Part shown: positions 1 to 64,000 of the stretch, piece after piece
Numbering within the stretch: the stretch's first letter is position 1
How the letters are laid out: each line of letters starts with the position of its first letter
Source of the DNA: Defluviitaleaceae bacterium
Lineage (GTDB): Bacteria; Bacillota; Clostridia; Lachnospirales; WQUN01
Length of the DNA stretch: 64,000 bases
Direction: 5' to 3'
Assembly (NCBI GenBank): GCA_009779835.1
Contig: WRBD01000008.1
Location: 1-64,000 of the forward strand
Position numbers and translations under genes: made by a program
Notes under the pieces: model-generated
The model's database searches: none
Told to the model about the DNA's origin: nothing
The model's input: the letters and a program-made list of their open reading frames with translations, nothing else

Positions 1-4
1 AGAA

Positions 5-268
5 ATGATACACAATGAAATGATTAGATTAAGGGAAAAGGTATACCGAGACACAGGCAATTCCACAATGATACGTGTAATGATGATTAATGACCAAGTA
101 CTTACAAGAGACAGCTCGTTTGGTGGCGACAGATTTAATGCCCTTGATTTTTGGGGTGATAATACAATTGACGAAGCCTTGCGTGGTTTCCTGGGCAACT
201 TTGAAGTCTTTAAAAATATCGTACAAGGGTTAAGAGTGCCGGACCCTTATAGACGGAATATTCTATAA
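5..268 (+). CDS. hypothetical protein, probably the C-terminal part of a gene starting left of the window
   Basis: Open frame reaches the window edge (in-frame codon upstream of the first ATG); no recognised family. Confidence 0.3.
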   Translation: MIHNEMIRLREKVYRDTGNSTMIRVMMINDQVLTRDSSFGGDRFNALDFWGDNTIDEALRGFLGNFEVFKNIVQGLRVPDPYRRNIL

Positions 269-285
269 TAATTAACCCGATTAAG

Positions 286-1533
286 CTAACCAATGTCCAT
301 GTCAATTTTCTTCCGCAATAAATCCAACGCGGATATAGCGGAACGCCTGCGAATTTCGTTACGATTTCCTGTGAAATTAAATTTTTCTGTAAGCATTCCG
401 CGCCCCGCGACAAACAGCCCAACGTATACCAAGCCGACGGGCTTTTCTTGTGTGCCGCCGTCTGGACCGGCTATGCCTGTTATCGAGATAGCCACTGTTG
501 CGTTCGCCGCTTTTGCCGCACCTTCCGCCATTGCGGCGGCTACTTCTGCGCTAACCGCGCCATGAGCCGCGAGCAGACTTTCCGGTACAAAAAGCCGTGC
601 GGTTTTTGCTTCATTTGAATATGTTACGAAGCCTTCACGAAACACAACGGAACTACCCGGCACAGAGATTAAATCGGAAGATACAAGCCCGCCCGTGCAG
701 GATTCCGCAACGGCAAGAGTGTGATTTTGAGTTTTCAGAAGTTCAAGAACAACTTCCGCAAGAGAAACTTCATTTTCACCATAAATTCGCGGGTTTAGAC
801 GACGGTAAATTTCGTCGGCAACGGGCGAAAGCAAAGTGTGTGCAGCGGTTTCGTCCGCTGCGGAGGCGGTTATGCGAATATGAACCTCGCCAACCTTTGC
901 GTATGGCGCGATTGTCGGATTTGTTTGCGCGTCAATTAAATCGCGTAACTGCGATTCAACGGCTGTCTCGCCGATTCCGATTATTTTTAAAGTTCGTGAA
1001 ACAAAAACGCCTTCGGTTTTTTCGCGCAAAAAAGCAGCCGCGTAATTCAAAAAGAGCGGCTGTAATTCGTGCGGCGGGCCGGGCAGCATAATTAAAATCT
1101 TCCCGCCACTTTCTATACATATTCCGGGCGCGGAGCCGTTTTCGTTCGGGAAAACCTTTGCACCCTGCGGAACAAGCGCGTTGCGTTCAACGCTCTCGGG
1201 CAGTTCCCGCCCCGCGAAACGCTCCAAAATCCGTTGCCGCGATTCCTCGTGCATTTCAAGCTTCAGACCGAAAAATTCCGCCGCAACGCTTTTTGTGATA
1301 TCGTCCTGCGTCGGGCCAAGCCCGCCTGTGGTGATTACAACATCGGCATTCTCAAACGCGTGTTCAATCGCGCATTTCAACCGCTTATGATTATCTCCCA
1401 CCGACGTATGTCTGAAAACCGAAACACCAATTCCGGCAAGCTGCTGCGACAAAAATGCCGCGTTCGAGTTTGTAATATTTCCTAAAAGTATTTCCGTTCC
1501 TACGTTTAAAATTTCAGCTACTATAAAAATCAC
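286..1533 (-). CDS. cinA: CinA-family competence/damage-inducible protein (MoCF-like domain + nicotinamide-nucleotide amidase domain)
   Basis: N-term AEILNVGTEILLGNITNSNAAFLSQQL, TTGGLGPTQDDITK; C-term AVAESCTGGLVSSDLISVPGSS, SITGIAGPDGGT. Confidence 0.97.
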   Translation of the reverse strand: MIFIVAEILNVGTEILLGNITNSNAAFLSQQLAGIGVSVFRHTSVGDNHKRLKCAIEHAFENADVVITTGGLGPTQDDITKSVAAEFFGLKLEMHEESRQRILERFAGRELPESVERNALVPQGAKVFPNENGSAPGICIESGGKILIMLPGPPHELQPLFLNYAAAFLREKTEGVFVSRTLKIIGIGETAVESQLRDLIDAQTNPTIAPYAKVGEVHIRITASAADETAAHTLLSPVADEIYRRLNPRIYGENEVSLAEVVLELLKTQNHTLAVAESCTGGLVSSDLISVPGSSVVFREGFVTYSNEAKTARLFVPESLLAAHGAVSAEVAAAMAEGAAKAANATVAISITGIAGPDGGTQEKPVGLVYVGLFVAGRGMLTEKFNFTGNRNEIRRRSAISALDLLRKKIDMDIG

Positions 1534-1541
1534 CTTTTTCC

Positions 1542-2747
1542 TTAGAATTTCCCTGCCATAACCTCCAATGCGGCTTGCAGTTGAATATCTTCTTCCAGTG
1601 TAAGATTACCGATTCTACGGCTTAACGCGTCGGACATTTCTACAATTACATGCGGTGTTATGCCAACTCCGTGAATGCATTCGCCGTTTGGCGTGTGGTA
1701 GGTTTGAACGGTCAGTTTAATTGCGGTGCCATCGGAAAGATATAGTAAATTTTGCACAACGCCTTTGCCGAAAGTTTGTGTGCCTACGATTGTACCTGCT
1801 TTCGTATCGCGAACCGCACCGCTTAAAACTTCACTCGCGCTTGCGCTGCGTCCGTTCACGAGAAGAACAAGCGGCAAGCCCAAGTAATCTGCATCGGAAT
1901 AAAAATTTTCGCGCCGACCGGCAGCATTTATGGTGTAGGTTATTATTCCTTCAGGAAGCAAACGGTCTGCAATTTCGTTTACGGCGCAAAGAAGACCGCC
2001 CGGATTGTTTCGTACATCAAGTATAAGTCCGTTCATTCCGTCGGAGTAAAGCGCGGAAAGCGCATTCTCGAATTGCCCCACAGTTACGCGGTCGAAGCCG
2101 TCTAAACGAATGTAACCCACCATTCCGTTTTCGGTGTAATGCATTTCATGGAAAACGGTGGGAACTTCTACGCGCTCACGGATAATTTCCACATTGAAGC
2201 GTTCATTTTCATACGGGCGGAAAATTGAAACTGTAACAGAAGAACCCTCCGGGCCGGAAATCATTCCTACAACATCTTCGCGTAAACGTCCAGCAACGTC
2301 AAGCCCATTCACACCGGTTATTTTATCACCGGGAAGAAGCCCTGCTTTCTCCGCAGGCGAGCCTTGAACCGTAGACGCAATTGTTATATACGGGTCATCA
2401 GGTTCGACAGAAATCATTACGCCTATGCCGACGAAAGCACCTTCCGTCCGCTTATGAAAAGCCTCAAGCGCATCCGCGTCAAGATACTGCGTGTACGGGT
2501 CGCCGACTCCTTCAAGAAATCCCCTGTACATATTTTCCAACATTTCTTCCTTGTCGAAAGGTACAATCGAAAACATATTTAAAAAATCGTAAATTTCCAA
2601 AATTTTTGTGTTTGGGTCAATTCCTTGCCAACGCATCTGCCGCGCAAAAACAGAAGCCCCCATAAAAAGTACAAACATAATCATGGCAGTAGCTATACAG
2701 CCCGTTCCGAGTCCCGTTAAAAAAGATTTATTTTTGTCCATGTTCAA
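1542..2747 (-). CDS. S41 family C-terminal processing peptidase with PDZ domain
   Basis: N-terminal membrane segment; PDZ (GSPAEKAGLLPGDKITGVNG); catalytic GRSASASEVLSGAVRD and GTQTFGKGVVQ. Confidence 0.95.
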   Translation of the reverse strand: MNMDKNKSFLTGLGTGCIATAMIMFVLFMGASVFARQMRWQGIDPNTKILEIYDFLNMFSIVPFDKEEMLENMYRGFLEGVGDPYTQYLDADALEAFHKRTEGAFVGIGVMISVEPDDPYITIASTVQGSPAEKAGLLPGDKITGVNGLDVAGRLREDVVGMISGPEGSSVTVSIFRPYENERFNVEIIRERVEVPTVFHEMHYTENGMVGYIRLDGFDRVTVGQFENALSALYSDGMNGLILDVRNNPGGLLCAVNEIADRLLPEGIITYTINAAGRRENFYSDADYLGLPLVLLVNGRSASASEVLSGAVRDTKAGTIVGTQTFGKGVVQNLLYLSDGTAIKLTVQTYHTPNGECIHGVGITPHVIVEMSDALSRRIGNLTLEEDIQLQAALEVMAGKF

Positions 2748-2874
2748 CCCCTCCTAAGTGTTTCTATGTATATGTACGACTTCTCACGAATAGTATAAAT
2801 CATGTCCGTGGCGATTTATATCGAAAAATAATGGAATATTATGGAATTTGCTTGCGGAAAGTTGTACAAAAAGC

Positions 2875-2902
2875 TTGACTTCCAATTTCTTCCTGTTATA
2901 AT
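2875..2902 (+). promoter_or_regulatory. sigma-A-type promoter upstream of spo0A (TTGACT-16-TATAAT)
   Basis: TTGACT at 2875-2880, TATAAT at 2897-2902; spo0A ATG at 2940 preceded by GGGAGGA. Confidence 0.7.
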
Positions 2903-2939
2903 GGCAGAAATTGGAAATGAATGACAGGGAGGATTTACA

Positions 2940-3731
2940 ATGAGTGACAAAAAAATGAGTATCTTAATGGCAGACGATAACAAAGAGTTTTGCGATGCCA
3001 TAATCAATTATCTTGGTAAACAGCCGGACATGGAAGTTTCCGGCGTAGCCTACGACGGAATGGAAGCGTATCAAAAAATTCAAGCATTAAAACCCGACAT
3101 CGCAATAATCGACGGCGTTATGCCGAAGCTTGACGGTCTTGGCGTATTGGAAAAATTAAATCTGATTGACGCACAGGGTTACGCACCGATTTGCATAATC
3201 CTGTCAGCAATAACACAGGACAAAATTACTCAAAAAGCAATTGAGCTTGGCGCAGAGTACTACATAGCCAAGCCCTTCGATTTAGAAGCCTTGGTTTCAC
3301 GAATCCGCCAGCTGAAAGAGCAATTGAAATCCCCAATTCAAAAGGGCGTTGGCGCACGTTCGCGTCAGAACAAAGAAGTCAACCTTGAAACAAAAATAAC
3401 AGGCATTCTGCACGAAATAGGCGTACCCGCCCACATTCGCGGCTACCATTATATGCGCGAAGCAATAATGATGGCTGTAAACGACCTTGATATTCTCAAC
3501 TATATCACAAAAGAGCTATATCCTACAATTGCCAGAAAATGCAACACCACCCCCTCACGCGTTGAGCGCGCCATTCGTCACGCAATAGAAGTGGCATGGA
3601 ATCGCGGAAAAGTAGAAGTAATTGATTCTCTTTTCGGATACACAATCTCTAACAATAAAGGAAAACCCACCAACAGCGAATTCATTGCGTTAATTGCGGA
3701 CAGGCTTAGGCTTGAGCTGAAGGCGGGATAA
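2940..3731 (+). CDS. spo0A: Stage 0 sporulation response regulator Spo0A
   Basis: Receiver domain ([24 protein letters not shown]) and Spo0A DNA-binding domain ([23 protein letters not shown]). Confidence 0.98.
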
Positions 3732-3744
3732 GAATTTAAAACGT

Positions 3745-3788
3745 ATTGAAAAGCCCTGTTATCGTGCGGGGCTTTTCAATTTGTTTTC
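3745..3788 (+). terminator. Rho-independent terminator after spo0A
   Basis: ATTGAAAAGCCC ... GGGCTTTTCAAT perfect 12-bp stem followed by TTGTTTTCC. Confidence 0.8.
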
Positions 3789-3833
3789 CTTCATGTTATT
3801 ATTAATAAAAATCAGACGTGAAGGGAGTTTTTT

Positions 3834-4478
3834 ATGAAATTATTTATTGATACCGCAAATGTTGCGCACATCCGCGAGGTTAACGAGTGGGGAGTTATTT
3901 GCGGAGTAACAACGAATCCATCTTTGATTGCGAAAGAAGGACGCGATTTTGCGGAAGTTGTAAAGGAAATCACAACGATTGTAGACGGGCCAATCAGCGC
4001 GGAGGTTATCGACACCAAAGCGGATGGCATGGTTAAAGAAGCAGAGCAACTTGTGAAAATTCACAAAAATATTGTAATAAAAATTCCCATGACATCAGAA
4101 GGTCTTAAAGCCACAAAACAACTTACGGAAAAAGGAATTAAAACAAATGTAACGCTGGTTTTTTCCGCAGTTCAAGCGTTGCTTGCGGCGCGTGCGGGTG
4201 CAACGTATGTAAGCCCGTTCCTTGGGCGGCTCGATGATATTGGAATGGACGGAATGAATCTGATTGAAGAAATCTGCGATATTTTTGATGTGCATGGTAT
4301 CGACACGGAAATTATCGCCGCCAGTATTCGCAATCCAATCCATGTCGTTTCAGCGGCGCGGATTGGCGCACATATCGCAACAATCCCCTACCCTACTTTT
4401 GTGCAAATGCTAAACCATCCCCTCACCGACAGTGGTATTGAACGCTTTTTGAAAGACTGGGAGGGCGTTCCTAAATGA
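3834..4478 (+). CDS. fsa: transaldolase / fructose-6-phosphate aldolase family protein
   Basis: [81 protein letters not shown]. Confidence 0.94.
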
Positions 4479-6466
4479 GTAAACTCGTTTGTGAAAAAAG
4501 AATAAACACCTTGCGTTTTCTAAGTGCGGATGCGGTTCAGAAAGCAAACAGCGGACACCCCGGCTTACCGCTTGGTGCGGCACCGATGTCGGCTGTTCTT
4601 TGGGGCAACGTCATGAAGCATAATCCGAAAAATCCAAAATGGCAAAACCGGGACAGGTTTATTTTATCGGCGGGTCATGGTTCATCCTTGCTATACAGTT
4701 TGCTGCACGTTTTTGGCTATAACGTGAGCATTGAAGATTTAAAAAATTTCCGCCAAATGGATTCAAAAACACCGGGGCATCCGGAGTACGGCCACACAGA
4801 CGGGGTTGAAATAACCACAGGCCCGCTTGGACAAGGAATTGCAAATGCGGTTGGTTTTGCGTGGGCGGAAAGCCATCTTGCGGCGAAATTTAATAAGCCC
4901 GACGCAAAAATTGTTGACCATTACACCTATGTTCTGTGCGGCGACGGTTGCTTGCAAGAGGGTGTTTCCGCCGAAGCGGTTTCTCTTGCGGGGACGCTTA
5001 GGTTTGGCAAGTTGATTCTTTTATACGATTCAAACGATATTACAATTGAAGGTTCAACAGGAATTTCCTTCACCGAAGATGTTGGCAAACGCTTTGAGGC
5101 TTACGGCTGGGACGTTCAAAAAGTAACCGACGGAAACGACCGTGCGGCAATTTTAAACGCGCTGGAAAACGCAAAAAAAACGGACAAGCCATCACTCATC
5201 GAAGTAAAAACCATAATCGGTTATGGTTCGCCCAAACAGGGAACGGCGGCGGTTCACGGTTCGCCGCTTGGCGCGGAGGGAGTTGCCGACGCAAAGAAAA
5301 AATTAAACTGGCCGCATGAAGAAACTTTTTATGTGCCGGAAGATGTTAAAGCGGCGATGGCGGAGTGGCTGAAAACCGCGCAATCATGGGAGGACGACTG
5401 GAACGCTCTTGTTGAAAAATATAAATCCGCTTATCCGGACGCATGGAAGGAATGGGAAATTTGGCACAGCACGAAGCTTCCTGTTGACCTTGATAATTGG
5501 GACGAATTTTGGCAATACGAAGGAAATATCGCTACACGTGCTTCGTCGGAAATTGTGTTAAACAAGCTTTCCAAAGTTGTGCCTAATCTTTTCGGCGGCT
5601 CGGCAGACCTTGCACCTTCAACTTTAACCATCATGAAGGATAGAAAGAGTTATACAAAAGAAACGCCGTGCGGTTCCAATTTGCATTTCGGAATTCGCGA
5701 ACACGCCATGACCGCGATTGCAAACGCGTTTGCGGCATATGGCGGGTTGCGCCCGTATGTTGCTGGATTCTTTGTATTCAGCGACTACATGAAGCCCGCA
5801 ATGCGTCTTTCCGCGCTAATGAAGTTGCCCGTTATTTATATTATGACACATGATTCCATCGGCGTTGGCGAAGACGGTCCAACACACCAGCCCATTGAAC
5901 AGCTTGCATCTTTACGAAGCATACCCGGCTTTACGGTGTTCCGTCCGTGCGACACAAAAGAAACGGCCGTTGCATGGGCTTATGCGTTAAATAAAACCGA
6001 CGGCCCCACCGCACTTATTCTTACACGGCAAAATCTGCCTTTGTTACCGGAAACGGGCAAAGGTGCATACAAGGGCGCGTATGTATTAAAAGATTCTGTA
6101 AACCCCGCCACGGGCAAACCCGATATTCTGCTGATGGCAAGCGGTTCCGAAGTTGAATTAATTTACAACGCACAGCCAATTTTACAAGAAGCGGGAATTC
6201 ACGCACGTGTAATTTCCGTGCCATCACTTGAAGTCTTTGAAACCCTAAGCGACGCGGAAAAAGAAGAAGTCATGCCAAAATCTGTCCGCGCACGCTTAGC
6301 GGTTGAAGCCGCGTCCTCCTTCGGCTGGCATAAATACACCGGTCTTGACGGCGATGTCATCGGAATAGATACCTTCGGAGCATCCGCACCCGCGCCGTCA
6401 TTGTTCAAATTATTCGGACTGACGGTTGACGCTGTTGTTGAAAGAGTGAAAAATATGCAATCATAA
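4475..6466 (+). CDS. tkt: transketolase
   Basis: ATGA overlap with upstream gene; [62 protein letters not shown]. Confidence 0.98.
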
Positions 6467-6506
6467 CACCCAAAAGTGCGCTTGTACGTCGAGATTGATA
6501 CAAGCG

Positions 6507-6545
6507 AAAAAAGCCCAGAGCAGTAAATGTTCTGGGCTTTTTTCT
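6507..6545 (+). terminator. Rho-independent terminator after tkt
   Basis: AAAAGCCCAGAG-cagtaaatg-TTCTGGGCTTTTTTC. Confidence 0.85.
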
Positions 6546-6701
6546 TTGATGGCAGGTATTCTATATTCCTTTCTTCCGGAAATCTAATCATCTTCACGTT
6601 CAACATTGGAAAAAATAGGGCGCAACAACGAAAAGAAAATTAACGGTACGCGCTTGGTGGAATTGCCCGTGCTTGTGGGCTTTGATTGAAAACAACTATA
6701 C

Positions 6702-7604
6702 TTATTTGTAATTCGATAAAATTTTTTCGGCGGCGGTTTGAATTTCCTCTGCAATGTCCGCCGGTTCCAATACCGTAACTTTACCGCCAAAGCCGAGAAT
6801 CCATGTAATTAGAAATTCGCGGTTTGTGAATCCGATTTCTAAGCGAAGTCCGGCAGGGGTTTCGGTAAATGATTCAAATCCATATGTTTCAATTAATCTG
6901 TATTTTTCGGATGGGTCAAACATCGCAATTAATTTTATATCATCTGTAAATCGGGCATTAAAATCACGCTTTTCCGTGGGTATATCCCGTTGGTCATAAA
7001 GCTCATCGCATATTTTCAAATTCCATAGGCGCATCAGCTTAAATAACCGCCAATCTTGCCGTTCTAAACAAAACCCAAATACATACCATGCACTCCATTG
7101 GAAGATTACGAAGTACGGCTCTATGCGCCGATGAGATTCGCCTTTGTCGTAGTAATAATCAAACTCGATTAGCCTTGTTTCAAGAACGGCACGTTTAATC
7201 TGCTCTATTTTGTGTGTCAAATTTCCTTTGTAATGGGACGCAAGGTCAATCACCACGGGTTCGTTCATAGAAATAACCGCATCGGCATTTGCGCCCAATT
7301 TATCCAATGTACGTTCAATTTGGGATTGCTCTGATACGCTCCCCAATCCTTTTATTGCGGCGATGATTCCGGTTAGTTCATCCGTGGTCAGTACACTTTT
7401 ATCCAGCTTAAACCCCTCGGCAATGGAAATACCGCCTCCGGCTCCTTGATAAGTAATAATGGGGATTCCGGCTTGGCAAAGAGCATCTATATCGCGCCCA
7501 ATGGTGCGACGGTTAACTTCAAATTTATCAGCTAAATATGGTGCAGCCACACGGTTATTTTGCAGTAAAACTGTGAGAATACCAAGCAAACGGTTTAGCT
7601 TCAT
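6702..7604 (-). CDS. HTH/WYL-domain transcriptional regulator (YafY-like)
   Basis: N-terminal HTH (MKLNRLLGILTVLLQNNRVAAPYLADKFEVNRRTIGRDIDALCQAGIPI) and WYL-type domain (YFVIFQWSAWYVFGFCLERQDWRLFKLMRL). Confidence 0.93.
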   Translation of the reverse strand: MKLNRLLGILTVLLQNNRVAAPYLADKFEVNRRTIGRDIDALCQAGIPIITYQGAGGGISIAEGFKLDKSVLTTDELTGIIAAIKGLGSVSEQSQIERTLDKLGANADAVISMNEPVVIDLASHYKGNLTHKIEQIKRAVLETRLIEFDYYYDKGESHRRIEPYFVIFQWSAWYVFGFCLERQDWRLFKLMRLWNLKICDELYDQRDIPTEKRDFNARFTDDIKLIAMFDPSEKYRLIETYGFESFTETPAGLRLEIGFTNREFLITWILGFGGKVTVLEPADIAEEIQTAAEKILSNYK

Positions 7605-7722
7605 AAAAATTCCTTCCTCGCTAAAGTTCGTTTATTATATCACATAACAGGACAATATCATGTCGTGTTTTGATTTTTTTATTTATGATATAATTAACAA
7701 AATTTACCTAAAGGTGATTTCA

Positions 7723-8081
7723 ATGAAAAAATTCTTTTACGAGTTCAAAACATTTGCACTAAAAGGAAACATGATGGGCATTGCTGTGGGCGTGCTTATA
7801 GGTGCTGCTTTTCAAGGAGTTGTCACTTCGTTGACAGAAGATATACTGTCGCCCATCATAGGTCTGTTTATCAGGCAAAATTTCGATTCCTTGGAACTGC
7901 ACGTTTGCTAATTCCCGCAATGAACAAAATATTGGCATACGGAAAAAACGAAAAACCCGCCGCACCCGAGCGCACCTGTCAGTTCTGCATGACAGCCGTC
8001 CACCAAGACGCTTCCAGATGCATCGCGTGCACTTCTGATTTTAGAATAGAACACTTAATTTGCTTGCGCCCCGTACAATGA
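7723..8081 (+). pseudogene. mscL: mscL (large-conductance mechanosensitive channel) remnant with internal deletion and frame change
   Basis: 7723 frame: [50 protein letters not shown] then stop; 7899-8081 in another frame: [46 protein letters not shown] (typical Firmicute MscL C-terminal tail with two CxxC). Confidence 0.85.
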
Positions 8082-8422
8082 AGCCTGTAATTATCTGCAC
8101 AAACTTCAATAATAAAAAGTTGATATATTTGTCGTGCATGGTAAAAACATGTTTTTTAAAATAATGAAATACCGATTCCGTGTACAAGTTATGCCAAATT
8201 ATTACATCAACTTAATTAAAAATGGTTGTAATTACCAATTCTTCATGCTATACTTCATTGCGTTTACATAGAGTCTATTTGACATAATATTTACCGATTT
8301 GCCCTCAATGCTCGAAGCATATTGCTGTATTTCAAAATCTTTTTACGAGTACAGCTATGAGCGCAAGGATAGTCATTTGTAGCCCATTGTGCAAAGAACG
8401 TTCTCAGTTTTTCCAAAGTTGG

Positions 8423-8570
8423 CTAGTGGCGTTTAATCCCACTTGCTTTTTTGCCTGCATCGTAGACGCTTTTTTCTCCCGTATCTACTTTGGTAACGCT
8501 TTGCGCATCAACAATTCCAAGACTTGCTTTATTTTTAAGTAATTCGCCGTTTCTATGGGTTGTTACCAAT
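8423..8570 (-). pseudogene. IS5-family-like DDE transposase fragment
   Basis: Minus-strand frame reads HRNGELLKNKASLGIVDAQSVTKVDTGEKSVYDAGKKASGIKRH then stop; compare the IS5 motif IIDSQSVKT...GYDAGKKIKGRKRH. Confidence 0.75.
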
Positions 8571-8580
8571 TTTTTAAAAC

Positions 8581-8592
8581 ACATGATCATGT
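8581..8592. promoter_or_regulatory. 12-bp perfect palindrome ACATGATCATGT upstream of the cluster's first gene
   Basis: Direct sequence reading; 47 nt upstream of the predicted TTG start at 8640. Confidence 0.3.
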
Positions 8593-8639
8593 TAAAAAAA
8601 ATAATTAATTTTGATGCATATATTTTGGAGGGATTATTT

Positions 8640-10865
8640 TTGCGCTCAATTAGAAAAGTTGTTTTCTTAATTTTATCACTACTCTTTATTGTATTAATGG
8701 TGTCCTATGCGGGAGCAAGCACTCCGGGAAGGTTTGACCTTGACGTAATAATTGTAATTGATAATAGCGGTTCAATGCGTCAAGCTGACCCGGATATGCT
8801 CGCACTAACAGCAGCCAACTTATTCATTGACATGAATGCGGGTTCGGATTCACGCATTGGATATGTTATGTACACGCAGGCAATTGTAGGACGACGTGAC
8901 CTAACCGAGTTGGTCAGTTTCAGAAGAGATATTAAAAATGAAATTTCCGCCACACGCTGGGATCCGAGAGGATGGACAGATATAGCATTAGGGATTGAAA
9001 CCGCGCTTGAGATGTTTGCCAATGAAAGCGACAGGTCGCGTATGCCCATGATAATTCTTTTAAGCGACGGTAATACAGAGCTTGAAGTTCCCGCACATAT
9101 TAATCCGCGCCCGATACGCACCACAGCCGAATCGAATGCGGCACTTGAAGTTGCAATAACAGATGCTGCCAACATGGGTATTCCTATTTACACCATCGGT
9201 TTTAACTTCGATGGTGAGCTTGATATGCCCACGATGGATAGAATAGCTGCCACAACAGGCGGAATAATGCGCGAAACTAATGTTGCAAGCAATCTTCCTG
9301 CTATTATGGGCGAAATATACAGCCATATAACCGGAGCGAGAAGTTCATCCCATCGGATTATCGGAACAGGTTATCCACAGTCTGTAGTCATATCAGTTGA
9401 AAATAATAGCATACATAGTGCGATGGTTACGATAATTTCCGGCAGACCCATAAGAGACATTTCTTTTACCGACCCGCGTGGCGCAGAATATGATGGTTAC
9501 GATGTAAACACAGATGCCAGCGGAGTATACACTTTGCTCACACTTACAAACCCAAGCATGGGTGATTGGACTCTGACCTTTACCGGTTCGTCAGGAGATA
9601 TTATTTTTATTGACTTATTGAGTATCTATGATATGGAGTTTGTGTTTGATCTTCCGCGAACAACACCGAGACCGATGGGAGCGGATTATAGTGAGGCAGA
9701 ATTTTCGTGGCGACTTGAAGACGAAAGTGGCGCAACCGTTACAGATACAGATTTGATTAATAAGCTTGAACCAAGGCTGTTTTTAAGGAGTGCCGACACG
9801 GACACAGAACAAACAATAAATCTAAACCCCGGTGAAACATCTCGCGTTATGCATCTTATTCCGGGTGATTATTCTGCATATATGACTCTAGATAGTGGCG
9901 GAATTATAAGAACATCTCACACGCATACATTCACCGTACCGGAACCGCCGCCGGAACCGGGAATTGCCCCTATAAGCTTTATTCCCGGACAGCTGGGACG
10001 GGACGATACTTACAATGTCTCGATGATGACAATATTTAGCGCCTCAGCCACGATAGATTTACACGATTTTATCCATGTTCCGGTTCATAACTCAATTATT
10101 TCCATAACCGCCGGCAGAGGTGATTGGTTTGATTATATTGAGTGGAATTATGATTCGTTCCGCGAGCGAATAGATTTATCCGCTATCAACGCGGGAAGCA
10201 CTGAAATAAGAGTTACCGTAACCGATGATTTAGACCCCGAAACTAATTTACATTTCACAATCGACATAAATATTTCATCCGGATGGCTTCCCATTATAAT
10301 AGCGGCTGCGATTTTGCTTTTAATTATCATAATCATAATTGCTGCTATTCAAGCAAAAAAACCTAAAATTAACGACCCAATGAGCAAGCTTTATATAAAA
10401 ATGTCGTTACCGTCAAATTTGGATACGGAAGTGCCGCCCGAATATGCACTTGCACTTCCCGCAATAAAAGGCAAAAAATCATTACGCGAAATTATTAACA
10501 TGAATATGAGTATTTCTGAGCCGTACCGTGCCGCGTTTGCACCGATAAGCTGGTTTGCCGACAGAGCGGTTATTTCGGCGAAATCAAAAAGCCTTCTTGA
10601 AATAAAAATTCCGTCAAATGCGGGCTGCACCGTTAAAGTTGATAAACAAACAGGGAAAAATTCCGTGGTATTCGGACGTGATGGAGGTGCGGAAATTCGC
10701 ATAGGTTCCACAAGCAGCGGGTACGATGAATACGACGAATTTGTAATTGAGTTTGGAAGTCCTAATAAAGGCGGCAACAACGCCTCGATGGATTTTTCCG
10801 ATGGATTTAATATACGCAATTCACAGTCAACCGTAAAAATTGATGATGATAATTTTTGGAACTAG
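8640..10865 (+). CDS. secreted/membrane-anchored VWA-domain protein (cluster gene 1)
   Basis: RBS ggaggg at 8627-8632 then TTG start at 8640 (the ORF track starts upstream at 8490); signal peptide MRSIRKVVFLILSLLFIVLMVSYAGAS; MIDAS DVIIVIDNSGSMRQ; C-terminal TM WLPIIIAAAILLLIIIIIIAAIQAKK and cytoplasmic tail. Confidence 0.9.
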   Translation: MRSIRKVVFLILSLLFIVLMVSYAGASTPGRFDLDVIIVIDNSGSMRQADPDMLALTAANLFIDMNAGSDSRIGYVMYTQAIVGRRDLTELVSFRRDIKNEISATRWDPRGWTDIALGIETALEMFANESDRSRMPMIILLSDGNTELEVPAHINPRPIRTTAESNAALEVAITDAANMGIPIYTIGFNFDGELDMPTMDRIAATTGGIMRETNVASNLPAIMGEIYSHITGARSSSHRIIGTGYPQSVVISVENNSIHSAMVTIISGRPIRDISFTDPRGAEYDGYDVNTDASGVYTLLTLTNPSMGDWTLTFTGSSGDIIFIDLLSIYDMEFVFDLPRTTPRPMGADYSEAEFSWRLEDESGATVTDTDLINKLEPRLFLRSADTDTEQTINLNPGETSRVMHLIPGDYSAYMTLDSGGIIRTSHTHTFTVPEPPPEPGIAPISFIPGQLGRDDTYNVSMMTIFSASATIDLHDFIHVPVHNSIISITAGRGDWFDYIEWNYDSFRERIDLSAINAGSTEIRVTVTDDLDPETNLHFTIDINISSGWLPIIIAAAILLLIIIIIIAAIQAKKPKINDPMSKLYIKMSLPSNLDTEVPPEYALALPAIKGKKSLREIINMNMSISEPYRAAFAPISWFADRAVISAKSKSLLEIKIPSNAGCTVKVDKQTGKNSVVFGRDGGAEIRIGSTSSGYDEYDEFVIEFGSPNKGGNNASMDFSDGFNIRNSQSTVKIDDDNFWN

Positions 10866-10877
10866 GAGGGTTCTTTT

Positions 10878-13800
10878 ATGGCACTTGGGAAAATGCAGAG
10901 GGAACATCTTGAATCGGAACTTCTACTAAGTAAAGGCGGAGGTATTTATTACGATAACGCCCGCGTAGAAGCAAGCGAAACAGAAGCGACACTGTTCGTT
11001 GGGCTTGGAGGAACAGGTGCGGATATGCTGATTCGCATAAAAAATGAGGTTAAGCGACGCATGGTTTTACCTTCCACAAACGGAAAAATCGTTTCCGATA
11101 CGCCGCAAAATATAGGATTCCTCGCGATTGACACAGATAAAACATCTATGAAAAAAGCATGGGGTACGGCGACTTTCGACCAATTTGGTTCGGAGTTTTG
11201 TTCAATTGCGGTCCATGATAAGCAAGCTATCGTTACAAAATGGAAATCGCTTGCGGAATCCAATGCCGAAGAAGCATCTTGGTACGATAAAATTGATGCG
11301 GAAGCCGCATTGCCCGGCGCAGGCGGCAAACGTCAAATAGGACGGCTTTTACTTTTTGAAAATATAAGAAACGTAACCGACTGCATGGAAAGAAAGATTA
11401 GATGTTTAATCGCCGGCGGCATTAATAATGTAACAGTTGTAGTTGTTGCAGGTATCGCCGGCGGAACAGGCTCGGGTACGTATATTGATATCGCCTATAT
11501 CGCGCGAAAAGTTCTTGAGGAGCTTGCGATTCCCGGAAGAAATATTTTCGGTTATATAGTCTTGCCGGACGTAAACTTATTAAACGGCGGTAATCAAGAT
11601 GTTTTAAAACGCAACGGATTCGCCGCGTTAAAAGAACTCGACTATTGGATGAGTCCCGGTAAATATGAACATGATGATCAATTTGTTCAGAGTTACGGTG
11701 CAGGTGTGAGCGTTCGTTCTATCGCGAGCCGCCCATTTAATTTTTGTCACTTACTTTCCGCGCAAGACATGAACGGAATGCCTCTTACTTATAACAAAGT
11801 TATCAGTAGTATGGCGGAAAATATTTTTGCATATATTGCGGCGGAAGTTGGAGCTACTGCCGATAGTAGCGGCAACAGCACAATGGGTGCTATGTATGAC
11901 AATATTAACGAGTATATAGACAGTCTTTCGGCTAAAGCACCGATTCCCGCGTGTTATCGGTACCTTGCGGTTGGAAGCACAAAATTGGAAATTCCTTATG
12001 AAGAAATTTCTACGTTGCTTGCAATTGAATTATTTAAACGTCTTCAACCTACATTTGATTTGCGTCCGACAGAAGAAACTTTTAAGACGGATATGACAGC
12101 TTTACGGCTTGTTCCCAAAGACGTTGTACACAACAGCCTTACAAGAAAAGTTCCCCCGTCACCCCTTGATGGGCAGCCAAATTATCAGCACGGACAAATT
12201 TGGGGTGGCGAAAACGTCGGGCCAAGAAACAACCGCGCTTATGGGGATGTTTATCAGTGGATTGCACGCGAATTTCAAATTGCGGTAACTGAAAGTATCA
12301 AGAATTGGTCTAACGACCAAATAGGGGTTTTTCAAAATTTTATCTCGGACAGCATGAAAAAGCCCGACCGTGGGCCAGTGTATCTTTCCGCATTGATAAA
12401 ATCCGATAACAAGTGGAGTATAATCCCAACCCTAACAAGCATGGCGGAGCAATGCGACGGCATTGCCGCAACTTGTATGTCGCAAGTTGGGCAAATTGAA
12501 AATAAACTTCAATCCGCTTACAACGCGGGTCATGGAAAACTTATAAACAGAGGAAAATACGTCAGTGATTATTTGTCGGCGTTATTTGAGTGGATGAATA
12601 ATGAAAACGCAATATATGTTTATCCAGAACGCGCAAAAGAAATTCGCGCACTTCGCGACAGACTTCAAGTTTATTATGATAAAGTTTTTTCAAAGCTTGC
12701 CGATGTTCTTGAAGCATTGCCTGATATTTTCCGTCAAAATTATGATTACATGGTAATTGCTGAACGCGAAGCGGAAAGCGAAGGCCGGATTGAAAACGAC
12801 ACAAGACTTATTTGGCCGCTTAAATATGTGAAAAAGAAAGCCACGGAGTTACGTGATTTTGACAAAATGCTTGATGAGGGAGTTATTCGTTTCCTTGACG
12901 ACATGACTGTTAATCTTTCACGTTGGACGGGAAACGACCTTGAAAATTTAGACGAAGCTTCATCTGGCACGGACGTTCCGGGATTCATTTCTCATTTTAT
13001 CAGCGAGCAGTTCGGCGGTCTTCTTACAATTAACATGGAAGATATTATGCGAAGCAAAGAAGGCGCGGATGATTTGGACAGATACCTTCATCTAACCTTA
13101 CCAGGCATGAAAGATAAAGCGGTGCCGATGTTTAGTATGAGGCAACAATTCAGAAATAACGGCATAGCTGAATTCGGGCTTACTTCCGTTCCGCAGGATT
13201 GCCTTGAAATTAAATCCGCCGCAAATAAATATGTAAAATCTGACAAAATGTTTATTAAAACAAGTAAAGAAAAGACGCGTCTTTATTTTGTTAAAGTTGT
13301 TTCCGGTGTTCCATTGTATGCATACTCTAAAATTGAGGACATGGAAAAAGAATACGAAACTGCGAAAAGAACTACAACCACCCGCGATGGCACACATCTT
13401 TACGGCAAATGGTGGGAGCGCGACGTTATGCCTTCTCCGTTGCCGGAAAAAGCTTGGACACCTACGGTTTACACAAACCCGGATGCGAAAGCATATAATG
13501 ACTCCATTAGCGAAGCATTTAATTTCTGCTTAAAAAATAGTATTATCCGCCCTGATAACGAAAACAGCCCATCGAGATATTACTTATACATAGCAGATCC
13601 GAAAAAAGCGGATTTGTCAAATTTAGATTTTGGCGAAATGTCGATTCAAGAAAAACTTAGTGTGTTAGAAGAAGAATTTAACAGTTTATGGAGCGGAAAT
13701 TCGATTGAACTTGTAGGCATGGGAACAAGCAGCACTGCTGACTTCTTGGAAACCATACGTCTAAGCGTTTTACGCTTACCGCGCATTTGCAATGAACTTA

Positions 13801-14282
13801 AACGCCAGCGCGAAATAGCTTCAAGTTTTGTGCAAATGAAGAAAGAACTTGGCGACCCGAATGTATTCGCATCAGCTTTAATTTGCGGGCTTGTTACAAA
13901 ACAAGATTTAAATATCGTATTAAAGCGTTCCATAGGCTCGGCAAGTTATGAAGCACTTTACGACATAACTCTCGAAAAACCTTTTGGTGAACACGAAGCA
14001 TATACCGCTTTCCGTAAACTCTTGGACGATGAACGGCGCGATGAAATTGAAATGATGCGAAAAGAAATGCTAAAACGCATATCAAGAGACGACACAGAAA
14101 AATCCGAAGTTACGGAACGCGTTGAAACCATCGTAAAAACGTACACAAATGGTCTTCAAGAAATTAAAGGTCGCATAGAACGCGCACCGGCAGATAGACG
14201 CAAACCCTTGAAGGATATTTATTCATTTTACGATTCTGTTTTAAAAGTTGCGGAAAGATATAAAAATAACTATTTGGTTTAA
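10878..14282 (+). CDS. tubulin/FtsZ-superfamily-like GTPase, large (cluster gene 2)
   Basis: ATLFVGLGGTGADMLIRIKNEV (FtsZ-like N-terminal nucleotide loop), FLAIDTDKTSM, NVTVVVVAGIAGGTGSGTYIDIAYIARKVLEE (tubulin signature); long C-terminal extension. Confidence 0.85.
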   Translation: MALGKMQREHLESELLLSKGGGIYYDNARVEASETEATLFVGLGGTGADMLIRIKNEVKRRMVLPSTNGKIVSDTPQNIGFLAIDTDKTSMKKAWGTATFDQFGSEFCSIAVHDKQAIVTKWKSLAESNAEEASWYDKIDAEAALPGAGGKRQIGRLLLFENIRNVTDCMERKIRCLIAGGINNVTVVVVAGIAGGTGSGTYIDIAYIARKVLEELAIPGRNIFGYIVLPDVNLLNGGNQDVLKRNGFAALKELDYWMSPGKYEHDDQFVQSYGAGVSVRSIASRPFNFCHLLSAQDMNGMPLTYNKVISSMAENIFAYIAAEVGATADSSGNSTMGAMYDNINEYIDSLSAKAPIPACYRYLAVGSTKLEIPYEEISTLLAIELFKRLQPTFDLRPTEETFKTDMTALRLVPKDVVHNSLTRKVPPSPLDGQPNYQHGQIWGGENVGPRNNRAYGDVYQWIAREFQIAVTESIKNWSNDQIGVFQNFISDSMKKPDRGPVYLSALIKSDNKWSIIPTLTSMAEQCDGIAATCMSQVGQIENKLQSAYNAGHGKLINRGKYVSDYLSALFEWMNNENAIYVYPERAKEIRALRDRLQVYYDKVFSKLADVLEALPDIFRQNYDYMVIAEREAESEGRIENDTRLIWPLKYVKKKATELRDFDKMLDEGVIRFLDDMTVNLSRWTGNDLENLDEASSGTDVPGFISHFISEQFGGLLTINMEDIMRSKEGADDLDRYLHLTLPGMKDKAVPMFSMRQQFRNNGIAEFGLTSVPQDCLEIKSAANKYVKSDKMFIKTSKEKTRLYFVKVVSGVPLYAYSKIEDMEKEYETAKRTTTTRDGTHLYGKWWERDVMPSPLPEKAWTPTVYTNPDAKAYNDSISEAFNFCLKNSIIRPDNENSPSRYYLYIADPKKADLSNLDFGEMSIQEKLSVLEEEFNSLWSGNSIELVGMGTSSTADFLETIRLSVLRLPRICNELKRQREIASSFVQMKKELGDPNVFASALICGLVTKQDLNIVLKRSIGSASYEALYDITLEKPFGEHEAYTAFRKLLDDERRDEIEMMRKEMLKRISRDDTEKSEVTERVETIVKTYTNGLQEIKGRIERAPADRRKPLKDIYSFYDSVLKVAERYKNNYLV

Positions 14283-14329
14283 AAAGTCAATCACAATACA
14301 GCAACATCCGAAAGGGGTTTCTGTGCGTT

Positions 14330-16390
14330 ATGAAAGTGCAAGCCGATGATATTATTAAAAAAATATCGGAGATTCGTTCGTTTACCGATGACAGTTACTT
14401 GAAAACAACGCATTACGCCATCTTTCTTTTGTTTGGTTGCTTGGACGAAATGAAAGTAACATTGGAGCAACGTGCGAGAGAGATTATAGTTGACAAAAAA
14501 GCCATTTCATTTTTAACAGTGGAAAATGCAGCCGGTGTTGCGCAAGATGTTAAATCGGCCATTGATGAAGTTTCGCGAAGCGGCGTTGATTTGCAAAACC
14601 TTACGGAACTTCATTTTTGCCCGATTATTGTTTCGGATATGGCTGCCCCTGCACTTTATGGCGAGGTTGTTGATGTACTTGAAACGTATAAGCAAAATAA
14701 TGATTTACTTACCATTTGGAAGCCGTTTATCATTCTTAATACGGAAGAACACTCTACAATCGAGTGGTTGAATGTAATTTCACTTAAAATGAAAGAGCTT
14801 TCAGATAATGGTGCGGCGAATTGTTGTCGTTGTTGCATAATGACGCGAAAGGATGAAGATTTTTTTGCTGTAACTGACGAGCGACTTTTAAATACGGTTT
14901 TATTTGTGTCACTTCTTCACGCAAATGACACTACGCGTGAAGGAATTGGGCGGTGTATTGCTTATCGCAGAGAATATCCCGAAGAGTTTTATTATACTGC
15001 GCAAACAGTTTTTATTTCTAATCCGGTCATAATGCGCACGTTGCACTGCATCCGAATGCTTCTTGACCGCATAGATGAAGAAGGTGGCACAGAGCAAGAA
15101 CTGGATTTAACATTTACGGGGGAAATACTGGAACCGCTTTACGCAAGACTGCCGAATGAAGGGGAGCAAGTTACATTTGTCCCTCTATTAGGTGTTATGC
15201 CGGAACCTAACGGAAGCATGGACGGGTTTATGTCGCGGCTTAAAGAATTTGCAAAAACACATTATCTTTCCCAATTTGACATCAATAAAGCAGATATTTT
15301 TCTACGTTTCCGCAAGGGGTTTTTGCGCTCGTTTATTGAGTCGGGCATGAATGTGGAATTTTTGCACGGGATAATAGGTAATGATAATGAAATTAAAAAA
15401 TTATCAAGAACAACAGTTGCTGTTCAAATGAGTTCCTTGCCGGCGTTTACGCGAAAAAGTGGAATTTCCTCTGAAAATTTAGATTTGTATGCAATTATCG
15501 AAAGCAAATTGCGCTCGAAGCTTAACAGCTTAGGTTCCGAGTTGGTTGAGGAATTTCTGCGAAGCGAAGAATTTATTTCGCTTCCCGCGCTTTATAACGA
15601 TGCGCGAAAATTACTTAGAGACGTTTCAAACGAACTTGTCGAAGAAGTTGACAGACGAAACAGAAGCGGTGTTGAAATTTACTTAGACTTACTGGGCGAG
15701 CCGGATGAACAACTTGTCTTCAACGTGGCGAAAGAGCTTAGCTCGCAGTCAATTTTTTCTCAATTTATCTCCGACATCACGCTTGCTATGGAAAGAAGCG
15801 ACGAAGATGGCGTCAATGAAGCTTTGGGGGATTTATTGGAGTCCCTTTACAACTCCGTAAGGGGGCTTTCCGGCGGAAGCGGCGCAAGAGATTATATGAA
15901 CTTACTTTCGCGTACATGCCAAAATCCTTCTGATAATGTTGTAAAACACTGTATTCAAAAAATAAGTTCGCAGTTGAAATTTCCGATGCGTTTTAATAAT
16001 AAAACCGGGCGCAAAAAATGCACTTTTATGTGGGGAAGCCAAGATAATAATTTCTATAGCGCATGGGAGCGGCAACAAACTATTTCAAACACAGATAATG
16101 AATTTTTACCAATACCCTCGAAAGAACGATTTGTAATTCTTTCAGTTTCACCTGCGTTTACAATGAAAGATATACGCGGCATCACAGGTGCTGCGCAAAC
16201 ACAACAGGAACCGGAAGAGCCGCAAATTTATGAAATACCGCCTGAATCAATTCCGAAACCGGCGGAAGAACCGGAATTGCCCCGGAAACCGATAGAAAAA
16301 TCAGCTCCGCCGCCTGAACCTGATGAATGGTCAATACCTGACTCTCAACCAACGCAACCTCTTGAAGACATAGAAAACCCGTGGGAGTAA
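14330..16390 (+). CDS. unknown-function protein with Pro/Glu-rich C-terminal tail (cluster gene 3)
   Basis: Long ORF in operon register; no recognised family; tail PEEPQIYEIPPESIPKPAEEPELPRKPIEKSAPPPEPDEW. Confidence 0.85.
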   Translation: MKVQADDIIKKISEIRSFTDDSYLKTTHYAIFLLFGCLDEMKVTLEQRAREIIVDKKAISFLTVENAAGVAQDVKSAIDEVSRSGVDLQNLTELHFCPIIVSDMAAPALYGEVVDVLETYKQNNDLLTIWKPFIILNTEEHSTIEWLNVISLKMKELSDNGAANCCRCCIMTRKDEDFFAVTDERLLNTVLFVSLLHANDTTREGIGRCIAYRREYPEEFYYTAQTVFISNPVIMRTLHCIRMLLDRIDEEGGTEQELDLTFTGEILEPLYARLPNEGEQVTFVPLLGVMPEPNGSMDGFMSRLKEFAKTHYLSQFDINKADIFLRFRKGFLRSFIESGMNVEFLHGIIGNDNEIKKLSRTTVAVQMSSLPAFTRKSGISSENLDLYAIIESKLRSKLNSLGSELVEEFLRSEEFISLPALYNDARKLLRDVSNELVEEVDRRNRSGVEIYLDLLGEPDEQLVFNVAKELSSQSIFSQFISDITLAMERSDEDGVNEALGDLLESLYNSVRGLSGGSGARDYMNLLSRTCQNPSDNVVKHCIQKISSQLKFPMRFNNKTGRKKCTFMWGSQDNNFYSAWERQQTISNTDNEFLPIPSKERFVILSVSPAFTMKDIRGITGAAQTQQEPEEPQIYEIPPESIPKPAEEPELPRKPIEKSAPPPEPDEWSIPDSQPTQPLEDIENPWE

Positions 16391-16418
16391 TATTATTCAG
16401 AAACGGAGGTGTTTCCAC

Positions 16419-17042
16419 ATGCAACCGATAGCGTTGTTAAATCTTTCGGGTAAATATGTAAACGGAGAAGTTTCCCTTTCATGGAAATACCCGCCGCAAT
16501 CGCCCGACACTGTTTATGTGTTACCTGTTTGCGGAACGGGAGCTACCCGCCGTGCAAATACAACAGAAATGTCGGAGCATATGTTGCGAGATGTTACAAG
16601 CGGAACGAAGTTTAAATATCAATTCCGAAGCCCGCATGGTGTAATGCGTTGCGAATTTCTTGTTTTTCTTGGGAATAGCGGCGACGATATTCCTAATATG
16701 GAAAGGCTTTTGGATAACCCGGCACTTACCGTTACTGTTACCGTGGGAAATGCAATTGTTTTTTACGATGTGAAAACAACAAAAGTGGAAAACGATTTTG
16801 TGAAACATATAATCACTTTAAAATCATCATGCAGTATGGAGCAGGGAATATTAGGATATTCGTTTGCATCGTGCGAGAGAAGGTTTTCCGCACCTTTTCC
16901 GGGAGCGATTGAACGAGGGAAACGAAAGTACCCTCCGTTTTACACACGTGTAGGTTCAGATGTTTTTGTTGAAGTTGTAAACGGGACAAACGCTGATGTT
17001 CAAACAATTGCAAAACCAATATCCACATTTCTGTTCGGATAA
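16419..17042 (+). CDS. small predicted beta-rich protein, unknown function (cluster gene 4)
   Basis: RBS cggaggtg; FN3-like start LLNLSGKYVNGEVSLSWKYPPQSPDTVYVLPV; no recognised family. Confidence 0.8.
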   Translation: MQPIALLNLSGKYVNGEVSLSWKYPPQSPDTVYVLPVCGTGATRRANTTEMSEHMLRDVTSGTKFKYQFRSPHGVMRCEFLVFLGNSGDDIPNMERLLDNPALTVTVTVGNAIVFYDVKTTKVENDFVKHIITLKSSCSMEQGILGYSFASCERRFSAPFPGAIERGKRKYPPFYTRVGSDVFVEVVNGTNADVQTIAKPISTFLFG

Positions 17043-17062
17043 AATTTACAGGAGGCTTTTTA

Positions 17063-18802
17063 ATGTCATATTACCCAATTAAATGCCCATATTGCTTGGA
17101 GGAACTCTCAAACGAAGATATCTGTTTTAATATGAAAACAGGAATCGAAGGTAAGCGGCGCGAAATAAGAGAAGATTCTCCCATGCAAAACTCGGGTTCT
17201 TTCAATGGTTTGCCGGAATCAAGCAAACGGACAGCTTCTGTAGATGGCACACCCCTTCCGGATATCAGTTGGCTGGAGGATGATAGCAACAGTGATGCGG
17301 GTTGGCTGGATAGCTCTGATAGTAAAAAAAGCTCTGCCAATCGACAAATTAACGCGCCGACGGAAGGTTTTTATACTTTGTCCGAATTAAAAAAACATTT
17401 CGGTGAAGAAAATGTGAAGCCGCTTTTAGACAGGGATGTTCATGCACCGCCTGCACTTGCAAACAAGCCGGAATATAGAGCAGATTTACTTGTCGGCGTT
17501 GAAATTACAACTCGTAAAGATGGATATGAAACCACCACTACTTACAGGAAGCGTTATTGTGAGTGTGAAAAAGAACTTATGAACGCCGCCGGAATGAAAG
17601 CAAGCTATGTAATTTTGATGCTTGGGCCAAGTAGTTCAGGTAAAACAATGTTTTTAATTGCGTTGCACAAAGCATTGAAAGTTGACGGCGGGTATCTTTT
17701 ACCGCCACCTGAAGACGAAAATTCTCGAGGGGGTATTGCAAAACTTCTTGTCACTGTTTTGTCTGGCGGAGGAGAAGGAGATACGTCACTTAATAAAATG
17801 TCGGATGATTTATTCGATGACGGAAAATTGCCGTTGTCAACATTTTCGTTGGAAAATGAACCGCTTGTGCTGGACGTTTCTGTAGATTTTAAAAATGGGA
17901 AAAGTAATAACGCGCTTTTATTTCTTCGCGATATGCCGGGTGAATGGTTAACGAAACCGGACAAAGCAGAAGAACTTGAAACTATTGCAAAGCAGTTTTC
18001 ATTATTTGATGCATTCATAATGATGCTGGATCCGTTTACATTCACAAGCCGCAATGTTTTCAGAAGCGAAGGTAATAATGAAAATATGGATAAAATAAAA
18101 TTAAAATATATAGACATCCTCAATGGAGTTTTGACAGGTCAAGTTGTGCCCTATGTGGGCGGAAAAAAAATAAACAAACCAACAGCCGTAGTAATAACAA
18201 AGGGCGACCATTTTTTCAATCAGCAGAATTATCAACGATTGGAGCAAAATGGTGTTGCGCGCTCGTTCCCAACGCTTACCTCTTGGCAGAAAGCCAGTTT
18301 TGATAAACTTTATTTTTCCGAAATAGATAATGATGTCGGGCGCATTTTAAACAGCCTTTCAATCAATATAATAAATATGCTTGAAAAAAATTTCGGAAAT
18401 ACATTTTACGCTTTGGTTTCTGCGTTAAGCAAACTTCCAATTGACATCGAATATAATAAAGAAGGCTCTCTTGGGCGGGGCGATTACGTTTCTAACCCCA
18501 ATGTTATAAAGCCGTGGCGTGTCGCAGACCCGTTTATTCGTATGCTTATGCGACTTAATATTGTGCCGCCGTTTGACAAAGTTGAAATTCGCACGATTGA
18601 TATGGAACCACACGATTTAAGGCTTGGACGAAACACAAAATATCTCGCGGAAGTTAATGATTGGGGCAGGACATACTGTAATGCATGGGACGACCTTGCG
18701 GGTGAAATTTTGCCGACAAAAGGCGGACAAACGAGGCAGACGGGATCGGGGCAACCACAAAAACCGCCAAGAAAAGGAATCTTCGGAGGGTGGAAAAAAT
18801 GA
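17063..18802 (+). CDS. zinc-ribbon TRAFAC-like GTPase (cluster gene 5)
   Basis: N-term IKCPYCLEEL; Walker A LGPSSSGKTMF; G3-like LFLRDMPGEW; G4-like VVITKGDHF. Confidence 0.82.
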   Translation: MSYYPIKCPYCLEELSNEDICFNMKTGIEGKRREIREDSPMQNSGSFNGLPESSKRTASVDGTPLPDISWLEDDSNSDAGWLDSSDSKKSSANRQINAPTEGFYTLSELKKHFGEENVKPLLDRDVHAPPALANKPEYRADLLVGVEITTRKDGYETTTTYRKRYCECEKELMNAAGMKASYVILMLGPSSSGKTMFLIALHKALKVDGGYLLPPPEDENSRGGIAKLLVTVLSGGGEGDTSLNKMSDDLFDDGKLPLSTFSLENEPLVLDVSVDFKNGKSNNALLFLRDMPGEWLTKPDKAEELETIAKQFSLFDAFIMMLDPFTFTSRNVFRSEGNNENMDKIKLKYIDILNGVLTGQVVPYVGGKKINKPTAVVITKGDHFFNQQNYQRLEQNGVARSFPTLTSWQKASFDKLYFSEIDNDVGRILNSLSINIINMLEKNFGNTFYALVSALSKLPIDIEYNKEGSLGRGDYVSNPNVIKPWRVADPFIRMLMRLNIVPPFDKVEIRTIDMEPHDLRLGRNTKYLAEVNDWGRTYCNAWDDLAGEILPTKGGQTRQTGSGQPQKPPRKGIFGGWKK

Positions 18803-21729
18803 CGGGACATCATATTTACACACGCTCTTGGTATGAATACGATTCACGATCCAAGAATCCGGGTACTTTTACGGTTGAACTTACAAGCGGGCTTTTTGAG
18901 CCAAATACAAGTGATGTTATTTATCACAAATTAAATCCTGTTTTGGCGGGAACGCAGCCTTCAATTGCGGGGTATGACTTGGAGCATTCTTTACTTCGCA
19001 TTTTTCATCCGACTCCGGATTCAACTGTTGTTGCGCGAAGTTATTTTGTAAACGATGAAATTACAAAGCGCGGCATTGTGCAATACAGTTTCGGGCTTGT
19101 GTTTTCCAATGAAGCAAATAACAGATTTTTGCGTTTTCCAAAACACGCGTTTGAGCTTTCAGCCGTTGAACCTTATGAAGAATTTGTTAAGCGCGTTTCG
19201 GAAGAAGAGCCGATTGAGTATTCCTCCATGTATGACCCCAACCCGAATGATTATCAACAGCCAACAGTCTTTTCACGCGAAGACTTGATGCGAATCGGTT
19301 TTAATGAAGACATTTTTACAAAGTTCTTCATCTCACTGGGGAAAGCTATTACTTCTCAAAAAGATGACCAAAGAGTTGCGGTGATTCTTCCCGAAGTACA
19401 TACAGGTGAAAAGATAATTTTAGCTGTTTTAACTATTCTTCCGCCGTGGCTTGTAGGCAAATTTGGTGCAGTTTCACGTTGGTCCGGTGCGCTTGAAGGC
19501 AGAAACTCGGCATCAATTAACGGCATTCAATTGGTTTTTTATTCAGGAGAAAAGCCTCCTCACGACACCATTTCAGCCATAATTGATTTAACAAACGCAC
19601 ATCTCCACAAAAACATTGAAGACATAACCGCAGAACAACAAGAACTTGCTAAATGGTATTGGGAAAACATCGGCAAACCCGATAATTTGAAAAGCATGGC
19701 GGATTACATGATTGAAAAATACCGGCAACTTATGGATAAAATGCCGTTTCCTGTTTTTGCTCATTGTTTTTATTTATGGAATACGTTCCATTTAAATAAT
19801 TATGATACTAAGTTTCTATCATTCAGCATGGCTTCGCGTGCAATTAACAGCATTGTCAGCGCTTTTGGAAAAAATTTAGAAAAATACTTCTCAAACAAAT
19901 TTATGCTAACGAGTATTTTTAGAATTTTCATAGAACAGCTTGAAAGTTCTGCTACATCACAGATTAGTGAATCTACAGTGCGCTCGGTTTGCTTACTTGC
20001 AAACAACGATTTTAAAGCAGGTGACCAACTTCAAGCAAGGCATTTTATTAAACCAATGGCAGACAGGTTTTTTGATTACAACGAATGGATTAAACTTGAG
20101 CCGATTCTACAATACTACTCCAAAATGTTGAAAGATAGCGCATCGGAAGAAAATTTTAATGAAGCAATCGCATTTTTCGGGTTGGCTTTATTAAGTGTGA
20201 ATAAAAAACTTGCAGATGATGCCGCAGCGGTTCTTTCAAATTATGCCAATGCAAGCGTTGCTGTAATGCTTGCTGAAGGTACAAATCATGTGAATGAGTA
20301 TAAAAAAATTGCACTTTTACTTAAAGATGCAAAAAGACAAATGAATTTGGACATTTCAACATGGGAAAATGTTTCAAAGAATGAAGCCGCTTCACGAATG
20401 TTTTTTCTTTTGGAAAAATTTAATCGTGAGAATGCAAATATAAATCCGCCGGGCAACAAACAGCTTGATAATGTTCTAAATGGGATTCAAAAACTACAGC
20501 CCAGTGAAAAAAGCGACGCTATTCAAACCTTGCTTTATCTTTACTGGAATGCGGACACGTTAAAAGATGCCGCTCAAATGCAAAAATACGTGAAATATTT
20601 GCATGAAAACCAAAAATTAAAATTATACTTACAAAACGATATAGGCACAGATGATATTCGCGAAATTTTTAAAGGCGAAGTTGACCATGCCTTAGATACC
20701 CGCGAATTTATCTCTGATGACGAAAAAATCAACGCAATTTTAGAATGGCTTGCCAAACTCCGAAATGATTGTGGTTTCCCCGATTCCGACCCGATTTTTA
20801 TGCACCTTGGGGAGAAGCTTACGGTGCTTGGCGGAATAGATACAATATGTGAAGTATTAAGCCCGAAATCAATAAAAACACTTGCCGAAGTATTTAAAAA
20901 ACTTGGCGCAACCGATAAGGCGGATATGCTTTATGAAATTATAAAATTCGATGAAGCAGGCGGCTCAAAAGGTGATTTTTCAAGAATAATTAGAAATTCG
21001 AATGTGAAATATAAATATTTCTTAATACGAATTGAATATTGGTTTAACAATTCAACAGATATTCCCGCCGAGTGGGCACTGACTCGCGCTGTTTATGAAG
21101 CAGAAAGTAGAAACATGGCGTTAAGTTACACTTCTACCACTGCTGAAATGTACCTGAACTACAGGCGTGATAAGCGCGAACCAAAAGAAGATTTGATAGA
21201 TTTATACGAGGCAATGCATCTTGTAGATGATGGCCGTTACGAACACAGTATTTCAGATGATATTTTTAAATCTTTGAAAGGCAAAGTTTTTCAAATTGTC
21301 AACGAACTTGAAGACAGAAATTTTTGCGATACCTTGTTTGCAACCGCCACAAAGTTTAAAAATTTTGCGAGTCCGCATTCAATCCATACGCGAATGTATC
21401 AAGCGGGAAGAGAAATTGCTAATCGAATAAAAAATAACTACTCTTCCGAAGACCCGCCCTATGATATTCTTAAAAAATTTCATCCGGGCGAAGGGGCGCC
21501 AATGTCATTCGCCAGTGATTATTCCGTGTTACCATCTGTGTTATCATTTTTTATATTTATTGGGGTTTGCCTTGCTACGGTTTCCGGTATCATTTTGATT
21601 TTAAGCCCGGTGGGTCTTACGGGAATGCTGTTGACGATGTTTCCGCTTTGGTTTGTAACCGTCTTGGCTGTATGTATGTTTATATCTCTTGTACTTACGA
21701 TATTTCAATTACTTTATCCCGATTATTAA
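18799..21729 (+). CDS. GTPase-associated-protein-1 (GAP1)-like large protein with C-terminal TM segments (cluster gene 6)
   Basis: 4-nt overlap with upstream GTPase gene; start ATG 18799 with RBS ggagg (the ORF track starts at GTG 18790); N-term HHIYTRSWYEYDSRSKNPGTFTVELTSGL...GIVQYSFGLVFS; C-term TM helices SVLSFFIFIGVCLATVSGIILIL and MFPLWFVTVLAVCMFISLVLTIF. Confidence 0.7.
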   Translation: MTGHHIYTRSWYEYDSRSKNPGTFTVELTSGLFEPNTSDVIYHKLNPVLAGTQPSIAGYDLEHSLLRIFHPTPDSTVVARSYFVNDEITKRGIVQYSFGLVFSNEANNRFLRFPKHAFELSAVEPYEEFVKRVSEEEPIEYSSMYDPNPNDYQQPTVFSREDLMRIGFNEDIFTKFFISLGKAITSQKDDQRVAVILPEVHTGEKIILAVLTILPPWLVGKFGAVSRWSGALEGRNSASINGIQLVFYSGEKPPHDTISAIIDLTNAHLHKNIEDITAEQQELAKWYWENIGKPDNLKSMADYMIEKYRQLMDKMPFPVFAHCFYLWNTFHLNNYDTKFLSFSMASRAINSIVSAFGKNLEKYFSNKFMLTSIFRIFIEQLESSATSQISESTVRSVCLLANNDFKAGDQLQARHFIKPMADRFFDYNEWIKLEPILQYYSKMLKDSASEENFNEAIAFFGLALLSVNKKLADDAAAVLSNYANASVAVMLAEGTNHVNEYKKIALLLKDAKRQMNLDISTWENVSKNEAASRMFFLLEKFNRENANINPPGNKQLDNVLNGIQKLQPSEKSDAIQTLLYLYWNADTLKDAAQMQKYVKYLHENQKLKLYLQNDIGTDDIREIFKGEVDHALDTREFISDDEKINAILEWLAKLRNDCGFPDSDPIFMHLGEKLTVLGGIDTICEVLSPKSIKTLAEVFKKLGATDKADMLYEIIKFDEAGGSKGDFSRIIRNSNVKYKYFLIRIEYWFNNSTDIPAEWALTRAVYEAESRNMALSYTSTTAEMYLNYRRDKREPKEDLIDLYEAMHLVDDGRYEHSISDDIFKSLKGKVFQIVNELEDRNFCDTLFATATKFKNFASPHSIHTRMYQAGREIANRIKNNYSSEDPPYDILKKFHPGEGAPMSFASDYSVLPSVLSFFIFIGVCLATVSGIILILSPVGLTGMLLTMFPLWFVTVLAVCMFISLVLTIFQLLYPDY

Positions 21730-21745
21730 AGGAGCGAAGAGTCTT

Positions 21746-22711
21746 ATGAGAAGAAGACATTTTTTTGTACTTACGTTTTTTTTGTTGTTCTTGGCAGCAG
21801 CTACTTTGCCCGCGCATATTTTAATTTACGCGGACACCGAATGCGAAAATTTCAATTGCGATGATGATGACTGCGATGGCGAAAATTGTGTTGAAGAAGA
21901 TACACCCGCCGCCGACCCAAATGACCTCACGTATGCTTTTTTATGTCCGGTTTTCCGTGCTGCTATCCGTGATGAATTGAATCATAAAGAAGAAAATGGG
22001 AACTATCCTCCTATATACCAAGAAGATTTAAATAGAATTACGCGGCTAAGTTTATACGGCGGCGAAATGGAACGTCTGCACGGCACTAGGATAAGAAGTC
22101 TTGCGGGTGTTGAACATTTAACTAATTTGGAATACTTGAAAGTTGATAGCAATTATCTCATTCCTTTTGATGAAGAAACCGGAACAGGGATAGACGTATC
22201 ACAGAATGAAAAATTAACAGAATTAAATGTGCACAATAATTTTATCAGTAGTCCCGATGAAGTAAAAGGGTGGCGAGATGGTTTTCACATTGGAAGTGGA
22301 GTGGCTCGCACGGACGTTCCTCGTCCGCCATATCCTATGCCTGCCCCGGGAATAACTCCTCCTCCCCATTCTGAGCCAACCACTGCTTCCAATGAAGAAA
22401 ACACTGCCGGCGAAGAAGACAACTATGACAACGAAGGAAACCGTGAGTCATTTGGTGTTCCAATAGAAAGGAATCATCCCAATGAAGTTATACGACGGGC
22501 ACTGAGGGATTCCACTTCATTTGAGGGTACGGTAGTTCTTTCTGTTGACGTACGACGCGAAAGTTATAATAGTGATTGGGTTGTAATAAATGCAAGCGAA
22601 GTACCCGAACCCGGCACTCTATATGTAATATTCACATGGGTACTGGTTGTCTTGATTTTTCTAATGTTTATATTAAATCTATTGATTCTTATAGTTCGTA
22701 GTAGAAATTAA
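21746..22711 (+). CDS. secreted leucine-rich-repeat protein with acidic Cys motif and C-terminal TM (cluster gene 7)
   Basis: Start ATG 21746 with RBS aaaggag; signal peptide; CENFNCDDDDCDGENC; LRR segments ITRLSLYGGEM.. LTNLEYLKVDSNYL.. LTELNVHNNFI; terminal TM. Confidence 0.82.
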   Translation: MRRRHFFVLTFFLLFLAAATLPAHILIYADTECENFNCDDDDCDGENCVEEDTPAADPNDLTYAFLCPVFRAAIRDELNHKEENGNYPPIYQEDLNRITRLSLYGGEMERLHGTRIRSLAGVEHLTNLEYLKVDSNYLIPFDEETGTGIDVSQNEKLTELNVHNNFISSPDEVKGWRDGFHIGSGVARTDVPRPPYPMPAPGITPPPHSEPTTASNEENTAGEEDNYDNEGNRESFGVPIERNHPNEVIRRALRDSTSFEGTVVLSVDVRRESYNSDWVVINASEVPEPGTLYVIFTWVLVVLIFLMFILNLLILIVRSRN

Positions 22712-22729
22712 TAATTTGGGGAGGGCTAC

Positions 22730-24085
22730 ATGGTTATAAAATCACCGTTAAATTTTTTAATGCTACTTTTTAGTTTTTTTGCGGCAATTGCCGTTTTCTT
22801 TTTGGGCGAGGTTTTACTTAGATTTATCTCGGGCTTGCCGTTTATTTTTCAATGCGCGATTTATTTGACCTTTGTAACAACTCTTTGCTTTGCTGCAATT
22901 TTTATTTCGGAAAAAATTTATTCGGGTTATTACATTCCGCGCGGACGTGTTACTTTTGGCGGAACTTGCGCAAAAGCGGCGGCAATTTTTATCCCTTGCG
23001 CGTTCGCTCTCGGGCTTCTTACGCAGTTACTTTACGGTTTTATTTTTACGGAAACCCGTGGCGACCATACAGTCGTAGATGGAGAAGTTTCCGGCGCAAT
23101 GATACAAATGATTGGCGAAATGGAAATAGGACGCCGCGACGCGCTGGATTTGGTCATTGTGGTAGATACCACCGGTTCTATGGGTTCGTATATTAACGAT
23201 GTCAGAAGGGATATTAGTCATGTGTATGACGCACTTGCAAACCAAACCCGCGATTTCCGTGTGGCACTTATAGATTACAGGGATTTTCCCTCACGCACCA
23301 TGTATGCGGGCGACTATCCCGCCAAGCTTCAGCTTAATTTTACATCGGAACGGCATGAAATTGCCAATGCCATAAACGCGCTCACATTGGGTAACGGAGG
23401 GGATATACCGGAAACCATGTATTCCGCGCTAAGCATGGCGGCGGGACTTGATTGGCGACCGGATGCGCATAAACACATCATTGTGCTTACAGACGCGGAA
23501 CCGCTTGACCCCGAACCCTATACATACTACACCATGAACCAAATAATTGATATGTTGGAATACGGGGACATTGAGCTGCACCTTATAGGTGCGGGCGATA
23601 GTCCGGTTATGCTTGCCTTTTTTGAAGAAATATCTGAACGTACGGGGAATGATTTTGCTCATGTTGTACCGGTAATTACGTTTGCAAGTTTTATAGTAGA
23701 ACAAGAAATTGAAACTTGGTGGGAAAGACCTCATTTACTTTTGGCGTTTGACGGCTCAGGGGAAAGGGGAGGTGCTATGAAAATTGCCGTACACGCCTTA
23801 TTAATGTCACTTTGGGGAATATTCACAGGCATTGCTGTAGTTGTATTCTTAAATAACAGCAAATTGTTTACCACGTTTTTGATACACCGGATTATTGTTT
23901 CGATAGTTATATCAACTATATTTGCAATAATGATGGCAGATGCAGACATAATTACGAATTTGGCGGCGCGCGCATTATTAGCATTAGGAGTTTGCCTATT
24001 ATATCTGCCGACATTCAGTTGGGGCGATACTATTGCACCTCAAAATAGGAATCCTACTGCGCCCTCGGCAGATTCGGGATGGTAA
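22730..24085 (+). CDS. multi-TM membrane protein with VWA domain (cluster gene 8)
   Basis: N-terminal TM segments, DLVIVVDTTGSMGSYINDVRRDI (VWA), C-terminal TM segments. Confidence 0.9.
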   Translation: MVIKSPLNFLMLLFSFFAAIAVFFLGEVLLRFISGLPFIFQCAIYLTFVTTLCFAAIFISEKIYSGYYIPRGRVTFGGTCAKAAAIFIPCAFALGLLTQLLYGFIFTETRGDHTVVDGEVSGAMIQMIGEMEIGRRDALDLVIVVDTTGSMGSYINDVRRDISHVYDALANQTRDFRVALIDYRDFPSRTMYAGDYPAKLQLNFTSERHEIANAINALTLGNGGDIPETMYSALSMAAGLDWRPDAHKHIIVLTDAEPLDPEPYTYYTMNQIIDMLEYGDIELHLIGAGDSPVMLAFFEEISERTGNDFAHVVPVITFASFIVEQEIETWWERPHLLLAFDGSGERGGAMKIAVHALLMSLWGIFTGIAVVVFLNNSKLFTTFLIHRIIVSIVISTIFAIMMADADIITNLAARALLALGVCLLYLPTFSWGDTIAPQNRNPTAPSADSGW

Positions 24086-24092
24086 CCGGTCA

Positions 24093-24815
24093 ATGTTTTT
24101 TGCTGCTAAAAAATTTTCGGTAACTTTTGCCGCCGCGTCGAGAATCGGAAAACGTGAGCGCAATGAAGATTCTGTTATCTCGCTTGTAAAAGACGACAGA
24201 TATTGTTTTGTTGTCGCCGACGGACTGGGCGGGCATGGGCTTGGCGATTTAGCGTCAAAGACACTTACGTATGTTTTTTCGCGTGAATTTGACAGATGCA
24301 CAAATATGAAAAGTAACCGGATATTTCTTTCGCACGCATTCGATTGTGCGCAGGAAGAAATTCTTGCTTTACAAGCCGCGAGGGGTATAAAAAAATATCA
24401 AGCTAAAACAACGGCGGTTGCTCTTTCAATTTTTAATGGGAAATACGCGTGGGGACATGTTGGAGATTCCCGCTTATATCGCTTTAATCGCGATATCTTA
24501 ATCTCCCGCACGTTTGACCATAGTGTGCCGCAAATTCTTGCCCTTTCCAATGAAATTTCCGAAGACGAAATTTCCACGCACCCCGACCGTTCACTTTTGC
24601 TTCACGCATTCGGCGATGAATGGGACGAACCGAAATACGAAATTTCAAAAGAAACATCGCTCAAACGCGGCAACTCATTTTTTTTATGTACGGACGGTGT
24701 TTGGGAATATGCAAAAATAAAACCTCCGCATAACATGGAAATAACCCCTGATGTTTGGCTTTCCGTCATTATGAGTGAAACACGAAACCGCAGGACAGGA
24801 AAGCGATTTAGATAA
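24093..24815 (+). CDS. PP2C-family Ser/Thr phosphatase, C-terminus apparently frameshifted (cluster gene 9)
   Basis: KRERNEDSVISL, CFVVADGLGGHGLGDLAS, WGHVGDSRLYRF; canonical tail DLDNYSAIAITVK present in the +1 frame up to a stop at 24846. Confidence 0.9.
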   Translation: MFFAAKKFSVTFAAASRIGKRERNEDSVISLVKDDRYCFVVADGLGGHGLGDLASKTLTYVFSREFDRCTNMKSNRIFLSHAFDCAQEEILALQAARGIKKYQAKTTAVALSIFNGKYAWGHVGDSRLYRFNRDILISRTFDHSVPQILALSNEISEDEISTHPDRSLLLHAFGDEWDEPKYEISKETSLKRGNSFFLCTDGVWEYAKIKPPHNMEITPDVWLSVIMSETRNRRTGKRFR

Positions 24816-24860
24816 TTATTCCGCCATTGCAATTACCGTAAAATAGGGAGTTGATATTTA

Positions 24861-26843
24861 ATGAGATGTAATTATTGTTTTTCTTATCACGACGAAGGGG
24901 ATACTTGTCCCGATTGCGGTTATGTGAAAGACCGGGAGGCGGACGAACTTTTTTATTTATACCCCGGCACAGAATTAAATAACCGTTACATAATCGGGCG
25001 GACACTTGGCGCAGGAGGGTTTGGCATTGTTTATAAGGCGTGGGATAAAAAGGAAGATATCCCTGTAGCGATAAAAGAATATTATCCAAGCGGGCTTGTA
25101 ACACGCACACCCGGAATGGGGCAGCTAAACCTTATAGCAAAAAACCGTTCTTATGAATTTGAAGCCGGCTCACAACGCTTTGCGGCGGAATGTGCCGGAA
25201 CAATGCAAATAGACAGGCAATATAAAAACAACCCTGCATTAATCCATAATGTTTCGTGTTTTAATTATAACGGCACAACTTACCTTGTAATGGAATTATT
25301 GGAAGGTGAAACACTCACTCAATACGTTAAAAAAAACGGTGTTATCCCATTGGATGATGCTTTAAAGATTGCTTCCGCAATTCTTGGCGCGGTGCGCGAT
25401 ATACATAATGTGAATATTATTCATCGTGATATCAGCCCCGACAATATTATTATTTGCAAAGACGGCACGGTAAAACTAATCGACTTTGGTGCGGCGAAAT
25501 TCGGAAAACGCGACAACGCACAAAATACAGAGCGCGTTATGAAGCCGGGCTATTCTCCGCCGGAGCAATACGAACAAGTCGAACGCTCGGGCAATTTTAC
25601 AGATATCTATGCTGTTGGAGCAACTTTTTACTTTATGCTTACCAGTTATGAACCCACCGAATCCACCAACAGAAAAACAGGCGACTCGCTCGCGTCCCCC
25701 CGAAGCCTAAATCCACAAATTCCCCAAAACATCAGCGACGCAATTTTAAAATCAATGGCAATAGACCACAGATTGCGCTTTAAAGACGCAACAGAATTTA
25801 TGAAAGCACTTACCGGCGAAATAAAAGTTTCGCGTCCGGAAGTTGAACTTAAACGCCGCAAAACAAAACGCTTTTTTTCGATTGCAGCTTCATTTTTAAT
25901 ATTGTGTATTGCCGGATTTACTTCATATTATTATATAGACAGTATTGTCGGTGCGTTAAATGACGCTTCTATCGAAGTATGGTTTATTTTAACAGGTGAT
26001 GAGTTCATTGATTCGCAAAGAACCGCCGCGCTTACACAGGTAGTTGAAGATTTTAATTATCTACATTCAAACATAGAAATAGAGCTTCGCGGAATCCCGA
26101 TTGACAGTTATGAGTCGGAAATTGAAAGCGCGTTGCTGGAAAACATGCCCATACTTTTTGAATCGGGCGGGCTTAGTATGGAATTGTTATCGCAAACGGC
26201 GGATTTAAACGCCTCCGTAAACAGAGTGCGAAACAATGTTCACTTTTTGGAACACTACACACGTTTTTTCCCGGCGCGAAATCAAATGCCAACCGGCTTT
26301 AAAGTTTCTTGCATTTTTATTAACACAACAATTTCAACTTATGACAGGCCTTACGCCGATGATTTAACCACGCTTCTTGCTTCAATGCCCGTTGATACAA
26401 GCCGCGTTGCCGTGCGACACGGAAGTGAAGCAGACTTTATTACCGTTTTCGGCAGCGTAACATATGTTGATTCTTTGGAATTTTTCCTTAATGATGCCGG
26501 TGCGCTTTTTGCCGATACTTCAATACATCACATTATGCAGACGGAATTTGCCGGAAGATACAGAATGATTAGGCTCGGTACAAATACCGTGCCCGCTTCG
26601 TTCGGAGGAATATTCAGCGTAGCGGAAAGTAGTCGCGATGAACAAGCCGCAAAAATCCGCTTGCTTGAATTTATGCTTGGAAACCATGCGCAGCGCGTGA
26701 TTCACGTTCAGCATCGCAGCGGTTTTATGCCGCTTAATATTAACGCACTTGGCACAGATGAAGCAGAACCTCGTACCTTCCGCCGTATTTTCGGAGAATT
26801 TTCAGAGTTGCTTGAAAATATGGAAAGCTTTGCGTTTAACTAA
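24861..26843 (+). CDS. Ser/Thr protein kinase: N-terminal zinc ribbon, kinase, TM, extracellular solute-binding-like domain (cluster gene 10)
   Basis: CNYCFSYHDEGDTCPDCGY; GAGGFGIVYKAWDKKEDIPVAIKEYYP; HRDISPDNIII; LIDFGAAKF; TM; EVWFILTGDEFIDSQRTAALTQVVEDFNYLHSNIEIELRGI... resembling a type-1 solute-binding fold. Confidence 0.9.
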   Translation: MRCNYCFSYHDEGDTCPDCGYVKDREADELFYLYPGTELNNRYIIGRTLGAGGFGIVYKAWDKKEDIPVAIKEYYPSGLVTRTPGMGQLNLIAKNRSYEFEAGSQRFAAECAGTMQIDRQYKNNPALIHNVSCFNYNGTTYLVMELLEGETLTQYVKKNGVIPLDDALKIASAILGAVRDIHNVNIIHRDISPDNIIICKDGTVKLIDFGAAKFGKRDNAQNTERVMKPGYSPPEQYEQVERSGNFTDIYAVGATFYFMLTSYEPTESTNRKTGDSLASPRSLNPQIPQNISDAILKSMAIDHRLRFKDATEFMKALTGEIKVSRPEVELKRRKTKRFFSIAASFLILCIAGFTSYYYIDSIVGALNDASIEVWFILTGDEFIDSQRTAALTQVVEDFNYLHSNIEIELRGIPIDSYESEIESALLENMPILFESGGLSMELLSQTADLNASVNRVRNNVHFLEHYTRFFPARNQMPTGFKVSCIFINTTISTYDRPYADDLTTLLASMPVDTSRVAVRHGSEADFITVFGSVTYVDSLEFFLNDAGALFADTSIHHIMQTEFAGRYRMIRLGTNTVPASFGGIFSVAESSRDEQAAKIRLLEFMLGNHAQRVIHVQHRSGFMPLNINALGTDEAEPRTFRRIFGEFSELLENMESFAFN

Positions 26844-26867
26844 TTCGTCGATATGGAGGCATGACAT

Positions 26868-29800
26868 ATGGAATTGACTGATTCCCTATCACCGGTGGCG
26901 GATTCGCCGCATTTGGCAAGCAGTTCTGCTTTGCGTGATAATTATGTAATAGAAAAACTTATCGGATACGGCGGTTTCGGCGCGACTTACATAGGTTGGG
27001 ACAAAGCGGGTGACAGACAAGTTGCGATAAGAGAATATTTTCCCGCGGAATTTTCAACGCGTGTTCCGGGGCGTTCGGAAATTTCTATTTTCAACGATTC
27101 AAAAAAACAAAAACAATTTCACGACGGGCTTGTAAAATTTCTTGAAGAAGCAAAACAAATTTCAAAACTTCAAGGTGAAGACGGCATTATTAATATATAC
27201 GACTCCTTTGAGGCAAACAACACGGCTTATATTATTATGGAGTACCTTGACGGAAATTTACTTTCCGAGATTCAAGGCGGCGATAATAAGCACAACAGAT
27301 ACAATGCTACTGTAGCAATTGATTTTGTAATGCCTATTATAAAATCGCTTAAAACTTTACACGATGCCGGTATATATCACTTAGATATCGCGCCGAATAA
27401 TATTTTTATGACAAGCAAAGGCAAAACTAAACTTATCGACTTTTCGGCGTACCGCCATGTAACAACATCGTACACCCGCAGTTTATCCGTTATTGTAAAG
27501 CCGGGGTTTTCGCCGGAAGAACTTTACCGCAGCAGCGGCGACCTTGGTGCGCACACAGATGTTTACGCAATAGGCGCGGTTTTATATCGTTTACTTACGG
27601 GGGTAGTTCCGCCCGATGCAATGTCGCGCAGAATGAATCTTGAAAACGGTAGAAAAGACCCGCTCAAATCTATTAGAAATTTCAATTCAAAAGTTTCTAA
27701 AAGCCAAGAAAACGCAATTATGAACGCGCTGAATGTTCAAATAAAAGACCGCACACCGGATGTTTCAACCTTTGCAGACGAGCTAACATCCGACAACGCA
27801 AAACGGCGCGGGCAAAAGGTAGGATTTCTTGATATCGGAAAATGGTCGGGTAAGGCGAAAGCTATTGTCGGAACAGGCGCGGCGGCGATTATAACTGTTG
27901 TCGTACTTATTTTAATCGGAGTTTTCGCTCCACCGGAATTTGAAATACCGGAAGGTATGGTTGCTGTCCCCAATGTTGTAAATGAATCGCGAGCTTCGGC
28001 GGAAGCGTTACTTGAAGCTGAAAATCTTTTGCCTTTTATTGTCGGCAGGGAGTTTTCGCAAATTATACCCCCGGGCTTTGTTTTATTGCAGGATGTATCA
28101 GCGGGAACCTTTGTTCCTGTTCTTACAAGAGTTTCGCTGACAATCAGTTATGGGGCTGAAATGGTTCTTCTTCCTTTTGTAGTTGGTTTTTCGGCGGACG
28201 AAGCACAGGAGGAATTGGAATCCGTTGGCTTCAGCGTAAGACGAATATACGAATATAGCCGCTTTATTGTAGAAGGTGCTGTTATAAGGACAAACTTTGA
28301 TGATGCCAACTCTGCCGTACTTGGCGCAACCGTAAGGCTTTATATTTCAAGAGGCCCCGACCCGGAATCTGACGAACCGTATTTATCTGACGTTCCGAAT
28401 ATCGAGGGCTTGACGCTTGAAGATGCTATAAGGATTTCAAATGAAGCGGGTTTTGCTGTGGAAGTAATTCACCGCCGCTACGGAACAGAACCAAGATACG
28501 AAGTTATCTCCCAGTCTTTGAATGCCGGTACCCGCACAATGACTGATAACATAATGGGGCTTGTTATTTCTTTGGGTGAAAGAGTGGCTCTTTTACCCGA
28601 CTTGCAGGCAAGAACATTGGAAGACGCGCAAAGGGTTCTTAATAACGCGGGCTTTAACACTAATGTTACAACGGCGCACAGCGAAACAGTAGCAAGAGGG
28701 CTTATAATTTCTCAAAGCCCGGCACCGGGTACATTACTATACGGTACTGCTGTTTCAATAGTGGTTTCTGCGGGAGGATTACCGTTTGCCGCGCCAAATG
28801 TTACCGGATTATCGGAAGACGTCGCCAGAAGTGCGCTTAATACAGAGGGCTTGATGGTTTCAATCAGCTATGAACCCGGAAATCCGGAAGGCAATGTTAT
28901 CAGACAGTCGCCAGATTCCGGCTCTCAGGTTGTCAGAGGCGATACGATATATCTTGTTGTCACCAATAATCGTCCCGTTAATGTTCCGAATGTTGAAGGA
29001 ATGACACGTGAAGCCGCGGAAAACGCGTTAAGAAACGCAGGTTTAAGGTCAAGCGCTTTTGAAAATTTCCATGAAACAGTTGCCGTAGGGCATGTAATTT
29101 CATTCTCGCCAAGCGGAACGCAGCCGGAAACCACAATTATTAACCTTATGATAAGCGCGGGGCGTGAACCGGTTCCTGTTCCCACGGGATTAACGGGAAT
29201 GGAAAAAGTTGAGGCAGAACGCCGAATTTTTGCCGCTAACTTACGCTCCGTTGTAACAGAGGAACATCACGATACCATTGCGGCAGGAATTGTTATATCC
29301 CAAAACCCCGCGTCCGGTATGCTTTTCCGGAACGACCCCGTAAGTATTGTTATTTCGCTGGGTGCGGAAGAAGTATCCGTACCGAACGTCGTAGGGCAAA
29401 CACAATCCGCCGCGCAAAATACGCTTCAAGCGCAACGCTTCCATATGGAAGTTGTTGACGAGCAGTTCAGTAACGCAACACCTCCTGTCCCTGCGGGCAA
29501 CGTAATGCTGCAAACCCCAAACGCGGGGCAGATTCTAACAAGAGGCGGAACCGTAAGAGTTACTTTAAGTCTTGGACCGGTTCCAAATCACCGAATCACC
29601 TATGACCGAAACGATGGCACGGGTACAATGCAGCCGGTTTATGTAAGAAACGGATTACACCATTTCGCAAGCCAAAATCAATTCACCCGCGCAAATTTTG
29701 TATTTGAAAGCTGGAATACCCAAGCTAACGGACAAGGCACAAGATATGACGCGGGTCAAAGAATAAACAATATAGAAGCGCCTATAACTCTTTACGCGCA

Positions 29801-31439
29801 ATGGGAACGTGATTTCATAGTAACTTATCACTCGAATGACGGAACAGGCAACGCACCGACAGTTCCGCCGATTAAACCGGGGCAAAGTCACATTGTTATT
29901 CATAATCCTTTCAACCGCGCCAATTACACATTCACAAACTGGAATACGCAAGCAAACGGCAACGGGACTTCTTATTCGCCCGGTGACCCTATCTTAAATA
30001 TTCGCGCGGATATTAATTTATTTGCGCAGTGGGTTCCCGCCACTGTTCCTGTAATAAATATCAACATGTATTACTCGCCTCAAAATCCCGTTGCGGGAAC
30101 GCCGATTGTACTTTCGGGTGTGGTTTCTCCTTCAAATGCCACTCACCAAACCATTGTTTGGAGTGTTTTCAACCAGGGAACCACAGGCGCGACAATCAAT
30201 GGAAATACTTTAAATACCACAGCCGCCGGAACCGTTACCGTGCAAGCGACAATTGTAAACGGTATTTCTGTTGTACCGCCGCAAAATTATACGAAAGATT
30301 TCTCAATTGATATAACAGTTGCTTCTGTTGCTCCGATAATAACAAGCGGCAACAGTACGTCTATACAACACGGCGTTGGCGGAATTTTTAATGTGATTGC
30401 GACGGGTGTGCCGCAACAAATTACTTTCTCGCTGTCCAACGCACCCTCGGGCGTTACTATTGACGGCAACAGCGGCGTTATGACCATTGCGGCGGCGACG
30501 GCGGGCGGTACGCATAGTTTTTTGATAACCGCAAGCAATGCGGCGGGTAATTCAACGCCGCAAAATTTTACTCTTATAATTACTATGAACCCGCCGACAA
30601 TCACAAGTGCAAACAATACGTCTGTGCAACACGGCGCAGGCGGCACATTTAATGTAACCGCTACAGGTACAACGCCAATCACATTCTCATTATCCGGCGA
30701 ACCCTCGGGCATTTCAATCAACAACTCGGGTGCTATTAACATCTCGACAGCGGTTGCGGCAGGGACGCATAATTTTACAATCACGGCAAGTAATGATGCA
30801 GGCAATGTACAACAATCCTTCTCGCTTACCGTCACGGGGTCGGCACCCGCATTTACAAGCGCCAACAGCACAAGTGTTCCTTATGGCACAGGCGGAGCAT
30901 TCTCTGTAACAGCCGGCGGTACAATGCCAATTATTTTCGCGCTGTCCGGCGCACCCGCAGGTGTTGCAATTGATAATAACGGTAATTTGAGCATCGCGGC
31001 ATCAGTTCCACCGGGTAGTCACTCCTTTACAATAACAGCCACAAATGCCGTGGGTAACACACAGCAAGGCTTTACACTTACGGTTCAGCCCCCGGCACAC
31101 GTTCCAGCAATAGGTGTCACGCTGACAATTACACCTCCAACCGATTATGGTCTGCCGTTCCCGCACATTCCTCCGGCCTCGGGTGGCACGCAAATTCTTA
31201 GAAGCGTACAGTATACCTTGTCAGGAGTGGTAGCTCCTGAAAACGCCACAAATACCGCCATAACATGGAGTATTCAAAACGCGGGAACAACCGGCGCGAC
31301 AATCACCGGTGTAAACGGGAATATTATTAACACCACCGGAACAGGTGCAGTTACCGTAAGAGCAACCATAGTAGGCGGCGGCGCAACGGCAACAGCAAAC
31401 TTTACGCAAGATTTCGTGTTTGCCGTGGTTGATGAATAG
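26868..31439 (+). CDS. kinase-like (predicted pseudokinase) membrane protein with 8 PASTA domains, 2 InlB/Listeria-Bacteroides repeats and Ig-like repeats (cluster gene 11)
   Basis: GYGGFGATYIGWDKAGDRQVAIREYFP; HLDIAPNNIF; LIDFSAYR; TM; PASTA copies VPNV.G.....A...L...; YDRNDGTGTMQPVY...LYAQW; repeated PxITSxNxTSVxxGxGGxFxVTA units. Confidence 0.93.
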   Translation: MELTDSLSPVADSPHLASSSALRDNYVIEKLIGYGGFGATYIGWDKAGDRQVAIREYFPAEFSTRVPGRSEISIFNDSKKQKQFHDGLVKFLEEAKQISKLQGEDGIINIYDSFEANNTAYIIMEYLDGNLLSEIQGGDNKHNRYNATVAIDFVMPIIKSLKTLHDAGIYHLDIAPNNIFMTSKGKTKLIDFSAYRHVTTSYTRSLSVIVKPGFSPEELYRSSGDLGAHTDVYAIGAVLYRLLTGVVPPDAMSRRMNLENGRKDPLKSIRNFNSKVSKSQENAIMNALNVQIKDRTPDVSTFADELTSDNAKRRGQKVGFLDIGKWSGKAKAIVGTGAAAIITVVVLILIGVFAPPEFEIPEGMVAVPNVVNESRASAEALLEAENLLPFIVGREFSQIIPPGFVLLQDVSAGTFVPVLTRVSLTISYGAEMVLLPFVVGFSADEAQEELESVGFSVRRIYEYSRFIVEGAVIRTNFDDANSAVLGATVRLYISRGPDPESDEPYLSDVPNIEGLTLEDAIRISNEAGFAVEVIHRRYGTEPRYEVISQSLNAGTRTMTDNIMGLVISLGERVALLPDLQARTLEDAQRVLNNAGFNTNVTTAHSETVARGLIISQSPAPGTLLYGTAVSIVVSAGGLPFAAPNVTGLSEDVARSALNTEGLMVSISYEPGNPEGNVIRQSPDSGSQVVRGDTIYLVVTNNRPVNVPNVEGMTREAAENALRNAGLRSSAFENFHETVAVGHVISFSPSGTQPETTIINLMISAGREPVPVPTGLTGMEKVEAERRIFAANLRSVVTEEHHDTIAAGIVISQNPASGMLFRNDPVSIVISLGAEEVSVPNVVGQTQSAAQNTLQAQRFHMEVVDEQFSNATPPVPAGNVMLQTPNAGQILTRGGTVRVTLSLGPVPNHRITYDRNDGTGTMQPVYVRNGLHHFASQNQFTRANFVFESWNTQANGQGTRYDAGQRINNIEAPITLYAQWERDFIVTYHSNDGTGNAPTVPPIKPGQSHIVIHNPFNRANYTFTNWNTQANGNGTSYSPGDPILNIRADINLFAQWVPATVPVININMYYSPQNPVAGTPIVLSGVVSPSNATHQTIVWSVFNQGTTGATINGNTLNTTAAGTVTVQATIVNGISVVPPQNYTKDFSIDITVASVAPIITSGNSTSIQHGVGGIFNVIATGVPQQITFSLSNAPSGVTIDGNSGVMTIAAATAGGTHSFLITASNAAGNSTPQNFTLIITMNPPTITSANNTSVQHGAGGTFNVTATGTTPITFSLSGEPSGISINNSGAINISTAVAAGTHNFTITASNDAGNVQQSFSLTVTGSAPAFTSANSTSVPYGTGGAFSVTAGGTMPIIFALSGAPAGVAIDNNGNLSIAASVPPGSHSFTITATNAVGNTQQGFTLTVQPPAHVPAIGVTLTITPPTDYGLPFPHIPPASGGTQILRSVQYTLSGVVAPENATNTAITWSIQNAGTTGATITGVNGNIINTTGTGAVTVRATIVGGGATATANFTQDFVFAVVDE
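27958..29590 (+). repeat. eight consecutive PASTA-domain coding units
   Basis: Counted by VPN/LPD-type starts and SxG(A/E/P)-type ends in the 1523-aa ORF. Confidence 0.85.
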
Positions 31440-31492
31440 AATTGTGGCAATCAATGCAATTGAATAATATGAAGTTGGAAAACATCTCCTCG

Positions 31493-31531
31493 AAACTGCC
31501 TGCTCGAAATTATATAGCAGGCAGTTTTTTT
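31493..31531 (+). terminator. Rho-independent terminator closing the 8.6-31.4 kb cluster
   Basis: ACTGCCTGCT / AGCAGGCAGT perfect 10-bp stem + TTTTTT. Confidence 0.88.
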
Positions 31532-31577
31532 ATAGGTTTTACTTGCTGTTAGTGCGGTTAGTCTGTAAAATTTTTAT

Positions 31578-32822
31578 TTATTCCCCCGTACCATTCCAGT
31601 AGGCTTCTTGCTCAGGGGTAAGAACATCAAGACCGAGGTTCATTGCCTTTGATTTCATCAGTGCGATTTGGCGGTCTACGTCAACGGGGATTTTATAAAG
31701 GGCAGGTTTTAGATTTTTACCCTTTTGTGCTATGTGTAGCGCGCCCATTGCTTGCAAGGCGAAGGACATATCCATAATATCGGCGGGGTGACCGTTGCCC
31801 GCTACAATATTTACCAGTTTACCATCTGCAAGTACGTTTAGAATGCGGCCGTCTTTAAGATGGTAGCCGTCTATAAAGGGGCGGCGTTCTTCTACCTTTG
31901 TGGACATGGCAAGAAGGTCGGGCTTGGAAAATTCTACGTCGAAATGACCGGCGTTCGCAAGAAATGCGTTGTGGCGCATTACTTCGTAGTGACGGGCGGT
32001 TATTACGTCTTTGTTTCCTGTTACGGTTACAAAAAATTCGCCTATTCTTGCGGCATCGTCCATTTTCATTACGCGGAAACCGTCCATTACCGCTTCCATT
32101 GCGCGCCACGGGTTGATTTCTGTGACGATTACACGCGCGCCAAGACCTTTTGCCCGCATTGCAACGCCTTTTCCGCAAAAACCGTATCCCGCGACTACTA
32201 CATCGCGCCCGGTCAGCATTACGTTTGTTGTATACATAATAGAATCCCAAACGGATTGCCCTGTGCCGTGAACATTATCAAAGAGATGCTTCGAGTCCGC
32301 GTCGTTTACCGCCATCATCGGGAATTTTAAAGTGCCTTCGCGTTCGCGGGCCTTTAAGCGATTTATACCTGTGGTTGTTTCTTCGCAGCCACCGATAAGA
32401 TTTTCGCCGTACGCGGCGCATTCACCGTGAAGAAGGCTTATGAAATCGCCGCCGTCGTCAATGATAATGTGCGGCTTAAATTCGAGCGTTTTTTTCAGAT
32501 GTTCCCAATATTCCTCTTCGGTTGCGTTGTACCACGCATAAACCTTGTGTCCTTGCGACGCAAGACCCGCGCAAACATCGTCCTTTGTTGAAAGTGTGTT
32601 TGAGCCGGTGGTGGCAACATCCGCGCCGCCCGCCGCAAGAACCTGCGATAAATACGCCGTTTTTGCTTCAAGATGAACGCACACGGAAATTCTCATTCCC
32701 GCAAAGGGCTTGTCTTTTTTAAATTGTTCTTCAATTTGCCTTAGAACGGGCATATATTCTTTTACCCACTCGATTTTTTTTATTCCCGCTTCCGCCAAAG
32801 ATGGGTCACGTATAATGCTCAT
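31578..32822 (-). CDS. ahcY: adenosylhomocysteinase
   Basis: AGIKKIEWVKEYMPVLRQIEEQF, VVAGYGFCGKGVAMRAKGLGARVIVTEINPWRAMEAVMDGF, NAGHFDVEF. Confidence 0.97.
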   Translation of the reverse strand: MSIIRDPSLAEAGIKKIEWVKEYMPVLRQIEEQFKKDKPFAGMRISVCVHLEAKTAYLSQVLAAGGADVATTGSNTLSTKDDVCAGLASQGHKVYAWYNATEEEYWEHLKKTLEFKPHIIIDDGGDFISLLHGECAAYGENLIGGCEETTTGINRLKAREREGTLKFPMMAVNDADSKHLFDNVHGTGQSVWDSIMYTTNVMLTGRDVVVAGYGFCGKGVAMRAKGLGARVIVTEINPWRAMEAVMDGFRVMKMDDAARIGEFFVTVTGNKDVITARHYEVMRHNAFLANAGHFDVEFSKPDLLAMSTKVEERRPFIDGYHLKDGRILNVLADGKLVNIVAGNGHPADIMDMSFALQAMGALHIAQKGKNLKPALYKIPVDVDRQIALMKSKAMNLGLDVLTPEQEAYWNGTGE

Positions 32823-32854
32823 TTCACAATTCCTCCCAAGATTTTTCTTTCATA

Positions 32855-34003
32855 TTAATGCATTCGCGCACCAAGCACAACCGAAATTTCCATTTGTTCG
32901 CCGTCGCGATAAATTCTTAGAACGGCTGTGTCGCCAGGGCGCGATATTTCCAGCGCGGCTTGAAGGTCTTCCGTACTTGATATGCGGCGGCCATTGAATT
33001 GAATGATTAGGTCGCCGCGAATTATGCCGGCTTCTTCGGCAGGCGAGTCGTCTATGACCCTGCGTACAAGAACGCCCGTTGACGGCAGATTAAACAGACT
33101 CCGGATAAATTCCGAAATATCCTCGGGATCGATGCCAAGCCACGTCCTGCGAACAGAACCGGTTTCCATGATATCCATAAGAAGCGGGAGCACGTTATTA
33201 ATCGGAAGCGCGTAGCCCATCCCCTCGATGTCCGAGCCGATTAACTTTGCGGTTACAATGCCGATTACCTCGCCGTTTTGATTCACCAGAGGGCCGCCGC
33301 TGTTTCCGCGGTTTACCGCCGCGTCGGTTTGCAGAACGTCCAATATAAGACGGTCGCGCCTGTCGGGAATTTCTATGTTTAGCGACAACGCACTTATTAT
33401 TCCGCGTGTTACCGTTTTCCCTTCACCCATCGCGTTTCCTATTGCGATTACAGAATCGCCCATTCGCAGCACGTCGGAGTCCCCAAGCCGGGCTATCGCG
33501 AAAGGTACATCTATTTCTTCCATTTCTGCACGCGATGCCGCAATCACTGCCACGTCGGAGCTTCTGTCGTGACCGACTACACTCGCTGCAACTTGTGCGG
33601 TATCGTCAATAGAAATTAAAATCGAATTCGTATTTTCTATTACATGATTGTTTGTTGCAATATATATAAAATCTTCGTCTTCCGCGAAAATAAATCCGCT
33701 GCCTGAACCGGGTACGTCGCGTCGTGAATGCCCCATAGGTCCGGTCACGTGTATACTTACGACCGCGGCTTTTGCTTCGGGAATTATTTCAACGAAGCTT
33801 GGCTCTTGCGTGTCAACGGGAACAACAAGCGGATTAACCCGCACCGTTGTAATTGAGGTTTCGGCAGGTTCCGATGTGTCTGAAGAAATTTCCATCTGTG
33901 GCAGAAAATGCATTGCAATAGAGCTTCCCGCGCCAATCCCAAGTCCCAACGCCGCTCCCCCTAAGCAAAATGCAAAAATAAATAAAATTATTTTTTTTCC
34001 CAT
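32855..34003 (-). CDS. HtrA/DegP-like S1C serine protease with PDZ domain
   Basis: Catalytic triad contexts YIATNNHVIENTN, DRSSDVAVIA, NRGNSGGPLVN; PDZ DSPAEEAGIIRGDLIIQFNG. Confidence 0.96.
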   Translation of the reverse strand: MGKKIILFIFAFCLGGAALGLGIGAGSSIAMHFLPQMEISSDTSEPAETSITTVRVNPLVVPVDTQEPSFVEIIPEAKAAVVSIHVTGPMGHSRRDVPGSGSGFIFAEDEDFIYIATNNHVIENTNSILISIDDTAQVAASVVGHDRSSDVAVIAASRAEMEEIDVPFAIARLGDSDVLRMGDSVIAIGNAMGEGKTVTRGIISALSLNIEIPDRRDRLILDVLQTDAAVNRGNSGGPLVNQNGEVIGIVTAKLIGSDIEGMGYALPINNVLPLLMDIMETGSVRRTWLGIDPEDISEFIRSLFNLPSTGVLVRRVIDDSPAEEAGIIRGDLIIQFNGRRISSTEDLQAALEISRPGDTAVLRIYRDGEQMEISVVLGARMH

Positions 34004-34118
34004 GTAAAAACCTCCCTGTGCGAATTTATTCTATTATACATAGCTTAATTGAATAAAATATGTACGTATTGTAAATTTTCTGTTATCTTAAATAAGAACA
34101 AACATCAGGGAGGAACTT

Positions 34119-35465
34119 ATGAGAAATTATTTTGTAAAACGTGTTGTGATTTTTGCGATAATTCTTGCAATGGTTTTTCCGATTTCGATTTCCGCAACAG
34201 GAATTGAACGCGTACTAACAGGGAACGGCAACAATAGAATAGATCAAAGAGTAAACGGGTTTGACTACGAGGCATGGACAGACCATCGCGGCGCGGACGG
34301 AATAAGCATGACCATTTATAATGACGGCTCATTTTTCGGCGAGTGGACACGAACATACAATACACTTTTCCGCGTAGGCAGAAGATTCCCACGAAACACG
34401 CGCATTGACAGTCTCGGCGAGGTTTCTGTTTCGTACAGCGCGCCGGAATTCAGAACGTCGGGAGGCGCCACTTATCTTGGCCTTTACGGCTGGACGCGCG
34501 ATCCTCTTATCGAATGGTACATCATGGACAGTTGGATTGACTTCAATGTGATGCAAATTGCGGGTACGGACAATGTCGTGCATCACGGCACCGTTACAAC
34601 GAACGGTCACGTTTACGATATTGTAACGAACTGGAGAATAAATCAGCCCTCCATTGCGGGAGAAAGAATGTCAACCTTCTTGCAGATTTTCAGCATTCGC
34701 CAAAACAGCAGACGCAACAGAACTTCAACCACCCCGTTAAGCGGAACGATAGATGTTTCCGCACATTTTGAAGCATGGGAAAAACGCATAGAGCCCCAAA
34801 CCTTAACAATAGGCGAAAGAACGCACACTGCAAGCTTTATTGCAAGTGCAGCACTGCACGAAATTATGTTTCTCGTCGAAGGCTTTGGCGGTGAGCAATT
34901 CAGCACCGGTAGCGGCAGAGTGGACAAGCTTTGCATCCGCTACGGCAACAATTCGGTATGCACCTCATACGGATGTTCCAATTGCACGGGAACTGTTCCG
35001 GAACCAACACCATCACCCGAACCAACCTCTGAACCCACACCTGAACCCACACCAACCCCCGCGCCAACTCTCCCGCTCATTCCTACACCAACTCCCGCAC
35101 CACCAAATACATCACCAACAATGAGATTTGAAGTAGGTTCTCATTCATTCACAACCCGCGGAAATAACCAAACCCTTGAAGCCGCGCCGTTTATAGACAA
35201 CATTAACGGGCGCACAATGGTTCCGCTCCGTGCGGTTGCGGAAGGTCTTGGCGCGACAATTGACTGGAATGAAACCACAAGAACAATATCCTTCGTGCGA
35301 GACGGCGAAATTATCCACCTTACAATAGGCGTTGAATTACCCGTCGGCATGGGAACCGCCGAAATTGTAAGCGGCAGAACATTCGTACCCGTTCGTTATG
35401 TATCAGAAATTTTTGGTGCGGAAGTCCGCTGGCAATCTGCCACAAGGGCTGTTTATATTTATTAA
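34119..35465 (+). CDS. secreted GH11 endo-1,4-beta-xylanase with Pro-rich linker and copper-amine-oxidase-like N-terminal (stalk) domain
   Basis: YLGLYGWTRDPLIEWYIMDSW (nucleophile E) and LHEIMFLVEGFGGE (acid/base E); PEPTPSPEPTSEPTPEPTPTPAPT linker; FIDNINGRTMVPLRAVAEGLGATIDWNETTRTI. Confidence 0.94.
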   Translation: MRNYFVKRVVIFAIILAMVFPISISATGIERVLTGNGNNRIDQRVNGFDYEAWTDHRGADGISMTIYNDGSFFGEWTRTYNTLFRVGRRFPRNTRIDSLGEVSVSYSAPEFRTSGGATYLGLYGWTRDPLIEWYIMDSWIDFNVMQIAGTDNVVHHGTVTTNGHVYDIVTNWRINQPSIAGERMSTFLQIFSIRQNSRRNRTSTTPLSGTIDVSAHFEAWEKRIEPQTLTIGERTHTASFIASAALHEIMFLVEGFGGEQFSTGSGRVDKLCIRYGNNSVCTSYGCSNCTGTVPEPTPSPEPTSEPTPEPTPTPAPTLPLIPTPTPAPPNTSPTMRFEVGSHSFTTRGNNQTLEAAPFIDNINGRTMVPLRAVAEGLGATIDWNETTRTISFVRDGEIIHLTIGVELPVGMGTAEIVSGRTFVPVRYVSEIFGAEVRWQSATRAVYIY

Positions 35466-35486
35466 GTTGTTTTGCCATTTTACGTT

Positions 35487-35530
35487 AAAATCCCCCAACT
35501 TTCCGGCTTGGAAAATTTGGGGGATTTTTT
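35487..35530. terminator. bidirectional terminator between the xylanase gene and pyrE
   Basis: AAAATCCCCCAA...TTGGGGGATTTTTT between convergent genes. Confidence 0.85.
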
Positions 35531-35553
35531 AATACCCTCCGCTTGTATAGATG

Positions 35554-36129
35554 TCAGGTCGTGGAAGTTGTTCTGCTCCCCGGTTTCGTAATGGATATTC
35601 CTTGCTTACAAAGCGGGCATTCTTCGGGGGCGTATGAAATAATTTCCATAGAATACGCGGCAACTGCCTTTGTGTTCAGATCCATTTTACCGCCCGTGCG
35701 GTCAACGATTACACTCACTCCAACCAATGTTGCGTCGTAGGTTTTTACCAGTTCTATAATTTCCCGAATTGTGCCGCCCGTTGTGTAAACGTCTTCGGCG
35801 ACAACTACGCGAGCGTTTTTCGGAATATCGAAACCGCGCCGAAGGGTCATTTTTCCGTTTTCGCGCTCGGCGAAAATGCTATTTGCGGAAAGTGCGCGGG
35901 CTACTTCGTAGCCCCAAACTATTCCGCCAATTGCCGGTGCAATCACGATGTCAACTTGTTCATCTGCGAAATCTTCCGCGACTTTTTTTGCAAGTTCTTC
36001 CGTGTGTTCCGGATATTGCAGAACTTTTGCGCACTGCATATATTGCGCACCGTGTCTGCCCGATGTGTAAAGAAAATGCCCGTCAAGAAGCGCGTCAGCT
36101 TTTTGTAAAATTTTTTCAACTCTGTTCAT
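35554..36129 (-). CDS. pyrE: orotate phosphoribosyltransferase
   Basis: LLDGHFLYTSGRHGAQYMQCAKVLQYPEHTE; VVAEDVYTTGGTIREIIEL. Confidence 0.97.
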   Translation of the reverse strand: MNRVEKILQKADALLDGHFLYTSGRHGAQYMQCAKVLQYPEHTEELAKKVAEDFADEQVDIVIAPAIGGIVWGYEVARALSANSIFAERENGKMTLRRGFDIPKNARVVVAEDVYTTGGTIREIIELVKTYDATLVGVSVIVDRTGGKMDLNTKAVAAYSMEIISYAPEECPLCKQGISITKPGSRTTSTT

Positions 36130-37037
36130 TCGATGATTCCCCTTATCTCGTTAATATTTTTTATGTCGTTATTTTCCATATACGCAATGATACCGTCAAG
36201 CATTTCTATTGTGGCGCGCGGATTTGAGAAATTTGCCGTTCCCACGGAAACCGCCGTTGCGCCCGCCATAATAAACTCGATTGCATCTTCCCAAGTTGCC
36301 GCACCGCCTGTCCCGATTATCGGAAGGCTCACGGCTTTCGCAACCTGATAAACCATTCGTACCGCAACAGGCTTTATTGCCGGTCCCGACAACCCGCCGA
36401 CTTTATTCCCAAGTATCGGCTTTTTTTTATGAATATCAATTTTCATACCAAGCAAAGTGTTGATTAAGCAAAGACCGTCCGCGCCGCCCGCTTCCGCGCC
36501 TTTTGCGATTGAAACAATGTCAGTTACGTTCGGGCTAAGTTTTACGATAACGGGGGTTTTGCCTGCGTGTTTTTTTACGGCGCGGGTGACTTCTTCCGCC
36601 GATTTGCGTTCGGTTCCGAAAGACATTCCACCGGCTTTTATGTTAGGGCAAGAAATGTTCAGCTCAAAAAAATCTATTGCAGCATTTGAAAAATCCTGAG
36701 TTACCGCGATGTAATCTTCTATTGTGCGCCCGCACAGGTTTACAATAATTTTTGTATCGAAATTTTTCAGGAAGGGTAAATCTTTTTCGATAAAATCTTT
36801 CGCGCCGGGGTTTTGCAAACCCACCGCGTTAAGCATTCCGCCGTGGGTTTCGGCAATTCGCGGTGGAGGGTTGCCCTGCCACGGCTCGTGAGAAACACCC
36901 TTTACCGTTATTGCGCCCAGTCGGTTCAGGTCAATAAATTGCGCGTATTCCTTGCCGCTTCCGAATGTTCCCGACGCAGTAACAATCGGGTTTTTTAATT
37001 CGACTCCCGCTATGTTTACGGATAATTTTCTACTCAT
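36126..37037 (-). CDS. pyrD: dihydroorotate dehydrogenase B catalytic subunit
   Basis: LSVNIAGVELKNPIVTASGTFGSGKEYAQF; ELNISCPNIKAGGMSFGT; PIIGTGGAATWEDAIEFIMAGATAVSVGTA. Confidence 0.97.
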   Translation of the reverse strand: MSRKLSVNIAGVELKNPIVTASGTFGSGKEYAQFIDLNRLGAITVKGVSHEPWQGNPPPRIAETHGGMLNAVGLQNPGAKDFIEKDLPFLKNFDTKIIVNLCGRTIEDYIAVTQDFSNAAIDFFELNISCPNIKAGGMSFGTERKSAEEVTRAVKKHAGKTPVIVKLSPNVTDIVSIAKGAEAGGADGLCLINTLLGMKIDIHKKKPILGNKVGGLSGPAIKPVAVRMVYQVAKAVSLPIIGTGGAATWEDAIEFIMAGATAVSVGTANFSNPRATIEMLDGIIAYMENNDIKNINEIRGIIE

Positions 37038-37788
37038 TCCAATTCACCTCATTTGCGGAAAATACCGGGCCTTCCGTACAAATACGGACGTAGCTCTCCC
37101 CTACCCTAACAACACAACCGACGCAAGTGCCAAGCCCGCAAGCCATGCGTTCTTCCATGCATACTTGACACGGAATTTCGGTGGCTTGTGAAAACTCCGC
37201 CAGCGCACGAAGAAGCGGCAATGGCCCGCAAGCGAAAATTTCATCGTATTTTTCGTTGCTTGATTGGAGAATCTCCGTTATAAACCCGCGATGCCCAACG
37301 CTTCCGTCTTCTGTTGCGATAAAAACATTTTCTGCAACGGTTTGAAATCTTTCCGCTAAAATAGGCGCGGTACGAAAACCGAGATAAGCATTAACTTTCA
37401 TGCCGTTTGCCACAAGGGTTTTCGCAAGCAAAAAAAGCGGCGGCACACCAATTCCGCCGCCAACCAACGCCACGCGTTGTCCTGTTTCAATTTTAAAACC
37501 GTTACCAAGCGGCCCCAATATCTTCAAACACTGTCCGGGAAGCATTTCAGACATTACCTTAGTGCCTTTTCCTACGACTTGGTAAACAATTTCAAGCGTG
37601 TTTGAATCAATATCACAAATGCTAATAGGGCGCGGCAAAAGCATCTCGCCTTTTTCCAAATAAACCATTACAAATTGCCCTGCGCGTGCGTTTTTTAAAT
37701 CGCCCATGCGTATTTTCATTGAAAAAATTTCCCGGGAAATGCTTTTATTCTCAATAATCTCTGCATGTTCAAAAAAAAATTCCTTCAT
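37030..37788 (-). CDS. pyrK: dihydroorotate dehydrogenase electron-transfer subunit
   Basis: ARAGQFVMVYLEKGEMLLPRPISICD; GGGIGVPPLFLLAKTL; CMEERMACGLGTCVGCVV. Confidence 0.96.
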   Translation of the reverse strand: MKEFFFEHAEIIENKSISREIFSMKIRMGDLKNARAGQFVMVYLEKGEMLLPRPISICDIDSNTLEIVYQVVGKGTKVMSEMLPGQCLKILGPLGNGFKIETGQRVALVGGGIGVPPLFLLAKTLVANGMKVNAYLGFRTAPILAERFQTVAENVFIATEDGSVGHRGFITEILQSSNEKYDEIFACGPLPLLRALAEFSQATEIPCQVCMEERMACGLGTCVGCVVRVGESYVRICTEGPVFSANEVNWNE

Positions 37789-38711
37789 TACATATACGCC
37801 TCCAAATCAGCTTTCATATCAAGAACGGCTTCTCTTGCGGCAAGTGCAAATTCTTTTTCGTTTGTTGCAAATTTTCCCGAAGCATACGCTCCTGTTATTC
37901 CACGTGAACTGTTTACAATCATGCCGTATTTTTCGCCGTTCCACAAGCCTTTTAAATCTTTGCCACTGCCGCCCTGCGCACCATAACCCGGCACAAGAAA
38001 AAATGTATGCGGCATAATTTTACGAAGCTGAACAGCTTCATCCGGGTGAGTGGCACCAACCACCGCGCCAATCGCGCTATAACCCATCTCGCCGATAAGA
38101 GGTTCGCCCCATTTACTCACAAGTTCGCCAACGTGCGCGTAAATCGGCTTTCCGTCATTTGTCAGAACATCTTGAATGTCACGGCTGCTTGTGTTTGAAG
38201 TTTTCACAAGAACGAACAACCCCTTGTCAAACTCACGGCAATCCGCCAAATAAGGTTCGATATTATCAAACCCCATATATGGGCTTAGCGTAATAAAATT
38301 CGCGGTTGCCCTGTCTTGAATTTCGCCCGCGATATTCAGCTGCCCGATATGCGCCGTCGAATACGCTTCCGCTGTACTGGCAATATCGCTGCGCTTCACG
38401 TCGCCGATTACAAAAAGCCGTTTGCTTTGCGCGTATTCAATTGTGCGCGTGTAAGCGTCCAGCCCAGCCGCGCCGTACATTTCATACATGGCTATTTGGG
38501 GCTTAACGGCAGGCACGATGTCATGAATTTTATCAATAATCCCCTTATTAAAAACATAAAAAATTTCCGCAACAGCTTGCGGCGTCCGCCCCATCTCTGC
38601 GAAAATTGTTTCCTTTATATATTCGGGAATTTGCCCAAGCCGTGGGTCCAACCCTACAACTATCGGTGCGCGTGTTTCTTGGATTTTTTTAATCAGACTG
38701 TCGGTTAGCAT
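37788..38711 (-). CDS. pyrF: orotidine 5'-phosphate decarboxylase
   Basis: VVGLDPRLGQIPEYIKE; FVIGDVKRSDIASTAEAYSTAH; MPHTFFLVPGYGAQGG; start set at MLTDSLIKKIQ (the ORF track extends to 38765). Confidence 0.96.
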   Translation of the reverse strand: MLTDSLIKKIQETRAPIVVGLDPRLGQIPEYIKETIFAEMGRTPQAVAEIFYVFNKGIIDKIHDIVPAVKPQIAMYEMYGAAGLDAYTRTIEYAQSKRLFVIGDVKRSDIASTAEAYSTAHIGQLNIAGEIQDRATANFITLSPYMGFDNIEPYLADCREFDKGLFVLVKTSNTSSRDIQDVLTNDGKPIYAHVGELVSKWGEPLIGEMGYSAIGAVVGATHPDEAVQLRKIMPHTFFLVPGYGAQGGSGKDLKGLWNGEKYGMIVNSSRGITGAYASGKFATNEKEFALAAREAVLDMKADLEAYM

Positions 38712-39910
38712 ATTGATTCTCCCTTGTATATAATTTGCCCTGCAAAAATGGTGTAAACAATGCACCCGGTTACTTTGCGCCCATGGAATGGTGTGTTTCT
38801 GCTTAGGCTTTCAAATTTATTTTTGTCAATTATGTGGTTTGCAGAGGGGTCAATTATTGTGATATCCGCGACTGTGCCCGGGCTCAAATGTCCCAAGTTT
38901 AAATTAAGAATTTCAGCGGGATTCACAGTGAATTTTTCTATTAATTGTAACGGAGAAAGAACACCCGTACATATTAGCTCTGAAATGGCAAGCGGAATGG
39001 CGGTTTCAAGACCTATTATTCCGTTGGCGGTGTTTTCATAGCTACGATTTTTGTCGTCTTCATGATGAGGGGCGTGGTCGGTTGCGATTGTTGAAATTAT
39101 GCCGTCTTTAAGCGCGGCGATTATTGCAGTGCGGTCGGCATGTTTTCGTAGCGGCGGCGACATTTTAAAATTCGGGTCATAAGTGGGGTTGTCTTCGTCC
39201 GTTAACGTGAAATGGTGCGGTGCCGCTTCAGCCGTGACTTCTTGCCCCGATTCTTGCGCGGCACGGATTAATTCCACGCCCCTCGCTGTGCTTACATGGC
39301 ATATATGAAGCTTCGTGTCCGTTTCTTTCGCAAGAGCGATATCGCGCGCAATTATTTCTTCTTCCGGTTCGCAGTGTGCCAGAACAGGCAAGTCAAGCTC
39401 TTTTGCAAGCTTCATCGCGGCAACAAAAATTGCGGGTTCTTTAACGGTTTTTCCGTCGTCGCTTACTGCGCAAACTCCCGCTTGTTTCATTTTTTTCATT
39501 TCAGATAGCTCTTCGCCCAAAAGCCCTTTTGTAATGCTTCCGATTGGCACTACACGAACCGTACCGTCTTTTTTCGCCGTCTCATTGATATATTCAACTC
39601 TTTCCGCGCTGTCGGTAACGGGCGAAGTATTCGGCATACAACACACCGTTGTAAATCCGCCCGCGGCAGCGGCGCGCGTGCCTGTTTTTACTGTCTCTTT
39701 GTGCAACTCCCCGGGATCGCGCAAATGAACATGTATATCAATCAAGCCGGGCGTAACCCAAAACCCCGACGCGTCGATTATTTTTTTCGCGTTATCGTTG
39801 CATGACGAAGTTACGGAAATAATTTTCCCATTCTCGATTAAAACATCCATTAGCGCGTCAATTCCGTTTGCGGGGTCAATTACGCGCCCGTTTTTTATTA
39901 AAGTTTTCAT
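38705..39910 (-). CDS. pyrC: dihydroorotase
   Basis: LIDIHVHLRDPGELHKETVKTGTRAAAAGGFTTVCCMPNTSP; TDHAPHHEDDKNRSY. Confidence 0.97.
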   Translation of the reverse strand: MKTLIKNGRVIDPANGIDALMDVLIENGKIISVTSSCNDNAKKIIDASGFWVTPGLIDIHVHLRDPGELHKETVKTGTRAAAAGGFTTVCCMPNTSPVTDSAERVEYINETAKKDGTVRVVPIGSITKGLLGEELSEMKKMKQAGVCAVSDDGKTVKEPAIFVAAMKLAKELDLPVLAHCEPEEEIIARDIALAKETDTKLHICHVSTARGVELIRAAQESGQEVTAEAAPHHFTLTDEDNPTYDPNFKMSPPLRKHADRTAIIAALKDGIISTIATDHAPHHEDDKNRSYENTANGIIGLETAIPLAISELICTGVLSPLQLIEKFTVNPAEILNLNLGHLSPGTVADITIIDPSANHIIDKNKFESLSRNTPFHGRKVTGCIVYTIFAGQIIYKGESIC

Positions 39911-39998
39911 ATAATTATTCTAGCACCACGAACCTTTAATTGCAATTCGATGTCTGCATTGCTATAATTCAAAAAATTTTTTAGTTTGGGGGAGTTTT

Positions 39999-41420
39999 AT
40001 GTTTTGCACACATTGCGGTCTCGAATTTGATATAGAAGCGGCGGCATTTTGTCCGGAATGCGGAAATAAATTTGACGAAGAACCGGAAATGGAACCCGTT
40101 AAACCGAAAGGAAATAAAAAATCAAAAATGTATGCGGTAATCGGAGGCGGCGGTTTGCTTGCAATAATTATCGCCGTGATTGCGTTAATTGCACTTATCC
40201 CGCACAACCCGCCATATGAAGTCATTGAACCGGGCGAATATGAATGGATTGCATACTGGCACGACGGTCACTTTATGATTATGGATAGCAGAGGACGCTG
40301 GAGCATTCAAGATTCCCGCGGGAATGAGATTGTTCCGTTCGGCAAATATGAAAACGCCCAAGACTTTACCGACGACTACATTCTCGCACATGACAACGGG
40401 ATATACATCGTTTTGGACAAGAGCGGTAGCGAAGTTGCTACGTTTGATAAATTCGATTCGATGGAATTCGTTTCGCCCACAAGATTTATTGTAAGGCAGG
40501 GCAGTCGTCACGGCGTTGTAGACCGACGCGGCAATGAAATTATTGCGCCGGGAAGATATACGCGCATACAATCACCGGACAGTGGAACATGGTATGTAGT
40601 AAATGACGGCAACCGCGTAGGGCTATTGGACAGCCGCGGCAGAGAGATTGTTTCGCCCGGCATATTTGATGATTTCATACAAGCCCCAAATAACAGGTTT
40701 GTTGCAACACTTGGCGACCGGGACAATATGCGCGCTGCCGTTTTAGACAATCGCGGGCGCGAAATTATTTCCCTCGGCACATATAATGAAATCGTGCCTG
40801 TTGAAAACAGTAATTTCTTTATCGCAAGAGACGGCGAAACTTGGGGCGTAATCGACCACCGTGATAACACGGTCATTCGTTTTGACAGACACGAAATCCT
40901 TGAGGCGGGCAACACGGGATTTATTATAACGGACAGCAGAGGGCGCAGAAGTGTTTTGAATAGCAGCGGCAACGAACTTATTCCGCCCGAAAGGTTTGAT
41001 GTAATATTGTACGAAGGCGGCGGGCTTTTTAAAGTGCATCACGATGGAGACTCGGGCATTGTTAATTATCGCTGCGAAGAAATTGTACCGGTCGGAAGAT
41101 ATGATTCGGTTGAATACGCCGGCAACAACAGATTCATTATTGCAATGGGCGATTCGTGGGATTTAAGCGTGGGCGTTATAGACCATCGCGGCGAAATGAT
41201 TATTCCTTTAGACAGATACGATGAAATCGTACTCTTTCCCTTTTTCTTTGGGGATAACGGCTTTTTAATCAGAAACGACAATCGTGTAGGGTTTCTTGGC
41301 CTTAACGGGCAAGAAATAATCCCTATGGGCAGATATGACCAAATTCACGGTGTTTATAATAATTTGGCAATTGTAACGAAAGATGGCAACATCGGCGTAA
41401 TTAATGCGAGACGGATATAA
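39999..41420 (+). CDS. zinc-ribbon, single-TM, WG-repeat (beta-propeller-like) protein
   Basis: MFCTHCGLEFDIEAAAFCPECGNKF; TM; repeated GVVDRRGNEIIAPGRY / GLLDSRGREIVSPGIF / GVIDHRGEMIIPLDRY. Confidence 0.88.
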   Translation: MFCTHCGLEFDIEAAAFCPECGNKFDEEPEMEPVKPKGNKKSKMYAVIGGGGLLAIIIAVIALIALIPHNPPYEVIEPGEYEWIAYWHDGHFMIMDSRGRWSIQDSRGNEIVPFGKYENAQDFTDDYILAHDNGIYIVLDKSGSEVATFDKFDSMEFVSPTRFIVRQGSRHGVVDRRGNEIIAPGRYTRIQSPDSGTWYVVNDGNRVGLLDSRGREIVSPGIFDDFIQAPNNRFVATLGDRDNMRAAVLDNRGREIISLGTYNEIVPVENSNFFIARDGETWGVIDHRDNTVIRFDRHEILEAGNTGFIITDSRGRRSVLNSSGNELIPPERFDVILYEGGGLFKVHHDGDSGIVNYRCEEIVPVGRYDSVEYAGNNRFIIAMGDSWDLSVGVIDHRGEMIIPLDRYDEIVLFPFFFGDNGFLIRNDNRVGFLGLNGQEIIPMGRYDQIHGVYNNLAIVTKDGNIGVINARRI

Positions 41421-41434
41421 TAGTATGTATAAAA

Positions 41435-41457
41435 CAAGGCGGGGAAGCCCCGCCTTG
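41435..41457 (+). terminator. strong 10-bp hairpin after the WG-repeat gene (weak U-tract)
   Basis: CAAGGCGGGG-AAG-CCCCGCCTTG. Confidence 0.5.
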
Positions 41458-41626
41458 CGTCGTTATTTACCTGTTGCTGTATAAATTTACTGTTGAATTC
41501 CGCCTTGGCTACTGCCACCTCCGCCGGAACTTCTAATGCCACAGAAAATTTAATTTCTTGATTTCTTCGCGCAAACCTATATAATATTCTCTTGTACATA
41601 AACAATTTGGGCAGCGGAGGGGAAAA

Positions 41627-44600
41627 ATGAATGCATTGAAAAAAATAATATGCATCGTGTTTTTATTCCTAATTTTTTCCGGTTGTCAAGATTTCCAAAA
41701 TTTTCACGAACATCATGATGCGGCGGCATTTACATGGTTTCAGGATATTCCCGGTGTAACGGCTGAAGAAATTCAAGCAATAGAGGCCTTACGGGAAGAA
41801 TATGATTATTTTGTTTACAGTGTTTTGCCGTCTACGGTTGCGTTTTATGACAGCAATGGCGAGATAAGAGGTTGGTCGGCACTTTTTTGCGAGTGGATGA
41901 CCCAACTGTTTGATATTCCATTTGTACCTACCTTTGTTGCATGGGAAGATTTCTTGACAACGCTTGAAAGTTTTGAGGCAGACTTCACCGGCGCAATGAC
42001 CGCCACGGAGGAACGCCGTCAAACGTACCTTATGACAGACGCTATTTCAAGGAGTGTTGTCCAGTATTTTAGGCTACCGAACAGGGTTTCGCTGGATGAT
42101 ATAAAAAAGACACGCCTGCCGAGGTATGCGTTTATTGAAGGAACAAATACGATAAATCAAGTTAGTGAAAGTCTTGCACCGGATTCATTCGTACTTGTAA
42201 CAGTGCGAAATTTTGAAGAAGCTTACGACGCACTTGTAAGCGGCAGCGCAGACGCGTTTTTTAATAATGCTACGGCGGCGGCGTCTTTTGACGCATATGG
42301 CACTGTTGTCTCAAGGGATTTTTTTCCGTTAATATACAGCCCTGTTTCGCTATCAACGCAAAACCCCTCGCTTGAACCAATTATCAGCGTTGTACAAAAG
42401 GCGTTGGATAACGGCGCGCTTCGCCATTTTAACGAACAGTACAATCAAGGACACCAGGAATATCTCAGAACAATGCTAAATAATCAATTTACCGAAGAAG
42501 AGCGTGAATTTATTCGCAGTAATCCTTTCGTGCCGATTCTTGCGCGGCGGAATAATTATCCATTCAGCTTTTACAATAATCATGAAAAAGAATGGCAAGG
42601 GATTGCTTTTGATATTTTGGACGAAATAGAGTCGCTGACCGGTTTGACGTTCAGAGTGGCACATCATCCGGATACGGCGTTTTCTGTTTTACACGACAGG
42701 CTTGTGAGAGGCGAAGCTCCACTTATTACCGAACTTACTTATATGCCGGGCGATGAAGCATATTTTATATGGTCAAGCGTTCCGTTTGCCGCAGACCGCT
42801 ACACACTTATTTCACGCATGGAATTTCCCAATATAAGTGTACACGATATAGAATATTTAAGAGTAGGCATAGTTGAAAATACCGCAAATGAAATACTGTT
42901 TCGCAAATGGTTTCCCAAACATGAAAAGATTATAACATTTGAAAATAATTTGGATAAATTCAACGCCTTGTCGCGGGGCGAGATTGATGTAGCGGCGGCA
43001 AACCAAAGCCAGCTCCTGTTAATGACACATTATCATGAACAAGTAGGCTACAAGCTGAACCTTGTTTTAAATTACGACCTAATACCCACGTTTGGGTTCA
43101 ACAAAAATGCAACGGAGCTTCATTCTATTTTCGAGAAAGCACTTTTTCTTATAGACATAGAACCCATATCCGAACGTTGGCTACTGCGGGTTTTCGATTA
43201 TCGAACCAGAATATCGGAAGCTCAAAGGCCGTGGATTTTAGGTGCGGCAGCGTTGCTTTTTTGTGTGCTTGTTCTTTTATTAGTTATGCTTATCATAAGC
43301 CGCATTACCAATAAAAGAGCAAAACGGCTTGTTGAAGAACGCACGAGCAAGCTGGAAGCGCAGACATCTTTGCTTACTACGCTGATTGACCACATTCCCG
43401 CGTGTGTTTTCACAAAGGATTTGAAATCAAATTATACGATGTGCAATAAATATATGCTGGAATACTTTGGGATTACCGAAAGTGACATTCTGGAAAAAGA
43501 TGATTATGAAGCACTCGGAATACCTTCTTATTTAACCGAACGGTTCAAAGAGGTAGACCGTACCGTAATCAGAGAACGCCAAATTTCTATTGTTGAAAGC
43601 CTTGTGCCGTCTATGAGGGGAACAGATAATTATTATCAAGTTTCGCGTGTACCATTAATTCAAAACGGAGAAGCGGTCGGAATTTTGGGAATAGTTATCG
43701 ACACAACGGCACGAAAAGATTGGGAACTTGCAAAAGAAGCGGAATATGAATACGCAACTAAATTAAGTGCATCACTGGCGAAAATAACAAATCATCCGAT
43801 TGTTTTTGCAGATAAGTTTTTAGCCGCTGTAAAAGTTATTCTAAAAGAAGGATGCCTTGCGTTAGGAATTCATCATGTTGTGCTGTGGCAAATTTCGGAC
43901 GACAGAATGGCTCTTAAAAACATTGCACGATATAACATTCACACAGAAGACTATGCCACGGTAGAGGATTATAGTTTGCATGACCACCCGATTTTTTTGC
44001 ATAAACTTACAACATCGAGACTGCTTGTAATGAACAGCATAGAAGATATTTTACGTCACTCCGAAGTAAACGAGGAATATCACGCAGAATTATGCGCGCT
44101 TCTTGAAGCTCCGATACGAATTGAGGGTGAATTGTACGGACTGCTCGGCTTTGAGCAGGAAGCATGCGAAAGATATCCAAAAGGCCGGGAGTGGACGCTG
44201 GAAGAGCGTCATTATGCGTCGTCGCTGGCGGATTTGACAGCGATTGTAATTTCCAATTCCGAGCGGCGCAATGCGTTAAACGATGCGGAAGCCGCAAACC
44301 GTTCAAAGTCTGAATTCCTTGCAAATATGAGCCACGAAATCCGCACGCCAATGAATAGCATCGTAGGTTTTTCCGAACTTGCTATGTACGATGATATTTC
44401 ACCGCGCACACGAGATTATCTAAGCAAAATTTGTGAAAACTCCGAGTGGCTGCTTCAAATCATCAACGACATATTGGATATTTCAAAAATTGAATCGGGT
44501 AAAATGAAACTTGAAGAAATTCCGTTTGATTTACAGCAACTCTTAAATAGTTGCCGCACAATGATTATGCCTAAGGTAATCGACAAAAATCTTACGCTGC

Positions 44601-45805
44601 ATTTTTATGCCGAACCGTCTGTGGGAAGAATGCCTGTCGGCGACCCGACACGATTGCGTCAGGTATTTGTAAATCTTTTATCCAATGCCGTGAAATTTAC
44701 AAACTCGGGAATAATCAAGCTGATTGCCGTTATAAGAAAACAAACAGAAAAAACAGTTACAATGCAGTTTGAAATAAAAGACAGCGGAATCGGCATGACC
44801 GGCGAGCAAATAAAGAGAATTTTTGACCCGTTTATACAAGCGGAAAGCGGCACAACGCGCAAATACGGCGGCACGGGGTTGGGGCTGTCCATCACGAAAA
44901 ATATAATTGAATCTATGGGTGGAAATCTTGTGGTCGAAAGTATACCCGGCATCGGAAGCAAGTTCAGTTTCGAGCTGACATTTAATACAATCGACACAAA
45001 CAAGGCGGAAGTACGCAGCAATAAAGCTGTGTTCAGCGAATTGGAGAAGCCTGCGTTCGAGGGTGAAATTCTTTTATGTGAAGACAACGCAATGAATCAG
45101 CAGGTAATCTGTGAACATCTTGGCAGAGTCGGGCTTAAACCCGTTATTGCCGAAAACGGTAAAATCGGCTTGACGATGGTAGAAAACCGCATAAACAAAG
45201 GCGAGAAACCCTTCGATTTAATTTTTATGGATATTCATATGCCGGTTATGGACGGCTTGGAAGCCGCTGATAAAATATTGAAACTAAAAACAGGCTCGCC
45301 TATTGTCGCGCTTACCGCGAACATCATGGCACATGACAGAGAGCTTTATAAAGCGACAGGTATGACGGATTTTCTTGGCAAGCCGTTTACGTCGCAAGAG
45401 TTGTGGCATTGCCTGATGAAATATTTTGAACCTGTGAAATGGCAGAATCAAAACGAAAACCAAAGCGCGAAAGAAGAAAACGAGCTTCGCGGTAAATTAA
45501 TCAAGAGCTTTATCAAAAACAATAAAAATAAAGCCGCGGAAATTTCCGAAGCAATAAAAGCGAGTGACATAAAACTTGCACACCGTTTGGCGCACACACT
45601 TCGGGGAAATGCCGCGCAGCTAAACAAAACGATTTTACAGAAAGCCGCCGAAAAATTAGAGCGCGACCTCAAAGCCGGAAATGTGATTATAACGCCGGCG
45701 CAGCTTGAAGCACTTGAAATTGAATTAAACGCGGTAATCATGGAACTTACCCAACATGCAACAAAATTTGATTCATTCGATTTTGAACCGATAAGGAAGC
45801 ATTAA
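41627..45805 (+). CDS. hybrid sensor histidine kinase: lipoprotein-type signal, two SBP_bac_3 (Venus flytrap) domains, TM, PAS, GAF, HisKA-HATPase, receiver, Hpt
   Basis: LFLIFSGC; FSFYNNHEKEWQGIAFDILDEIESLTGLTFRV; SEFLANMSHEIRTPMNSIVGFSEL; GGTGLGLSITKNIIESMGG; LIFMDIHMPVMDG; LAHRLAHTLRGNAAQL. Confidence 0.95.
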   Translation: MNALKKIICIVFLFLIFSGCQDFQNFHEHHDAAAFTWFQDIPGVTAEEIQAIEALREEYDYFVYSVLPSTVAFYDSNGEIRGWSALFCEWMTQLFDIPFVPTFVAWEDFLTTLESFEADFTGAMTATEERRQTYLMTDAISRSVVQYFRLPNRVSLDDIKKTRLPRYAFIEGTNTINQVSESLAPDSFVLVTVRNFEEAYDALVSGSADAFFNNATAAASFDAYGTVVSRDFFPLIYSPVSLSTQNPSLEPIISVVQKALDNGALRHFNEQYNQGHQEYLRTMLNNQFTEEEREFIRSNPFVPILARRNNYPFSFYNNHEKEWQGIAFDILDEIESLTGLTFRVAHHPDTAFSVLHDRLVRGEAPLITELTYMPGDEAYFIWSSVPFAADRYTLISRMEFPNISVHDIEYLRVGIVENTANEILFRKWFPKHEKIITFENNLDKFNALSRGEIDVAAANQSQLLLMTHYHEQVGYKLNLVLNYDLIPTFGFNKNATELHSIFEKALFLIDIEPISERWLLRVFDYRTRISEAQRPWILGAAALLFCVLVLLLVMLIISRITNKRAKRLVEERTSKLEAQTSLLTTLIDHIPACVFTKDLKSNYTMCNKYMLEYFGITESDILEKDDYEALGIPSYLTERFKEVDRTVIRERQISIVESLVPSMRGTDNYYQVSRVPLIQNGEAVGILGIVIDTTARKDWELAKEAEYEYATKLSASLAKITNHPIVFADKFLAAVKVILKEGCLALGIHHVVLWQISDDRMALKNIARYNIHTEDYATVEDYSLHDHPIFLHKLTTSRLLVMNSIEDILRHSEVNEEYHAELCALLEAPIRIEGELYGLLGFEQEACERYPKGREWTLEERHYASSLADLTAIVISNSERRNALNDAEAANRSKSEFLANMSHEIRTPMNSIVGFSELAMYDDISPRTRDYLSKICENSEWLLQIINDILDISKIESGKMKLEEIPFDLQQLLNSCRTMIMPKVIDKNLTLHFYAEPSVGRMPVGDPTRLRQVFVNLLSNAVKFTNSGIIKLIAVIRKQTEKTVTMQFEIKDSGIGMTGEQIKRIFDPFIQAESGTTRKYGGTGLGLSITKNIIESMGGNLVVESIPGIGSKFSFELTFNTIDTNKAEVRSNKAVFSELEKPAFEGEILLCEDNAMNQQVICEHLGRVGLKPVIAENGKIGLTMVENRINKGEKPFDLIFMDIHMPVMDGLEAADKILKLKTGSPIVALTANIMAHDRELYKATGMTDFLGKPFTSQELWHCLMKYFEPVKWQNQNENQSAKEENELRGKLIKSFIKNNKNKAAEISEAIKASDIKLAHRLAHTLRGNAAQLNKTILQKAAEKLERDLKAGNVIITPAQLEALEIELNAVIMELTQHATKFDSFDFEPIRKH

Positions 45806-45842
45806 CGGCATTACAAATACTCCAAAACCGGGACGTGAGCTT

Positions 45843-48800
45843 ATGAAAAAAGTAAGCACCAAGCTTTTTTTGATATCGTTGACAAGCATTGTTTTGGCGG
45901 CACTTATTATTTTGGTGCCTACATTTTTTAGCATATCAAGAATTATCGACGAGTTGGCGCGTGATGATATGCAATCGTCCATGAACACCGTTGAGGCACT
46001 TGTAGAAAACCGTCTGCAAAGCACTTTAAGCGCGGCGGTTACGATTTCGCAAAAACATGATATAATAGCCGCGTTATCTGCGGAAGACGGCTTGCTTTTG
46101 GTTAACGCATTAACGCGCCTTTACGAAGATGTACTTATTTTTTTAGACCCTGATTTTATTACCGTCACAGATTCAAACGGAATCGTTCTGACCCGCTTGC
46201 ATGATTCGCAAGCGGGCGATTGTATTGCGCACCGCCGCGGAATTTCCCGTGCAATCCGGCGTTTGTATACATCAGATATCGAACCCGACGGTGAATCTGA
46301 GTTGGGTATTGTTTCAACCGTTCCGATTATCGAAAATGACATATTGCTGGGCACTGTCTCCGTTGGTTTTGACATGGGGACTACTAGTTTTGTGGATTAT
46401 CTCAGCTTTCTAACCAACGCGGAAGTTACGGTTTTTGCTTACGATACTTCGATTATGACTACTATTGTGTCGCAAACAACAGGCGAAAGGATGATTAGAG
46501 TTCCGCTTGCGTCGCATATCGCGGAAGTTGTTTTGTATCAGCGCGAAATTTTTACAATGGAAACGGAAATAGCACCACGTCCGGGCGAATTATTTTTTGC
46601 GCATTACAAACCGTTTTTGGACGAAACGGGCGAAGTACTCGGGGTTATTTTCACGGGGCAAAACCTTACCGCCGTGCGCAATATCGAACGCAGGACAATT
46701 AACACAGCCATAGGTTTTACCGTACTGATGGTTGTGATTGTATACGTGGTATTTAAGCGCGTTAACGCATCTTTGGTTTTAAATCAGCATCAATTTTTGG
46801 AGAAAGAACATGAGTTGAAAATGAAGCTTCTTGAACAGGAAATGCTAGAGCGTATCCGAACTATGTTCGATGCCGCACCTGTTTTGATTGAGTATTGGGA
46901 TGAAAATTTCAAGGCGTTGGATTGCAACCAAACCACTTTAGAATTCTACGAATTTTCCGATAAGAAGGAATATATATCGCATTTCGGCAGATATTTAACG
47001 TGTTCGTCTCTTGAGCAGTGGAATACTGAATTACAGAAGATTTTTGAAGATGGTCACGGAAAGTTTGAATTTGATGACGTAAACGGAAAAGGCGAAACAG
47101 TGCGTCTTGAAGTAGAAGGCGTATGCTTACAGGACGGCGAAGATTCAATTGTTGTAACTTACAGCAAAGATATTACGCAGTTAACGGAAGCGAAAGAACA
47201 AAGCAAAAACGCTTTGGAGCAAGCAATTTTGGCGAATCATACGAAAAATATGTTCCTGGCTAACATGAGCCACGAACTTCGCACGCCGCTGAACAGCATA
47301 GTCGGGTTTTCCGAACTCGCACTGGACGATGAAATTTCACCCAAGACAAAAGAATATTTGGATTTGATTCAAGATAATTCAGCGTTGCTTTTGCAAATCA
47401 TCAGCGACCTATTGGACATTTCCAAATTAGGTTCGGGGGAAATAGAACTTGAAAGTATTCCATTTGACTTACAAATCTTGTTATCCTCGTGCATGGCAGA
47501 AATTTCTGTTAACACCCACGAAAAAGGGCTTGTATCTGAATTACACGAGGAAAAATTACAATGTATGCTGCTTGGAGACCCGACAATGCTGCGACAGGTT
47601 ATTATGAATCTTTTATCCAACGCCGTGAAATTTACGGAAGAAGGAATAATTTCGCTTCATGCTGCTGTGAAAAATGTTGACGAGGAAACTGTAAAAATTT
47701 ATTTCGAGGTAAAAGATACCGGAATCGGCATGACTCCGGAGCAAATGAAAATAATTTTTGACCCGTTCGTGCAAGTGGAAACAGGAATGACACGAAAATT
47801 CGGCGGCACGGGGCTGGGGCTTGCCATTACGAAAAATACGATTGAGTCGATGGGCGGAGAGCTTTTAGTTGAAAGCACACCCGGAGCCGGCAGCAGTTTC
47901 AAATTCGAGCTAACGTTTAATACGTTTAAAACAGACGAATCACTTGAACCCGAATCGGTTTTTGAATCAATACGAAAACCTCAGTTTGAAGGCGAAATTT
48001 TAATCTGCGAGGACAGCGTGATGAATCAGCAAGTTATTTGCGAACATCTTTCGCGAATCGGGCTGAAATATATTGTTGCCGAAAACGGAAAAATCGGCGT
48101 TGAAGCAGTCGAAGAACGAATCGGCAAAAAGCAATTCGATTTAATTTTCATGGACATACACATGCCCGTGATGGACGGCATTGAAGCGTCGCAGAAAATT
48201 TTCGCATTAAACTTGAATATTCCCATAGTCGCGCTGACAGCAAACATCATGCCGCACGACATCGAATTTTACAAAGACAAGGGAATAAACGATTATCTAG
48301 GCAAGCCTTTCCTGTCTAATGAGTTATGGAATTGTCTTTTAAAATATTTCGAGCCGGTTGCTTGGCACACCGAAAACAACGAACACGCGGCAGATAGCCA
48401 ACTACGTCAAAAACTCGAGCGATATTTTGTTATAAATAATCAAAATAAAATCAGCGAGATTATTCAAGCCATCAACGACAATGATTTTACGCTTGCACAC
48501 AGGCTTGCACACACTTTGAAAAGTAACGCGGGGCAGATTAGCAGAATAGGTTTGGCGGCGGCGGCTGAAGCAGTAGAGCGCAATCTCTCGAAAAATATTT
48601 TAACAGACGGAGACATTTCCAAACTTAGCGGCGAATTAAAATTAGTTTTAGGGGAGCTGGCGCACTTAGAGACCGTAGAAAATGTAAAAGTAAAACATTC
48701 GGACACAAAAGCGATGCTCGCACTATATGAAAAGTTAAAACCCCTACTGGAAGACAGAGACTCTGAATCTTTGGCTCTTGTGGACGAACTGCGCAGTTTC

Positions 48801-48884
48801 CCGAATACGGAAGCACTTGTTGCTCAAATCGAAAGTTTTAATTTCGATAAAGCATTGGCAACTCTTGAGAGGGTTTTTTCGTAA
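45843..48884 (+). CDS. hybrid sensor histidine kinase: extracellular cache-like domain, PAS-like, HisKA-HATPase, receiver, Hpt
   Basis: KNMFLANMSHELRTPLNSIVGFSEL; GGTGLGLAITKNTIESMGG; LIFMDIHMPVMDG; LAHRLAHTLKSNAGQI. Confidence 0.95.
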   Translation: MKKVSTKLFLISLTSIVLAALIILVPTFFSISRIIDELARDDMQSSMNTVEALVENRLQSTLSAAVTISQKHDIIAALSAEDGLLLVNALTRLYEDVLIFLDPDFITVTDSNGIVLTRLHDSQAGDCIAHRRGISRAIRRLYTSDIEPDGESELGIVSTVPIIENDILLGTVSVGFDMGTTSFVDYLSFLTNAEVTVFAYDTSIMTTIVSQTTGERMIRVPLASHIAEVVLYQREIFTMETEIAPRPGELFFAHYKPFLDETGEVLGVIFTGQNLTAVRNIERRTINTAIGFTVLMVVIVYVVFKRVNASLVLNQHQFLEKEHELKMKLLEQEMLERIRTMFDAAPVLIEYWDENFKALDCNQTTLEFYEFSDKKEYISHFGRYLTCSSLEQWNTELQKIFEDGHGKFEFDDVNGKGETVRLEVEGVCLQDGEDSIVVTYSKDITQLTEAKEQSKNALEQAILANHTKNMFLANMSHELRTPLNSIVGFSELALDDEISPKTKEYLDLIQDNSALLLQIISDLLDISKLGSGEIELESIPFDLQILLSSCMAEISVNTHEKGLVSELHEEKLQCMLLGDPTMLRQVIMNLLSNAVKFTEEGIISLHAAVKNVDEETVKIYFEVKDTGIGMTPEQMKIIFDPFVQVETGMTRKFGGTGLGLAITKNTIESMGGELLVESTPGAGSSFKFELTFNTFKTDESLEPESVFESIRKPQFEGEILICEDSVMNQQVICEHLSRIGLKYIVAENGKIGVEAVEERIGKKQFDLIFMDIHMPVMDGIEASQKIFALNLNIPIVALTANIMPHDIEFYKDKGINDYLGKPFLSNELWNCLLKYFEPVAWHTENNEHAADSQLRQKLERYFVINNQNKISEIIQAINDNDFTLAHRLAHTLKSNAGQISRIGLAAAAEAVERNLSKNILTDGDISKLSGELKLVLGELAHLETVENVKVKHSDTKAMLALYEKLKPLLEDRDSESLALVDELRSFPNTEALVAQIESFNFDKALATLERVFS

Positions 48885-48926
48885 TGCGAATAAAAAAAAG
48901 GCAGTTACCGGGTACCCCTCCATGAC

Positions 48927-49001
48927 CATGAATTATTCTACGACGCAATACAAGCCGCACAGGATGCCCTTGCCGGCTCTATTTACTTTTATGAAAAATA
49001 A
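48927..49001 (+). pseudogene. possible C-terminal scrap of a SleB/CwlJ-type cell-wall hydrolase
   Basis: Frame reads HELFYDAIQAAQDALAGSIYFYEK* with no start; resembles the family tail pattern (AI.AA.DAL.G...ALYFYN). Confidence 0.35.
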
Positions 49002-49004
49002 GTA

Positions 49005-49033
49005 TTGACATGTTACACGCAATGAAATATTAT
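49005..49033 (+). promoter_or_regulatory. sigma-A-type promoter TTGACA-17-TATTAT
   Basis: TTGACA 49005-49010, 17-nt spacer, TATTAT 49028-49033; no substantial ORF for about 330 nt downstream. Confidence 0.65.
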
Positions 49034-49035
49034 GT

Positions 49036-49290
49036 ATTTGCAACATCCAAACAGACGTTTTATGCCATGAACGGGTTTTGCCAACTTCGGAAGGGGTCTC
49101 GCGCCCTGAAACGAACCGCACCGATTCCGCTCTAACCTGTATTATGTTGCAACTGCATTACCCGCCGCACCGCACATATAAGGGGGTAGCGCACCGGGCT
49201 CCGGTACCGGCTCGGCGTCGCTACCCACGCATGCACCTTTAATGCGCGTTGCGGCAACCCGCCGAGGGCACGTGACCTCGGCTTTACTTA
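49036..49290 (+). ncRNA. candidate structured non-coding RNA or 5' leader
   Basis: GC-rich non-coding segment with nested complementary pairs GTTGC 49146-49150/GCAAC 49254-49258, GCATTA 49155-49160/TAATGC 49240-49245, GGGTAGCG 49184-49191/CGCTACCC 49219-49226, then hairpin GCCGAGG 49261-49267/CCTCGGC 49276-49282. Confidence 0.45.
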
Positions 49291-49537
49291 AAAAACTAAA
49301 TAAACCGAAAAAGAAAAGACTTCTTGCAAAATAGCCCATTAGTGTTATTTCGCTTAGGAGGATATTAATGCGAACCCAAAAAATATCTAAATTTTGCGGT
49401 TGTTCTTTGCGTCTTTACGCAGAAAAGAGCCGCTTTTTACATAAAAGTCTAAAAAAATACGGTATGGGGGAGAATTTCAAGCCGCATCATGGTAGAATAA
49501 CCCTAACGTCAGTAATCAGCAGAGGAGTGTTCTTTAA

Positions 49538-49936
49538 ATGGAGATATTTAGCAACTTATCAATATCCGATTACATTGCAATTATTGGAATCATCGTAGGT
49601 GTTATTGGCATAATAGTGGGTATTATCGGCGTTAAGTGTTTGACTGTTGCCAATAAGATAAAAAATATTGCCAATGAAGATGAAAACTCAACAATTCAAC
49701 AAGCCCAAGTAATGCCGGTTAATCGCGGGTTGAACTCTGCGGATGCTGTTGACCTTGCTCCTAAAACTAAAAAAACTGAAATAGAAAAAAGACCCTTAAT
49801 AACAAATAAAGAACTTAGCGAAATGATGCAGGATGCACTTGAGTCTTTACCTGTTGAAATAGAAGCATCAAAATATTTAGCTTTATCCGAGGAAGAAAAA
49901 AAATCAGTGTTTTACATTATTATTCCCGACAAATAG
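49538..49936 (+). CDS. small single-TM hypothetical protein
   Basis: RBS agaggag upstream; N-terminal glycine-rich TM YIAIIGIIVGVIGIIVGIIGVKCL. Confidence 0.7.
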   Translation: MEIFSNLSISDYIAIIGIIVGVIGIIVGIIGVKCLTVANKIKNIANEDENSTIQQAQVMPVNRGLNSADAVDLAPKTKKTEIEKRPLITNKELSEMMQDALESLPVEIEASKYLALSEEEKKSVFYIIIPDK

Positions 49937-50036
49937 GGTAGTACTTTGAAATCAAAATAATTAAATGCATTAGTTCAGAGGGCTGTATGTCAATTACTTT
50001 GAATACGGGTCGCTCCCGTCTTTTGTACGCAATACG

Positions 50037-50075
50037 TAGTTTTACATTCTTGCGAATATATGGTAGGATTTTTTG
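50037..50075 (+). promoter_or_regulatory. copy 1 of a duplicated promoter-like cassette (upstream of serine hydrolase gene)
   Basis: TAGTTTTACATTCTTGCGAATATATGGTAGGATTTTTTG; nearly identical to 54792-54831. Confidence 0.55.
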
Positions 50076-50098
50076 CAAAAGTACAAGGAGAAAAAAAT

Positions 50099-51292
50099 AT
50101 GATGCTTACAAAAGGCAAAACCGAAATTACACCCGCCGAAGCGGGCTACAACGAAGAGCGACTGGACGCGTTGCACAAGCATTTTCAAAGACTAATTAAC
50201 GAAAAGAAAATTCAATGCGGAATTTATTGTTTATCGCGTAAAGGAAAAATTTTCGCGCATGGTGCAGTAGGGCGAAAAACATTCAACGATGAAAACACTC
50301 CCGCGCAACCCGATTCCGTCCGCTATATTGCATCCGTAACAAAAGCATTTACCGCCGTCGCAATAATGAAGCTGGTGGACGACGGACTAACCCGCTTAGA
50401 TGTGCCTGTCGGTGAAATTCTGCCGCAATTCAACACGCCGCCGTTAAATCAAATTAATTTATTCCACTTACTTTCGCATACATCGGGGCTTCATGCCGAC
50501 CCTGGTTGTTATGAAAACAAATATCAAACGAGTTATTATGAAACGATTGACCTCGCTTATAAAAATCACGACCCAAAAAAAGACGGCGAATTTGACTGGA
50601 TTGCCGCCGCGCTTGGTACAATCGGAAGCGGTATGCGCATGAACTCCGGCTTGGAATGGTCGTATTGCAGTTTCGGTTACATGATACTTGGTGCGGTGAT
50701 TGAAAAATTGACCGGCATTCATGCTCATACTTATATAGAAGAAAATATTTGCAAACCCCTCGGCATGAATGACACCCGCTTTAAGATAACGCCGGAAATG
50801 GCAAAGCGTTATGTTTGCAACTTTGAAGACCAACTTGAAAAAGTGAACAATGTGCTCGCGGGCAAAGAAGAAGAGTTTTCTATTTGGGGTGATAAGATTC
50901 CGAAAACAGGCGGAGGGCTTATAAGCACCGCTTACGACATGACAATCTTCGGAAACATGGCATTGTATGGCGGAACTTTCAACGGAACACGCATAATGGG
51001 GCGCAAAACAATGGAAAAAATGACAACAGCGTTACTTCGCAATACGCCCAACTATACGTGGTTTAACAATGAGAAAGAACGTCTTTACGGGGCGGGCTTT
51101 GATATGCGGCAGGGGCTAATGTTCACACATTCGGAAGGAACATTCTTTCACGAAGGTTTTGGTTTTTGCGGTATGTATATTGACCCTAAGGAAGAACTTG
51201 TTGCGTCGTGGTACACGCCTTTTACAGATGACGGTTGGTATCCCGAAGCACTTATGAACGTTCAAAGTGTTATTTGGTCAGGACTGATTTAA
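50099..51292 (+). CDS. class C beta-lactamase-like serine hydrolase
   Basis: ASVTKAFTAVAIMKLVDDG (SxxK), LEWSYCSFGYMILGAVIEKLTG (YxS/N); start ATG 50099 or 50102 after RBS aaggag. Confidence 0.93.
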   Translation: MMLTKGKTEITPAEAGYNEERLDALHKHFQRLINEKKIQCGIYCLSRKGKIFAHGAVGRKTFNDENTPAQPDSVRYIASVTKAFTAVAIMKLVDDGLTRLDVPVGEILPQFNTPPLNQINLFHLLSHTSGLHADPGCYENKYQTSYYETIDLAYKNHDPKKDGEFDWIAAALGTIGSGMRMNSGLEWSYCSFGYMILGAVIEKLTGIHAHTYIEENICKPLGMNDTRFKITPEMAKRYVCNFEDQLEKVNNVLAGKEEEFSIWGDKIPKTGGGLISTAYDMTIFGNMALYGGTFNGTRIMGRKTMEKMTTALLRNTPNYTWFNNEKERLYGAGFDMRQGLMFTHSEGTFFHEGFGFCGMYIDPKEELVASWYTPFTDDGWYPEALMNVQSVIWSGLI

Positions 51293-53049
51293 TGTTAAAA
51301 CAAGCAACAAGGTCGGTCGCAATTATGCTCAAGTATGCAAAAACCCCGACTTTAATATCATTGTTAATGCAACTTTTACAAGCCGTACAACCGCCCCTTG
51401 GAGTTTACTTCACGGGGCGGCTTATTAATGGAATCAGCGAATATCCGATGCAATTATCCGAAGTAGTTTTATGGGCGGCGTTATTAATATTCACACTGCT
51501 ATTTGCACAAAGCGCAGGGCTGGTTGAGCAGCTTAATGAGATAAATTGCCAAAAAGCATTACAACATGGTTTTATCGATGTTGTTCTGGAAAAATTCAAA
51601 CGCCTTGAATATAGCTGTTTTGAGGACAAGGACACGCTTGATTCGCTTGAAAGAATGGGCTCGCAACCCCACGAACGTATATACGGTTTATTTCGTAATA
51701 CCATAAAGGCGGTTAGCTGTTTGGTTTCGTTGGTGGGAACGGCTATTGTTTTTACACAGGTTACGTGGTGGTTTGCGGCAATTTATTTTGTGTTACTTGC
51801 GCCCATGCTTTGGTTTGATTATAAATTCACCGAAGCGGTACAACGTCTGTGGAATACCGAAATGCCCAACTGGCGGCGGCGAACATATCTTTCCGCGCTG
51901 ATGGCGGACAAGCACGCGGTTTTTGAAATGAAAATATTCGGCGCTGTGGATTTTATTCTTCGCAAATGGAAAAAATTCGCCGACGATTTCAGACGCGAAT
52001 ATATGACGGCTAAATTAACATCGTCCAAGTACGGTGTTTTACGTGAAGCAGCATTGGCGGGTTGGGCTGTTTTTGTAATTGTCGCGCTTGTTTGGCAATT
52101 AACGGAAGGCGCGGTTTCGCTTGGTGTGTTCGTAGCTTGCGTTACGTCAATCGGGGCAACGCTTTCGCTTTCAAGTAATATGAGCCAACTGTTTTCGTCG
52201 GTTTCGGTGGATTGCATTGAAATGCAGCATTTTGATATTTTTATGAATCTTCCCGAAGTTACAAGCATTACAAAAAACGCAGAGTGTAAAAAATTACAAT
52301 CACCAAGCTTGCGTTTTGAAAATATTCATTTTACTTATCCGAAAACCGACAAGCAGATTCTAAAAGGCGTAAGTTTTGAAATAAAACCGGGCGAGCGTGT
52401 TTCTCTTGTGGGTGAAAACGGCGCGGGGAAATCGACTATTATTAAACTATTATGCGGTTTGTATAAGCCGGACAGCGGAAATATAACCGTCAACGGCATA
52501 CCAATCGGCGAATTCTCCGCCACACAATTGCGGGAAGTTTTCAGCGTAGTTTTTCAGGATTACGCAGGCTACGAACTTACCCTGCGTGAAAATATTGCTT
52601 TCGGGGACATGGAAAAATTAAAAAACGACACCGCTCTTGAAGAAGCATTGCAACGCGGATTATGGACGGAAGATATGCCGCTCGATACCAACTTGGGAAA
52701 ACTCGAAGACGACGGCATAGACCTTTCCGGCGGGCAATGGCAACGGGTGGCGGTTTCGCGTTCGCTGGCAAGCAAGGGTTCTTTTGTAGTGCTTGACGAA
52801 CCAACCGCCGCACTTGACCCTTTGGCTGAAAGCAAAATGTACGAAACATTTCAAAGTATTTTACAAAACAGAGGCTGTATCATGATTTCACACAGGCTTG
52901 CAAGCGCGCGATTGGCGGACAAAATTATTGTTTTAGAAAACGGAACAGTAGCACAAAGCGGAACGCATGAAAGTTTAATGTCACAAGACGGACTTTACCA
53001 TGATATGTTTCATGCGCAGTCATCATGGTATACGGAGGGTGCGCTGTGA
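51292..53049 (+). CDS. ABC transporter permease/ATP-binding protein (half-transporter 1)
   Basis: TAATG-coupled start at 51292; GENGAGKST, DLSGGQWQRVAVSRSL, FVVLDEPTAALD. Confidence 0.95.
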   Translation: MLKQATRSVAIMLKYAKTPTLISLLMQLLQAVQPPLGVYFTGRLINGISEYPMQLSEVVLWAALLIFTLLFAQSAGLVEQLNEINCQKALQHGFIDVVLEKFKRLEYSCFEDKDTLDSLERMGSQPHERIYGLFRNTIKAVSCLVSLVGTAIVFTQVTWWFAAIYFVLLAPMLWFDYKFTEAVQRLWNTEMPNWRRRTYLSALMADKHAVFEMKIFGAVDFILRKWKKFADDFRREYMTAKLTSSKYGVLREAALAGWAVFVIVALVWQLTEGAVSLGVFVACVTSIGATLSLSSNMSQLFSSVSVDCIEMQHFDIFMNLPEVTSITKNAECKKLQSPSLRFENIHFTYPKTDKQILKGVSFEIKPGERVSLVGENGAGKSTIIKLLCGLYKPDSGNITVNGIPIGEFSATQLREVFSVVFQDYAGYELTLRENIAFGDMEKLKNDTALEEALQRGLWTEDMPLDTNLGKLEDDGIDLSGGQWQRVAVSRSLASKGSFVVLDEPTAALDPLAESKMYETFQSILQNRGCIMISHRLASARLADKIIVLENGTVAQSGTHESLMSQDGLYHDMFHAQSSWYTEGAL

Positions 53050-54794
53050 AAAAGAAATGGAACACATACCTTCGTGTATTAGGGATTTTTTTTAGGGTAG
53101 TACCCGGAACAGCTATTGTTACGCTTGTACATTACACCATACAAGGGTTGTTCCCGGCTGTTACAGCGTTGCTTCTTGCGCGTTTATTTGATGCGGCGGA
53201 AATCGGCGCGGAATCACTTTTATTTTACGGAATGATTTATCTGGCGGTATATGTAGCGGTGAGTTTTTGGAATTTCTTCGCCGGGATTGTTATGGAAACG
53301 GGCGCGGATAAAAATCAAGTGAACTACCGTTATGAAATATGTAAAAGATTCGCAAAGCTGCCACTCATAGATTTTGAAAACTCGGAACTAAAAGACAAGC
53401 ATCAACGCGCGGAAACATGCCTGTATCAAGGGATGCTGCACCGTGTTACACGTAGCAGTTTTCAAATGGCAATCGTTGGGGTTATGGGAATAGTATCTGT
53501 TTCGCTGGTGCTTGCGCAGTATAGTTTGTGGTTTCTGCCATTGTGTTTATTAAGTGTCTTGCCTTATGTAATTGCCCGTTTGGTACGCGGGGAAAAATTT
53601 TATCAAACCGTTACCGCGCAAGCTAAAAAAATGCGGCGTATGCAATATTTGTGGGGCTTATTTACTGACCGCCGAACAAACAAGGAACTGCGTGTTTTCG
53701 GCGCGGACGATTATATTTTACAACAATGGCGCAACGCCCGTGATGAAACACAATCCGAAATTTGGGAACAAGCCCGAAAAGACGCAATTTCTTTTGTGTT
53801 GTGTGACGGGTTTCGTATTATCGGGTATGGTGCGTGTATTGCTCTTGCGTTGAGTCTTACACTTTCGGGAACGGTCAGTGTTGGTGTTTTCGGTGCGTGT
53901 ATAGCGGCGTTTGCCGCGCTTCAAAGTCAGACAATGCATCTTTTAATCAGCGGCGGAAGCTTGCCCGCGTCTTTGGCTTTTGCAGCGGATTATTTTGAAT
54001 TTGTGGATTTACCGGACGAACCTTCGTGCGGTGTTTCTTACAGCGGATTAAAAAATCGCGTTGAAATAAAAAATATAAGTTTTAAATATCCAAATGCTTC
54101 CGAGAATGCCGTGACGGATTTGACGCTAACCATATGTAAAGGTGAAAAAATTGCGGTGCTTGGGGAAAACGGCAGCGGAAAAACAACTTTAACAAAATTG
54201 TTATTGGGGTTGTTACCTGTATCCTCCGGCGAAGTTGTTTACGACGGGCTGAATGTAAACGATTTGGATAAAACGGCGTTTTATCGTACTGTTTCGGCGG
54301 TTTCGCAGAACTTTGTGCGATACACATTATCATTGCGTGAAAATATCGCCATAAGTGATATTGACCGCATGAACGATGACGCGGCAATCGAGAAGGCGTT
54401 GAACGATGCGGAACTTTCCAATTTATTAGACGAAATCGGATTGGGCGCGGAACTTGGCAATGCTTACGGCGGTTCGGATTTATCCGGTGGGCAATGGCAA
54501 AAGCTTGCAATCGCACGGGGGCTTTTTCGACCAAGCGAGTTTATTGTTTTAGATGAACCGACTTCCGCACTTGACCCGCTTATTGAAACGGAAATATTGG
54601 AAAAATTCATCGAACTTGCAAAAGACAAAACAGCGGTTATTATTTCGCACCGCGTTGGGCTGTGTAGGTTAGTGGATAAAATTGCGGTCATGAAAGATGG
54701 AAACTTAGTCGAATTCGGCTCTCATGCCGAACTTATTTCCAAAAACGGTGAATATACGCGATTATTTGAAGCACAGGAAAAGTGGTACAAGTAG
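53046..54794 (+). CDS. ABC transporter permease/ATP-binding protein (half-transporter 2)
   Basis: GTG start overlapping upstream stop; GENGSGKTT, DLSGGQWQKLAIARGL, FIVLDEPTSALD. Confidence 0.95.
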   Translation: MKKKWNTYLRVLGIFFRVVPGTAIVTLVHYTIQGLFPAVTALLLARLFDAAEIGAESLLFYGMIYLAVYVAVSFWNFFAGIVMETGADKNQVNYRYEICKRFAKLPLIDFENSELKDKHQRAETCLYQGMLHRVTRSSFQMAIVGVMGIVSVSLVLAQYSLWFLPLCLLSVLPYVIARLVRGEKFYQTVTAQAKKMRRMQYLWGLFTDRRTNKELRVFGADDYILQQWRNARDETQSEIWEQARKDAISFVLCDGFRIIGYGACIALALSLTLSGTVSVGVFGACIAAFAALQSQTMHLLISGGSLPASLAFAADYFEFVDLPDEPSCGVSYSGLKNRVEIKNISFKYPNASENAVTDLTLTICKGEKIAVLGENGSGKTTLTKLLLGLLPVSSGEVVYDGLNVNDLDKTAFYRTVSAVSQNFVRYTLSLRENIAISDIDRMNDDAAIEKALNDAELSNLLDEIGLGAELGNAYGGSDLSGGQWQKLAIARGLFRPSEFIVLDEPTSALDPLIETEILEKFIELAKDKTAVIISHRVGLCRLVDKIAVMKDGNLVEFGSHAELISKNGEYTRLFEAQEKWYK

Positions 54795-54831
54795 TTTTGC
54801 ATTCATGCGAAAATATGGTAGAATTTTTTTG
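54792..54831 (+). promoter_or_regulatory. copy 2 of the duplicated promoter-like cassette (upstream of response regulator gene)
   Basis: TAGTTTTGCATTCATGCGAAAATATGGTAGAATTTTTTTG; 4 substitutions and 1 extra T versus 50037-50075. Confidence 0.55.
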
Positions 54832-54840
54832 ATGTAAATT

Positions 54841-55266
54841 GTGACGGGAGAGTTTATGATGACAAAAAAGAACAGCCTGCTTATTGTTGACGATGACGCT
54901 GCGAATCTCATGGAACTGACCCATATTTTTCGTGCGGAGTATAAAGTATATGTTGTTAAAGACGGCAAAGCTGCGTTGGAAAAAGCCACAGAGTCCTTGC
55001 CCGATTTGATTTTGCTGGATGTGATAATGCCGGATATGAACGGTTTTGATGTGCTTCGGGAGTTGAAAAAGTCTGAAAAGACAAAAGATATTCCCGTTAT
55101 TTTTATTACGGGTATGAATGATAATGAAAACGAAGGAGAAGGACTAAGCATTGGCGCGGTCGATTACATTCGTAAGCCTTTTAACACAACGGTTGTAAAG
55201 ATTAGGGTACGCAATCAAATTGAAATTGTAAAATTGAAACGGGGAAATTTAGCTTCCAACAACTAA
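54841..55266 (+). CDS. stand-alone CheY-like response regulator (receiver only)
   Basis: LLIVDDDAANLMEL, LILLDVIMPDMNGFDVL, VIFITG, YIRKPFN; no output domain. Confidence 0.93.
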   Translation: MTGEFMMTKKNSLLIVDDDAANLMELTHIFRAEYKVYVVKDGKAALEKATESLPDLILLDVIMPDMNGFDVLRELKKSEKTKDIPVIFITGMNDNENEGEGLSIGAVDYIRKPFNTTVVKIRVRNQIEIVKLKRGNLASNN

Positions 55267-55295
55267 TCCGATTAACATAAAGGAGAAAATTTAAC

Positions 55296-58200
55296 ATGAA
55301 AAAGACAACAAGCCGGTTAATAGCCGCTTTATTTGGGCTAATCATGATGTTTTCGGTGGTTTCGGCAAGCACATCGGTGCTGAATATAATAACATTGTAT
55401 GCGCAGGATTTCGGCAACGTATATGATTTGGACGTTGAATTTGACGAAGATGCCTTTTTTCTCGCAACAACAAGGCTTGTAATCGAAAACTGGGAGGATA
55501 ATTTTTTCTGTGCTGCCGTGTTTACGGTAAACAGCCCTTACATGACGGTTGATTCCGTACAGGTGGAAATTGACCCCAATATCGGCGCGTTGCCTGCATT
55601 TATTGACGGCAAAGCCATGCTTCCGCTTCTTGTTCTTGTTGACAAGGTAGATGGCAATGTGGATTTTGATGCCGTTCGGAAAAGAATATCTGTTGATACC
55701 AATGAGTTATCAATTGAACTGGAAATAGGTTCAACCGAAATGTATGTAAACGGAGAACAGGAATATTTGGAAGTAGCTCCATTCGTTGTGAATGACAGAA
55801 CTATGGTGTGCGTCGATACTGTTGCGGGACACATGGGGTTTGAAGTGGAGTATAACCCGACTACCATGGAAATAACATTGACAAGAGAATTCCAAACAAG
55901 ACGGCTTATCGCAAGAATATCCGCGCCCGTGGATTTTTCCGGTTTAAATGCAAAAGAAATTCTCGAAGGCTTAGACGACATAGTTATTTTGCAATTTGCA
56001 ACCGTTAATGAAGCCCGGGAAGCACATGATACATTAGCGTTAAACGAAAATGTTGTTTGGGTAGAGCCCGATTATTTTATTCCCGCGCTTCAACTGATAA
56101 GGGAAGATATTTACGAAAACCAAGATTCCGGCATAACAACAATGAATACGGTCACTCCCCTGTCGTGGGGTGTAGACAGAATGGGCTTGAACAGATATGC
56201 CGCGTACGTGGCGGGACGTGGAAGAACCGCATCTGTTGTTGTCGCCGTTTTAGACACAGGCGTAGACGCAAGCCATTCTTTTTTGGCAGGCCGCGTTCTA
56301 TCAACCGGACGGTGCTTCGTATCTTCAAATCCCAATAATCCTTACGATATAGAAGGACACGGAACACACGTAGCGGGAACCGTTGTGGACGGAACACCGG
56401 GTTTGAACAATATTAAAATTTTGCCTGTAAAAGTTTTAGGCAATAACGGTTCCAGCGTTGGTTCAAGTGTTAATAACGGCATCATATGGGCGGCAAGCAG
56501 GTCTGATGTTTTAAATTTAAGCTTGGGCGGACGGCACAACAGTCAAGCCCAGCGCGAGGCAGTTCAGTATGCCATGAATACCCACGGCACAACGGTTGTT
56601 GTAGCCGCGGGAAACAGCAACGAACACGCAAGATATTTTTCTCCCGCCTCTGTTCCGGGTGTTATAACGGTGTCGGCAACAGATAACGCAAACAGGGGTG
56701 CTTCATTCACTAATTGGGGAAATCCCCCTGTTGATATAGGCGCGCCGGGTGTAGGAATAAACAGCAGTGTTTCTTCTACTATTCAAACCAGTCCCAATGT
56801 ATGGCGAAACATAGGTGCCAATCAATACAGGTCTTTTAACGGCACCTCGATGGCAGCACCTCATGTTGCGGCGGCGGCGGCAATGTATATTCTGAACAAT
56901 CCGGGCATTTCCCCTGCACAGGTATTGGCACGATTCAGAAGCTATGTAAATACTCCCGCGGGTTGGAACAGCAGATACGGTACGGGAATTCTTAACATGG
57001 ATTTGGCTCCCCGCAGTCAGGGCGGGTCAAGCCCCGGAACAATAAACGGAACGGTGCGGGCTTCCGCGGGCGGAGCCGGGGTTGCCAACGCAAATGTGAC
57101 TTTATTTAATATTAGCACAGGGGAGAGACGAAATGCGATAACACAAGCCAACGGCTCTTATCAGTTTACCGGTGTACCGAACGGCACTTATCGTGTTGTT
57201 TTCCATATGAACGGACGTAATTCAAGGCTCTCCGGCAATATTGTATTAAATAATAACGCGCAAACAGTCAATGAAAATAATTTTTCGGCGGCTGCCACAG
57301 GAAACCCTACCCGGCGCGCCCTTATTGTGCAGATTAACGGATTGCCCGCGCAGTTGCCCGCGGGAACAAGTATTGCACTCGACGGCATACAGCTTAACCA
57401 TCTTGGCGGCAGATTTTGGCATCGCGACGGAGACGGGCTTCCCGACGCAAACGGCGGTGTAGGCAGTCTTAGCATAAATATACCTAATCATACAATCACA
57501 CCCGTTGTTCCGTTTACCGTGAACGCGGCAAGCTATACGCAGGGGCTGGCGCATACCATATTTACGGCAGCACCTGCCGCCCCGGTTACCGGCGGCACAA
57601 TAAGCGGCACAATCCGGGCTTTATCGGGCGGAACAGGTATTGCCAATGTAAATGTGTCTTTGTTCAACATAAATACGGGCGAAAGACGAAACACAACCAC
57701 ACAAACCGCAGGTTCTTATTCGTTCACCGGTGTAGCAAACGGCACATATCGTATTTTTGTTCACGCATCGGGTCGCTCCCCTGTGTGGTCGGTACCCGCT
57801 GTGGTAAATAATAATTCTTTGGCGTTTAACGTGGATACCTTTGCCACTGGAAGCTCGGTTTCGGCTATATTGATGATTAACGGATTGCCGAACAACCCCG
57901 TTCCCGCCGGAACAACAGTTGTGATTGAAGGTATCGGCGGCAACCGCATCTTTACTCATTTGGGCGGTCAAATGTGGCATTATCCCGGGCGCGGGTTTAG
58001 CTTTAATGAAACTTTGGGCGGAATCGGTACTGTTCGCGTAACTTCACCGGGGCTTTCATTTACGCCCACTTCCATTGATTTAAACACGGCAAGCTACGGC
58101 GGCACCGGTCTTGCAAGTATTTCTATGACCGCGCAGTTACAAACAAATCGCGAAATAACACTGAACCGCAACGTCGGCACAGGCGGCACAGAAGTTATAA

Positions 58201-61200
58201 TTATGCCGAATTCAAACGCCGCGCTTGCGTCAAGAATATCCCCTTCAACCCTCGTTGCGCCGTCCCGCACAGGGCATACCTTTGACGGATATTGGACTGC
58301 GGAAAACGGCGGCAACAGGGTTATAAACGCAAGCATGTCGGCGTTTGAGTCAAGCGTAACGAACTTCACAAACGTAAGCGCGCAATGGATAAATACCGTG
58401 TCGCCGGTAACGCTTCACGCGCGGTGGCTCCCGACAACAACGAATGTCACATTAAGCCGCCCGAATGCCACAACCTCCGGCACGGCAAATTTTACGGCAA
58501 CGTTCAATTCCCCCTCAACCAACCCGGCAATGCTGATTATGCCATCACGAAACGGCTTCAACTTTGACGGATACTGGACGGCTGAATCCGGCGGAAGCAG
58601 GGTTATAAACACAAACGGAAACTTAGCGCAGAGTGTTTCGGGCTTCACAAACGCAAACAGTCAATGGATAAACACAAACTCGGCGGTAACGCTTCACGCG
58701 CGGTGGATAGCGATACCGGCAACCGTCACGTTAAGTCAACCGGACGCCACAACTCCCGGCACGGCAAGCTTTACGCCTACAGTCGGTTCTTCGGCAACCA
58801 ACCCAACAACGTTAATCATGCCCACGCGAATCGGTTTCGTTTTTGAAGGATACTTTGTATCGGAATCCGGCGGCAGTAAAGTTATAAATGAAGACGGAAC
58901 TTTCGTGCCGAATGTTGTAAATTTCACAAACGCAAACGGTCAATGGATAAATACCGCTACGGCGGTGACGCTTCACGCACGATGGGGTATAACAACAAAC
59001 CGCACAATAAACCTTAATAAAAACGGCGGCACGGGCGGCACAGATTTTATAATAATGCCGGGTGCAACCGTCAGGCTCAGTGACAGAATATCCCCGACTA
59101 CGGAACTGATTCCGCCGACCCGCGCAGGCTACCTCTTTGACGGATACTGGACGGCGGAAACAGGCGGCAGCAGGGTTATAGGCGAAAATATGCTTATATT
59201 TAGTTTGAACGTTCCGAATTTTACAAACTTTAGCTTTGAATGGATAAATACCTCCCCGTCGGTGATGCTTTACGCACGGTGGATACTGATAGCAGATGAA
59301 ACGACCGTAACTTTAAGCAGTCCGGAAGCCACAACCCAAGGCACGGGCAGTTTTACGGCGATACGTAATTACACCGGGCAAGTAACACTAACCATGCCTG
59401 CGCGAAACGGCTTCACATTTTCCGGATATTGGACGGGCGCAACCGGCTTTGGTGTCAGAGTCATAAACGCGGACGGAACTTTTGTACCGAATGCTTCAAA
59501 TTTCACAAACGCACAAGGGCAATGGATAAATATTTCTCCGGCGGTGACGCTTCACGCACGATGGATATCCAACACCACCGTAGCCTTAACCCCGAACAAC
59601 ACAACGGGTTCTACAACCGTACACGCACCGCTTACGGTGACGAATACTGCTCCCGGTGCAAGAATAGTCACATTGCAGGCTCCCGTAGGTAATAACTTGA
59701 ATGACCGCCCCGAATTGTTTAATTCATCAAACATTCAAGTCACAACCATAAGTACCACAGGCTTTTCGTATAGCATCTTCCTTCAACCGGGCGAAGTGTG
59801 GCGCGGATTTTTAGGGACATACGGAAATGTAGTCAGGCCCGACAACAGACCCATACAAATCACCTCTGCATGGGAAGCAACGGGAACGAACCGCGTAATA
59901 ATCCTAAACCCGAACGGCGGCACAGCCGGCACCGAATTTATATTAATGCCCGGTTCAAACGCTGAACTTAGGGATAGATTGCTTCCTACGGCAACTCTCG
60001 ATAATCCGACCCGTGCGGGATATAACTTTACAGGCTACTGGACGACACCCACCGGCGGCAGCAGGGTTATGGCAGACAGGTTTTCTTTTACAAGAAACAT
60101 TACAGGCTTAACAAACGATGAGCGTGAATGGATAAATCCGGCTTCGCAGGTGACGCTTTACGCCCAATGGGAACCGATAGCAGAAATAACGACCGTCAAT
60201 TTAAGCAGCCCGAATGCCACAACCCACGGCACGCCGAGTTTTACGATAACGCGTAATACCAACGTAACCAACCCGATAACGCTGACCATGCCGACACGAA
60301 CCGGCTATACCTTTAACGGATACTGGACATTTTTCGGCGGAAACGGGGGTTACAGGGTTATAAATTCCGACGGAACTCTCGGGCGAGATGTTTTTGGTTA
60401 CACAGACGTAAACGGGAACTGGATACGAGCCGGTTTGTCACTTACTCTCTACGCCGGGTGGATAGAAAACACCGATGACAACAGAATATTCTTAACCCCG
60501 AATATCACAACGGGGGAAACACTTTCCTACGTTCCCATAACGGTAACGAATACGACTGATACGACAAGAGCAGTTACAATGCAGGCTCACGAAGGGCTTA
60601 CCGGCACTGACGACCCTGTCTTGTATAATTCATCGAATGTACGCATCGCGTTTCAAAATCTCGGTCATGGATTTTCGCATACAATCACGCTTTTGGCGGG
60701 AGAATCATGGAACGGATTTTTAGGAACAAACGGAAATACAACAAGACCTGCCAACAGACCAATAATTATTACCGCCGTTTGGGGTACAACCGCGAATCGC
60801 ATAATAAACTTGAACCGCAACGGCGGCACAGGCGGCACGGAAATTATAACGATGCCGGATTCAAACGCCGTACTTGCGGAAAGATTATCCCCGACGGAGG
60901 CTCTTGTCGCGCCGACCCGCGCAGGGTACACCTTTGACGGATACTGGACGGCGGAAACCGACGGTAGCAGAGTTATAAACTCAAACATGATTTTATTTGC
61001 GGAAAACGTTGCCGGTTTCACAGACGATGATTGGCAATGGACACGTACGACTACACCCACTACCCTTTTCGCCCGATGGATACCAAACTCCGTTAATATA
61101 AACTTGGAATTCAATGGCGGCACAGGCGGCACGGAAGCCATAACAATGCCGGATACAAACGCCACGCTTGCGGGAAGATTGTACCCGGCGGCACTAATCG

Positions 61201-63575
61201 CACCATACCGCACAGGGTACACCTTTGACGGATACTGGACGGCGGAAACCGGCGGCAGCAGAGTTATAAGCTCAAACATGACGACGTTTGAGACGAACGT
61301 AACAAACTTCACAAACGCAAGCGCGCAATGGACGCGTACAATTACACCTACTGTACTTTTCGCCCGATGGATACCCGACACCGCTTCAGCGGTAATATCC
61401 GTAAGCAATGCGGAAGCCGCAATCGGTGAAATTGCCGAGGTTGATATATGGTTGCGCAACAGCCCGGGCATTGCGGGAACAAGGCTGAATGTGGAATATA
61501 ATCCCGATTATCTGCGGCTGTGTTCGTCCACGCCTTTTAAAGCAGGAAATATACTAACCGCTTTTTCCCATTCGGAAAATATTAACACTATTCCTCTAAG
61601 GCTCAATTTTGAAAGTGCGACACTGGCTAATTTTTACGGTGACGGGACACTTATAACATTGCGGTTTGAAATTTTGCCGGGGGCTTTGGGTTCGGTTCCC
61701 GTAATGGTAAGCGTTATCGAAGCTTTCAATTTTCTTGGAGAAAGTGTAAACCTCGAAGTTTCCAACGGCAGTGTGGATATTACGTCCGAAACAATTTTAT
61801 TTGGAGATGTTGACGGAAACGGGGTTGTAAATATGGCCGATGTGTTTTTGCTGAGGCGATATTTGGCAGGGCACAACATTCCCGTAAATGAAGGACTCCC
61901 CTTAATTCCGCCCACAGAAAATAATATTTTCACCGCCAACTTACAAGCCGCGGATGTCGCCGCTCCTTTCGGCGTACCGAACAATGTGAATTTAGCAGAT
62001 GTTTTTCTGTTGCGGCGATATCTTGCGGGGCATAATGTAAAACTTGGGAATTCGGAAATAATGCCGGTCATCACCATGAGCGACGATGAGGTTTCTCTCG
62101 AAGTGCGGGTGTCAAAAGAATCGGCTTCTCCGGGCGAATATGTAGATGTAGATGTATATCTCAATGCCAATCCCGGGTTGGTAATTGCGCAATTTACGCT
62201 GGGTTTCGACCCACGGCTTGAAGTTGTTCAAATGCCTGAGGTTGTTCTCCCCGGTTTTTCACTAACCCCTCCGGTATCGCCCTTTCCGAATCCGTTGCCC
62301 CTCGGCTTCGACTCTCATACATTTGCAGATGTAACCGCTACGGGAACATTGGTGACAACCCGTTTCAGAGTTCGTGAAGATGCCGAACCCGGCGAACTGA
62401 ATTTCACGCTGGGCTTTACGGACGGGCGGAATATCATAATGAATTTTGCGGGAACAACTTTTGCGCCTTCGCTGACAAACGCTCAAATAAAAATCACAGA
62501 AGCCCCTCCTGCCGCCATTGTTTCAATTACGCCAACTGCCGCCACCGTAAACGATTTTATGAATATAACGTCTGCCGGATTTAATCGTAACGCCGTTTTC
62601 AATGTGGAAGGCACAAATCTGTCCGGCATAACAGCCGCAAGCTTTAACGTAAACAGCGGTTTACCCGCATGGGTTTCCGCAGGGACGATTACGCTGTCCG
62701 ACGTAACCGCAACAGATGCAACTTTAATCGTGCCTTTGACCGTAGCCGAAAACATCGCAGAAGCAAGAGGGCCTGTGAATTTTATAATCAGTAATACAAT
62801 CTCCGCCGCCGTGAACGGCGAACTGCCGATAAATCAAGTGGGTGCAATAGCGCGCATTATCACAAATGCCAATATAATTTTACCCGTGCCGGTTATAAAC
62901 GAAACCCCTGTGACTGTTATTTCAGACCCCGGCGGGCAATGGGACACGCTTGTTTTGTGGAGTCCCACATTTATCGCTGTTTTCGAGCCGGAAACCATAT
63001 ACACGGCAATTATCAATGTAGCACCAAGAGAAGGCTTCACTTTAAACGGTATTCCCGTAAATTTCTTCACAGTAAACGGTGTTACGCCAACTGTCGGCAA
63101 TTCTGTCGGCAGAGGGGAATTTTCACATCAGTTTTCACCTACCGGCAAACAAAACATTCCAAACACAATCACCATATTAAATGGCGGAGACGGCGCGAGA
63201 GCTTTTCCGAACCCGGCATATTCAGGTCAAAACGTCGTTTTATACGCCGGAACACCCCCGGAGGGCAATTGGTTTGTACGCTGGGCTTCTGACTCGCCGG
63301 GTGTAGTTATCCTCAACCCGATGCAAGAAAGCGAAGCATCTTTTATAATGCCCAACAATCCCGTAACCATAACGGCAACGTGGACAGACTGCCTCGCAAC
63401 CATGCTTGCGGCTCTTATTGAATACGCGGAAGAGCTTCTTAGGAATACCCACCAATCCTCAGACGGCAGTGGCGTGCCTAAAACCGAACTTTGGACAGAC
63501 TCACACGCACGCAAAGCTCTTCAAGACGCAATTAACGAGGCACAACATATATTGTCAGAGTTAAAGGTTGAATAA
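55296..63575 (+). CDS. giant modular secreted subtilase (S8): stalk domain, peptidase S8, carboxypeptidase-regulatory-like repeats, InlB/Listeria-Bacteroides-type repeats, cohesin-like, dockerin-like, cohesin-like modules
   Basis: Signal peptide; VAVLDTGVDASHS, GHGTHVAGTVVDG, NGTSMAAPHVAAAAA; VTLFNISTGERRN...NGSYQFTGVPNGTYRV x2; GYTFDGYWTAETGGSRVIN...LHARW repeats; DVDGNGVVNMADVFLLRRYLAGH / NNVNLADVFLLRRYLAGH. Confidence 0.94.
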   Translation: MKKTTSRLIAALFGLIMMFSVVSASTSVLNIITLYAQDFGNVYDLDVEFDEDAFFLATTRLVIENWEDNFFCAAVFTVNSPYMTVDSVQVEIDPNIGALPAFIDGKAMLPLLVLVDKVDGNVDFDAVRKRISVDTNELSIELEIGSTEMYVNGEQEYLEVAPFVVNDRTMVCVDTVAGHMGFEVEYNPTTMEITLTREFQTRRLIARISAPVDFSGLNAKEILEGLDDIVILQFATVNEAREAHDTLALNENVVWVEPDYFIPALQLIREDIYENQDSGITTMNTVTPLSWGVDRMGLNRYAAYVAGRGRTASVVVAVLDTGVDASHSFLAGRVLSTGRCFVSSNPNNPYDIEGHGTHVAGTVVDGTPGLNNIKILPVKVLGNNGSSVGSSVNNGIIWAASRSDVLNLSLGGRHNSQAQREAVQYAMNTHGTTVVVAAGNSNEHARYFSPASVPGVITVSATDNANRGASFTNWGNPPVDIGAPGVGINSSVSSTIQTSPNVWRNIGANQYRSFNGTSMAAPHVAAAAAMYILNNPGISPAQVLARFRSYVNTPAGWNSRYGTGILNMDLAPRSQGGSSPGTINGTVRASAGGAGVANANVTLFNISTGERRNAITQANGSYQFTGVPNGTYRVVFHMNGRNSRLSGNIVLNNNAQTVNENNFSAAATGNPTRRALIVQINGLPAQLPAGTSIALDGIQLNHLGGRFWHRDGDGLPDANGGVGSLSINIPNHTITPVVPFTVNAASYTQGLAHTIFTAAPAAPVTGGTISGTIRALSGGTGIANVNVSLFNINTGERRNTTTQTAGSYSFTGVANGTYRIFVHASGRSPVWSVPAVVNNNSLAFNVDTFATGSSVSAILMINGLPNNPVPAGTTVVIEGIGGNRIFTHLGGQMWHYPGRGFSFNETLGGIGTVRVTSPGLSFTPTSIDLNTASYGGTGLASISMTAQLQTNREITLNRNVGTGGTEVIIMPNSNAALASRISPSTLVAPSRTGHTFDGYWTAENGGNRVINASMSAFESSVTNFTNVSAQWINTVSPVTLHARWLPTTTNVTLSRPNATTSGTANFTATFNSPSTNPAMLIMPSRNGFNFDGYWTAESGGSRVINTNGNLAQSVSGFTNANSQWINTNSAVTLHARWIAIPATVTLSQPDATTPGTASFTPTVGSSATNPTTLIMPTRIGFVFEGYFVSESGGSKVINEDGTFVPNVVNFTNANGQWINTATAVTLHARWGITTNRTINLNKNGGTGGTDFIIMPGATVRLSDRISPTTELIPPTRAGYLFDGYWTAETGGSRVIGENMLIFSLNVPNFTNFSFEWINTSPSVMLYARWILIADETTVTLSSPEATTQGTGSFTAIRNYTGQVTLTMPARNGFTFSGYWTGATGFGVRVINADGTFVPNASNFTNAQGQWINISPAVTLHARWISNTTVALTPNNTTGSTTVHAPLTVTNTAPGARIVTLQAPVGNNLNDRPELFNSSNIQVTTISTTGFSYSIFLQPGEVWRGFLGTYGNVVRPDNRPIQITSAWEATGTNRVIILNPNGGTAGTEFILMPGSNAELRDRLLPTATLDNPTRAGYNFTGYWTTPTGGSRVMADRFSFTRNITGLTNDEREWINPASQVTLYAQWEPIAEITTVNLSSPNATTHGTPSFTITRNTNVTNPITLTMPTRTGYTFNGYWTFFGGNGGYRVINSDGTLGRDVFGYTDVNGNWIRAGLSLTLYAGWIENTDDNRIFLTPNITTGETLSYVPITVTNTTDTTRAVTMQAHEGLTGTDDPVLYNSSNVRIAFQNLGHGFSHTITLLAGESWNGFLGTNGNTTRPANRPIIITAVWGTTANRIINLNRNGGTGGTEIITMPDSNAVLAERLSPTEALVAPTRAGYTFDGYWTAETDGSRVINSNMILFAENVAGFTDDDWQWTRTTTPTTLFARWIPNSVNINLEFNGGTGGTEAITMPDTNATLAGRLYPAALIAPYRTGYTFDGYWTAETGGSRVISSNMTTFETNVTNFTNASAQWTRTITPTVLFARWIPDTASAVISVSNAEAAIGEIAEVDIWLRNSPGIAGTRLNVEYNPDYLRLCSSTPFKAGNILTAFSHSENINTIPLRLNFESATLANFYGDGTLITLRFEILPGALGSVPVMVSVIEAFNFLGESVNLEVSNGSVDITSETILFGDVDGNGVVNMADVFLLRRYLAGHNIPVNEGLPLIPPTENNIFTANLQAADVAAPFGVPNNVNLADVFLLRRYLAGHNVKLGNSEIMPVITMSDDEVSLEVRVSKESASPGEYVDVDVYLNANPGLVIAQFTLGFDPRLEVVQMPEVVLPGFSLTPPVSPFPNPLPLGFDSHTFADVTATGTLVTTRFRVREDAEPGELNFTLGFTDGRNIIMNFAGTTFAPSLTNAQIKITEAPPAAIVSITPTAATVNDFMNITSAGFNRNAVFNVEGTNLSGITAASFNVNSGLPAWVSAGTITLSDVTATDATLIVPLTVAENIAEARGPVNFIISNTISAAVNGELPINQVGAIARIITNANIILPVPVINETPVTVISDPGGQWDTLVLWSPTFIAVFEPETIYTAIINVAPREGFTLNGIPVNFFTVNGVTPTVGNSVGRGEFSHQFSPTGKQNIPNTITILNGGDGARAFPNPAYSGQNVVLYAGTPPEGNWFVRWASDSPGVVILNPMQESEASFIMPNNPVTITATWTDCLATMLAALIEYAEELLRNTHQSSDGSGVPKTELWTDSHARKALQDAINEAQHILSELKVE
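58138..61380 (+). repeat. in-frame array of nine InlB/Listeria-Bacteroides-type repeats of two subtypes plus two interspersed unique-type modules
   Basis: Type A (NR.INLNRNGGTGGTE.I.MP), type B (TVTLS.P.ATT.GT.SFT) and X modules (.TPN.TTG.T...P.TVTNT...R..T.QA); order A-B-B-A-B-X-A-B-X-A-A. Confidence 0.8.
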
Positions 63576-63651
63576 TGCACACTTGCATAAATTTGAATTT
63601 TTTTTTAAAATGTAATTTAATTGAAAAAATGTATCCAAGAAAGGATTGCTC

Positions 63652-64000
63652 ATGAATAAAAAAATTAAGAAGGTATTATGTGCGAACAGAGGCGAGATTG
63701 CCATTCGCGTTTTTAGGGCATGTAAGGATTTAGGGCTTAACACAGTTGCTATTTACGCAAAAGAAGACCAGTATAATTTATTCCGCACGAAAGCGGACGC
63801 GTCCTATGTGATTGGCGAGAACCGCACACCGCTGGGCGCGTATCTTGACATTGACGCGATTATCCGTCTTGCGAAGAAAAAAAATGTAGACGCGATTCAT
63901 CCGGGTTACGGATTTCTTTCCGAGAACGCGAATTTTGCGCGTGCCTGCGAAGAAAACGGGATTATTTTTATCGGGCCGTCATCGAAAGTGCTTTTGCAAA
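63652..64000 (+). CDS. pyc: pyruvate carboxylase / biotin carboxylase N-terminus (truncated by window edge)
   Basis: [50 protein letters not shown]...[35 protein letters not shown]. Confidence 0.88.

Follow-up and report, generated by a model that had tools for sequence, protein, structure and literature searches.

The closest described relatives of the locus analysed here are the GAP1-N2 systems predicted by Kaur and colleagues in 2020, which combine a DO-GTPase with an FNIII protein and, in firmicutes, carry two tubulins and two VWA genes (PMC7159879). A separate GAP1-N2 theme, found only in actinobacteria and accounting for 10% of GAP1-N2 loci, has an active kinase, a PP2C phosphatase, and a VWA protein, and is described as not overlapping the tubulin theme (PMC7159879). 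A VWA protein, a PP2C, and a Ser/Thr kinase also make up the TerY-P triad (PMC11090510). No experimental study of DO-GTPase/GAP1/tubulin systems was found in the open-licence papers searched.

The window is a stretch of 64,000 nucleotides from a gut bacterium of the Defluviitaleaceae (Clostridia), part of a 2.32-Mb assembly of 58 contigs (G000). Judged by sequence, the core of its eleven-gene cluster belongs to the firmicute GAP1-N2/DO-GTPase/tubulin system, as a subtype that is both rare and divergent. This core is not new, because it was predicted by Kaur et al. 2020 (PMC7159879). What is new is its union with a VWA-PP2C-kinase module and a PASTA kinase-like protein, described earlier only as separate themes. 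The initial annotation had linked the cluster to computationally predicted NTP-dependent conflict systems, and the placement of genes 2, 5, and 6 in Tubulin_2, DO-GTPase (TRAFAC), and GAP1-N2 upholds that link. Since these families are confirmed and the neighbourhood is conserved, its reservations that the genes might belong elsewhere or rarely co-occur fall away.

The eleven genes all lie on the plus strand at window positions 8640-31439, as an ORF check established. Distances between consecutive genes, from gene 1 to gene 11, are 12, 47, 28, 20, -13, about 16, 18, 7, 45, and 24 nt, with 47 nt the largest gap and the remainder shorter or overlapping. This is the tight, co-directional arrangement first proposed; gene 7 is present as claimed, although its start is corrected to the ATG at 21746. 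A terminator hairpin at 31493-31531 (+), AACTGCCTGCT..AGCAGGCAGTT followed by a run of T, is visible in the sequence where a strong terminator had been reported. The reported lack of an internal terminator also holds: terminator-like sites between 7600 and 27000 are at chance level (21 found, 21.5 expected in shuffles), and those on the plus strand are all intragenic. Promoter-like matches (63 found against 48 expected, sd 6.9) carry no usable signal.

GC3 of the cluster is 0.32-0.41, slightly under that of most neighbours (0.41-0.48). Just upstream of gene 1, on the minus strand at 8426-8566, is a DDE-transposase-like remnant with a PF01609 match of 14.6 bits, below the cut-off. At about 7723-8077 (+) lies what by eye resembles a broken mscL, with an intact-looking N-terminus and a Cys-rich C-terminus in another frame; its N-terminal part, queried one base out of frame, has no Pfam match. 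The ahcY region of genus relatives was examined for an empty site; the cluster is absent from it in all of them and the 3' neighbour of ahcY varies, so no insertion boundary is drawn. Elsewhere the window encodes a protein that joins a GH11 (xylanase-type) domain to a copper amine oxidase N-terminal domain (34119-35465), a neighbouring pair of large hybrid histidine kinases that contain Hpt domains and of which one has an SBP_bac_3 sensor (41627-48884), and a subtilase of 2759 aa that includes copper amine oxidase N, InlB-type, and dockerin-like regions (55296-63575).

Gene 2 (10878-14282, +) encodes the tubulin-like GTPase that had been proposed. Pfam Tubulin_2 matches it at 1.8e-59, the motif AGGTGSG is at residue 194, and a full-length hhalign alignment to the type-A tubulins of the family gives E 1e-78. 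A 9.8-kb human-gut phage record, MT836542.1, contains at 6922-7929 a weak match to this tubulin (25%, 1e-7). The product of gene 3 (14330-16390, +) is probably a degenerate second tubulin, with no G-box seen, an assignment of moderate confidence drawn from position and modelled fold. The slot after the tubulin is occupied by a gene 3 equivalent in most related clusters, and the assignment is made because the gene at the same position in the canonical cluster of genome G203 weakly matches Tubulin_2 (5.5e-4). The AF2 model has a pLDDT of 68 overall and about 80-90 in the better N-domain; its PDB fold matches are mostly tubulin or CetZ at E 0.02-0.2, none reaching E <= 0.001. Gene 3 has no credible Pfam match, and hhalign of its profile against tubulins and against canonical gene 3 is not significant. 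The gene 3 copy of G021, another carrier and a genome of the same genus, was considered as a broken gene and rejected as such, its stop being near the natural C-terminus.

Gene 4 (16419-17042, +), without a credible Pfam match, is a probable tandem FNIII protein: its AF2 model is all beta (pLDDT 82.6), a cytoplasmic FNIII/Ig-like beta-sandwich arrangement, and Foldseek gives a best E of 3.2e-4, with FNIII/Ig receptor domains prominent among the top matches. Its sequence link to canonical gene 4 is weak (hhalign prob 50, E 1.6e-4). Gene 5 (17063-18802, +) encodes a DO-GTPase, in keeping with the P-loop TRAFAC GTPase first proposed; DO-GTPase2 matches at 1.3e-6 with 28.7 bits, above the cut-off of 27. 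It has an N-terminal CPYC, GPSSSGKT, DMPGE, which includes the conserved Glu after the Walker B Asp, and TKGD. A scan of genome contigs with gene 5 found one relative. Overlapping gene 5 by 13 nt, downstream gene 6 (18790-21729, +) encodes a divergent GAP1-N2 protein with C-terminal TM helices at about 910-978. The window copy has no Pfam match and NCBIfam yields nothing useful. Its ortholog in G118, a genome of another family, is 46% identical over 957 residues and passes the GAP1-N2 cut-off (27.8 against 24 bits). A four-sequence gene 6 profile aligns with 14 canonical GAP1 proteins at hhalign prob 90 and E 1.9e-6, collinear over N2 and M, though a GAP1-M profile search has no match. The GAP1-like label given to gene 6 is thus borne out by the ortholog and the profile alignment together.

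Candidate outward-facing modules are found in genes 1, 7, 8, and 11. Gene 1 (8640-10865, +) encodes, by Pfam and hydropathy, a signal peptide, a VWA domain (5.8e-12, MIDAS DNSGS), a beta-rich ectodomain, one TM helix, and a cytoplasmic tail. It agrees with the signal-peptide VWA protein described initially, shows homology (hhalign prob 100) to the VWA gene found in the type-A cluster of the family, and has no YtkA match in Pfam. Gene 7 (21746-22711, +) encodes a signal peptide, an LRR ectodomain, and a C-terminal TM helix; the LRR module proposed for it is matched by LRR_4 at 7.9e-5, but under the curated cut-off. The TM helix is retained among relatives; the window ectodomain has a related counterpart in G026, a further carrier, but not in G118. 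In gene 11, described with the kinases, the InlB/Ig repeats of the window copy give way to RCC1 repeats in the G026 copy.

Gene 8 (22730-24085, +) encodes a multi-TM chassis with a VWA insert predicted to face outward, the membrane VWA protein of the initial annotation (VWA 2.7e-11, VWA_4 3.6e-12). It aligns with the canonical TM-VWA at hhalign prob 96 and E 4.4e-9. The first membrane block is 65-74% identical in every pair of four genomes and the last is 49-55% identical among three complete copies. The middle insert, in this small sample of four carriers, is unrelated from one to another (z -0.4 to 2.9 against shuffles), the comparison of window and G118 being borderline at z 2.9 and 5/400 shuffles. 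Pfam detects a VWA domain in the window's gene 8 but not in the G118 or G021 copies. It also has no match to the truncated insert of G026, which nevertheless contains a VWA-type DISGS motif and matches the insert of a gene in G034 at z about 30. A further new observation, at the level of sequence, is that the gene 8 membrane chassis is kept while its outward domain is unrelated among the four carriers, with the outward modules of genes 7 and 11 also varying. From this we infer that the outward domains of genes 7, 8, and 11 have been exchanged on retained parts; very fast divergence is still a candidate alternative to replacement for the gene 8 ectodomains.

The last three genes include the phosphorylation module. 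Gene 9 (24093-24815, +) encodes a PP2C phosphatase with intact catalytic motifs (PP2C_2 8e-12), as had been claimed. Gene 10 (24861-26843, +) encodes an N-terminal Cys motif, an active-looking Ser/Thr kinase, a TM helix, and an ectodomain. The kinase call is sound, with Pkinase at 1.4e-35 and VAIK/HRD/DFG intact. The ectodomain, described as solute-binding-like, shows that likeness only weakly and in an ortholog: the window copy has no significant solute-binding match in Pfam or PDB, and the ortholog of a relative has a weak SBP_bac_8 match at 0.0017. Gene 11 (26868-31439, +) encodes a kinase-like domain, a TM helix, and, by Pfam, the 8 PASTA, InlB-type, and Ig repeats expected of it. The description of its kinase as degenerate stands insofar as Pkinase matches and the motifs are compromised (VAIR/HLD/DFS in the window), but the catalytic motifs are not simply absent; they are damaged differently in three orthologs. 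In the G026 ortholog at L184 (G026:C118) 2581-5343, HRF replaces HRD and two PASTA domains accompany the RCC1 repeats.

Compared with the firmicute tubulin theme, the window shares a DO-GTPase with Glu after Walker B, a GAP1-N2 protein, an FNIII protein, a tubulin and a probable second tubulin, and two VWA genes, one of them multi-TM (genes 1 and 8, the outward orientation being predicted), all in near-identical order. It differs by its additional PP2C, active kinase with N-terminal Cys motif, PASTA kinase-like protein, and LRR protein. The GAP1 of the theme has a highly polar C-terminal extension, whereas gene 6 has TM helices instead; the VWA of the theme is fused to YtkA, unlike gene 1; and gene 8 lacks a detected VWA in 2 of the 4 carriers. 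Canonical clusters of the theme occur in G062, G178, G203, and G208, of another family of the order, as VWA, tubulin, gene 3, TM-VWA, gene 4, DO-GTPase, and GAP1, where the first VWA gene of G178 and G208 lies at or beyond the fetched end. None of the four has a kinase or PP2C. The actinobacterial theme does place an active kinase with a zinc-ribbon-like motif, a PP2C, and a VWA protein beside a GAP1-N2/DO-GTPase core, but the locus analysed here is clostridial and combines the kinase and tubulin themes. With the TerY-P triad it shares three adjacent genes of the same kinds; the triad, however, has a TerY-like VWA and a kinase with C-terminal zinc ribbon, and the window has a VWA insert in a multi-TM protein and an N-terminal Cys motif on a membrane kinase. 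Gene 11 resembles PASTA kinases of the PknB/PrkC type in its cytoplasmic kinase fold, single TM helix, and PASTA ectodomain, and departs from them in that its catalytic motifs are compromised and it has additional modules of InlB/Ig or RCC1 type. No known defence system is matched, PADLOC on genes 1-10 returning only general kinase-domain and weak phosphatase matches, and no known defence genes flank the locus.

All eleven genes occur in identical order in G118, which sustains the claim of a single locus. The cytoplasmic parts vary less than the outward domains: identity of G118 to the window is 68% for gene 2, 60% for gene 5, 59% for gene 9, and 62-64% for the kinase domains. Three short contigs of G026 carry genes 2-3, 4-8, and 10-11. 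G021 has genes 1-6, 8, and 9 over three contigs, as g1-g2, g4-g5-g6, and g8-g9-g3, the last together at L183 (G021:C177) 2168-6142. Because both keep most of the genes across separate contigs, the parts are kept as a set despite the apparent split of the operon. A search of G021, whose genome is about 90% complete, yielded no close relative of gene 10, and there genes 7, 10, and 11 may be absent or have been replaced. Directly after gene 2 in G021, at L090 (G021:C107) about 690-4290, small ORFs that by eye resemble pieces of a Uma2-type nuclease are followed by an ATPase and a TPR protein.

Of 295 genomes sampled across the order, 4 carry gene 6; within the genus it is present in 3 of 10. No further carrier emerged when a sample of the class was searched with the gene 6 profile, where one marginal partial match reached E 4e-4, or when a sample of the phylum was searched with gene 5, and no gene 6 relatives were found in viral contigs or plasmids. 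Tubulin_2, on the other hand, is present in 30 of 38 family genomes. In a FastTree phylogeny of the tubulins, midpoint-rooted and read without inspection of support values, two other lineages group by genus, as taxonomy does, whereas the window type sits apart on a long branch that joins members of two families. The rare and patchy distribution of the window type in the order, set against two sister tubulin lineages that follow taxonomy, is also new. The window-type tubulin retains 68% identity between families; the corresponding figures are 61-69% for the sister tubulin when genera within one family are compared, and 67% for transketolase between the same two families. This leans towards horizontal transfer, short of proof. 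The same genome has a second tubulin/DO-GTPase locus at about 36.4-45.6 kb of G000:C2 (L003, L004), with VWA, tubulin, gene 3-like, gene 4-like, and DO-GTPase genes. It is without GAP1 or kinase and is of a type that is common in the family and tracks taxonomy. A separate pair of DO-GTPase and short GAP1 lies at G000:C11 16674-19116 (L103), and this pair and the G000:C2 locus may be one canonical system split in two.

The reading we favour, with a probability of about 0.42, is that the products of the cluster form a single apparatus spanning the membrane: a tubulin/GTPase assembly that is triggered at the surface, gated by phosphorylation, and probably employed against phages or neighbours in conflict. 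The outward modules of genes 7, 8, and 11, along with the gene 1 VWA, would detect a changing surface ligand, whether phage, competitor, or wall product. The gene 10 kinase, held on the wall together with the compromised kinase of gene 11, would then phosphorylate the cytoplasmic core, counterbalanced by the gene 9 PP2C. Phosphorylation would flip the DO-GTPase (gene 5), with coupling through gene 6, the GAP1 anchored in the membrane, and gene 4, the FNIII adaptor. The DO-GTPase would in turn license the gene 2 tubulin to assemble, and the degenerate tubulin of gene 3 would serve as its cap or regulator. The relay would thus run from ectodomain to kinase to GTPase to polymer. Because no nuclease, pore, or toxin domain is recognisable, the most likely output in such a conflict would be an assembly at the membrane that acts mechanically or by containment. 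A tentative and rather doubtful elaboration is a surface-recognition machine with plug-in ectodomains, in which lineages would fit unrelated recognition modules to a fixed chassis and a cytoplasmic GTPase/tubulin/kinase engine and so, as with an exchangeable receptor, link one filament-forming output to extracellular targets that change.

PASTA domains bind wall fragments. The serious main rival to the conflict reading is sensing of envelope stress, in which the PASTA, VWA, and LRR parts would sense peptidoglycan or membrane damage, the GTPase/tubulin core would organise repair or membrane support, and any role in conflict would be incidental. DO-GTPases of some gammaproteobacterial Psp operons have a predicted membrane-stress role (PMC11237479), which fits. 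The sister core lineages are common in the family and track taxonomy, so a housekeeping role also suits the core, and this counts against defence. The conflict reading is further weakened by the lack of any direct phage link in the searches of viral contigs and plasmids, by flanks free of known defence genes, and by PADLOC matches confined to general kinase and phosphatase models. A general sensor, however, should not need unrelated ectodomains in close relatives, nor should it be absent from 7 of 10 genus members, and we consider envelope stress somewhat unlikely as the primary function.

Those same ectodomains could instead mark or read strain identity through genes 7, 8, and 11, in kin or cell-contact recognition. 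On the shared gene 8 chassis, no two of the four carriers have the same ectodomain, and the contrast in gene 11 between InlB/Ig and RCC1 repeats points the same way; yet only four carriers are known, and no paired toxin/immunity or matching ligand gene was seen, which makes this an improbable primary role. Far less credible still is a chance adjacency of two independent modules, tubulin/GTPase/GAP1 and VWA/PP2C/kinase/PASTA. It would suit the four kinase-free canonical clusters, which carry the first module, and the failure to find a close gene 10 relative in G021, but the complete order is conserved in G118, g8-g9-g3 are adjacent in G021, and the TM-VWA gene is itself part of the canonical set. 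A TubZ-like replicon-partitioning locus would account for the tubulin-fold GTPase, but with no partner DNA-binding gene, chromosomal neighbours, and no plasmid match for gene 6, its probability is close to negligible.

Among DO-GTPase/GAP1/tubulin systems, the locus offers the fullest wiring seen here, with a candidate input in the swapped ectodomains, a relay in the kinase and PP2C, a switch in the GTPase and GAP1, and an output in the tubulin, all in one operon-like unit from which a testable model follows. Set beside two lineages that follow taxonomy, the one patchy lineage calls into question the reading of all such systems as defence.

Follow-up and report, generated by a model that had tools for sequence, protein, structure and literature searches.

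Tubulin relatives of the FtsZl1 family, and the operons of vWA protein, tubulin and GTPase in which they occur, were described in 2010 by Makarova & Koonin (PMC2875224), who noted that kinases are often encoded there too and suggested membrane remodelling as the role of FtsZl1. In 2020, GAP1-N2 DO-GTPase systems with a tubulin theme were described by Kaur et al. (PMC7159879); in that paper the tubulin and kinase/PP2C themes do not overlap, and the zinc-ribbon-kinase/PP2C theme is actinobacterial. Neither a functional study of FtsZl1/Tubulin_2 proteins, in the literature, nor a solved Tubulin_2 structure was found in our searches. Here we describe one such protein, TUB, together with its neighbouring genes, in a window of 64,000 nucleotides (the whole stretch of DNA analysed) from a Defluviitaleaceae bacterium.

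The TUB open reading frame (1134 aa) corresponds exactly to its coordinates in Table 1; it begins with ATG, is preceded by an AGGAGG-type ribosome-binding site and lies 12 nt behind the preceding gene, vWA1. A preliminary description of this DNA had called the product a tubulin/FtsZ-like GTPase, about three times the size of FtsZ and not the division protein, and had proposed alignment to the Tubulin_2 family and an AlphaFold-type model with Foldseek as checks; the searches bore it out on each of these points. In Pfam, Tubulin_2 (PF13809) matched residues 39-389 with an E-value of 1.8e-59 and 202 bits, above the curated cut-off of 27. When the profile of the TUB family (43 members) was compared with a profile built from 31 FtsZ sequences (other genomes in the host's class), the two matched with 96.9 % probability (E 1.6e-10), the match being confined to the part between strand S1 and roughly helix H5, and the FtsZ similarity of FtsZl1 was likewise limited to S1 to about H5 in the study of Makarova & Koonin (PMC2875224). 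The AF2 model of TUB was of low confidence (the alignments used for TUB and for P686, discussed below, were small, with 5 and 2 sequences, and both models were poor); all 50 PDB matches listed for it by Foldseek were FtsZ chains, nearly all with a probability of 0.9-1.0. Because a canonical FtsZ is encoded on another contig of the same genome (G000:C16:13419, 395-aa frame), TUB is not the division FtsZ, and it scored 12.1 bits against the FtsZ equivalog TIGR00065, the cut-off of which is 295. Judged from its sequence, TUB is a Tubulin_2/FtsZl1-family protein, a relative within the tubulin/FtsZ superfamily that stands apart from the division FtsZ of the cell.

All three GTPase motifs named in the preliminary description were present in TUB, namely VGLGGTGADM (residues 41-50), AIDTDKTS (83-90) and AGGTGSGT (194-201). 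The GTP loops T1 (residues 42-47) and T4 (194-201) were intact, and both are retained by nearly all of the 43-sequence family. A fourth motif, KLEIPYEEIST (369-379), had been suggested to lie in the place of the catalytic (T7) loop; it was found within a conserved block, Y-x3-G-x6-P, with three invariant residues in the 43-sequence alignment. By eye, this block appears to fit the S7 strand and H9 helix that open the second domain of FtsZ better than it fits T7, and NKVISSMAENIFAYIAAEV, upstream of it, is likely to be H7 of TUB. In the candidate T7 region (residues ~325-350) no conserved acidic column was found among the 43 sequences, the highest D+E fraction being 0.44, while Glu314, in the helix that precedes this region, was invariant in 43/43. 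The catalytic-loop placement of KLEIPYEEIST is probably wrong.

In FtsZ, the T7 acid activates GTP hydrolysis. TUB shares with division FtsZ the fold of the GTPase domain and the T1/T4 loops, but it is three times larger and its family lacks the conserved T7 acid that marks division FtsZ. A hydrolysis mechanism of the T7 type is doubtful for TUB, and dynamic filaments are doubtful too because the acid that activates hydrolysis in FtsZ is not conserved. The same loss would suit a TUB that acts as a GTP-binding switch or static scaffold and forms no filaments, the long helical region doing the work, and the authors of 2010 also considered that FtsZl1 might lack filaments (PMC2875224). We regard such a non-filament protein as rather unlikely, since the T1 and T4 loops are strongly conserved and tubulin-like genes occur as adjacent pairs at two loci (L056 and L129).

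Past residue 389, no Pfam or NCBIfam family reached its cut-off, in agreement with the ~730 residues of unrecognised sequence reported earlier. In the low-confidence AF2 model, long helices were seen at ~450-745 and 868-1132, residues 575-673 resembled a designed helical bundle (E 0.001), and the family alignment revealed a conserved block (~755-835) between the two helical stretches. Of the functions proposed for the extension in the preliminary description, scaffold or partner binding is the best reading, and the effector is not supported: neither Pfam and NCBIfam nor the search that gave the helical-bundle match revealed an effector or enzyme domain. An enzymatic effector hidden in the extension, for which the lack of any recognised domain would leave room, is very improbable, as most of the extension is helical, can be aligned across the family and gave the bundle match. 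The block at ~755-835 could contain the strands and the helix that TUB otherwise lacks from the second domain of FtsZ, displaced behind a coiled-coil insertion; by eye, S7-H9 would lie at residues 361-390 and S8-H10-S9-S10 at about 764-815. The hhalign comparison of the S7 and S8-S10 blocks with FtsZ gave no signal, so the split second domain is a reading by eye, and we infer the structural elements of TUB past H5 in general. An IMG/VR contig (L085:6082-14152) also encodes, behind a large membrane protein, a 1551-aa protein distantly similar to Tubulin_2, in which cysteine-rich stretches resembling zinc fingers lie close to the C-terminus.

TUB belongs to a cassette of 11 genes, all encoded on the same strand from 8490 to 31439 in the order of Table 1 and either closely spaced or overlapping slightly.

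Table 1. Genes of the cassette, in order, with the evidence for each assignment
Feature	Coordinates	Strand	Evidence
vWA1, membrane protein with cytoplasmic tail; vWA domain (DxSxS motif) outside	8490..10865	+	PF00092 E 6.7e-12; two TM helices
TUB, Tubulin_2/FtsZl1 GTPase; GTPase domain (residues 39-389), long helical region, conserved block (~755-835), helical tail	10878..14282	+	PF13809; GTP loops intact; Foldseek matches nearly all FtsZ
P600 (686 aa; P686), partner; candidate tubulin homologue lacking GTP motifs; proline-rich tail	14330..16390	+	no Pfam match; type-B operon position
P200 (207 aa)	16419..17042	+	position; FNIII-like start by eye; no Pfam match
DO-GTPase2, split N-terminal zinc ribbon	17063..18802	+	PF19993 28.7 bits, cut-off 27
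GAP1-N2-like, two C-terminal TM helices	18790..21729	+	orthologue match in L004
LRR-like protein, TM helices (LRR/TM)	21689..22711	+	PF12799 E 9e-5, below cut-off
vWA2, multi-TM vWA protein	22730..24085	+	PF25106 E 3.6e-12; seven hydrophobic stretches
PP2C phosphatase	24033..24815	+	PF13672 E 1e-11
Ser/Thr kinase, zinc-ribbon-like N-terminus, TM helix	24861..26843	+	PF00069 E 1.4e-35
Ser/Thr kinase, TM helix, eight PASTA domains; Flg_new and Ig-like repeats	26868..31439	+	PF00069 E 6.9e-29; PF03793 E 1.2e-83

The annotated TTG start of vWA1 has no clear ribosome-binding site, and its true start probably lies further in. P200 is a probable beta-sandwich and may correspond to the FNIII component in the systems of Kaur et al. 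The cysteine pairs of the zinc ribbon were read in the DO-GTPase2 sequence, which makes it a DO-GTPase with zinc ribbon. Pfam gave no GAP1-N2 match for the GAP1-like protein of the window itself; its orthologue at locus L004 matched PF20013 with an E-value of 5.7e-5 and 23.6 bits, just under the cut-off of 24. An identical 11-gene order was found in the second Defluviitaleaceae genome to which L004 belongs (L004 with L140), and none of the genes read outside the block there matches the flanking genes of the window; the limits of the cassette at 8490 and 31439 are therefore natural ones. In a third genome (L003:2454-10179; L067, G021), a type-A vWA1-TUB pair, 82 % identical to that of the window, is followed by genes unrelated to P600, and the cassette may be truncated at this point, or the contig wrongly assembled. 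Elsewhere in the window, a 2759-aa protein (55296-63575) carries subtilase, CarboxypepD_reg, SdrD_B, Flg_new and dockerin-like domains and, by this domain content, is a large surface or secreted protease; a GH11 xylanase with a copper-amine-oxidase-N-type domain (34119-35465) fits a termite-gut fibre degrader.

Compared with the described systems, TUB resembles FtsZl1 in its N-terminal tubulin GTPase domain and in being encoded beside kinases, a GTPase and a vWA protein; the vWA protein and P-loop GTPase in the operon and the separate FtsZ were all found. The long helices of the low-confidence model and the bundle match (E 0.001) may correspond to the extended coiled coil and largely helical C-terminal domain of FtsZl1. 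TUB differs in that its cassette has eleven genes, among them PP2C, a PASTA kinase, a GAP1-like gene and a conserved P600 of possible tubulin origin. The tubulin theme of Kaur et al. is matched by DO-GTPase2, by a tubulin whose C-terminal part is mostly helical, by the pair of vWA genes and by a Firmicutes host, and perhaps by the GAP1-N2-like protein. The window, however, has one recognisable tubulin plus P600 where the Firmicutes form of that theme has two tubulins, and it adds the zinc-ribbon-kinase/PP2C set, a separate theme in the paper. As only one Tubulin_2 gene was found in the window, with P600 the sole candidate for a second, the firm membership is in Tubulin_2/FtsZl1, and the cassette stands beside the GAP1-N2 DO-GTPase systems as a variant that would work like them. 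What is new here is the joining of the tubulin set to a kinase/PP2C set and the candidate pseudo-tubulin partner, whereas both the family of TUB and its type of operon had been known before; since kinases had already been listed as frequent by Makarova & Koonin, the joining is a variation and not a new kind.

Tubulin_2 was detected in 30/38 genomes of the host's bacterial family and in 8/245 genomes sampled across its class, the window's genome being included in both counts. The genome of Corynebacterium glutamicum also gave matches to Tubulin_2, DO-GTPase2 and GAP1-M. In the tree, type B (15 loci) and type C (13 loci) are each explained by one origin, with moderate support for type C, and the order within both tracks genera; these two types look vertically inherited. 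The TUB of the window (type A) forms a separate, distant lineage of few genomes. The type-B core is vWA-TUB-P600-P200-DO-GTPase (loci from 15 genomes, some contigs ending inside the core), and type C consists either of TUB alone or, in four genomes, of TUB with a P600 relative. The genome of the window also carries a second Tubulin_2 operon, vWA-TUB-P600-P200-DO-GTPase, of type B, the lineage common to most of the bacterial family (L035:8440-17625), and a stand-alone DO-GTPase2/GAP1-N2 pair with no tubulin adjoining (L087:8675-11117).

The wide, genus-following occurrence of types B and C argues for a standing cell function in the bacterial family. Kaur et al. (PMC7159879) proposed a role in conflict for systems of this same type, in which sensing would lead to multimerisation of TUB, containing the invader or limiting the infected cell; type A, whose cassette is patchily distributed and has unrelated flanks, leaves room for this and may be such a module. 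Overall, we find an anti-invader role rather unlikely, as types B and C occur in most of the family and track genera, unlike hypervariable defence genes, a PADLOC search gave no match, and no copies were found by tblastn against phage and plasmid records.

P600, which has no Pfam family, keeps its position downstream of TUB in the type-B operons. When its B and C8 families were joined (P600B+C8) and compared with TUB, the local hhalign P-value was 1.9e-4 (best decoy 0.016), ahead of all decoys and reversed controls, and the global one, over 556-620 columns, was 8.4e-6 (best control 0.0055). Among the weak matches of the P600B+C8 HMM, in the register that was expected, are residues 361-390 of TUB (the S7/H9 block) and the N-terminus of each of the two type-A P600 proteins. 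These results speak against P600 being an alpha/beta plus coiled-coil adaptor unrelated to tubulin, for which other observations can be cited. The global hhalign signal depended on direction (TUB against P600B gave 9.3e-4, and P600B alone did not rank TUB among its best matches), the type-A pair, including P686 of the window, gave no significant profile test against TUB, and a viral structure library searched with the P686 model returned no tubulin. That AF2 model, from a two-sequence alignment with no tubulin in it, has low overall confidence and alternating strands and helices at 28-198; by probability its highest Foldseek matches in the PDB were OdinTubulin (0.95) and gamma-tubulin (0.94), with E about 0.02, while by E-value its top match was an ATP synthase chain. 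On balance, we judge a tubulin ancestry of P600 quite probable and give the unrelated adaptor an appreciable but lesser chance; moderate evidence points to a co-linear tubulin homologue without the GTP motifs. P600 and the 'second tubulin' described by Kaur et al. are unlikely to be the same, as L056 and L129 have two recognisable Tubulin_2 genes in addition to a P600-sized gene.

With P600 taken as a tubulin homologue, we tentatively propose a TUB-P600 heteromer of GTP-binding tubulin and pseudo-tubulin, encoded by adjacent genes and with the second (C-terminal) FtsZ domain split by a long coiled coil in both, which would be controlled from outside through the vWA receptors and the PASTA kinase; we hold this reading at somewhat less than an even chance. 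It is rather probable that TUB is the GTPase of a membrane-associated DO-GTPase/GAP1-N2 'tubulin-theme' module, serving as a GTP-regulated cytoskeletal scaffold at the inner membrane face, coupled to sensors outside. TM helices were found by sequence in vWA1, vWA2, the GAP1-like and LRR-like proteins and both kinases. Sensing the state of the wall or surface would fall to the PASTA ectodomain and to the vWA domains that lie outside, and the kinase/PP2C set and the DO-GTPase-GAP1 pair would act as cytoplasmic switches. GTP-loaded TUB would assemble together with P600 into a scaffold at the inner face of the membrane, using both the tubulin domain and the long helical region. The sequences establish the family of TUB, the operon, its conservation and the TM helices; that TUB binds GTP, polymerises and contacts P600, in what order the signals pass, and whether the result is remodelling of the membrane or containment, we infer. 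In the simplest reading the cassette would sense the envelope and respond, on the cytoplasmic side, with a tubulin scaffold that depends on GTP.

FtsZl1/Tubulin_2 proteins are widespread tubulin relatives. If P600 is a tubulin without motifs, their assembly becomes a testable two-protein problem. In the cassette, PASTA kinase/PP2C signalling is also linked directly with a tubulin-like scaffold, and this suggests that the cell wall exerts control.
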